IMG/VR virus record: IMGVR_UViG_3300047678_000534 | Location: 1-26,621 of that record | Length of the DNA stretch: 26,621 nucleotides | Strand: one strand, 5' to 3' | From: a virus | Part shown: positions 1-26,621 of the stretch, in pieces | Layout: each line of letters opens with the position of its first letter | How positions within the stretch are numbered: position 1 is the stretch's first letter | Program-made: the position numbers and the translations under genes | Notes under the pieces: generated by a model | The model's database searches: none | What the model was told of the DNA's origin: nothing | What the model saw: only the letters and a program-made list of their open reading frames with translations

Positions 1-31
1 CTGGGCCAGCCCCCCCCCCCCCCCCCGCCGC
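1..31. repeat. C17 homopolymer at window edge
   Basis: Positions 10-26 are seventeen consecutive C residues, preceded by the short palindrome CTGGGCCAG at 1-9. It lies just past the stop codon of the leftward gene at 32-877. It could be a real low-complexity tract or a sequencing or assembly artefact near a contig end. The sequence alone cannot decide. Confidence 0.7.
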
Positions 32-877
32 TCAGCGGGCGTCGCTTGCTTTTCCCGCGCGCGCCGCGATGCGCTTCGCCATGTCCCAAGCCCACTGGCT
101 CGGCATGCGCTGCCAAGCACCAACGCTCGGCGCCCACTTGAAGCCGTTCTGCTTCAGCTCGGTGCGCAGCTCGTCCGAAGGCTTGCCCGGGAAGTGAATC
201 TGTACCCTGTTGTCGGCGAGCACGACCTTCACGTCTCCGAAGGTCAGCTCGGTCTCCGGTACCGTCGCGCGCGCTTCCAGCTCCGCGATGCGCTTCTTGA
301 GGCGCCGCACCTCGGCGCCGCGGTTCGTCAGCTCGAAGTCGGCGAAGCCGATGTTGCCGAAGCAATCAGGCTTGGTGAGCAGGGCCGCCTTGTCCTTCGG
401 CCACCCCAGCGCCTTCACGAGCGCGTCGATGATTGCCTGCGTCTCGTCTGTCCCCTTCCCGGCGGCAGCCTTCCGGGCTTTCCGGATGACTGTATTGCAG
501 AACTTCATGCGTTCCTTGGTGGTTTCAATCTCCGCCACCTTGGCGCGCAGCTTCGCGATTGCTTCCGGATCATCGCTCGAGATTGCCTCATTCGACTCCG
601 CGCGCGCTGCTCTGCGGTCAAGCCGCTCGGCCTCGGCTGCTGCCGCCACGCCCTTGCGCATGTTGCTCTCAATCTTCGCCGCGTCGCGCCGGTGGCGCCG
701 TTCGCTATGATGCCCGACAAGTATGGGTTGCCCGAACGGAATGCCGTCGCTGATGCGGCGCGCCGTGCCGAATGCCTGAGCTGACTCGCGCTGCAACCGC
801 GCCGCGCGCGCCTCCAGCCGCTCGATGCGTGCCGCGCGGCGCTCTGCGTAGTCTCTTCGTCCGACGTTCATAATCAT
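32..877 (-). CDS. DUF3560-type protein
   Basis: This 281-residue protein of unknown biochemical role resembles the DUF3560 family found on plasmids, phages and integrative elements. The N-terminus is an Arg/Ala/Glu-rich helical stretch with YAERRAARIERLEARAA, followed by the family-like stretches RRISDGIPFGQPILVGHHSE and RRHRRDAAKIESNMRKG (about residues 40-75). A coiled-coil segment follows. The C-terminus (about 215-275) is a separate small domain with VQIHFPGKPSDELRTELKQN and KWAPSVGAWQR, a pattern also seen appended to other mobile-element proteins. Start choice is between ATG at 877 and ATG at 871 (the protein begins MIM). The 16-bp palindrome at 888-903 sits directly upstream and probably controls it. 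It is transcribed divergently from the operon starting at 1001. The family assignment is from memory of its motifs. Confidence 0.8.
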   Translation of the reverse strand: MIMNVGRRDYAERRAARIERLEARAARLQRESAQAFGTARRISDGIPFGQPILVGHHSERRHRRDAAKIESNMRKGVAAAAEAERLDRRAARAESNEAISSDDPEAIAKLRAKVAEIETTKERMKFCNTVIRKARKAAAGKGTDETQAIIDALVKALGWPKDKAALLTKPDCFGNIGFADFELTNRGAEVRRLKKRIAELEARATVPETELTFGDVKVVLADNRVQIHFPGKPSDELRTELKQNGFKWAPSVGAWQRMPSQWAWDMAKRIAARAGKASDAR

Positions 878-887
878 CAGCCTAGCA

Positions 888-903
888 CGCTAGACGTCTA
901 GCG
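888..903. promoter_or_regulatory. Palindromic operator, left copy
   Basis: CGCTAGACGTCTAGCG is a perfect 16-bp palindrome, 11 bases upstream of the start codon of the leftward DUF3560-type gene. The same 16 bp recurs at 970-985. Its central AGACGTCT equals the E. coli MetJ met-box consensus, a target of RHH repressors; whether an RHH protein binds here is inference. Confidence 0.7.
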
Positions 904-968
904 GCTCGGCAATTCAACGCCCGGGCGACGAAAATCAATCTTCGAGCCCCGTGTCGCTTTTCGGTTGC

Positions 969-986
969 GCGCTAGACGTCTAGCGC
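969..986. promoter_or_regulatory. Palindromic operator, right copy
   Basis: GCGCTAGACGTCTAGCGC is a perfect 18-bp palindrome containing the same 16 bp as the site at 888-903. The two centres are 82 bp apart, close to eight helical turns. It ends 14 bases before the ATG at 1001, so a bound protein would block transcription or translation of the rightward operon. Confidence 0.7.
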
Positions 987-1000
987 CCATAGTACTTCTC

Positions 1001-1411
1001 ATGAACACGGCAGCTGCGGCGAACGAGAACGGCATCGACGACAGCGTGACTACGGTCAACGGCCTGACCACCTACCGCAACGTCTCGAAGGGTCACCACC
1101 TGGCAGTGGAGCCGGGCAAGCGCGTCGTCGTCTGGGGCTCGTCGATGCGCTATCGCGCCGGCCAGCGCGGCGCCTTCCTCACGCCGTACCGCGTGGAGTT
1201 CAAGATCGGCGATACGGCCGTCTACGGCGGCTACAACCTGACTTACACGGGCAAGGTCGTCTCGATCGGCGCCAAGACCATCACGGTCGAGTCGTACCCC
1301 GGCACCAGCAACGCCCAACGCCACCGTCTCTCGGTCGCGCGTTTCTCTTCTTGGAACCAACACTTCGACCTCGCTTCGATCGCACAGCGCAACAGCGAGT
1401 GGAGGGACTGA
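1001..1411 (+). CDS. Hypothetical protein, first gene of rightward operon
   Basis: This 136-residue soluble protein is not recognised. The ATG at 1001 is preferred over an upstream in-frame start at 965, because the upstream start would place the operator at 969-986 inside the coding region. No clear Shine-Dalgarno precedes it. The middle part (about residues 35-110) alternates hydrophobic and polar residues as in a small beta-rich fold, for example RVVVWGSSMRYR, YRVEFKIGDTAVYGGYNLTY and KTITVESYPGT. The C-terminal end is HFDLASIAQRNSEWRD. It heads a chain of at least thirteen further closely spaced genes. The pattern is typical of an early or accessory phage operon, but no function can be assigned. 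Confidence 0.75.
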   Translation: MNTAAAANENGIDDSVTTVNGLTTYRNVSKGHHLAVEPGKRVVVWGSSMRYRAGQRGAFLTPYRVEFKIGDTAVYGGYNLTYTGKVVSIGAKTITVESYPGTSNAQRHRLSVARFSSWNQHFDLASIAQRNSEWRD

Positions 1412-1414
1412 CCC

Positions 1415-1717
1415 ATGAGCCTCCTCACCCTTCCCGAATTGCTCACCCCGGTGGGCGCCGTCGACGGCTCCCCCGTCATCATCGGCCCCGCTTATGAGAA
1501 CCTGAACTGCAGCGCGCAGCAGCGCGATGCGTTCGTCAGCGTGTCGTTCACGCGCTTCGGTGACGAGTGGGTGGTTTCGGCTTTCAAGATCGGTGCCGAC
1601 GGCGAGCCCGGCACGGACAACGGCGAAATCTTCGTCAAGACGTTCACCTGTGAGACCCGGGCGCGCTGGCTCTACCGCAGCTGCTTGGCCCAACTCAAGC
1701 CGGAGCTTTCGGTATGA
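1415..1717 (+). CDS. Hypothetical protein
   Basis: This 100-residue protein is not recognised. Its start is supported by GGAGG about ten bases upstream of ATG 1415, three bases after the previous stop. It contains the stretch AFVSVSFTRFGDEWVVSAFK followed by a Gly/Asp turn-rich segment and EIFVKTFTCETRARWLYRS, suggesting a small alpha/beta protein. The gene ends by a four-base ATGA overlap with the next gene, so the two are probably translationally coupled. Confidence 0.75.
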   Translation: MSLLTLPELLTPVGAVDGSPVIIGPAYENLNCSAQQRDAFVSVSFTRFGDEWVVSAFKIGADGEPGTDNGEIFVKTFTCETRARWLYRSCLAQLKPELSV

Positions 1718-1914
1718 AACCTGCAGAACTGACTGAGGCACTTATTGGCCGCCTCGAGGCGGAAGGGTGCCGGGACTTGGGCGACTCGGAGCTGACGCGC
1801 TGTCTCGTTGAATGCGTGTGTGGTCACACCTTGATCCCATTTGCGCAGCAGCTGCGCGACGCGGGCACGTTGATCATGCGCGATGGCTCCGTCGTTCTAG
1901 CGAGTAACCAATGA
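1714..1914 (+). CDS. Small hypothetical protein
   Basis: This 66-residue protein is not recognised. It overlaps both neighbours by ATGA (1714 and 1911). The N-terminal half is acidic and helical (ELTEALIGRLEAEGCRDLGD). It has three cysteines at about residues 19, 31 and 35, but no obvious zinc motif. Being embedded in a coupled operon is the main evidence that it is real. Confidence 0.65.
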   Translation: MKPAELTEALIGRLEAEGCRDLGDSELTRCLVECVCGHTLIPFAQQLRDAGTLIMRDGSVVLASNQ

Positions 1915-2141
1915 AAACCACGATCGCAGTGTTTCTCACCATCGAAACCGAATCCGAGCAGAGCGACGGCGCGCTCAACCTGGTTGACGACCTGATCGAC
2001 GCTGGCCTGTTCCAGGACAACATCAACGACGCTTTGAGCCATGGCGAGCGCGTCACGTGCGCCGTCGTGCGCCGCGTTCCTGTGGCGCTGCTCCGGCAAT
2101 ACGACGCGGCCGATCCTGGTTCGTCGGACGGGTGCGGGTAG
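1911..2141 (+). CDS. Small hypothetical protein
   Basis: This 76-residue protein is not recognised. It starts by ATGA overlap with the preceding gene. The first half is acidic: a beta-like segment TTIAVFLTIETESEQ, then NLVDDLIDAGLFQDNINDAL, which reads as a helix. A 76-base gap with no ORF I can support follows before the next start at 2218. Confidence 0.6.
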   Translation: MKTTIAVFLTIETESEQSDGALNLVDDLIDAGLFQDNINDALSHGERVTCAVVRRVPVALLRQYDAADPGSSDGCG

Positions 2142-2217
2142 CGGCCCGCTGCTCGTTCGCCTTCGCCCTGCCGCCTTCGATGGCCGCGGGGCTTGCGGCG
2201 TTGGAGGTACTGCGAAA

Positions 2218-2478
2218 ATGCCCAAACAGAGCCTGACTTTCCGCGAGATGTACGCCCTGCTTTTCGAGCCGCCCAACGGCTGGCACGACCAAGCGGAGTT
2301 GGATGGTGACTTCGCCGTCTACGAGGCAGTCCGAGCGCGTTATGGCGCCGTGACTCCAGACGCCCTCGCCCACGCTTTCACGCATCAAGCCGAGCGCCTG
2401 AACCACATCCAAGCGCTTGGTGAACACCTGCGCGCTCACCCTCGCGAGAGCGACGCCCGCCCCGACAGCTCGGACTGA
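2218..2478 (+). CDS. Small hypothetical protein
   Basis: This 86-residue protein is not recognised. The open frame extends to 2041, but ATG 2218 is chosen because it follows GGAGGT at a good distance and because the upstream part overlaps the preceding gene. The sequence is soluble and probably helical: SLTFREMYALLFEPPNGWHD, then DFAVYEAVRARYGAVTPDAL, then AFTHQAERLNHIQALGEHLR. Confidence 0.7.
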   Translation: MPKQSLTFREMYALLFEPPNGWHDQAELDGDFAVYEAVRARYGAVTPDALAHAFTHQAERLNHIQALGEHLRAHPRESDARPDSSD

Positions 2479-2486
2479 GGAAGATC

Positions 2487-2765
2487 ATGAACGCAACGCA
2501 CGCCAGATCTGACGGCAAGGTCCGTCGCCAGGCATCGATCGTTTGGGAGCTGCGGGTCGGCCCCCTTCAGCTCCGATGCCTCGTGGCAGCTCCCGGTTTC
2601 AAGCGGTACCGCGTGGAAGCGAAGGAAGATGGCGCGTGGCGTCGCTTCGCTGACTCCGATGATGCTTGGAGTGTGCTGCGCCTCGTGACCGCCGCCGAAG
2701 CCACCGGCCGCGCCGTTACCGCTTCAGCCCTGCGGGCGACGATGACCGCCCCGGAGAAGAAGTGA
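2487..2765 (+). CDS. Small hypothetical protein
   Basis: This 92-residue basic protein is not recognised. A GAGGAA Shine-Dalgarno lies just before ATG 2487. It appears to hold a short beta region (IVWELRVGPLQLRCLVAAPG, then KRYRVEAKEDGAWRRFADSD) followed by a helical C-terminus. Its stop codon overlaps the GTG start of the Mom-like gene, so the two are likely co-translated. Confidence 0.7.
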   Translation: MNATHARSDGKVRRQASIVWELRVGPLQLRCLVAAPGFKRYRVEAKEDGAWRRFADSDDAWSVLRLVTAAEATGRAVTASALRATMTAPEKK

Positions 2766-3559
2766 ACGCCCCTGCCTGCCAGCGCTGGCGCGACCGCCGC
2801 GGCACCTACCGCCCAGCCGGGGAGCCGATCCGAACCGCTGACTACGAGGTCAGCGAGATCGCGACCGACCGCGAGGCGCGGGCCTTCGTCGAGCGGCATC
2901 ACTACTCGGGGAGCTACCCGGCCGCCCGTGCGCGGTTCGGCCTGCACCGGCGCGGCGAGCTCGTTGGGGTGGCCGTGCTCTCCCATCCGCCCAGCGAAGC
3001 GGCCCTGCTGGCGGCGCTGCCCTTGCCTTGCGATCGGCTCGCAAAGGTCGAGCTGGGTCGGCTGGTGCTGCTCGACGACGTCCCGGCCAACGGCGAGAGC
3101 TGGTTTGCGGCCCGCGCCTTCGAGTTGGCGCGCGCGGCAGGCTTCGAGGCCATCGTCGCTCATTCCGACCCCGAGCCGCGCAGCACGGCCGCCGGCGGGA
3201 TCGTCTTCCCGGGACACCTCGGAACCATCTACCAAGCCACCAACGCCGTTTACTGCGGCCGCACGCCGGCCCGGACCTGGCGCCTGCTGCCCGATGGATC
3301 GGTGCTGAGCGCGCGCGGACTGTCGAAGCTCAGGCTCAAAGAGAAGGGCTGGCGCTACGTCGTGGAGCTGCTGCTCGCGCACGGCGCGCCGGCACCGTCT
3401 GGCGATTGGCGGGAGTGGGTCACTCTCGCCGTCGAGACCGTATCGCGCACGTACAGGCACCGCGGGAATTACAGATACATTTGGGCGCTAGATCGGCACC
3501 TGCGTCGCCACCTGCCTGAGGGGTTGGCCTATCCGAAACACCTATTGGAGGCAGCGTAA
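2762..3559 (+). CDS. Mom-like DNA-modification protein
   Basis: This 265-residue protein looks like the Mom family. Phage Mu Mom is a GNAT-fold enzyme that converts adenine in phage DNA to N6-carbamoylmethyladenine, protecting it from host restriction. Motifs in order are ERHHYSGSYP (about residue 45), ARFGLHRRGELVGVAVLSHP, AKVELGRLVLLDD, NGESWFAARAFELARAAG, EAIVAHSDPE and GTIYQATNAVYCGRT (about 155-170). A further 90 basic residues end the protein, more than in Mu Mom. The GTG at 2762 is chosen for the GTGA overlap with the previous stop and the GGAG upstream; a longer upstream frame overlaps that gene. No Com gene is adjacent, although a zinc-ribbon protein lies four genes downstream. The family call is from motif memory; the modified base is inferred. 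Confidence 0.75.
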   Translation: MNAPACQRWRDRRGTYRPAGEPIRTADYEVSEIATDREARAFVERHHYSGSYPAARARFGLHRRGELVGVAVLSHPPSEAALLAALPLPCDRLAKVELGRLVLLDDVPANGESWFAARAFELARAAGFEAIVAHSDPEPRSTAAGGIVFPGHLGTIYQATNAVYCGRTPARTWRLLPDGSVLSARGLSKLRLKEKGWRYVVELLLAHGAPAPSGDWREWVTLAVETVSRTYRHRGNYRYIWALDRHLRRHLPEGLAYPKHLLEAA

Positions 3560-3561
3560 CC

Positions 3562-3750
3562 ATGTCTGATTTGAAGCGCTTGGAAAAGCAGGTCAACAAG
3601 GCGAAGGAAGCAGTCGAGGCGCGCCGCGGCGAACTCGATAACGCGATCACGCTCTACGGCACCGCGGTGAGCACCCATGCCGTCGCGTTGGACGCTTTCG
3701 AGCAGGCTGAGGCGTTGGAAGCCGCGCGCGAGCTGCGCGCCAAGAAGTGA
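3562..3750 (+). CDS. Small coiled-coil protein
   Basis: This 62-residue, highly charged protein has a heptad-like pattern over its first half (LKRLEKQVNKAKEAVEARRG) and a second helix ending ALEAARELRAKK. It has no catalytic features. GGAGG lies about 12 bases before ATG 3562, just after the Mom-like gene. It may be a small oligomeric or structural accessory protein; the function is unknown. Confidence 0.7.
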   Translation: MSDLKRLEKQVNKAKEAVEARRGELDNAITLYGTAVSTHAVALDAFEQAEALEAARELRAKK

Positions 3751-4151
3751 TCCCCATGAACGCAAAGCAGATCGAGTCGGTACGCGAGGGCCTGCGCCGC
3801 AACGTGCGCATGGGCGCGGACCTGGGCAACGCTCAGGCCACGGCGGATGCGCTGCTCGCCCTTCTCCGACGCGACTGGGCCGTGCGGGTTTTGGATGCGT
3901 GGGTGGCCAACGAGACCGACCAGAGCTTCAACCACTGCTGGTCCTGCGACGGCACCAACTCGGTTTCTCTAGCCGAGTCGGAGCCAATGAGCCCCGAAGA
4001 CCTGAACCGCTGCGGGCAACTGAGCGGCACCGTGGACGCGCATCGGGACTTCCGGGAGAACACCCCCGACGCCGCCCGCCACGCGGCCGCTTTAGCGGTC
4101 TGGCCTGAGCTCACGCATGAGCAGTGCCAAGAGATCGGGCCGTGCCCGTGA
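3747..4151 (+). CDS. Hypothetical protein
   Basis: This protein of about 134 residues is not recognised. GTG 3747 overlaps the previous stop as GTGA, the pattern used repeatedly in this window; ATG 3756 is an equally possible start three codons later. The N-terminus is helical (KQIESVREGLRRNVRMGADL). The middle has NHCWSCDGTNSVS, where CWSC might bind a metal with later Cys/His (C-G-Q-L and the C-terminal CQEIGPC), but the spacing matches no family I know. It ends coupled to the RHH gene. Confidence 0.7.
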   Translation: MIPMNAKQIESVREGLRRNVRMGADLGNAQATADALLALLRRDWAVRVLDAWVANETDQSFNHCWSCDGTNSVSLAESEPMSPEDLNRCGQLSGTVDAHRDFRENTPDAARHAAALAVWPELTHEQCQEIGPCP

Positions 4152-4396
4152 GCGCTTCCAACGAGCAGGGCGGGCGCGATACCCTGCCGCCCATGGCCGC
4201 CAGCAAGACACGGAAGAACGCATCTGGAACGCAGTGGGGTGACGAGGAATATCAGGCAGCGGGGTACGGCCGGCTCGGCCTTCGGATGCTGACCGGAGAC
4301 CTGAAGAAGCTGGAGTCGCTCGCCAAACAGGCGGGCCTCACGAGGAGTGCCCTGCTGGCGCAGTGGATCGAACAGGCCTGGGGCAAACGGAAATGA
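4148..4396 (+). CDS. Ribbon-helix-helix DNA-binding protein (putative)
   Basis: This 82-residue protein has a C-terminal RHH signature: a strand GRLGLRMLTGDLKKLESLAK opening into helix A, then the turn QAGLTRSALLAQWIEQAWGK as helix B. That is the layout of Arc/MetJ/CopG-type repressors, which bind DNA as dimers through the beta strand. The first 40 residues are a basic, disordered-looking extension. GTG 4148 overlaps the previous stop; ATG 4193 is an alternative that would give a more compact protein. It is a candidate binder for the AGACGTCT palindromes at 888-903 and 969-986, but that link is inference. Confidence 0.65.
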   Translation: MSASNEQGGRDTLPPMAASKTRKNASGTQWGDEEYQAAGYGRLGLRMLTGDLKKLESLAKQAGLTRSALLAQWIEQAWGKRK

Positions 4397-5580
4397 CCGA
4401 CCTCTACACGAAGCGCTTCTTCCGCTGCCCCAACTGCAACGGCCAAGAGTTCGCGGTGGAACACCTGATGGGCAAGCACACCAAAGCTGGCCCGTGGGGC
4501 TGCGACGACTGCGGGCAGGCCTGGTGGGTCGAGATCAAAGGCGAAGCCGTCGAAGCCACGCGCGCGCCGCAACACGACTACGGGCCGCACGTGGCGGTCA
4601 TTCTCGAGATTCCGCCGCAGAAGGAGCCGATTCGCTTCAAACTCCACGCGCGCCAGTACTCGCTAGAGCGCACCAACGAGGAAGCTCGCTTTCTGTACGA
4701 GGAGCACACCTGTCCCACCAATTGGTTGGGCGAAGTCACGGACCTGTATCTCGGCGAAGACCCGGACCCGCACCACATCATCCGCTTCGTGGAGTCGCGG
4801 CCGTTCACTCCCGAAGAAATGGCCGAGCTGGAGCACGGAAACGGACCCGTAGCGCTCGATGGCGCGCCAGGACTCAACCTCGAGCGCGAGCGCGAAGAAG
4901 CGAAAGGGAGGCCCCAACTGATGATCGACGAACGCACAGCGGGCGGCGCCCCACTCGACCCCGAAGAAGCTGCCCTGCTCGCTGCCCTCCGCGCGCGTGG
5001 CCTGAACGAGCTGGCGGAGATGGCGCTGTGGTGTTTCGGGGAGAGCTACGGGCACGCGCCGACCGCCCTGCGAGAACTCCGGGCATTCGACCGGGTTTAT
5101 GTCGTTGGCGCGGGGGGTGGGGCTGGGAGCGGCGGCGGTGCGGCCGGCGGCGGCTCCCGCGAAGACCTCGCGTTCGCTTCAACCGGCGGCATCGGCGGAG
5201 GGGGCGGGGGCTCGAGTCACGGATGTGTGGCAAGTGGCGGACCGGGCGGCAACGGCTACGTCACCCCCTTTGGTGGTTGGATCGGTGGCGGCGGCGCTGG
5301 TGTGGGGAATGACCCGTTCGTAGTTGCCGCGCGTCGTCTCAACGAACAGCAACGCCGCCAGGCCACCGAACGCGTCCAAGCGCTGCACAACGAGGCATGG
5401 CGCGAGTTTTCCACCCAGCTATCGACCGACTCACGCGCCATAGGCCCTCAAATGGTTGAAGCCTGGTACCGCGAGCGCGGTGTTGTGGTTCGGGCGGAGA
5501 TTCACCCAGACGATCCGAAAAACGTCGTTGTCGACCCGATACGGCTCCTGGGCGGCTCCGATGCGGAGAAAACACAATGA
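4393..5580 (+). CDS. Zinc-ribbon protein with glycine-rich tract
   Basis: This 395-residue protein has an unknown function. ATG 4393 overlaps the previous stop (ATGA). It opens with a probable zinc ribbon: CPNC near residue 11 and CDDC near residue 37. An acidic middle part follows (about 55-235) without recognised motifs. Then comes a glycine-rich region (about 237-310) with runs such as GAGGGAGSGGGAAGGGS and GGIGGGGGGSS. A charged helical C-terminus of about 90 residues closes it (ARRLNEQQRRQATERVQALH). The Gly tract may be a flexible linker. The zinc ribbon recalls translational regulators such as Mu Com, but the rest of the protein does not match it. Confidence 0.75.
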   Translation: MTDLYTKRFFRCPNCNGQEFAVEHLMGKHTKAGPWGCDDCGQAWWVEIKGEAVEATRAPQHDYGPHVAVILEIPPQKEPIRFKLHARQYSLERTNEEARFLYEEHTCPTNWLGEVTDLYLGEDPDPHHIIRFVESRPFTPEEMAELEHGNGPVALDGAPGLNLEREREEAKGRPQLMIDERTAGGAPLDPEEAALLAALRARGLNELAEMALWCFGESYGHAPTALRELRAFDRVYVVGAGGGAGSGGGAAGGGSREDLAFASTGGIGGGGGGSSHGCVASGGPGGNGYVTPFGGWIGGGGAGVGNDPFVVAARRLNEQQRRQATERVQALHNEAWREFSTQLSTDSRAIGPQMVEAWYRERGVVVRAEIHPDDPKNVVVDPIRLLGGSDAEKTQ

Positions 5581-6263
5581 ACCGCGCTGCGCCCCTGTTG
5601 CTGCTTCTGCTCACCGGCTGCGCCGCCCTCTCCCACGAGCCCGGCACCCCCGACGGAGGGGCTTACTGCACCCAGCGAGGCGGAGACCCGGAGGCAGCTT
5701 GCTACCCCTCCGAGGCTGAGCGCGCGGCAGCGTGGCGCCAGCGAGAGGCCGAAGGGCGCCTGGCCTGGGCCGCCGAGCACCCCGAGGAAGCTCGAGGCCT
5801 AGCCGCCGAGCGGGCGCGAATCGCCAGCGACTTTGCCACCCAGCAGCGGGCCCAGGCGGACGCCGCCAGCGCCGAAGCCGCTGCACGCGTCCAAGAAGCC
5901 GACGACCGCGCCGCAGCGCGCGCGGCAGAAGACCAGGCCCGCGAAGCCGCCGCCGCTCGGCTCGAGCTCGCCCGCCAGCGCACCAGCGACCCTGCCTACG
6001 CCGGCCCCGCCCTCTCGGCGCTGCTTTGCCAGCAGCTGATCGACAAGCGCAGCCGCTCTAGCCTTGCCGCTGGGGTCGTGGATGCCCAAGACCGCGCCGC
6101 TCGCCTCCGAGAGCGCCTCCGCGCCGTCGGTGTCGGCCAGCCCCTCCCCTGCGCCGCTGTCGCGCCGCTGTTGGCTTGCCGGGCCCGCAAGGAGACTTGC
6201 GGCTCCGACCCGAGCGCGCGCGATGCGGCGGACGTGATGCGGCAAATCGAGGGCGAACCGTAG
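5577..6263 (+). CDS. Putative lipoprotein, Ala/Glu-rich helical
   Basis: This 228-residue protein starts by ATGA overlap, with GGAG upstream. The N-terminus MNRAAPLLLLLLTGCAAL is a lipoprotein signal with lipobox LLTGC, so export and lipidation at Cys15 are expected. Residues 45-150 are almost entirely Ala, Glu, Arg and Gln, predicting a long helix or coiled coil. Further cysteines (C30, C41 and four to five in the C-terminal 80 residues, including CQQL, CAAV, CRARKETCG) could form periplasmic disulfides. Such proteins in phages include outer-membrane spanin (Rz1-like) and lysogenic-conversion proteins. No Rz partner or holin is adjacent, so no role is assigned. Confidence 0.75.
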   Translation: MNRAAPLLLLLLTGCAALSHEPGTPDGGAYCTQRGGDPEAACYPSEAERAAAWRQREAEGRLAWAAEHPEEARGLAAERARIASDFATQQRAQADAASAEAAARVQEADDRAAARAAEDQAREAAAARLELARQRTSDPAYAGPALSALLCQQLIDKRSRSSLAAGVVDAQDRAARLRERLRAVGVGQPLPCAAVAPLLACRARKETCGSDPSARDAADVMRQIEGEP

Positions 6264-6290
6264 GACGGAGGAGCACGGGGGGGGCGGCCA

Positions 6291-6316
6291 CCGAAACTCG
6301 ACCCCCCGAGTTTCGG
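6291..6316. terminator. Stem-loop after the rightward operon
   Basis: CCGAAACTCG and CGAGTTTCGG form a perfect 10-bp stem with a six-base loop, 27 bases after the stop of the lipoprotein gene. No T tract follows on either strand, so it is terminator-like only. Its right part belongs to an 18-base direct repeat at 6305-6322 that recurs at 6505-6522. Confidence 0.5.
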
Positions 6317-6388
6317 CACACCGAATGGTCGGGGGAAAAAACTTTCTGCACTCCGTTTCCCCTCGGGAGGGCCCGCTCGCGTCCGCCT

Positions 6389-6416
6389 GCAAATCTAGCC
6401 CGTCGCCCAGATTTGC
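6389..6416. repeat. Inverted repeat, 8-bp arms, 12-base spacer
   Basis: GCAAATCT (6389-6396) and AGATTTGC (6409-6416) are perfect inverted arms separated by 12 bases. The arms are AT-rich for this window, as expected of an operator or a hairpin; the function is unknown. Confidence 0.55.
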
Positions 6417-6444
6417 CTCCAAATGACCCGCGTCCACAGGGCGG

Positions 6445-6472
6445 GTGACATTGCCAGAGCGTGAAATGTCAC
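6445..6472. repeat. Inverted repeat, 8-bp arms, 12-base spacer
   Basis: GTGACATT (6445-6452) and AATGTCAC (6465-6472) are perfect inverted arms with the same 12-base spacing as the unrelated pair at 6389-6416. The shared geometry with different sequence is notable. Confidence 0.55.
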
Positions 6473-6493
6473 TTTGCGAGCCCCCCTCCTGGA

Positions 6494-6513
6494 AAACTCG
6501 GACACCCGAGTTT
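6494..6513 (-). terminator. Terminator of the leftward membrane-protein gene
   Basis: Read leftward, the stop codon at 6524-6522 is followed by AAACTCGG, loop GTGT, CCGAGTTT and then TTCC. This 8-bp stem ending in a short T run resembles an intrinsic terminator. Confidence 0.55.
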
Positions 6514-6521
6514 CGGCACAC

Positions 6522-6839
6522 CTAGCGCGGAACGCCAGCTCGCGCGCAGTCGGCAGCCTCGGTCGCTTTTGCCGCCTGATAGCGCGCTTCGTTCTTGGCC
6601 TGCAGCCACGCCGCTGAGACGAAACCGGCCTGAACGCAGGTCTGCATTGGGTCGCCCTGCCGCTTCGCCATCTCGTACTGAGCGACGGCGTCGTCCGCGA
6701 CCTTGTTCGAGATGTCGGCCATCGAGGAGGCGACGTACTTGTTCTCGGCTTCCTTGCCGATCGTGAAGTACGCCGCGACGCCCAAGACACCCAAAACCAA
6801 CCCGAGCACCTGCTGCCGCTTGGATACCGCTTCCGCCAT
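6522..6839 (-). CDS. Small membrane-anchored protein, paralogue of 23569-24153
   Basis: This 105-residue protein has one N-terminal membrane segment (VLGLVLGVLGVAAYFTIG) followed by a soluble domain of about 65 residues. The domain, from NKVADDAVAQYEMAKRQGD through CVQAGFVSAAWLQAK to ADCARAGVP, is over half identical to the C-terminus of the leftward protein at 23569-24153, including both cysteines. Each lies on the minus strand at one edge of the late structural block. ATG 6839 is chosen because TGCTCTGGT lies seven bases upstream, matching TGCTTTGGT at the same distance from ATG 24153. The frame stays open upstream to 7463, but that part has no paralogue match. The family is not recognised. 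Envelope roles such as superinfection exclusion are possible but unproven. Confidence 0.7.
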   Translation of the reverse strand: MAEAVSKRQQVLGLVLGVLGVAAYFTIGKEAENKYVASSMADISNKVADDAVAQYEMAKRQGDPMQTCVQAGFVSAAWLQAKNEARYQAAKATEAADCARAGVPR

Positions 6840-7146
6840 GGGCGGGACCAGAGCACACGAACCGCGGCGCGCGCGACCGCATGAACGTGCTGTGACTTTC
6901 GTTAGCTGACGAAAAAAAGGCGAGAGGCCCGATTCCCCGCCAAAAGCGCGCGTGGCGTGTGCGGCCCGGATTCCCGAGAACCCCAGCGCCTGCGCTGCCT
7001 TGCGCGGCGAAACCGAACAGACCGAGCAAACCAGCACGAACAGAGCAAACCGAAAGGTAAACACCTCCCATAGATAGTGACTGCGCAATAGCGACGGCCG
7101 ATGGGCGGCACGCGCAAGGCCTCCGAAAAGCAGTCGCTCGCCCACC
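6840..7146. other. Gene-free intergenic region
   Basis: About 300 bases lie between the divergent leftward gene and the late module. I see no convincing gene. It contains the near-palindrome TTTCGTTAGCTGACGAAA (about 6897-6914) and two partial direct repeats around 7014-7051, CGAACAGAccgAGCAAACC and CGAACAGAGCAAACC. A late promoter is expected here, but no confident -35/-10 is visible. Confidence 0.45.
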
Positions 7147-7305
7147 ATGGCCAAGGTCCGAACCTTCGACGCCCGCGGCCTTGGTCGCCGCTTCCGCCCC
7201 GAGACCGTAGCTCCCACCCAGCCCAAGCGCCTTCGCGCCAGCTTGGGAGAGCGCGTCCTGGCGAAGCAGATGGCGAAGGCCGAAGCCAGCCGCCGCGAGG
7301 AGTAG
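7147..7305 (+). CDS. Small basic protein at start of late module
   Basis: This 52-residue, strongly basic reading frame runs from ATG 7147 to TAG 7305. It contains KVRTFDARGLGRRFRPETVA and a helical end LGERVLAKQMAKAEASRREE. The terminal Glu-Glu codons double as the GAGGAG Shine-Dalgarno of the next gene at 7308, suggesting coupled genes. No good ribosome-binding site precedes its own ATG. It is not recognised. Confidence 0.5.
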   Translation: MAKVRTFDARGLGRRFRPETVAPTQPKRLRASLGERVLAKQMAKAEASRREE

Positions 7306-7307
7306 CC

Positions 7308-7493
7308 ATGCAGAAGACCGACCACCTCCGGACGCTGGCCCAGGCCAGGGCCTCCGCTCAGGCGCCCAACCAAACCCTTGCCCGTCTCAAGGCGCGTTCG
7401 TTTGGGAAGCCAACGCCCGTCACCATCGTGCCCCCGACGGTAGAGGTGCCCGAGCCCCTCCAAGGCTCGAGCCCCAAGCCCTTGGTGCGCTAG
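7308..7493 (+). CDS. Small hypothetical protein
   Basis: This 61-residue protein is not recognised. ATG 7308 follows GAGGAG at seven bases, which supports it over the longer open frame from 7101. The first half is helical (LRTLAQARASAQAPNQTLAR) and the second half is Pro/Val-rich (TPVTIVPPTVEVPEPLQGSS). It sits between the late-module start and the putative tail-completion gene. Confidence 0.6.
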   Translation: MQKTDHLRTLAQARASAQAPNQTLARLKARSFGKPTPVTIVPPTVEVPEPLQGSSPKPLVR

Positions 7494-7501
7494 GGGGCCC
7501 C

Positions 7502-8221
7502 GTGGGCCTCAGCGTCTACGTCGACACCAGCGACTTCAAGTCGCTGCACGACCACCTCGCGCGCTTCAAGAAGACGGCCCTGCCCTACGCCGCTCGAGAC
7601 GCCCTCAACGGGTGCGCCTTCGAGCTGCGGAAGGAGTGGCAGAGCCAGATCCGCACGACCTTCACCAACCGGAACAACTTCACCGAGAGGTCGATCCGGG
7701 TAGAGAAGGCCTCGGGGAACAACCTCAAGACCATGCAGAGCCGCGCCGGCTCGGTCGCTGCCTACATGGGCGACCAAGAGGCAGGCGCGACCGTCAGGGG
7801 TAGTGGGAAGCACAAGGCCATCCCTGGCCCGGTTGCAGCTGGGCAGAAGTCAGGCGGGCGCCGCACCAAGCTGGTGACGTCAGGGAAGCGTCTAGGCGCT
7901 ATCCACATCAAGAGCCCCAAGCTGGCCAAGTATGGGCGGCGCAGACAGAACGCTGTCGTGCTCGCTATCGCCATCAGGAAGCACGAGAAGCATGCATTGC
8001 TCAATCGTGCCAAGGGTGGTGGTAGGGGCATCTTCGAGGTCAAGGGCCTCAAGCGCAAAGCCAAGGTCAAGCTGTTGTACGACGTGAGCAAGAGCTCGGT
8101 GAAGGTGAAGCCTGAGCCAACGATGCGACGCGCGGTCAACGCGAGTGGGTATCGGTTCGAGAGGGCCATCTACAACGCGTTGCTCACGCAGCTGCGACGG
8201 AACAGGCTGATGGGCTTTTAG
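7502..8221 (+). CDS. Phage structural protein, possibly tail-completion/minor tail
   Basis: This 239-residue, very basic protein starts at GTG 7502 after GGGGG. The N-terminal third (FKKTALPYAARDALNGCAFE, then the NRNNFTERSIRV stretch) resembles phage minor-tail or completion proteins of the lambda gpZ or gp10 type. Those share a pattern of aligned alanines and asparagine before a basic region. Residues 95-175 are Lys/Arg/Gly-rich. The C-terminus contains RRAVNASGYRFERAIYNALL. Its position immediately before the packaging site and terminase supports a virion-assembly role. The family call is tentative; a nucleic-acid-contacting structural protein is the cautious reading. Confidence 0.55.
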   Translation: MGLSVYVDTSDFKSLHDHLARFKKTALPYAARDALNGCAFELRKEWQSQIRTTFTNRNNFTERSIRVEKASGNNLKTMQSRAGSVAAYMGDQEAGATVRGSGKHKAIPGPVAAGQKSGGRRTKLVTSGKRLGAIHIKSPKLAKYGRRRQNAVVLAIAIRKHEKHALLNRAKGGGRGIFEVKGLKRKAKVKLLYDVSKSSVKVKPEPTMRRAVNASGYRFERAIYNALLTQLRRNRLMGF

Positions 8222-8226
8222 CCTTC

Positions 8227-8238
8227 GAACACGTGTTC
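8227..8238. repeat. Perfect 12-bp palindrome
   Basis: GAACACGTGTTC begins six bases after the stop at 8221 and is one of two perfect dyads in the putative packaging region. Confidence 0.6.
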
Positions 8239-8267
8239 AATGTGTGGCGACAGCGCAATGCTGACAT

Positions 8268-8285
8268 CCTTTGGAATTCCAAAGG
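8268..8285. repeat. Perfect 18-bp palindrome
   Basis: CCTTTGGAATTCCAAAGG is fully self-complementary over 18 bp, about 80 bp before the first GTTAAGC repeat. It is a candidate nicking site for the terminase or an operator. Confidence 0.65.
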
Positions 8286-8363
8286 TACTGTAAAACAGCT
8301 GAAAATAGCGACGGTTGACATTGCGGCCGTGCCCCGGGAGACGAAACGGACCTTCTCCGTCGA

Positions 8364-8395
8364 GTTAAGCCGGGCAGTTAAGCAAAAAGTTAAGC
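8364..8395 (+). repeat. Three GTTAAGC direct repeats
   Basis: Identical heptamers start at 8364, 8377 and 8389, spaced 13 and 12 bp, so they lie roughly on one DNA face per turn. They end 22 bases before the small terminase start and resemble iterated small-terminase binding sites. Confidence 0.65.
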
Positions 8396-8417
8396 GGCTG
8401 TTCCGGCTCGGAAAAAA

Positions 8418-9215
8418 GTGGCCCAACGACTCATCTCCCGGGCCGAGCTCGCCCGCCGCGCCGACGTCTCGAAGGCGGCGATCACCCAGCGCTGCGCCAA
8501 GGACTTCGTCCCGGCCATCGTCGGCAAGAAGCTCGACCTCGACCACCCCGTCATCCAATCGTTCCTGACCGAGCGCGGCGTCGCAACGCCAGCTCCGGCC
8601 CGCGCTCCGACCAGGTCGCGGAAAGCTGCCCGGCCTGCGCCGCCCGAACCGACGGGCTCGCGGGAGGAGGGCTTGGGCGAGCAGCTCACCCCGACGGCGT
8701 TCCGCCCAGATCTTCCACCGGACGACCCGCGCCGGGCGTTCTCGCCTGGCTCGCCTGAGGATCTCGAATACCTGGGCTCGCTGCTCGAGCCGCTGGTCGC
8801 CTACTTCGGGACCGACGAGGGCTGCAAGAACTGGATGATCGCCCTTCGCGAGAAGGAGAACATCCGGGCGAAGCGCCTCGACAACGAGGAAACGGAAGGG
8901 CTGTCGATCCCACGAGAGTTCGTGGTCGTCCACATCCTCAGCCTCCTCGAAGAAACCAACAAGCGCTTGCTCGGCGACATGCCGAAGACGCTCGTGCGGC
9001 GCCTGTTCTCGCTGGCCAACACCGGCGCCACCCACACCGACGGCGAGCGCGAAGCCCGCGAAGCCGTGAGTTCGCATCTCGATGCCGTCCGCCAAAAGAT
9101 CGCGAAGAGCATCCGCGACGCCGCTCGCCGAGCAGCCGGAAGGCGGGCTGGAGCCGACCGAGGAGCAAGCGACGTGGTTCGCGGAGCAGATCGAGTCCCT
9201 AACAACAAGGCTTGA
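8418..9215 (+). CDS. Terminase small subunit
   Basis: This 265-residue protein starts at GTG 8418. It probably recognises the packaging site and recruits the large terminase. Residues 1-45 form a helix-turn-helix (SRAELARRADVSKAAITQRC) followed by KLDLDHPVIQSFL, as in lambda Nu1-like subunits. A Pro/Arg/Ala-rich linker (about 50-95) leads to a helical region: SPEDLEYLGSLLEPLVAYFG, MIALREKENIRAKRLDNEET (the RAxRLDNEET element is common in Nu1-like proteins) and VVHILSLLEETNKRLLGDMP. The last 45 residues, which overlap the large-subunit gene by 134 bases, are basic. Neighbours (a direct-repeat region before it and a gpA-family subunit after it) support the call. Confidence 0.85.
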   Translation: MAQRLISRAELARRADVSKAAITQRCAKDFVPAIVGKKLDLDHPVIQSFLTERGVATPAPARAPTRSRKAARPAPPEPTGSREEGLGEQLTPTAFRPDLPPDDPRRAFSPGSPEDLEYLGSLLEPLVAYFGTDEGCKNWMIALREKENIRAKRLDNEETEGLSIPREFVVVHILSLLEETNKRLLGDMPKTLVRRLFSLANTGATHTDGEREAREAVSSHLDAVRQKIAKSIRDAARRAAGRRAGADRGASDVVRGADRVPNNKA

Positions 9216-11118
9216 ACCGCTCACTCCTTCGGAGTGGGCCGAGCGCAATCGCTACCTGCCACAGGGGGTGACGCCGCTCCCCGGCCTCTACAGCTTCAAG
9301 GTCACGCCTTACCTGCGCGAAATCGTCGATTGCCTCGGCATCGACTCGCCGGTCCGCAAGCTCTCCTTCATGAAGGGCGTGCAGATTTGCGCGACCACGG
9401 GGGTGCTGGAAAACGCCATCGGCTACTACATCGCGCACGTCAAATCGGCGTCGATGATGATGGTCACGGCCGATAGCGACCTGGCCAAGCTCCGCATGGA
9501 GTCGGCTATTACGCCGATGCTCCAGGAGAGCGGGCTGCTGCACCTCATCAAGTCGAACGACGAGGCAAACACCCGTAAGACCGGCAAGACGGACAAGCGT
9601 CTCGACTGCATCGGCGGCGGCTGCCTGATCCCGAACGGCGCGCAGAATCCCAACAAGTTTCGCTCGCTGCCGATCCGCGTGATGCTGCGCGACGAGATCG
9701 ACGGCTGGCCCGACGTCGTCGGCAAGGACGGCGACCCGATGAAGCTCACGGAGGACCGCACGGCGGCCTACGAGAGCGAGCGCAAGATTCTCGACATCTC
9801 TACGCCGCTCATCAAAGGGCAGTCGAAGATCGAGAAGCAGTTTCTGCTGGGAGACCAGCGCTACTACTACGTCAACTGCGTCAAGTGCGGGCACGCGCAG
9901 GACCTGCGCTGGGAGCGCATCTCGAGTGACGGCGTAGTCAGCGGCATTTGGTGGGAAGAGGACGAGAAGACGGGCGAGCTCGTCTCGGGCAGCGTCCGCT
10001 ACCTCTGCGAGAAGTGCCAACACCCGCACACAAACGACGATAAGACGCGGCTTTTGGCAAGCGGGCAATGGCACCCGACGGCCACCCCCTCGAGCCCCGA
10101 TCACCGTAGCTACCACCTCAACGCGCTGTATTCGCCTGTGGGCATGCAGACGTGGGAGGCGCTGGTGCGGAAGTGGAAAGAGGCGTGGGACACCGTCAAC
10201 AAGCGGGTCATCGACCACGAGAAATTCCAAGTCTTCTACAACAACGTCCTCGGCAAGACCTACGAGATACGAGGCGAGAAGCTCCGGCTCGAGACCGTCT
10301 CGAGTCACCGTCGGCTGGGTGTCTACAGGTACGGTCAGGTGCCGAACCGCTGGGCGGCGGAGCACTGTGGCGGGGCGGCGCTGCTGCTCACGTGCTCGGT
10401 CGACGTCCACAAGGATTCGCTGAAGGTTGCGGTCTTCGCCTGGTGCCGAGAGCGACGAGCGCTGCTTGTCGACTACTGGACGCTGCCTGGTGACCCATCG
10501 CAGCGAAACGACCCAGGAACTTGGGGCGAGCTAGCAAAACTCATCGACGAGAAGAGGTACCCCGCCGACGACGGCAAGGTCTACCCGCTCGCCATCACGC
10601 TCGTCGACTCAGGCTACTTGAGCGACCAAGTCTACGAGTTCTGCACGCAATGGGAAACCGGCGTGTATCCGGTCGACGGCCGTGACCACCTAGGCACTTC
10701 GTCAAACAAGTACTTTTCCGCGTTCGTCTCCTCGATGGGCACGCGGGCCTTCGCAGTCGCCGGCGACCTGTACAAGGATCGCTGGGCCGCAGCACTACGG
10801 CTTGTCTGGAACGGCGAAGAGATTCAGCCGCCGGGACACTTCAACGCGCCCGAAGACGCGACCGAGAAGCAGCTGAAGGAGCTCACCGTTGAGGTGAAGC
10901 GCGAGAAGGTCGAGTCAAGCACCGGCAAGCGCGTCGGGCACTACTGGCACCGCGTTGCCGGCGTCGCCAACGAACTCTGGGACTGCCTCATCTACTCGGC
11001 CGCAGCGCTCGACATGCTCTGCCAAGACGTCTGCGCGAACCAACTAGGCCTCGAAGCTGCGGACTGGCAAGCCTTCTATCGAATCTGTGAAGACGGCGAG
11101 TACTGGGGAACGAGCTGA
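9082..11118 (+). CDS. Terminase large subunit, lambda gpA family
   Basis: This 678-residue protein is the ATPase-nuclease motor that cuts concatemeric DNA and pumps it into the prohead. The ATPase half has a divergent P-loop region (KGVQICATTG, about 98-107) and a Walker B, VMLRDEID (D204, E205). A zinc-finger-like insertion has CVKCGH (C266, C269) and CEKC (C309, C312). The C-terminal RNase H-like nuclease shows CSVDV (D441), LVDSG (D509) and LWDCLIY (D634), the acidic triad expected of gpA. Its length is close to lambda gpA (641 aa). ATG 9082 lies inside the small-subunit gene; the next conserved block starts at TPSEWAERNRYLP, so the exact N-terminus is less certain. It overlaps the gpW-like gene by TGATG. 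Confidence 0.93.
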   Translation: MPSAKRSRRASATPLAEQPEGGLEPTEEQATWFAEQIESLTTRLEPLTPSEWAERNRYLPQGVTPLPGLYSFKVTPYLREIVDCLGIDSPVRKLSFMKGVQICATTGVLENAIGYYIAHVKSASMMMVTADSDLAKLRMESAITPMLQESGLLHLIKSNDEANTRKTGKTDKRLDCIGGGCLIPNGAQNPNKFRSLPIRVMLRDEIDGWPDVVGKDGDPMKLTEDRTAAYESERKILDISTPLIKGQSKIEKQFLLGDQRYYYVNCVKCGHAQDLRWERISSDGVVSGIWWEEDEKTGELVSGSVRYLCEKCQHPHTNDDKTRLLASGQWHPTATPSSPDHRSYHLNALYSPVGMQTWEALVRKWKEAWDTVNKRVIDHEKFQVFYNNVLGKTYEIRGEKLRLETVSSHRRLGVYRYGQVPNRWAAEHCGGAALLLTCSVDVHKDSLKVAVFAWCRERRALLVDYWTLPGDPSQRNDPGTWGELAKLIDEKRYPADDGKVYPLAITLVDSGYLSDQVYEFCTQWETGVYPVDGRDHLGTSSNKYFSAFVSSMGTRAFAVAGDLYKDRWAAALRLVWNGEEIQPPGHFNAPEDATEKQLKELTVEVKREKVESSTGKRVGHYWHRVAGVANELWDCLIYSAAALDMLCQDVCANQLGLEAADWQAFYRICEDGEYWGTS

Positions 11119-11384
11119 TGTCTGACCTCGGCATTGACGACCTTCTCGAGTCGCAGGTCGCTCCGCTCAAAGCGAAGCTGGTCGCGATGATCGCCGCCAG
11201 CACAGGGCTCGCGACCGGCGCGATCCAATCGTACGAGCTCGAAACCGGCATGACCCGTCAGAAGGTCACCAAGGTCAACCTCGACGTTCTCGAGGCCGCC
11301 ATCGATAGCCTGATGAATACCCTCACCACGCTCGAAGCGCGCCTGCGCGGCTGCGGCGCGGTTCGCATCATCCCATCCTTCTAG
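11118..11384 (+). CDS. Head-tail joining protein, gpW-like
   Basis: This 88-residue protein fills the gpW slot between large terminase and portal, where lambda gpW helps close the filled head and build the tail interface. The sequence is helical (DDLLESQVAPLKAKLVAMIA, VNLDVLEAAIDSLMNTLTTL), with a central GMTRQKVTKVN and a C-terminal GAVRIIPSF tail. Length and position fit the family better than strict motif identity does. Translation is coupled to the terminase by the TGATG overlap. Confidence 0.6.
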   Translation: MSDLGIDDLLESQVAPLKAKLVAMIAASTGLATGAIQSYELETGMTRQKVTKVNLDVLEAAIDSLMNTLTTLEARLRGCGAVRIIPSF

Positions 11385-11391
11385 GAATGTC

Positions 11392-13026
11392 GTGCCGAAG
11401 AAGCCCGCCGCCAAGCCTGCGCGCAAGGCGCGGAGCAAGCAGAACTCTGAACGCGACGCGATCATCGTTGCGCTCAACGAGCTGCCTTCCGTGCGGGGCA
11501 TCGTCGATCACGGCGAGAAATTCGCCGGCGGGCTCGGCGCGATCGACATTCTTTTCACCGACTACTGGGCGCTCCGCGCTCGGTCGGCTGAGCTCTACCA
11601 GCGCAACCTCTACGCGCGCGGCCTGATCCGTCGGCTGATTTCGAATCAGATCAACACCGGCCTTCACCTCGAGGCCACGCCCGAGGAGAAGATTCTCGGG
11701 GTCGAGGAAGACTCGCTCTCCGACTGGTCCGAGGACGTCGAGAACAGATTCGCTATCTGGGGCAACAGCGCCTACCTCTGCGACCAGGACGAGCGGCGCT
11801 CGTTCGGTGCGCTCCAGGAGGCGGCGCAGACCGAGGCCCTGGTTGCCGGCGACGTGCTGGTGGTGCTGCGCAGCGACCCGCGCACGCGTCTACCTCGCGT
11901 GCAGCTCATTCCGGGCAGCGCGGTTCAGTCGCCGTGGAAGGACGCCCCAGCCGGGGCGACCATCGAGCACGGCGTCGAGCTGGACGCCCAGCGCAGGCAC
12001 GTCGCGTTCCACATCCTGCAGAAGGACGGGACGACGAAGCGTCTGCCCGCCTACGGCGAGAAGTCGGGGCGGCGCTTGGCCTGGCTCCACTACGGCAGCG
12101 ACAACCGCCTGAACGACGTGCGCGGCATGCCGCTGCTGGGGCTCGTGCTCCAGTCGCTGAAAGAGGTAGACCGGTACCGCGACGCATCTTTGCGCAAGGC
12201 CGTCATCAATTCGATGCTGGCCATGTTCGTCACGAAGGGTGCTCAGCTGCCCGGGACGAAGCCTCTGTCGGGCGGCGCCACGCGGCGCGGCACCGAAAAG
12301 ACTACCGGCAATGACGGCAAAGAGCGCAGCTTTCGCGCAGCCGAGAGTATCCCGGGCCTGGTCATCGAGGAGCTCCAGTTCGGCGAGAAGCCTGAGGCTT
12401 TCAAGACCGACCAGACCGTCGAGGCCTTCGGCGAGTTCGAGAAGGCAATCGTACAGGCCATCGCCTGGGCGAACGAAGTTCCCCCCGAGATCCTGACGCT
12501 GTCCTTCGGCAGCAACTACTCGGCGAGCCAGGCGGCCATCAACGAATTCAAGATGTATCTGAACCGCGTACGCACGCGGTTTGGTGAAAGCTTCTGCTCG
12601 CCCATCTACGAAGAGTGGCTGCTAGCGCAGACGCTGGCGGGACGCATTCAGGCCGACGGGTTCATCCAGTCGTTCCGCGCCTACGACCAATTTGAGACCT
12701 ACGGGTCTTGGATTTCCTGCGATTGGTCGGGCGCCATCAAGCCGGCCGTCGACCTTTCCAAGCTGGTTCGCGGCTATCGCGAAATGGTGGAAGCGGGCTT
12801 CATCACCCGTGACCGCGCTACGCGCGAGCTCACCGGCACGAAGTTCAGCAAGAACGCCAAGAAGCTGGCACGCGAAGCCGAGCTGGTCGTGGCTTTCACT
12901 CGCCCGCTGCTCGAGCTCGAAGCGGAGCTCGCCAAGGCACCCCAAACGCCCACCGTGATGCGCACGCGGAAGGCCATCAGCAAGAGCCTCAAAGGCGCAC
13001 GAAAAGGACTTTCCGCATGTGGCTGA
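11392..13026 (+). CDS. Portal protein, lambda gpB family
   Basis: This 544-residue protein should form the dodecameric ring at the capsid vertex through which DNA enters and leaves. Family-typical parts are the N-terminal YQRNLYARGLIRRLISNQIN, LVAGDVLVVLRSDP, an LIPGSAVQSP core (about 175), GMPLLGLVLQSLKEVDRYRD (about 245-265, the clip or stem approach), then PPEILTLSFGSNYSASQAAI and the stretch starting GSWISCDWSGAIKPAVDL. GTG 11392 follows AGGAA. It has about the same length as lambda gpB (533 aa). The 3' end overlaps the protease gene by ten bases. Confidence 0.92.
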   Translation: MPKKPAAKPARKARSKQNSERDAIIVALNELPSVRGIVDHGEKFAGGLGAIDILFTDYWALRARSAELYQRNLYARGLIRRLISNQINTGLHLEATPEEKILGVEEDSLSDWSEDVENRFAIWGNSAYLCDQDERRSFGALQEAAQTEALVAGDVLVVLRSDPRTRLPRVQLIPGSAVQSPWKDAPAGATIEHGVELDAQRRHVAFHILQKDGTTKRLPAYGEKSGRRLAWLHYGSDNRLNDVRGMPLLGLVLQSLKEVDRYRDASLRKAVINSMLAMFVTKGAQLPGTKPLSGGATRRGTEKTTGNDGKERSFRAAESIPGLVIEELQFGEKPEAFKTDQTVEAFGEFEKAIVQAIAWANEVPPEILTLSFGSNYSASQAAINEFKMYLNRVRTRFGESFCSPIYEEWLLAQTLAGRIQADGFIQSFRAYDQFETYGSWISCDWSGAIKPAVDLSKLVRGYREMVEAGFITRDRATRELTGTKFSKNAKKLAREAELVVAFTRPLLELEAELAKAPQTPTVMRTRKAISKSLKGARKGLSACG

Positions 13027-14393
13027 CGAAGATTCGACTCGCTCAACAGATTGAGCAAGCGCACGCCGAGGGCATGAAGTTGCCCGACGCTGTGATGGAG
13101 GCCTTCAATCGGCGCCACTACGAGGTCGGCTCGAACGGCGAGCCTCGCATCTTCAAGCGCGCTGGCGACGTCGCCGAGATCATGGTCGAAGGCGTGCTCA
13201 CGCCCAAGCCCGATTTCTACGCCTACTACTACGGCGGCGGGAACACGACGTATCCCGAGATCATCCAGTCGCTCGCGCTGGCAGGGGCAGACCCGTCCAT
13301 CAAACGGCTGGTGCTCAACATCAGCAGCCCCGGCGGCTACGTCGGCGGACTGTTCGACGCGCTCGCTGCGCTCGAGATGTTCGCCAAGCCGAAGGAAACT
13401 TTCGCCTCGATGGCGGACTCTGCGGCCTACGCCATCGCTGCGCTCGGCGGAAAGATCACTGCCACCAACGTGGCCGCCGAGTTCGGCAGCGTCGGGGTCT
13501 GCGCCACGTACGTGCAGTACGACTTCGAGAAGGTTTACGAGATCACCTCGACCAACGCGCCGAACAAGCGCCCCGACCCGAGCACGCCCGAGGGGCAGGC
13601 CGTGATCCGGAAGCAGCTGGACGCGATCGAGGAAATCTTCGTGGATTGCATCGCGCGCGGGCGCGGCACGACGAAGGACCTGGTCATCGCGGACTTCGGC
13701 CGAGGCGAGGTCCTGCTCGCCAATGAGGCGAAGCGCCTGAAGATGATCGACAAGATCGCCAAGGCGCCGCAGCGCTCGTTGCCGGCGGAGAACGGCGGCT
13801 ACGACTCGGCTGCTCGCGCTGAGCCTGCTGCCGCTGCGTCCGTCGCTGTCCCCGCGCCAGCTGCCCCCGAAGCGGCGGTCCAACAGACACCCGCGGCCGC
13901 AGCGCCGCCAGCGCCGGCACAGCCGGCACCCCAACAAGACGCATCCGCCGTTCGCGGCGGTGCTGACGCAGCAAAGGTAAGGAAACCAATGAACGAGCAA
14001 GAACTGCAAGCGCAGCACCCCGAGGTGTATTCGGCGGTGTTAAACAAGGGCAAGGTTGAGGGCGAGAAGGGCAAGGCCGAAGCCGTGTCAGCTGCCATCG
14101 CTACCGAACGCGATCGCGTCGAAGGTCACCTCATCATGGGTGAGGCCTCTGGCGAGATGAAGATCGCGCTCGAGAGCGTGCGCTCTGGCGCGACCATGAC
14201 CGTGGCTCTGCAGGCCAAGTACATGGCCGCTGGCATGAACCGTCGGGACACCGACGCGCGCGCAGCGGACGACGTCGCAGCTGCTGGCGCTTTGGGCGCT
14301 GCGGCCGGCACGAAGGAGCCGGGCGGCAAGTCCATGAAGGACCAGATCGCCGACGAAATCGAAGCCCAGACCAAGGGCACCGTCGCGGCCTAA
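13017..14393 (+). CDS. Capsid maturation protease (S49, gpC-like) fused to scaffold
   Basis: This 458-residue protein has an N-terminal S49/SppA-type serine protease (about 45-255) that processes the prohead, joined through a Pro/Ala-rich linker (about 263-322) to a scaffold domain. SSPGGYVGG (about 103), ASMADSAAYAIAALGG (nucleophile probably S135) and GSVGV (about 160) match the fold. K184 in NAPNKRPDPS is a candidate catalytic lysine. The C-terminal segment from residue 325 has its own start at 13989, giving the nested arrangement seen in lambda C/Nu3. It comes directly after the portal, in lambda gene order. Confidence 0.9.
   Translation: MWLTKIRLAQQIEQAHAEGMKLPDAVMEAFNRRHYEVGSNGEPRIFKRAGDVAEIMVEGVLTPKPDFYAYYYGGGNTTYPEIIQSLALAGADPSIKRLVLNISSPGGYVGGLFDALAALEMFAKPKETFASMADSAAYAIAALGGKITATNVAAEFGSVGVCATYVQYDFEKVYEITSTNAPNKRPDPSTPEGQAVIRKQLDAIEEIFVDCIARGRGTTKDLVIADFGRGEVLLANEAKRLKMIDKIAKAPQRSLPAENGGYDSAARAEPAAAASVAVPAPAAPEAAVQQTPAAAAPPAPAQPAPQQDASAVRGGADAAKVRKPMNEQELQAQHPEVYSAVLNKGKVEGEKGKAEAVSAAIATERDRVEGHLIMGEASGEMKIALESVRSGATMTVALQAKYMAAGMNRRDTDARAADDVAAAGALGAAAGTKEPGGKSMKDQIADEIEAQTKGTVAA
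13989..14393 (+). CDS. Nested scaffold protein (Nu3-like), internal start
   Basis: In frame within the protease gene, ATG 13989 is preceded by GGTAAGGA at good spacing, so a separate 134-residue scaffold protein (MNEQELQAQHPEVYSAVLNK onward) is likely. It is helical, with KVEGEKGKAEAVSAAIATER. In lambda, Nu3 is made from such an internal start and guides capsid assembly before being removed by the protease. The internal start is read from the sequence; its use is inferred from the family. Confidence 0.75.
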   Translation: MNEQELQAQHPEVYSAVLNKGKVEGEKGKAEAVSAAIATERDRVEGHLIMGEASGEMKIALESVRSGATMTVALQAKYMAAGMNRRDTDARAADDVAAAGALGAAAGTKEPGGKSMKDQIADEIEAQTKGTVAA

Positions 14394-14435
14394 GGCTGCA
14401 CGCGCACCCCCAACTTCTGAAGGAAAGACCAGAAA

Positions 14436-14834
14436 ATGGCTAACCCCGTTTCCACCACGTGCGACCAGGGCGCAGTGCAGATCCGTGACGCGCAAGTTGC
14501 TGACGGTGTCATCACCTTTGGCGGCGCCGCCACCTATAAGGTCGGCGCCATCCTTGCGCGCGACAGCGCGACCAACAAGCTCATCGCCTACGTGAAGGGC
14601 GGCGTCACCAACGGCAACGGAATCCCGAAAGCGATTCTAGCCGAAGAGCTCGTCGCGACCGGTGCGGGCGACCTCGCCGGCCGAGTCTTCGTCAAGGGCG
14701 AGTTCGTCAAAGAGAAGCTGATCATCCAAGCCGACGGCAACGACACCAACATCGACGCCGTCGTGATCGACCTACTGCAGGACTACGGCCTCACCGCCGT
14801 GTCCGCGAAGCAGCTTGCGGTACTCGACAACTAG
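14436..14834 (+). CDS. Head decoration protein, gpD-like
   Basis: This 132-residue protein stabilises the expanded capsid by binding at three-fold sites, as lambda gpD does. AAGGAAA lies just before the ATG. The sequence has the family feel of a beta-rich small protein: VITFGGAATYKVGAILARDS, KAILAEELVATGAGDLAGRV and FVKGEFVKEKLIIQADG. It is slightly longer than gpD (110 aa). Its position between protease/scaffold and major capsid gene is as in lambda. Confidence 0.85.
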   Translation: MANPVSTTCDQGAVQIRDAQVADGVITFGGAATYKVGAILARDSATNKLIAYVKGGVTNGNGIPKAILAEELVATGAGDLAGRVFVKGEFVKEKLIIQADGNDTNIDAVVIDLLQDYGLTAVSAKQLAVLDN

Positions 14835-14842
14835 TCACGCCT

Positions 14843-14880
14843 GAGCGCGGCGTTCCCGGCAACGGAGCGACGCCGCGCTC
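14843..14880. terminator. Long GC stem-loop before the capsid gene
   Basis: GAGCGCGGCGT (14843-14853) and ACGCCGCGCTC (14870-14880) form a perfect 11-bp stem, nine bases after the decoration-gene stop. No T tract follows, so it may attenuate transcription or protect mRNA ends rather than fully terminate. It lies in the 148-base leader of the capsid gene. Confidence 0.55.
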
Positions 14881-14982
14881 CCACAACTCAAGACCCATCG
14901 GGTCCACCAGCTTACCCGCGCGCGAGCGCGTTGCGGGGGCGCACAGGTGCGCCCTCGTTACCCAGAAAACAAGGAAAACATC

Positions 14983-16053
14983 ATGTCTGATGCAGCTACC
15001 AAGCGCATGCTCGCGCCGTTCGTCGAAAACGCGCCTGCGCCCATGTTCATCTCCGGCTGGTTCCGGAGCGGACCGCAGAACTTCCACAGCTCGGAAGCCG
15101 TCGAGATCGACGTGCAGCGCGACGGCGAAGAAGTCGCTATCGCGGTCACCGACTCGAGCGGCAGCCGCCGTCTGAACAACAACGACAAGTACACCAACAA
15201 GCTGTACGTGCCGCCGAAGTTCGACGAAGAGCTTCCGATCGAGGCCAGCTCGCTGCTCAAGCGCGAGCCCGGCGTCAACCCGTTCCAGAGCCCTGGCTTC
15301 CAAGCGAGCGCGATCCTCCGCGCTTACGCCGGATTCCTGAAGCTGCAGAACAAGATCCGTCGCGCCGTCGAGCTGATGTGCGCGCAGGTCCTGCAGACCG
15401 GCATCATCACGTGCCTCAACGGCGCGGGCACCACGGTGTTCGGGATGAGCTTCTCGCCGAAGGGCACGCACTTCACCACGCCCACGGCGTGGGCTGCGGA
15501 CGGCTCGACCGGCAACCCAATCCAGAACATCAGCGATCTCGCTGAAATCATCCGCGGTGACGGCCACACCGACCCCAACACCCTCATCTTCGGCCAGGGC
15601 GCTTGGCTGCGCTTCCTCGCCAACGCGACGGTGCAGAAGTACCTGCAGCGCGACGGTCTCGGTCAGGGCAACCTGAACCGCCAGGCGCGCGGCAAGGGCG
15701 CGACGTTCCAGGGCGTCGTGACCGTGGGCTCGTACCAGTTCGACTGCTGGACCTACAGCGGCAAGTACAAGCACCCGCAGACCGGCACGACCACGCCGTA
15801 CGTCGCCGACAACAAGGTGATCGTTATGTCGTCGGAGGCTCGCCTCGAGCTGAGCTTCGGCGAGATCCCGATCATCATGCCGAACCCCGTGCTGCAGCTC
15901 CCGAGCCGCATCTCGGACGGCGAACGCGGGATCGACCTCACGGTCAACTCGTGGATCGAGAACGGCGGCAAGGCGCTCATCGTCTCCGCCGGTACGCGCC
16001 CGCTCCCGATCCCGGTCGAGATCGACTCGTTCGGCTGCATCACCGCGTTCTGA
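14983..16053 (+). CDS. Major capsid protein, gpE family
   Basis: This 356-residue protein should form the icosahedral shell. ATG 14983 is chosen because AAGGAAA lies upstream; the open frame begins at 14947. Recognisable parts are the N-terminal PMFISGWFRSGPQNFHSSEA and VEIDVQRDGEEVAIAV; LPIEASSLLKREPGVNPFQS; AVELMCAQVLQTGIITC; TDPNTLIFGQGAWLRFLANA; and the C-terminal SRISDGERGIDLTVNSWIEN. Length is close to lambda gpE (341 aa). It is preceded by decoration and scaffold genes and followed by FI/FII-like genes. Confidence 0.9.
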   Translation: MSDAATKRMLAPFVENAPAPMFISGWFRSGPQNFHSSEAVEIDVQRDGEEVAIAVTDSSGSRRLNNNDKYTNKLYVPPKFDEELPIEASSLLKREPGVNPFQSPGFQASAILRAYAGFLKLQNKIRRAVELMCAQVLQTGIITCLNGAGTTVFGMSFSPKGTHFTTPTAWAADGSTGNPIQNISDLAEIIRGDGHTDPNTLIFGQGAWLRFLANATVQKYLQRDGLGQGNLNRQARGKGATFQGVVTVGSYQFDCWTYSGKYKHPQTGTTTPYVADNKVIVMSSEARLELSFGEIPIIMPNPVLQLPSRISDGERGIDLTVNSWIENGGKALIVSAGTRPLPIPVEIDSFGCITAF

Positions 16054-16092
16054 TCCTGAGTCGCTCCAGAAGGAAAAAAGAGGAAGACCCCC

Positions 16093-16530
16093 ATGGCACT
16101 CAGCAAAGCAGAAACGCGCGACGCAATCGCTACACTCGCCAAGGAACTTGGTGAGGAGGTTCCCGCCAACCTCGCTCAGCTCGACAAGCTCGAGCTGCTA
16201 ACGCCGATCCTCGAGGCCCTTCAGCAAAAGAAGGCAGACCTCAAGGTCGACGACGACGCAGGCGGGGACGTGGACAAGGACGGCATCAACAGCACCGCTG
16301 GCGTCGGAGGCCCCCCACCTCCGCCTACGCTGCCAGAGCTACCGGCCACGCCTACGAAGCTCGTCGCGACCACCTACGTGGTCGCTCTGGGCAAGCAGGT
16401 CACGACCAAGCGTGGCGCCATCGGCGCGCTCGAGACCGTTTGGCCGAAGGACTTCGCGGGCGGCCAAAAGGACCTGGACCACTGGGTCGCTCACGGCTTC
16501 GTCGATAAGACCGAGCACTTCGAGCAGTAG
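16093..16530 (+). CDS. Hypothetical protein in the gpFI position
   Basis: This 145-residue acidic protein lies directly after the capsid gene, the place of lambda FI, which assists DNA packaging. Its N-terminal 45 residues are helical (KAETRDAIATLAKELGEEVP). An acidic, Gly-rich linker and a PPPPPTLPELPATPTK tract lead to a C-terminal domain of about 50 residues (LVATTYVVALGKQVTTKRGA). The two-part layout fits an FI-like accessory protein, but sequence similarity is not obvious, so only the position supports the role. AAGGAAA and GAGGAAGA precede the ATG. Confidence 0.6.
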   Translation: MALSKAETRDAIATLAKELGEEVPANLAQLDKLELLTPILEALQQKKADLKVDDDAGGDVDKDGINSTAGVGGPPPPPTLPELPATPTKLVATTYVVALGKQVTTKRGAIGALETVWPKDFAGGQKDLDHWVAHGFVDKTEHFEQ

Positions 16531-16536
16531 AGCGCG

Positions 16537-16917
16537 ATGAACCTGCGAGAGCTCGCGGCAGCTGATCACCGGCTGATCGTCGAAGATGTGGCCGGTGGTT
16601 TCGGCCGCGAGCTCAGGTTGATAGACCCCGATGGTCGCCAGGCGACCGTTAACGGTTTCTGGAACGACATCGGTCAGAACATCGACCTCAACACGGGGGC
16701 GATGGTCAGTGGCCGAGCAGCGTTCGCGCGCATCACGCGCGGGGCACTGCGTGCTGCCGGGCTCGGCATGCCCATCGCTGACCTGGCCGAGGACAAGAAA
16801 CCTTGGCGGCTCGAGTGGACTGACATGGGCGGCAACGTGAAGCGCTTCATGATCACCGAAGTGCGTGCAGACCGCAGCATCGACGCCGTCGATTGCTACG
16901 TGAGCGAGTACGAATGA
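16537..16917 (+). CDS. Head-tail attachment protein, FII-like (putative)
   Basis: This 126-residue protein has a length and position matching lambda gpFII (117 aa), which completes the head for tail joining. It has FGRELRLIDPDGRQATVNGF, then DLNTGAMVSGRAAFARITRG, then WRLEWTDMGGNVKRFMITEV, as in small beta-barrel attachment proteins. The final ATGA overlaps the next gene. The assignment is moderate, from order and overall pattern. Confidence 0.6.
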   Translation: MNLRELAAADHRLIVEDVAGGFGRELRLIDPDGRQATVNGFWNDIGQNIDLNTGAMVSGRAAFARITRGALRAAGLGMPIADLAEDKKPWRLEWTDMGGNVKRFMITEVRADRSIDAVDCYVSEYE

Positions 16918-17633
16918 GCGCGCCGCTTCCGACGCTTGTGCAACAGCGCATCGTCGGCGACAGGAATCTGGTCGTCGTCCGCGACCAGGTAGCCGCGATC
17001 TTGAAGGCCAACTTCGAGAACCAGCGCGTGCTGGCCGAGGCTGACAGCGACGACCCAAAGCCGTACGACATCCGCGTTTTTGTCGAACGTTCGGACTGCC
17101 GTGGCGAGTTCATGTCGCAGGACGAAGACGAGCGCACGGCTAGCTCGAAGCGTGACCGACGCTCGATTGTGAGCATCTGCGTTGATGGTACTGGCTACGA
17201 CAAGAAGCGCAGCAGCATCAGCGAGCGCCGCCAGTCCGACGGCATCTACTTCATCGACTTCTATTCGCTGGGAATCAGCCAGGATTCTCCAGACGGATTC
17301 GTGCCTGGCGACAAGGCGGCAGCCAACGAAGTTCTGCGCGTCTTCGGCCTCGTCGACAGCATCCTTGCAGCGGACGTGAACGTCTCGCTCGGCATGCTCG
17401 GCATCGTCGGCAACGTCTGGTTGCACAAGTTCAACACGATGGAGCTGAGCTCCGACGACCGCGACCGCCCTCAAGTCGAGCGCGTCGCAGTCGCGAGAGC
17501 CGAGCTTCATGTCTCCTTCAACGAGTTCTCGCCTCAATACCAGGCGCAGCCGCTCGAGCTGATCTCCGCAGCCGTGCTGCGCAAAGAGACCGGCGAAATC
17601 TACTTCAAGACGAACCCACCACTCGGAGTCTGA
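16914..17633 (+). CDS. Tail-terminator/neck protein (putative)
   Basis: This 239-residue protein starts at ATG 16914 by ATGA overlap (the frame is open from 16893). It lies between the head-completion genes and the sheath, the usual place of a tail terminator or neck protein in phages with contractile tails. Visible parts are an N-terminal helical segment (VVVRDQVAAILKANFENQRV), a charged middle with RDRRSIVSICVDGTGYDKKR, and a C-terminal VARAELHVSFNEFSPQYQAQ. I cannot name a family securely. Confidence 0.5.
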   Translation: MSAPLPTLVQQRIVGDRNLVVVRDQVAAILKANFENQRVLAEADSDDPKPYDIRVFVERSDCRGEFMSQDEDERTASSKRDRRSIVSICVDGTGYDKKRSSISERRQSDGIYFIDFYSLGISQDSPDGFVPGDKAAANEVLRVFGLVDSILAADVNVSLGMLGIVGNVWLHKFNTMELSSDDRDRPQVERVAVARAELHVSFNEFSPQYQAQPLELISAAVLRKETGEIYFKTNPPLGV

Positions 17634-17635
17634 CC

Positions 17636-19405
17636 ATGGTCGATGTTTCAGCCAAGGCGCGAGTCTTTGGCATGGCTACGCAATTTGTGAACCTGCGCGG
17701 CGGAGCTGCGCTCAAGCTCCCGCAACAGATCGCTGTCCTGGCGCAGGGCTCGAGTGACACCGTCTTCAGCACGGTTAAGGCCCGAGCCACCAGCGCCGCC
17801 GAGGTTGGCAATCGCGCCGGCTGGGGCAGCCCCGCCCACCTGATTGCCGACCAGCTGCTGCCCGCCAATGGCGACGGCGTCGGGACCATCCCGGTGACGT
17901 TCTACCTGCTGGCGGACGACGGATCGGGTGCGCCTTCCGTGGGCGACATCACGCCCTCCGGTACCGCCACCAAGGCGCAGGCCTGGCGCGTGAGCGTGAG
18001 TGGCATTCTGTCCAACGAATTCGTGATCCCGGCTGGCGCCGTCGTCGTGAACGACGTGCTCCGCAAGATCTACGACGCGATGGTCGGCGTCCTGAAGATG
18101 CCGGTGAAGATGACGTTTGCCTACGGCAGCGTCACCGCTGGCGCCCTGGTCGGCACCGGCAACGGCACGCTCACCGCGCTGGGCATCAGCTCCGGCCAAA
18201 CGCCGCGCCCCGGCGCCTACACCCTCAAGGTCAAGACGGCGGTCGCGAACGGCGGCGTTTGGACGCTACGCGATCCGGACGGGAACATCGTTGCGGACGA
18301 CCTCACGCAGACCGTGGGTGTCGGTACCGCCACTCCCTTCGTAAACAAGGGTGGCCTCGATTTCACCATCACGGATAGCACGACCGACTTCGGCCTGAAC
18401 GCGACCTTCACGATCACGGTGCCCGCCACCAAGATCAACATGACGTCGAAGTGGAAGGGCGTGAGCGCCAACGCCATCACGCTCGCGATGGTGGGTGACT
18501 CCACGCTGGGTGTGAGCTTCGGCATCACGCAACCCGCCGGCGGCCTCGTGAATCCCAGCATCGCTAACGCCTTGGCTCAGTTCGGCGGCTCCTGGGAAAC
18601 CCTGGTGCTCAACGCCATGAACATCACCGACTTGGTGACGCTCGACCTGCTGAAGGAATTCGGCGTCGGGCGCTGGAACGAGCTCGTCCGCAAGCCCTTC
18701 GTGGCCTTCTGCGGCACCACGATCGCCGCGGTGGCGACGGCCTCCGCCGTCCCCTCTGCGCGCCCAGACGACTACGTGAACGCCGCCCTGGTTGCACCCG
18801 GCAGCCCCAACCTGCCTTTCGTCGTGGCAGCGCGCCAACTCGCGCGCATCGCGGTCGAAGCGAACGAGAACCCACCCACGGACTACGGCGCTGCCGAGGT
18901 CACCGGGATCACCGCCGGCACCGACGGCGAGCAATGGGACTACACGAAGAAGGACCTTGCCCTCAAGGCTGGTTGCTCGTCCGTTGACGTGGTCGACAAC
19001 GTCGTCCGCATCGCTGACGTCGTCACCTTCTACCACCCGACGGGTGAAGAGGACCCGGCGTTTCGCTACGTCGTCGACATCGTGAAGCTGCAGAACTCGA
19101 TGTACAACATCGGGCTGCCGTTCACGACGAAGGAGTGGTCGGGCGCACCGCTGGTGCCGGACAACCAGGTCGTAACGAACCCGAAGGCGCGCTCACCGAA
19201 GCACGTGATCGCGGTCGTGGCTGGCGCCGTCGATGCGCTTGGAAAGGCCGCGATCCTGAGTGATCCGGAGGCGGCCAAGAAGACCATCAAGGCCGCAATC
19301 GCTGGCCCGAAGCGCATCGACTTCGAAGTCACCGTGCAGCTCTCGGGTAACACCAACGTCAAGAGTGCAACGCTTCGCTTCGGCTTCTACTACGGCACTG
19401 CGTAA
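17636..19405 (+). CDS. Contractile tail sheath protein
   Basis: This 589-residue protein has the layout of Mu gpL-type tail sheaths: an N-terminal entry region (KLPQQIAVLAQGSSDTVFST), a variable middle with Gly-rich beta segments (for example VTAGALVGTGNGTLTALGIS), and a conserved C-terminal half. That half includes YVNAALVAPGSPNLPFVVAA, ARIAVEANENPPTDYGAAEV, DLALKAGCSSVDVVDNVVRI and VTFYHPTGEEDPAFRYVVDI. It also has the family-like IVKLQNSMYNIGLPFTTKEW. The protein contracts to drive the tube through the host envelope, so the phage is a myovirus. It lies three bases after the preceding gene and is followed by the HNH insertion. Confidence 0.9.
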   Translation: MVDVSAKARVFGMATQFVNLRGGAALKLPQQIAVLAQGSSDTVFSTVKARATSAAEVGNRAGWGSPAHLIADQLLPANGDGVGTIPVTFYLLADDGSGAPSVGDITPSGTATKAQAWRVSVSGILSNEFVIPAGAVVVNDVLRKIYDAMVGVLKMPVKMTFAYGSVTAGALVGTGNGTLTALGISSGQTPRPGAYTLKVKTAVANGGVWTLRDPDGNIVADDLTQTVGVGTATPFVNKGGLDFTITDSTTDFGLNATFTITVPATKINMTSKWKGVSANAITLAMVGDSTLGVSFGITQPAGGLVNPSIANALAQFGGSWETLVLNAMNITDLVTLDLLKEFGVGRWNELVRKPFVAFCGTTIAAVATASAVPSARPDDYVNAALVAPGSPNLPFVVAARQLARIAVEANENPPTDYGAAEVTGITAGTDGEQWDYTKKDLALKAGCSSVDVVDNVVRIADVVTFYHPTGEEDPAFRYVVDIVKLQNSMYNIGLPFTTKEWSGAPLVPDNQVVTNPKARSPKHVIAVVAGAVDALGKAAILSDPEAAKKTIKAAIAGPKRIDFEVTVQLSGNTNVKSATLRFGFYYGTA

Positions 19406-19416
19406 GCAGCCTAGGC

Positions 19417-20046
19417 ATGGTGAAACGGAGAAAGAGGAGGGCGGCTACACGCCCCTCCTCTTCGCCATGCAAACGAGGCCACGCTGGAGAGCGGTACGTC
19501 GTCTCCGGGGAGTGCGTGGAATGCGTAATCCTGCGCGCGCAGCAGCACTACGGGCGAAACAGCGACGCCATCAAAGAAGGCGCCCGGTCCCGATACCGAT
19601 CTGACCCAGAAACGAAGAGGGCTGCTGTTCGAAGCCGAGCGCTCGCAAACCCCGAGGCTGTTCGCGCTGAGAAGCGCCGCGAGTACCAGCACCACAAGGC
19701 CGCCTACGTTGCGCGGTCGGTCGCTTGGTCCAGAGCCAACAGGGAACGCTTTCGCGAGATGCATCTCGCTTGGCGGAAGGGCAACCCGGAGAAGCTCTCT
19801 CACTGGGCGGCGCTACACCGAGCGGCACGCCTCATTCGACGTCCGCCGTGGCTCACCGCTGAGCAGCTGTTCGAGATCCGTGGCTTCTACGCGGAGGCGC
19901 GTCGACTGACGACGACGACCGGTATTCGACACGAAGTCGATCACATCGTGCCTCTGCTCGGAGAGACGGTGTCTGGCCTTCACGTCCCGTGGAATCTGCA
20001 GGTTCTGACTGACGTCGAGAACCGCGCCAAGTCGAACAAGTTCTAG
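19417..20046 (+). CDS. HNH (homing-type) endonuclease
   Basis: This 209-residue protein has a zinc-binding start, CKRGH then CVEC (about residues 18-40), typical of phage-borne HNH endonucleases. A long basic helical region of repeated Arg/Tyr follows (RKAVRSR-like, YQHHKAAYVARSVAWSRANR). The C-terminal HNH core reads HEVDHIVPLLGE, GLHVPWNLQVLTDVENRAKS. Such enzymes cut intron- or gene-lacking DNA and spread their own gene. It interrupts the sheath-tube pair, which are otherwise adjacent in Mu-like tails, so it is a probable insertion. No intron-like sequence is visible and the neighbouring genes look intact. Confidence 0.85.
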   Translation: MVKRRKRRAATRPSSSPCKRGHAGERYVVSGECVECVILRAQQHYGRNSDAIKEGARSRYRSDPETKRAAVRSRALANPEAVRAEKRREYQHHKAAYVARSVAWSRANRERFREMHLAWRKGNPEKLSHWAALHRAARLIRRPPWLTAEQLFEIRGFYAEARRLTTTTGIRHEVDHIVPLLGETVSGLHVPWNLQVLTDVENRAKSNKF

Positions 20047-20082
20047 CGCGAGCAAGCGAGCCGAACGCGTCCCCCCGCGGGC

Positions 20083-20111
20083 GTGAGCGGGCGCGCGCGT
20101 CCGTCGCTCAC
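20083..20111. terminator. Stem-loop after the HNH gene
   Basis: GTGAGCG (20083-20089) and CGCTCAC (20105-20111) form a 7-bp stem in the 89-base gap before the tube gene. No T tract follows; it may insulate or process the message between the inserted gene and the tube gene. Confidence 0.45.
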
Positions 20112-20135
20112 TCCAGAAAAAAGCAAGGACTTCAC

Positions 20136-20534
20136 ATGTCAGCAATTGGTGGATCGGTCAGAAACATCTCGATCGCCGGCCGGAGCTTCACGCTTGCCGC
20201 AGACGCGGACGTAGAGCTCGACATTGGCGGCTTCTCCAACGAGGTGCAGGCGAACGGCGACGGCACCGTCCGGGTCATCAAGACCCGCAAGCCGTGGGGC
20301 GCGAGCGGCATGCCCGTGTCCATCGACCCCGCGCGCAACGACTTGGAGTTCCTCCAAGGTTGCGCCGACGGCAAGGATGCGGGTGAAGACGGCCTCTACG
20401 ACATGACGGTCACCTTGGTGAACAACGTCACGTACCAGGGGCGCGGCATCGTCGCCGATGACCTGAAGTTCAGCACCCAGAACTCGACTGCTGAGATCAC
20501 CGTGAGCGGCTCAGACGCTCTGACTCAGCAGTAA
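20136..20534 (+). CDS. Tail tube protein
   Basis: This 132-residue protein corresponds to the Mu gpM-type tube that polymerises inside the sheath. It has the expected beta-rich pattern: VRNISIAGRSFTLAADADVE, then GGFSNEVQANGDGTVRVIKT, then DMTVTLVNNVTYQGRGIVAD, and a C-terminal KFSTQNSTAEITVSGSD. Short length and the order sheath, tube, chaperone, tape measure support the call. AAGGA precedes the ATG. Confidence 0.88.
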   Translation: MSAIGGSVRNISIAGRSFTLAADADVELDIGGFSNEVQANGDGTVRVIKTRKPWGASGMPVSIDPARNDLEFLQGCADGKDAGEDGLYDMTVTLVNNVTYQGRGIVADDLKFSTQNSTAEITVSGSDALTQQ

Positions 20535-20563
20535 CCGACACGTCAATACCGAGGAGAAACGTC

Positions 20564-20983
20564 ATGGCTGAATTGAAAGTGGCGCTTGAGGTCGCGCAAG
20601 CGGACTTCGAGCGCATGTGTGTGGCCCGGCGCGTGAAGCTCGACCAGGCCGGATGGGACGCGGAAGATGTGAGTACGTTCAAGGTCCTACGAGACAAGGC
20701 CGAGTCGGCCATATGCGCCGGGGCCTTGCGGATCGAACAAGACGGCACGCCGATCTTCACCGCGCAGGGCGGAGAGCAGAAGGGCAAGGAGTTCAAGCTC
20801 CGCCCCGCGAACGGCGCCAGTCTCATCGCCCAAGACGGAAAAGTCGGCGCGGCGCGCTGCTTCGCGGCCTTGGCCGAGCTGACCAAGCTCAACGTGGGCG
20901 AGTTCGCCAAGCTCGAAGTGCCGGACGTCGATGTCTTGTCGACGCTGTACACACTTTTTTTTCAACGCGCGTCGTCGATCTAA
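20564..20983 (+). CDS. Tail assembly chaperone, unshifted product
   Basis: This 139-residue protein is encoded just before the tape measure. It fills the place of lambda G or Mu 41, chaperones that keep the tape measure soluble while the tube assembles. It starts at ATG 20564 after GAGGAG. The sequence is helical with LRDKAESAICAGALRIEQDG and FKLRPANGASLIAQDGKVGA. The gene ends shortly after a T8 run at which ribosomes can slip into the -1 frame. Confidence 0.85.
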   Translation: MAELKVALEVAQADFERMCVARRVKLDQAGWDAEDVSTFKVLRDKAESAICAGALRIEQDGTPIFTAQGGEQKGKEFKLRPANGASLIAQDGKVGAARCFAALAELTKLNVGEFAKLEVPDVDVLSTLYTLFFQRASSI

Positions 20984-21198
20984 TCGTCTGGGGCGGCGCC
21001 GACAAAGCGCTCTTGAGCGCAAGCGGAAGCGATAGCGAGAACACTTTCCTGACCGTGTACCGCGCGATGCTCCGGCAGATTGCGCGCGAGTACCAGTTTT
21101 CGCTACGCGACCTGCGCGCCATCACCGACGCCGAGATCCGCTTCTTCTACGACATCCTCAGGCCAGAACTCCGGCGCGCGACGAAGAGCAAGAAGTAG
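20564..21198 (+). CDS. Tail assembly chaperone, -1 frameshift fusion
   Basis: This is the predicted second product. Ribosomes read the first 133 codons, slip back one base on T TTT TTT (20956-20962), and continue STRVVDLIVWGGADKALLSA to the stop at 21196-21198, giving 211 residues. The extension has LTVYRAMLRQIAREYQF and ITDAEIRFFYDIL, helical as in lambda GT. It ends directly at the tape-measure start (21199). Such shifts are conserved in tailed phages. The slip site is read directly; the frequency is unknown. Confidence 0.85.
20956..20962 (+). promoter_or_regulatory. Programmed -1 frameshift slippery site
   Basis: T TTT TTT in the reading frame of the chaperone gene, within a T8 run at 20955-20962, fits the X XXY YYZ rule for tandem slippage. 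The zero-frame stop TAA follows at 20981-20983, and the -1 frame is open to 21198. Confidence 0.85.
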
Positions 21199-23445
21199 AT
21201 GGGCGCCGGGAGGTTCAGTGTCGACACCGTCTTCGGTGCAACGGATCGCATGTCGGGTCCGATGGCGAAGATGGAGTCGCGCGCGACGCGCTTTGAGAAG
21301 GCGCTCGGCGGAGCGAACAAGGTGGCCGATCGCGGAGCTGGCCTGATCACAGGCCTCGGCGCCGCCACCGCGGTTGCAGGATCAGCAGCGGCCATGGGCT
21401 TTCACACGCTGGTTGGCGCGTCGGATGCCGTCGACGACAGCTTGGCCAAGTTCAGCTCGATCGTTTCCGACAAGGGCGAGGTGAGCCGCGCGCGCGAGTC
21501 GGCGCTCGCATGGAGCAAGGCCCACAGAGACACCGCGGTCAATTTCCTCGACACGTCGTACATGATGGCCAGCGCGGGCCTGCAGGGCGAAGCGGCCATC
21601 GAGGGCACGCGCGCCGCGCTGCAAGTCGCGACGGCGACGATGGGCGATGGCGTCACCGCGGGCGGGCTAATCGCGACCCTGTACAACAACGTCGCCGACA
21701 AGGCCGCGAACGCCAAGACCGAGATTGAGCGGCTCGGCGACGTTGTGACCAAGACCCAACAGACGTTCCAGTTTGCAAATCTCGGGCAGCTGAACGAGGG
21801 CCTCAAGTACGGCATCCCCAGCGCGCTTCAGTTCGGTATCGAGATCGAGGAGCTTTCGGCCGTCATCGGCGTCCTGAACAACAAGGGCCTTCAAGGGTCG
21901 ATGGCTGGCACCGCGTTTGGTGCGTCGATGCGTTCGATGCAGAAGGCCTCCAAGGCGTTGCGCTTCGATATCGCGCAGACGGCTGCCGGTGGTGTCGACT
22001 TCACCGGGACGGTCCAGAACATTGAAAAGCGGTTCGGCCGACTCGGGGACATGACTGACGAGACCAAGCAGAAGTTCGCTCTCGCGTTCGGCGACGAAGG
22101 CTGGCGCGGTCTTTCGCTCTTGCTCGCCAACACCGACGACCTCAGCAAGGGGCTCGCCCAGGTGAAGGATAACGCTGGCGCCACGGCCAGGGCCGCCGCT
22201 GAGATCGAGAGCAAGGGTTCGGCGCGGTGGACCATTCTCGGCAACAGGATCACCGCGCTCAAAGTCGGGCTCGGTGACGCGCTCGCGCCAGCGGCCGAGA
22301 AAGCGCTGGGCGCCTTCGGCAGATTGGTGGGCATCGGCGACGAGTGGCTCTCGACCAACCAGGCGCTTCTTAGCCAAAAACTTGGCGAGAAGATCACTGA
22401 GTGGACGCCGATCGTCGAAAGCTTCGGCAAAGGAATGAAGGACGCCTTCAACGATGCAAAGCCCACGATCGAGGCTGTGGGTAGTGCGCTCTCGGGCGTG
22501 TTCGGCGAGGGCGCTGGCGGCGCGCGCATTCAGGCCTACGAGCTCGGCAACAACATCGCGACGGCTGCTGTTCGCTTCGGCGAGTTCTGGTTGGTCACCA
22601 AGGCGGTGACGGCGGCGACCGCCGTGTGGAGCTTTGTGACGGGCGCCGCCCGGACCGCAATGATCGCCCTGGAAGGCATCGTCTGGGCTGCGAAAACGGC
22701 TTGGTTTTGGTACAACGTTTGGACCAAGGCAGGAACCGCCTCGACGATCGCGATGGCGGGAGCCGGCGTGATTGCGCAAGGAAGCCTGATGGCGACACGC
22801 GTCTCCGCATTCGCCGCGGCGGGAGGATTCAAGGCACTGGCCGGGGCCGCTGGCTTGGCAACGGTCGCCTACCTCGCGTACGCGGCCGTCGACGAGGCGA
22901 ACCAGGGCCTCAAGAAGGAGACGGGCGGCAAGGGCATCTTGGACGTCGGTTGGGAGTGGGCCACAACCGACAAGGGCCTCAAGGAGATCGCCGACGAGAA
23001 CCTAGACCGCCAGGCGAAGGAAGAGGCGCGTCGCGAGGGGCGCCTGCCTGGCGTCACCGGCGCGACCAGTCAGAACGACCTCTCGAGCCTCAGCAGCCTC
23101 GCTGCGCTCGGCAACATCGACGCGCTCACGAGGCAGCTAGAGGCCTTGGACAAGGCCTCAGGTCAGCTGCCGCCTGGCATGAGGCAAACGCCCGTCGAGG
23201 CAGCCGGGAGCGGCAGCGGCGGCCTCGCTGGCATGCCGGTGGCCGCGCCGGCTTCGAATGACCCGGCCGTCGTCTCGCTCAAGGAAGACTCGTCCGCCCG
23301 TCTCTCCCAGGACCTCAGCAACGCGGTCAAGGGCGCCGTCAAGGGCGCGATCGTCATCAAGCTCAAGGACCCGGGCAAGACCGTCAGCGGGGTCGAGACC
23401 GAGGGAAGCGACATCATGTCGATCGACCCGAGCGGGAGCTTCTGA
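21199..23445 (+). CDS. Tail tape measure protein
   Basis: This 748-residue protein sets tail length and occupies the tube lumen before DNA ejection. Its N-terminal half (TAVNFLDTSYMMASAGLQGE, LIATLYNNVADKAANAKTEI, GIPSALQFGIEIEELSAVIG, LRFDIAQTAAGGVDF, RFGRLGDMTDETKQKF) matches TP901-type tape measures. Residues 460-570 contain hydrophobic helices (VIAQGSLMATRVSAFAAAGG, LATVAYLAYAAVDEANQGL), typical of the membrane-acting part. The C-terminus is Ser/Gly-rich, ending VIKLKDPGKTVSGVETEGSD. It is the last recognised tail gene in the window. Confidence 0.92.
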   Translation: MGAGRFSVDTVFGATDRMSGPMAKMESRATRFEKALGGANKVADRGAGLITGLGAATAVAGSAAAMGFHTLVGASDAVDDSLAKFSSIVSDKGEVSRARESALAWSKAHRDTAVNFLDTSYMMASAGLQGEAAIEGTRAALQVATATMGDGVTAGGLIATLYNNVADKAANAKTEIERLGDVVTKTQQTFQFANLGQLNEGLKYGIPSALQFGIEIEELSAVIGVLNNKGLQGSMAGTAFGASMRSMQKASKALRFDIAQTAAGGVDFTGTVQNIEKRFGRLGDMTDETKQKFALAFGDEGWRGLSLLLANTDDLSKGLAQVKDNAGATARAAAEIESKGSARWTILGNRITALKVGLGDALAPAAEKALGAFGRLVGIGDEWLSTNQALLSQKLGEKITEWTPIVESFGKGMKDAFNDAKPTIEAVGSALSGVFGEGAGGARIQAYELGNNIATAAVRFGEFWLVTKAVTAATAVWSFVTGAARTAMIALEGIVWAAKTAWFWYNVWTKAGTASTIAMAGAGVIAQGSLMATRVSAFAAAGGFKALAGAAGLATVAYLAYAAVDEANQGLKKETGGKGILDVGWEWATTDKGLKEIADENLDRQAKEEARREGRLPGVTGATSQNDLSSLSSLAALGNIDALTRQLEALDKASGQLPPGMRQTPVEAAGSGSGGLAGMPVAAPASNDPAVVSLKEDSSARLSQDLSNAVKGAVKGAIVIKLKDPGKTVSGVETEGSDIMSIDPSGSF

Positions 23446-23506
23446 GCGCCATAGCGTCATGAGCCATCACTCGTTTGGTTGACCCGGAAAAACTCACAAG
23501 TCGAGA

Positions 23507-23538
23507 CGACGACTGCTAGGGTCCTTGCGACGTCGTCG
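23507..23538. repeat. Inverted repeat between convergent genes
   Basis: CGACGAC (23507-23513) and GTCGTCG (23532-23538) are perfect arms in the 123-base gap between the tape measure and the convergent leftward gene. Together with GCCGC/GCGGC near 23556-23567 it may serve as a bidirectional terminator, though no T tract is present. Confidence 0.4.
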
Positions 23539-23568
23539 GTGTTGCCATCCCCCCGGCCGCTGGCGGCG

Positions 23569-24153
23569 TCACTGCTGTGGCATCCCCGCCTTAGCGCAGT
23601 CGGCCTTCTGGATGCCTTTCCAGGATGTGTATTCGTGCTCGTCCTGCGCCTGCAGGTAAGCAGCAGCGACCATGCCGGCCTGAACGCAGATCTGAATCTT
23701 GTCGCCTTGCCGCGCCGCTATCCGGTAGCGGGCAACAGCGTCGCTGGCCACCTTTTGGTTGATGTTGGCCATCATAGAATCGCGGCGTTCTTCGAGACTG
23801 GGGCGTCGCGCCTGCGGTGCCGCTATTGGCGGAGCAAACTCGCAAACGTACGCGGCTGGTCCCGCAGACTCGCGGCTGAGAAACCAAATCCCGCCCCAGA
23901 CAGCGAGCCCCATCAACCAAGCGAGCCAGCCGTGACGGTTGACGGACTTGGCCTTGTTCGGGTGCTCCTTTCGCCAGACGTAGAACAGGATCGAGCTGCC
24001 GAGCACGACGAACCAGGAGCCGATGTAGGGGACGAGAGCGGCGCCGTACAGGCCAACCTTCCAGCCCCGCGATAGCACGTCGTCTGGGTCGGGGCCCTCT
24101 TCGTAGCTGTCATCGTCGATCTCGGCCTCGGCAACAGCGGCACGCTTTCCCAT
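23569..24153 (-). CDS. Membrane protein, paralogue of 6522-6839
   Basis: This 194-residue protein has an acidic N-terminus (EAEIDDDSYEEGPDPDD), two membrane segments (GLYGAALVPYIGSWFVVLGS and GWLAWLMGLAVWGGIWFLS) and a soluble C-terminal domain. That domain, from NQKVASDAVARYRIAARQGD through CVQAGMVAAAYLQAQ to ADCAKAGMP, is over half identical to the leftward protein at 6522-6839, both cysteines included. ATG 24153 is preferred over ATG 24195 because TGCTTTGGT lies seven bases upstream, matching the paralogue. It is transcribed toward the tape measure. Function is unknown; an envelope protein acting on the host surface or on superinfection is possible. Confidence 0.75.
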   Translation of the reverse strand: MGKRAAVAEAEIDDDSYEEGPDPDDVLSRGWKVGLYGAALVPYIGSWFVVLGSSILFYVWRKEHPNKAKSVNRHGWLAWLMGLAVWGGIWFLSRESAGPAAYVCEFAPPIAAPQARRPSLEERRDSMMANINQKVASDAVARYRIAARQGDKIQICVQAGMVAAAYLQAQDEHEYTSWKGIQKADCAKAGMPQQ

Positions 24154-24204
24154 GCCGCGCACCAAAGCATGCACTCGCGACGCGCGCAGCAGCATGAAGG
24201 GGTG

Positions 24205-24230
24205 GCTCGGCTAGTACTTTTCAACCGAGC
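24205..24230. repeat. Hairpin before the repeat array
   Basis: GCTCGG (24205-24210) and CCGAGC (24225-24230) are inverted arms with a 14-base loop, just outside the degenerate first repeat. It mirrors the dyads found in each spacer of the array. Confidence 0.5.
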
Positions 24231-24628
24231 GCGGCGCTCTCGCGCAGCCGTTCGGACGCCCCAAGGGTGGGAAGTTCTACTTCACCACCAACGGTGTCAC
24301 CGCCGCCGCGCTCTCGCGTAGCCGTTCGGACATCTTTCGACTAGTAGAAAGATGGCGGACGACGGCGTCACCGCCGCCGCGCTCTCGCGTAGCCGTTCGG
24401 ACGTCTCCAATTGGAGACAAGGGAAGCTCACCCCTCCGGTCACCGCCGCCGCGCTCTCGCGTAGCCGTTCGGACCTCGATAGCGTCACCAACTGCCGCGA
24501 GCTGCGGCGGTCACCGCCGCCGCGCTCTCGCGTAGCCGTTCGGACTCCTAAGGCTGAGCGATCAAAGGTCGCTAAGCCTGTCGTTCCAAAGAGTCACCGC
24601 CGCCGCGCTCTCGCGTAGCCGTTCGGAC
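24222..24628. CRISPR. CRISPR-like repeat array with dyad-bearing spacers
   Basis: A 36-bp repeat, GTCACCGCCGCC...AGCCGTTCGGAC, occurs identically at 24296-24331, 24367-24402, 24439-24474, 24510-24545 and 24593-24628. A degraded copy lies at 24222-24257 (3' 24 bases with one change, 5' part lost). Spacers are 38, 35, 36, 35 and 47 bp and unrelated to each other. The terminal degraded copy suggests the old end lies left and any leader right, giving leftward transcripts; this is inference. The repeat ends in GTC/GAC and holds CGCG-CTCT-CGCG. Every spacer also contains an inverted repeat: 24266-24289, 24331-24354, 24403-24418, 24492-24510 and 24551-24579. No cas gene is visible, so CRISPR function is unproven. 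Confidence 0.6.
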
Positions 24629-24864
24629 CAGTCTCGTAGGGGTCCAGCGCTTCCGAGTACTTGCAGGGCGGTTTGCGAGAGGTGCTGCGCGTCAGCGGTT
24701 CCAGCATGATTTGACGCGCGCCAGGGCAGCACCAGCGCGAAACGCGTCACTTCCGGGGTGCTGCAGATTCTTCTTCAATCCTTTACGCGTGTTACGCGTT
24801 CCCGGTGAAAATGGAGTAGACGACGCGTCCAAGACGCGTAAGGTGACGCGTAGGAGCAACGCGT
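24629..24864. other. Gene-free region between array and RHH gene
   Basis: These 236 bases contain no supported gene. The first part holds alternating arms: GGTGCTGC at 24681-24688, GCAGCACC at 24726-24733 and GGTGCTGC again at 24757-24764. An inner pair, GCGCGTCA/TGACGCGC, lies at about 24687-24719. Mutually exclusive hairpins are therefore possible. The second part holds seven ACGCGT sites. Confidence 0.55.
24742..24864. promoter_or_regulatory. Cluster of seven ACGCGT sites (operator)
   Basis: ACGCGT starts at 24742, 24785, 24794, 24823, 24834, 24846 and 24859. The last four are spaced 11, 12 and 13 bp, about one helical turn. The final site lies between the Shine-Dalgarno AGGAG and ATG 24865. 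Tandem short sites before an RHH gene fit cooperative autoregulation, as known for RHH repressors; binding is inferred. Confidence 0.65.
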
Positions 24865-25095
24865 ATGACTGAGAACTACACGGCTCGGTTCAATTTCGTC
24901 CTTTTGCCCGACGAAAGAGCCATGTTGCAGGCGCTGGCGCGTGAGCAAGGCCTCAAGGAGTCGGACATCCTGCGGCAGATGATTCGCCGAGACTACGCGG
25001 CCGCGTTCGGCAAGAAGAAGCCGGGCGAACCGGAGCCAAAGTACAACAGCCAGGCAGCGCGGGCGGCGAAGGCCAAGCGCGGCGCCAAGAAGTAG
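24865..25095 (+). CDS. Ribbon-helix-helix DNA-binding protein
   Basis: This 76-residue protein has an RHH core: strand TARFNFVLLPDERAMLQALA, then REQGLKESDILRQMIRRDYA. The C-terminus is basic and Lys/Ala-rich (ARAAKAKRGAKK). TAGGAG lies eight bases before ATG 24865, separated from it by an ACGCGT site, so the protein probably represses its own gene. It heads the small-gene operon on the right. RHH proteins also bind partition centromeres, but no ParA-type gene is visible. Confidence 0.78.
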   Translation: MTENYTARFNFVLLPDERAMLQALAREQGLKESDILRQMIRRDYAAAFGKKKPGEPEPKYNSQAARAAKAKRGAKK

Positions 25096-25105
25096 CAAAC
25101 GAAAC

Positions 25106-25137
25106 GGCCTCGAAGCTGCGTCAACAGCCCCGAGGCC
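25106..25137. terminator. Stem-loop after the RHH gene
   Basis: GGCCTC (25106-25111) and GAGGCC (25132-25137) enclose an inner GCTG/CAGC stem in the 71-base gap. There is no T tract, so it may be a weak terminator or an mRNA-processing hairpin. Confidence 0.45.
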
Positions 25138-25166
25138 ACGACCATCAATCGGGAGATCGAAAAGTC

Positions 25167-25475
25167 ATGACCAAGCTATCAGCACGCTCGAAACACCGCA
25201 AGCTAGCCGCAGGCAAGCCGACCAAGGCCGGCACGACGCCAGCAGATAGGCGAGTCTTGGCGCAGGCCGCCGCGGAAGACGAAAGCCGGCCCACTGCGCT
25301 AAGCGTCGGCGCCGCGCGAAAGAAGCTGCGCCTCGCCTGCGAGCAGATTGGGTTCGCGTTGGCAGGCGCGCGCCTGCAGGAGGACTTCGATACGGTCGAC
25401 AGCCTGACGCCCGTCCTAGCGAGCGTGTGGTCGGCTCGGATGGAATTGGGCGATGTTCCGGAGGTGACGCCGTGA
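25167..25475 (+). CDS. Hypothetical protein
   Basis: This 102-residue protein is not recognised. GGGAG precedes ATG 25167. The first 25 residues are very basic (KLSARSKHRKLAAGKPTKAG). The rest is helical (ARKKLRLACEQIGFALAGAR, then LQEDFDTVDSLTPVLASVWS). GGAGGTGA near its end serves the next gene, whose GTG overlaps its stop. Confidence 0.7.
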   Translation: MTKLSARSKHRKLAAGKPTKAGTTPADRRVLAQAAAEDESRPTALSVGAARKKLRLACEQIGFALAGARLQEDFDTVDSLTPVLASVWSARMELGDVPEVTP

Positions 25476-25807
25476 ACGAGCCGAGGCCTTGCTTCAAGCG
25501 CAGTGGCACGCTGGAGGGTGATAACCTCACGGTCGATCACCCCGAGCACGCGAATTGCGCGGCGGTCTTCGGGCACGCACTCGCCCCGTGGGAGAACGGC
25601 AGCCCGCTGGCTTTCGCAGGCGAAGCATTGCAGCAACTAGCAGCGGACTTGTTCGCGTTGCAGTGGGCCGCGTTTCCTGCCGACGGCGCGGGCATGAATT
25701 CAGCCCTCGTTCACAGAGTGCTCGCTGGCATTTGTCAACGCGCCGAAGCGGCAGTTGTCGTGCTTACGCGACTCGAAGAAGCTGAGCGAGCGGAGGCGCA
25801 GCCGTGA
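25472..25807 (+). CDS. Hypothetical protein
   Basis: This 111-residue protein is not recognised. GTG 25472 is chosen for the strong GGAGGTGA upstream and the GTGA overlap; the open frame extends to 25427. The N-terminal 35 residues contain PCFKRSGTLEGDNLTVDHPE. The remainder is helical and Ala-rich: AGEALQQLAADLFALQWAAF and ICQRAEAAVVVLTRLEEAER. Confidence 0.7.
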   Translation: MNEPRPCFKRSGTLEGDNLTVDHPEHANCAAVFGHALAPWENGSPLAFAGEALQQLAADLFALQWAAFPADGAGMNSALVHRVLAGICQRAEAAVVVLTRLEEAERAEAQP

Positions 25808-26049
25808 GCACCAGGCGACCGCGCGCGCTGAAGCCAAACCCGCGCGTTGTTCATCAGAACGAAGCGGAGCAGATGGTGAAGGACCTCAACCAAGCCATCG
25901 ACAACGTGCTCACCCTGGCAGAGTTGGCGGACGAACACCCCTACACCGAAATCGCGCTCGAGACGCTGGTGTCGCTGCGCAACATGCGCGACGTGATTCG
26001 CTTGGAGATGGGCTCGGCGTTGAGAGAGTCGCGAGAGGCTGCCCAATGA
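25804..26049 (+). CDS. Small hypothetical protein
   Basis: This 81-residue, mostly helical protein is not recognised. GTG 25804 overlaps the preceding stop, with CGGAGG upstream. It has a basic start (RRPRALKPNPRVVHQ) then NEAEQMVKDLNQAIDNVLTL and EIALETLVSLRNMRDVIRLE. The gene ends by ATGA overlap with the next one. Confidence 0.68.
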   Translation: MSTRRPRALKPNPRVVHQNEAEQMVKDLNQAIDNVLTLAELADEHPYTEIALETLVSLRNMRDVIRLEMGSALRESREAAQ

Positions 26050-26294
26050 ACCCCACCGAGGCCCGTGACGAGGCTCTGGAATGGATCAGTGACGTGCGTA
26101 CGGAACTAGCTCGTCTTCACTGGTACGCGCACCGGTTTCTACATGGCACGGCCGGGGTCACGAAGGAGGGAGCGCTCCTCGAGTTTGCCGATGCCACGAG
26201 TGAAATCGGTATGTCTCTCAACTTTCTGGCCGAACGCGTGCGAGAGCTCGGAGACGCGGCGGCGGCCCCACGCGAAGCCGAGGCGGCCAGATGA
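26046..26294 (+). CDS. Small hypothetical protein
   Basis: This 82-residue protein is not recognised. It starts by ATGA overlap and is helical throughout: EARDEALEWISDVRTELARL, then FADATSEIGMSLNFLAERVR. Together with its neighbours it forms a string of very small coupled genes, like the left-hand operon. Confidence 0.68.
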   Translation: MNPTEARDEALEWISDVRTELARLHWYAHRFLHGTAGVTKEGALLEFADATSEIGMSLNFLAERVRELGDAAAAPREAEAAR

Positions 26295-26581
26295 GCGGCT
26301 GGGCCTTGCGCATCGAGCACCAGCCCGACGGCTTGCGGCTGCGCTTCCCCGAGCCGCTGGCCACGCTGGACATGACGAGCGAGACGGCCGCCCACCTGGC
26401 GAGCCTTCTCGCCGTGGAGGCGCGGCATCGGATGCGAGGCGTCGTCGCGGGCTTGAGTGAGCCCCCAACGAGGCCAAACTCCGAAATCATTCGCGATTCC
26501 GAGCTTTGCTGCACGGCGCAGCAAAGTCGCCCGCTCTGCTGCGACTGCGAGCCGTGCTTGAATGGAGACCACGATGGGTAG
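26291..26581 (+). CDS. Small hypothetical protein, Cys-rich end
   Basis: This 96-residue protein is not recognised. It starts by ATGA overlap. The N-terminal half looks alpha/beta (WALRIEHQPDGLRLRFPEPL, then TAAHLASLLAVEARHRMRG). The last 30 residues are rich in cysteine (CC, CCDCEPC), possibly a metal-binding tail. Confidence 0.65.
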   Translation: MSGWALRIEHQPDGLRLRFPEPLATLDMTSETAAHLASLLAVEARHRMRGVVAGLSEPPTRPNSEIIRDSELCCTAQQSRPLCCDCEPCLNGDHDG

Positions 26582-26621
26582 CAGGCTGAAGAAGCTGCGA
26601 GCCGTGGCGCCGCGGCCAGGT
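26574..26621 (+). CDS. Partial gene at the right edge
   Basis: ATG 26574 follows GGAG and overlaps the previous gene by eight bases. Only sixteen codons are present (MGSRLKKLRAVAPRPG), a basic start cut by the window end. No function can be suggested. Confidence 0.5.
   Translation, partial: MGSRLKKLRAVAPRPG

What the first reader, a model, noticed from the sequence alone, without database searches (positions are those of the whole stretch)
6522..24153. Two paralogous leftward membrane proteins bracket the late module
The genes at 6522-6839 and 23569-24153 share a C-terminal domain of about 61 residues (about 35 identities by my alignment), with matching cysteines (CVQAG, ADCA) and a matching TGCTyTGGT seven bases before each start. 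Both lie on the opposite strand to the virion genes and have different membrane anchors. Two copies of one unknown domain at the module edges suggest a selected envelope function such as exclusion or host-surface change, or duplication linked to module exchange.
Basis: partly seen in the sequence, partly recalled or inferred. Interest (0 to 1): 0.7.

Follow-up and report, generated by a model that had tools for sequence, protein, structure and literature searches.

The report
Paired phage membrane-anchored accessory proteins
A phage fragment carries two distantly related copies of a small, unnamed, membrane-anchored protein that other phages keep beside their lysogeny repressor or their tape-measure gene, where known proteins that shut out rival phages are encoded, so it is probably an exclusion-type accessory gene of an undescribed family.

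Summary
Genes 6522-6839 and 23569-24153 (both leftward) share a 68-residue C-terminal domain (39/68 identical, E=4e-25) under different membrane anchors. The domain matches no Pfam, PHROG, NCBIfam or PADLOC family and no natural protein in the PDB. I found relatives in 27 other viral contigs and a few bacterial MAGs. They carry the domain behind a zinc ribbon plus transmembrane helix, a single helix, or a lipoprotein signal. Two cysteines are kept together or lost together (24 both, 5 neither, 0 one). AlphaFold gives a confident three-helix domain. These facts point to a domain held outside the inner membrane.

In four relatives the gene follows a CI repressor on the same strand (gaps 2, 12, 16 and 91 bp). 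In four phages, this one included, it lies beside the tape-measure gene. HK97 gp15 and TP-J34 Ltp, known DNA-injection blockers, lie in such slots. They are not homologous to it.

Two corrections: the late module is collinear with Shewanella phage SppYZU01 only up to the tape-measure gene, so the copies do not bracket it; and recent duplication is not supported. Best reading: moron-type envelope genes, probably for superinfection exclusion. Function is inferred, not shown.

The parts
6522..6839 (-). P0001 gene, 105 aa: short N-terminus, one predicted transmembrane helix, C-terminal domain
6756..6812 (-). predicted transmembrane helix of P0001 (aa 10-28)
   Evidence: hydropathy; helix in the model
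6525..6728 (-). shared C-terminal domain of P0001 (aa 38-105), with the two conserved cysteines
   Evidence: modelled with pLDDT 91-97
6847..6885 (-). upstream stretch similar to the one before P0002, including TGCTCTGGT (possible shared regulatory element)
   Evidence: weak significance
6494..6522 (-). hairpin-forming sequence (CGAAACTCGGGTGTCCGAGTTTT) directly after the P0001 stop codon; possible terminator
   Evidence: not picked up by the terminator scan and its folding energy is not unusual (z -0.16)
23569..24153 (-). P0002 gene, 194 aa: acidic N-terminus, multi-helix membrane anchor, C-terminal domain
23965..24033 (-). first hydrophobic helix of the P0002 anchor (aa 41-63)
   Evidence: modest confidence; hydropathy peak at aa 33-51
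23869..23931 (-). second hydrophobic helix of the P0002 anchor (aa 75-95)
   Evidence: below the hydropathy cut-off used
23575..23778 (-). shared C-terminal domain of P0002 (aa 126-193); the modelled three-helix fold spans aa 120-188
   Evidence: pLDDT 94-98
24161..24198 (-). upstream stretch similar to the one before P0001, including TGCTTTGGT
21199..23445 (+). tape-measure protein gene, convergent with P0002
   Evidence: phrog_991 and phrog_28; collinear with SppYZU01
7502..23445 (+). head and tail genes (minor tail protein, terminases, portal, protease, capsid, sheath, tube, chaperone, tape measure) between the two copies

Best explanation
The two genes are separate moron-type accessory genes encoding members of one undescribed family. 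Each has a variable membrane anchor and holds a roughly 70-residue, three-helix, usually disulfide-bonded domain on the outer side of the inner membrane (or, in lipoprotein members, on a lipid anchor). Most likely the domain acts in superinfection exclusion at the DNA-injection step. It would sit in the periplasm of an infected or lysogenic cell, bind an incoming phage's ejected tail component (the tape-measure protein is the best candidate) or a host injection partner, and stop DNA from entering. Shown: shared domain, purifying selection, family distribution, gene contexts, cysteine co-variation. Inferred: topology, disulfide, exclusion, and tape-measure targeting (the least certain step). 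Two copies with different anchors could give two exclusion specificities, but that is speculative.
For: Domain homology and dN/dS about 0.29. Anchors among relatives: zinc ribbon plus TM, single TM, lipobox lipoprotein signals, multi-TM; the shared part is the domain, not the anchor. Cysteine pair 24 both, 5 neither, 0 one (Fisher p 8e-6, phylogeny not corrected), which suggests a disulfide and hence an extracytoplasmic site. Co-oriented with and directly downstream of a CI repressor in L012 (12 bp), L023 (16 bp), L047 (2 bp) and L011 (91 bp), so probably expressed in lysogens. Beside the tape-measure gene in the window, L052 (6-bp gap), L027 (antisense, between chaperone and tape measure) and L010. 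Antisense within tail or baseplate genes in L017, L020 and L055. HK97 gp15 lies between chaperone and tape-measure genes and TP-J34 ltp lies downstream of the CI-like repressor; both block DNA injection, and changes in tail genes overcome them (PMC10883804). Rare and patchy in bacteria (1 of about 297 Pseudomonadota, 0 of 368, 0 of 191 genomes beyond the query genomes), as expected of a mobile accessory gene.
Against: No functional test exists. No sequence relation to any known exclusion protein: the Cor (phrog_1119) matches vanish when the lipoprotein signal is removed, and HK97 gp15 and Ltp do not align. The fold is a generic three-helix arrangement. Many relatives lie on short or poorly annotated contigs where context tells nothing, and contexts were read by eye. 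The two cultured relatives of this phage's late module whose annotation I read list no integrase, so it may be virulent and prophage expression may not apply. Charge bias does not fix P0001 topology (two positive residues on each side). No sigma-70-type promoter was found at either gene.
Confidence: 0.48

Rival explanations
1. Moron-type lysogenic-conversion proteins that change the host envelope or stress physiology (for example a sensor or chaperone-like adaptor built on a TPR/MIT-like helical domain), with no role in phage exclusion.
For: Same contexts (CI operons, antisense insertions). A three-helix TPR/MIT-like domain is a typical protein-binding module. N-terminal zinc ribbons in about a third of members suggest coupling to a cytoplasmic partner.
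Against: Repeated placement beside the tape-measure gene is not specifically predicted. No host pathway partner recurs next to the gene.
Confidence: 0.3
2. Lytic-cycle function: a lysis accessory or spanin-like protein, or a membrane factor for assembly.
For: Small membrane-anchored or lipoprotein phage proteins are often lysis genes. In L017 and L020 the gene is followed by a second gene on the same strand that begins like a lipoprotein.
Against: Often antisense to late genes or in CI operons, the wrong place for late expression. The TM and lipoprotein forms replace one another instead of forming a pair as spanins do.
Confidence: 0.1
3. The two copies arose by duplication within this phage lineage, together with their upstream region, and were then separated by module exchange.
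For: Similar 39-nt upstream stretch ending at the same distance from both start codons. None of 22 other viral records searched has a second copy, so a second independent acquisition would be uncommon.
Against: The copies are no closer to each other than to those of unrelated phages; anchors are unrelated; the tree does not group them, although grouping is not rejected (p-AU 0.46).
Confidence: 0.3
4. Chance resemblance or non-coding frames in GC-rich DNA.
For: The region is GC-rich and carries long overlapping frames on both strands.
Against: E=4e-25, independent relatives in other phages with AT-rich genomes, dN/dS about 0.29, confident fold in both copies.
Confidence: 0.01

Closest known systems
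HK97 gp15 (moron superinfection-exclusion protein)
   Same: Small membrane-anchored phage protein; gene in the slot between tail chaperone and tape-measure genes, as in L052, L027 and L010; [quoted passage not shown]
   Different: 62 aa with no matching domain or cysteines; hhalign probability 0.6%.
TP-J34 Ltp (superinfection-exclusion lipoprotein)
   Same: Anchored helical domain outside the membrane; gene co-oriented downstream of a CI-like repressor, as in L011, L012, L023 and L047; its block can be overcome by tape-measure changes (PMC10883804).
   Different: Solved structure 4eqq was not compared with the models; Gram-positive host; no sequence relation (hhalign probability 0.2%).
Cor of phi80/N15 (PHROG 1119)
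   Same: Short lipoprotein moron for superinfection exclusion; three lipoprotein members match its model weakly.
   Different: The match disappears when the lipoprotein signal is removed. Cor inactivates the FhuA receptor (PMC11436027); nothing here points to a receptor.
P22 SieA
   Same: Inner-membrane, prophage-expressed block of DNA injection (PMC10883804).
   Different: Not compared by sequence here; it acts on P22 and its short-tailed relatives and has no effect on other tailed phage types (PMC10883804).

Membership tests
moron (phage accessory gene) | extra gene absent from the same place in related phages | tested here: met
   In the collinear SppYZU01 the tape-measure gene abuts the next tail gene (18286); the window has P0002 there. 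The left-hand copy was not tested in the same way: SppYZU01 has an unrelated leftward gene near that border.
moron (phage accessory gene) | own promoter and terminator | tested here: inconclusive
   Both genes are antisense to neighbouring genes and need their own promoter, but the consensus scan found none (host promoter type unknown); hairpin after P0001, terminator-like sites near P0002
moron (phage accessory gene) | expressed from the prophage | not testable with these tools
   Inferred only from CI-operon position in four relatives; no transcript data
superinfection-exclusion protein (functional class) | blocks infection by a second phage when expressed | not testable with these tools
   needs expression and plaque assays
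superinfection-exclusion protein (functional class) | membrane- or surface-located | tested here: met
   Predicted TM helices or lipobox in most members, including both window proteins; prediction only
HK97 gp15 family | sequence homology to gp15 | tested here: not met
   hhalign probability 0.6%
TP-J34 Ltp family | sequence homology to Ltp | tested here: not met
   hhalign probability 0.2%
Cor family (PHROG 1119) | homology of the mature protein | tested here: not met
   No match for L014 and L010 mature domains without the signal
named Pfam, NCBIfam, PADLOC or PHROG family covering the domain | match to a curated model over the domain | tested here: not met
   Only zinc-ribbon and lipoprotein-signal models recur among the 28 members, besides weak scattered matches

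The most novel reading that the evidence does not exclude
One small extracytoplasmic domain, passed between phages of very different hosts and re-fitted to whatever anchor is at hand, is a common but undescribed device that blocks DNA entry by recognising tape-measure or ejection proteins; this phage carries two differently anchored copies for two specificities.
Probability: 0.25. Interest if true: 0.65.

Novelty: new variant of a known kind. Interest (0 to 1): 0.45.

Why it matters
If the reading is right, this is an unnamed family of candidate exclusion proteins, absent from current phage and defence libraries, that can be tested directly in lysogens. Its placement both next to repressors and next to tape-measure genes ties two known kinds of exclusion gene, Ltp-type and gp15-type positions, to one domain, and would help show how lysogens stop DNA entry by contractile- and long-tailed phages.

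Tried and rejected
Chance or non-coding origin: rejected. Known families: Pfam, PHROGs, NCBIfam, PADLOC and sequence search of the PDB gave nothing over the domain; PDB sequence hits are designed coiled coils plus one insignificant natural chain. Foldseek in BFVD and PDB gave no match below E 0.001; VIA-align Z up to 8.9 falls in the range noted as common for helical bundles, so no fold relative is claimed. Cor homology: rejected as a signal-peptide match. gp15 and Ltp homology: not found. Duplication: not resolved. Search of cultured phages with P0002 and with a hand-made consensus of the domain: none; plasmids: one weak hit. Upstream motif in relatives: not found in the 11 upstream regions printed. 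For the repeat array: no Rfam match at gathering score, no exact copy of the repeat core in other viral contigs, only chance-level matches in phages and at most weak ones in plasmids.

Full report
What was checked. The window is a whole IMG/VR virus record of 26,621 bases, linear and probably a fragment. Both genes exist as described. P0001 (6522-6839, minus, 105 aa) and P0002 (23569-24153, minus, 194 aa) share a C-terminal domain: 39 of 68 residues identical, no gaps, E=4e-25. A whole-window repeat search finds the same match at DNA level (72% over 135 nt). Codon differences are concentrated at third positions (21/18/36) and dN/dS is about 0.29, so both domains have been kept as protein. The motif TGCTyTGGT occurs exactly twice, before these two genes, inside a 39-nt stretch of weak extended similarity. 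The N-terminal anchors are unrelated: one helix in P0001, two or more in P0002.

What the domain is. No curated family covers it (Pfam, PHROGs, NCBIfam, PADLOC) and no natural protein in the PDB matches significantly by sequence. Profile-guided scans found it in 27 other viral contigs, five bacterial MAG contigs and, more divergent, one further bacterial genome. It was not found in 50,697 phage records, and one weak hit was found in plasmids (the consensus query was written by hand). In sampled genomes it is rare: one of about 297 Pseudomonadota, none of 368 in the class of G005 and none of 191 in the phylum of G003, not counting the query genomes. AlphaFold models of both proteins place the domain as three helices with pLDDT 91-98. 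Structural comparison finds only generic TPR/MIT-like and designed bundles.

Where the domain sits. Members attach it to very different anchors: N-terminal zinc ribbon plus one helix (for example L007, L012, L013, L023, L052), a single helix (L003, L011, L027, P0001), a lipoprotein signal with lipobox (L010, L014, L016, L017, L025, L030), or a multi-helix anchor (L004, P0002). Lipoprotein export puts the domain outside the cytoplasm, and the common domain across anchors suggests the same side for all. Two cysteines, one in helix 2 and one in helix 3, are both present in 24 members and both absent in 5, never singly. That is expected of a disulfide. This placement is inference; charge bias alone does not settle the topology of P0001.

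Gene context. Four relatives have the gene co-oriented and directly downstream of a CI-type repressor: L047 (2-bp gap), L012 (12 bp), L023 (16 bp) and L011 (91 bp). Such genes should be expressed with the repressor in a lysogen. Four phages have it beside the tape-measure gene: this window (just after it, antisense), L052 (6 bp before it, same strand), L027 (antisense, between the chaperone and tape-measure genes) and L010 (between chaperone and tape measure, next to a repressor and an anti-repressor). L017, L020 and L055 carry it antisense among tail or baseplate genes; L014 and L016 carry it among head-tail connector genes. The remaining contigs are too short or too poorly annotated to count, and the tally was made by eye. 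This variable placement is what morons show.

The surrounding phage. The genes from 7502 to 23445 are collinear with Shewanella phage SppYZU01 from its position 1481 to the tape-measure gene ending at 18286, apart from the HNH gene. In SppYZU01 the next tail gene starts at 18286, with no room for another gene, whereas here P0002, a repeat array and several small genes follow, and no baseplate gene is recognised before the record ends. So P0002 marks the tape-measure/baseplate junction, not the end of the late module, and the word 'bracket' needs this correction.

One duplication or two arrivals. Over the family alignment the two copies are 51% identical, while P0001 is 61% identical to L041 and P0002 60% to L022 and 58% to L005. 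The tree leaves both unplaced, and the test does not reject them as sisters (p-AU 0.46). The upstream similarity argues mildly for a common origin or a shared regulator. The question stays open.

Mechanism. Exclusion genes that block DNA injection occupy both of these gene positions in known phages. HK97 gene 15 lies between the tail chaperone and tape-measure genes, and TP-J34 ltp lies in the lysogeny operon downstream of the CI-like repressor (PMC3952083). Both blocks are relieved by changes in tail or tape-measure genes (PMC10883804). The new family shares these positions and a predicted anchored helical domain outside the membrane, but no sequence relation. I therefore think it most likely works like these proteins, stopping an incoming phage's DNA at the inner membrane, perhaps through the tape-measure protein. 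The membrane and moron parts are well supported, exclusion is about even odds, and the tape-measure target is the least certain step. It is not a member of the gp15, Ltp or Cor families.

Verdict. The domain is an unnamed family, best filed as a new variant of moron/exclusion-type genes, with function untested. Interest is moderate: the family is new to libraries and directly testable, but the kind of gene is known.

Noticed in passing
window 24222-24628: CRISPR-like array directly upstream of P0002: five exact copies of a 36-nt repeat (GTCACCGCCGCCGCGCTCTCGCGTAGCCGTTCGGAC) and one degenerate end copy, with unique spacers of 35-37 nt and one of 47. Some spacers contain inverted repeats (for example GTCTCCAATTGGAGAC), which is unusual for CRISPR spacers. 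Repeat core not found elsewhere in viral contigs; no cas gene was identified among the window proteins scanned.
   Followed up: partly
window 6294-6322 and 6494-6522: Two copies (90% identical) of a 29-nt hairpin-forming sequence flank the stretch between the 5577-6263 gene and P0001; possible paired terminators.
   Followed up: partly
window 2666-3559: Protein matching the Mom DNA-modification family (PF25680, E=2.4e-21), suggesting modified phage DNA.
   Followed up: no
window 19417-20046: HNH-type gene (name from my own reading, not from a family match) between sheath and tube; SppYZU01 has homologues at other places (13257-13709, before its sheath, and 36813-37196), as for a mobile endonuclease.
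   Followed up: no
window 17636-19405: Sheath protein of 589 aa matches related phages in two pieces covering about 80-84% in most of the best matches, suggesting an extra domain.
   Followed up: no
L017 10180-10968 and L020 10673-11476: A second gene on the same strand, beginning like a lipoprotein and without any PHROG match, follows the domain gene in two related tail modules.
   Followed up: no
L018 1252-1752 and L025 9555-9884: Zinc-ribbon proteins adjacent to the domain gene in both contigs, perhaps relatives of the anchor part.
   Followed up: no

What the first reader, a model, noticed from the sequence alone, without database searches (positions are those of the whole stretch)
24222..24628. 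CRISPR-geometry array in which every spacer carries an inverted repeat
Five identical 36-bp repeats and one degraded end copy alternate with unrelated spacers of 38, 35, 36, 35 and 47 bp. This looks like CRISPR, but all five spacers hold dyads. They are a 10-bp stem with one bulge (24266-24289), an 8-bp stem around ACTAGT (24331-24354), a perfect 16-bp palindrome GTCTCCAATTGGAGAC (24403-24418), a 7-bp GC stem with one wobble pair (24492-24510) and an 11-bp stem with one mismatch (24551-24579). Structure is kept while sequence changes, which random DNA spacers should not do. Possible readings are spacers taken from hairpin RNAs or terminators (as reverse-transcriptase-linked CRISPR systems might do), a phage array aimed at palindromic sites of rivals, or a new non-coding RNA or DNA-site system with constant and variable modules. 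No cas gene is in the window.
Basis: partly seen in the sequence, partly recalled or inferred. Interest (0 to 1): 0.9.

Follow-up and report, generated by a model that had tools for sequence, protein, structure and literature searches.

The report
Phage CRISPR-like array with hairpin spacers
An uncultivated tailed phage carries a small CRISPR-type array with no cas genes, and at least three of its five spacers fold back on themselves far more than ordinary CRISPR spacers do; it is probably a phage-borne CRISPR array that borrows host machinery, and the hairpins are unexplained.

Summary
The array is real. Five identical 36-bp repeats (24296-24628) and one degraded copy (24227-24257) alternate with unrelated spacers of 38, 35, 36, 35 and 47 bp. 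It lies in non-coding DNA of an IMG/VR tailed-phage fragment, between a (-)-strand membrane-protein gene and a ribbon-helix-helix-like gene.

The dyad claim holds as an excess, not as "every spacer". Summed folding z is -11.1 (random phage DNA P <= 1e-4). Against 1,148 spacers from 41 cas1-linked arrays, five random spacers match the summed dyad score with P = 2e-4. Three spacers (2, 3, 5) have a dyad class held by 0.87% of real spacers (binomial 6.5e-6). Spacer 1 is moderate; spacer 4 is at chance.

Best reading: a cas-less phage-borne CRISPR array, probably read on the (-) strand, using host Cas proteins against other mobile elements. No cas gene, protospacer, host with this repeat or related array was found in any collection that could be searched, so Cas dependence and targets are inferred.

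The most novel open reading is a decoy array: an RNA anti-CRISPR in array form whose self-folded guides occupy host Cas proteins. TIGR arrays, a repetitive protein gene and diverged tandem repeats were rejected.

The parts
24227..24257 (-). Degraded terminal repeat. Read on the (-) strand it is the last repeat, damaged at its 3' end, as at the trailer end of CRISPR arrays
   Evidence: 27/36 matches over 24222-24257, mismatches concentrated in the first 8 (+) positions
24258..24295 (.). Spacer 1, 38 bp; bulged 10-bp stem at 24266-24289
   Evidence: MFE -15.2, shuffle P = 0.021; coding-like on + (PKGGKFYFTTNG, shuffle P = 0.010)
24296..24331 (-). Repeat copy 1, 36 bp
24332..24366 (.). Spacer 2, 35 bp; dyad CATCTTTCGACTAGTAGAAAGATG at 24331-24354 (11 of 12 pairs)
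   Evidence: dyad 8.5, no shuffle of 1000 reaches it
24367..24402 (-). Repeat copy 2, 36 bp
24403..24438 (.). Spacer 3, 36 bp; perfect 16-bp palindrome GTCTCCAATTGGAGAC at 24403-24418
   Evidence: dyad P = 0.010, MFE P = 0.003
24439..24474 (-). Repeat copy 3, 36 bp
24475..24509 (.). Spacer 4, 35 bp; 7-bp stem at 24492-24510, not beyond chance
   Evidence: MFE P = 0.378, dyad P = 0.542
24510..24545 (-). Repeat copy 4, 36 bp
24546..24592 (.). Spacer 5, 47 bp; long imperfect stem at 24551-24579
   Evidence: MFE P = 0.008, dyad P = 0.001; only 4 of 1149 real spacers are 45 bp or longer
24593..24628 (-). Repeat copy 5, 36 bp; intact end, leader side in the (-) reading
24629..24864 (.). Non-coding flank on the intact side; would be the leader if the array is read on (-). 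Also holds seven ACGCGT sites (24742-24864)
   Evidence: 40% A+T in 24629-24828, against 35% on the other side
23569..24195 (-). Membrane-protein-like gene directly after the array in the (-) reading; C-terminal domain shared with 6522-6839
   Evidence: no Pfam, PHROG or PADLOC match

Best explanation
A phage-borne CRISPR array without cas genes. SHOWN: five identical 36-bp, partly palindromic repeats and one end-degraded copy alternate with unrelated near-constant-length spacers in non-coding DNA of a tailed-phage contig; three or four of the five spacers fold significantly. INFERRED: the array is transcribed on the (-) strand from the 24629-24864 side; host Cas proteins process it into crRNAs; those crRNAs guide host Cas effectors against other mobile elements competing for the same cell, as proposed for virus-borne mini-CRISPR arrays (PMC6858448). 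On this reading the hairpins are either a chance run or a bias in what was captured; they are not explained.
For: Exact repeat identity and unrelated spacers. Spacer lengths close to those of real arrays with 36-37 bp repeats (mean 36.4). One terminal repeat damaged at its 3' end in the (-) reading. The repeat is a partial dyad with complementary GTC/GAC ends (11 of 16 mirror pairs, P = 0.014). Spacers 1 and 5 score as coding DNA (shuffle P = 0.010 and 0.034), as expected of captured gene fragments. Unit lengths 74/71/72/71/83 do not keep a reading frame, unlike the in-frame 63-bp repeats of related phages. Cas-less arrays in viruses are established (PMC6858448; PMC11656645).
Against: No host with this repeat: 0 exact hits in IMG/VR, and one isolated 22-mer core hit in 84,980 species genomes with no array around it. 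No protospacer in the collections searched. No recognisable leader or sigma-70 promoter. One 47-bp spacer. The hairpin excess is not expected of CRISPR spacers.
Confidence: 0.55

Rival explanations
1. Decoy array (RNA anti-CRISPR in array form). The phage expresses CRISPR-like repeats to occupy host Cas proteins. The guides are kept self-folded so that loaded complexes cannot act, on the phage itself or anything else.
For: Hairpin excess in the guide segments. Phages are known to express solitary repeats that form aberrant Cas subcomplexes, and the published search for them discarded clustered repeats (PMC10651486). Hairpins that cover the spacer silence engineered guide RNAs (PMC5339017). No protospacers found.
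Against: Spacer 4 is unstructured. In the (-) reading, spacers 2, 3 and 5 leave 13-20 bases free of the main hairpin next to the repeat, where many Cas effectors seed. Published RNA anti-CRISPRs are single repeats. The cognate Cas system is unknown.
Confidence: 0.13
2. A non-CRISPR tandem element: each unit is a constant imperfect hairpin (36 nt) plus a variable hairpin, acting as a structured RNA or as a row of protein-binding DNA sites (decoy, origin or partition site).
For: The repeat folds end to end with symmetric internal loops and two G-U pairs on the (+) strand. Hairpin z-scores are stronger on (+) than on (-) (-11.1 against -7.8). Wobble pairs in spacers 4 and 5 also favour (+). The neighbour is a ribbon-helix-helix-like gene with clustered ACGCGT sites.
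Against: The variable parts show no homology. No Rfam family matches convincingly. The damaged repeat and near-constant spacer length are typical of CRISPR. Spacers 1 and 5 look coding. The ACGCGT sites lie outside the array.
Confidence: 0.18
3. The array is not the phage's own: an assembly chimera, or a recent cut of host or plasmid DNA joined to the phage at about 23.5 kb. It would then be an ordinary host array.
For: In relatives the tape-measure gene is followed directly by baseplate genes (L007), but here by a (-)-strand gene, the array and small genes.
Against: The gene next to the array has a relative at 6522-6839 in the same contig (57% identity over 68 aa). G+C is uniform. No read data were available.
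Confidence: 0.1
4. TIGR (Tas) array, dual-repeat or stem-loop type.
For: TIGR arrays occur in phages, and one class has variable palindromes (PMC12045711).
Against: TIGR dual repeats are 8-12 nt with 9-nt spacers; stem-loop TIGR arrays lack a long constant repeat. No Tas or Nop protein was found among the proteins scanned.
Confidence: 0.02
5. A repetitive protein gene: the open frame 24352-24618 (+) reads through several units.
For: The frame is open for 88 codons; the junction peptide VSNWRQGKLTPP resembles a helix-turn-helix by eye.
Against: Unit lengths break the frame. No Pfam match at E <= 10 and no PDB match. The region lacks the phage's coding signal.
Confidence: 0.02

Closest known systems
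Virus-borne mini-CRISPR arrays (portogloboviruses SPV1/SPV2; PMC6858448)
   Same: Cas-less repeat-spacer array inside a viral genome
   Different: Those have 1-2 spacers, repeats like the host's, host-like leaders and identified viral protospacers. Here there are 5 spacers, no identified host repeat or protospacer, and a hairpin excess
RNA anti-CRISPRs / solitary repeat units (Racr; PMC10651486)
   Same: Phage-encoded CRISPR-like repeat without cas genes
   Different: Those are single repeats and the search discarded clusters; here five repeats alternate with unrelated spacers, and inhibition is untested
Ordinary host CRISPR arrays (41 cas1-linked arrays used as control)
   Same: Repeat length, spacer length, identical repeats
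   Different: No cas1 nearby; summed spacer dyads reached by about 2 in 10,000 random draws of five real spacers
TIGR arrays (PMC12045711)
   Same: Tandem guide-like array found in phages
   Different: 8-12 nt dual repeats with 9-nt spacers and a Tas protein; none of these here

Membership tests
CRISPR array | Several near-identical direct repeats of about 23-50 bp | tested here: met
   Five identical 36-bp copies
CRISPR array | Unrelated spacers of near-constant length | tested here: met
   38/35/36/35/47 bp, no pairwise homology; the 47-bp spacer is an outlier
CRISPR array | Degenerate terminal repeat at one end | tested here: met
   24227-24257, damaged mainly at one side
CRISPR array | A+T-rich leader with promoter at the other end | tested here: inconclusive
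   Flank only slightly richer in A+T (40% against 35%); no sigma-70-like promoter
CRISPR array | cas genes in cis, or the same repeat in a cas-bearing host | tested here: inconclusive
   No cas family among the window proteins scanned; repeat absent from IMG/VR and, as a 22-mer core, present once by itself in GTDB genomes. The phage is a fragment and metagenomes could not be searched, so a host or a distant cas gene may exist
CRISPR array | Spacers match mobile elements | tested here: inconclusive
   No match in INPHARED or PLSDB; two relaxed patterns empty in IMG/VR. Many real spacers also lack matches, so this is weak
Virus-borne mini-CRISPR array | Cas-less array inside a viral genome | tested here: met
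   Phage genes on the contig; junction not checked with reads
Virus-borne mini-CRISPR array | Repeat like the host's and spacers against related viruses | tested here: inconclusive
   Neither host repeat nor target found in the collections searched
RNA anti-CRISPR (Racr) | Repeat matches a host CRISPR repeat and its expression inhibits the cognate Cas system | not testable with these tools
   Host unknown; needs expression assays
TIGR array | 8-12 nt dual repeats, about 9-nt spacers, associated Tas (Nop) protein | tested here: not met
   Anatomy differs; no Nop or Tas match among the proteins scanned

The most novel reading that the evidence does not exclude
A phage-encoded decoy CRISPR array: several CRISPR-like repeats whose guides are kept self-folded, so that the host's Cas proteins are loaded with inactive guides; an array form of RNA anti-CRISPR in which selection preserves spacer structure rather than sequence.
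Probability: 0.12. Interest if true: 0.82.

Novelty: new variant of a known kind. Interest (0 to 1): 0.52.

Why it matters
Cas-less CRISPR pieces in phages are used either to attack rival viruses or to jam host immunity. A five-spacer phage array with strongly folded spacers is a test case between the two: if the folding is selected, arrays as well as single repeats can act as RNA anti-CRISPRs, a class that the published search excluded by design. If it is a chance run, it is one more phage-borne array with an unknown host.

Tried and rejected
Exact repeat in IMG/VR: 0 hits. 22-mer core in 84,980 genomes: one isolated site in Prauserella, no array. 17-mer core in IMG/VR: 16 single sites, none repeated. 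DNA similarity of the array to phages and plasmids: only short chance matches (the 25%-covered Streptomyces globosus match lies in a peptide-synthetase gene and was not examined). Relatives through the (-) gene: none. Relatives through capsid and terminase: L006-L012 and L031, none with an array; 63-bp repeats seen in L108 and L006 are in-frame, apparently coding repeats. Rfam: nothing at gathering thresholds, only weak chance-level matches at relaxed ones. Protein reading of the array: no family. An anti-repeat (tracrRNA-like) elsewhere in the window: nothing above shuffled repeats. The resemblance of the repeat ends to a type V-B array found in a control genome (L095) was noted but is near chance and was dropped. 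Helix-turn-helix look of spacer 3: no support.

Full report
What is there. The window is an IMG/VR virus record of 26,621 bases. It carries terminase, portal, protease, capsid, sheath and tape-measure genes, related at about 45-60% to myophage-type genomes of Shewanella, Aeromonas, Acinetobacter and Vibrio phages and to the uncultivated contig L007. The finding lies in a 669-bp non-coding gap (24196-24864) between a (-)-strand gene and a small ribbon-helix-helix-like gene. Five identical 36-bp repeats and one degraded copy alternate with spacers of 38, 35, 36, 35 and 47 bp. In L007 and in named relatives the tape-measure gene is followed directly by baseplate genes (L007); here it is followed by this island. 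A gene beside the array has a relative 17 kb away on the same contig (57% over 68 aa), which argues against a chimera.

Is the dyad content more than chance? Per spacer, dinucleotide-shuffle tests give P = 0.021, 0.071, 0.003, 0.378 and 0.008 for folding energy, and 0.59, <0.001, 0.010, 0.54 and 0.001 for an ungapped dyad score. The summed z-score on the (+) strand (-11.1) was reached by no more than 1 in 10,000 sets of five windows drawn from phage DNA. A stricter control used 1,148 spacers from 41 arrays found near cas1 genes in 40 regions of genomes of one phylum, the Actinomycetota to which the single core-hit genome belongs. Their mean z is -0.1, and 0.87% have a dyad score of 8 or more. 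Five random real spacers reach this array's dyad sum with P = 0.0002; among 986 consecutive five-spacer windows none does. Three of five spacers with a dyad of 8 or more has binomial P = 6.5e-6. So the excess is real, carried by spacers 2, 3 and 5, with a moderate contribution from 1 and none from 4. It was found by a reader scanning sequence for oddities, so these P values are not corrected for that search.

Is it CRISPR? Anatomy says yes: identical repeats, unrelated spacers, near-constant lengths, and one terminal repeat damaged mainly at the end that is 3' in the (-) reading. The repeat is itself an imperfect dyad with complementary GTC/GAC ends. Spacers 1 and 5, and perhaps 4, have the codon composition of protein-coding DNA, which suits captured gene fragments. 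What is missing is the functional half: no cas gene among the window proteins scanned, no genome with this repeat, no protospacer and no clear leader.

Strand. The damaged terminal repeat and the (-)-strand gene directly after the array favour (-) transcription. The G-U pairs (two in the repeat, and one each in the stems of spacers 4 and 5) and the stronger z-scores favour a (+) RNA. This conflict is unresolved; it is the main reason why a non-CRISPR structured element keeps some weight.

How it most likely works. Host Cas proteins would process the transcript and use the guides against other mobile elements in the same cell, as described for archaeal virus mini-arrays (PMC6858448; review PMC11656645). 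Hairpins within guides would then be a chance run or a capture bias. The alternative is a decoy: phages are known to express single CRISPR repeats that trap Cas proteins (PMC10651486), and that paper's search explicitly set clustered repeats aside. Engineered hairpins over the guide silence it (PMC5339017). An array with folded guides would combine these, but nothing here tests it, and three of the guides keep 13-20 bases clear of the main hairpin next to the repeat in the (-) reading.

Rejected readings. TIGR arrays differ in unit anatomy (PMC12045711). The open frame through the array does not survive the unit lengths and has no protein family. The spacers are not a diverged tandem repeat. 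No Rfam family is present.

Verdict. A genuine cas-less CRISPR-type array in a phage contig with a statistically unusual hairpin content in its spacers; a new variant of a known kind, with function inferred from anatomy.

Noticed in passing
24742-24864: Seven ACGCGT hexamers within 123 bp, directly upstream of the ribbon-helix-helix-like ORF 24865-25095 (weak NikA-like match); a likely operator or partition-site cluster. The whole 26.6-kb window holds only 14.
   Followed up: partly
6522-6839 and 23569-24195: Two (-)-strand membrane-protein-like genes share a C-terminal domain (57% over 68 aa); no Pfam, PHROG or PADLOC match for the longer one; candidate morons inside late operons.
   Followed up: partly
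6291-6522: Cluster of four hairpins in one intergenic region, two of them sharing AAACTCG...CGAGTTTCGGCACACC 200 bp apart; variable loop, constant tail. No match to the shared form in IMG/VR.
   Followed up: partly
23446-26621: Island of a (-) gene, the array and small (+) genes where relatives have baseplate genes directly after the tape measure.
   Followed up: partly
32-877: DUF3560 protein on the (-) strand, related to phage proteins some of which are annotated as primase.
   Followed up: no
2666-3559: Mom-like DNA modification protein.
   Followed up: no
19417-20046: Endonuclease VII-like gene inserted between the sheath gene and the next tail gene.
   Followed up: no
L095:4092-8675 and 11054-11450: In a control genome: a 1527-aa protein with a C2c1 (Cas12b) RuvC domain beside a 36-bp repeat array; it seems long for that family (from memory).
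   Followed up: no
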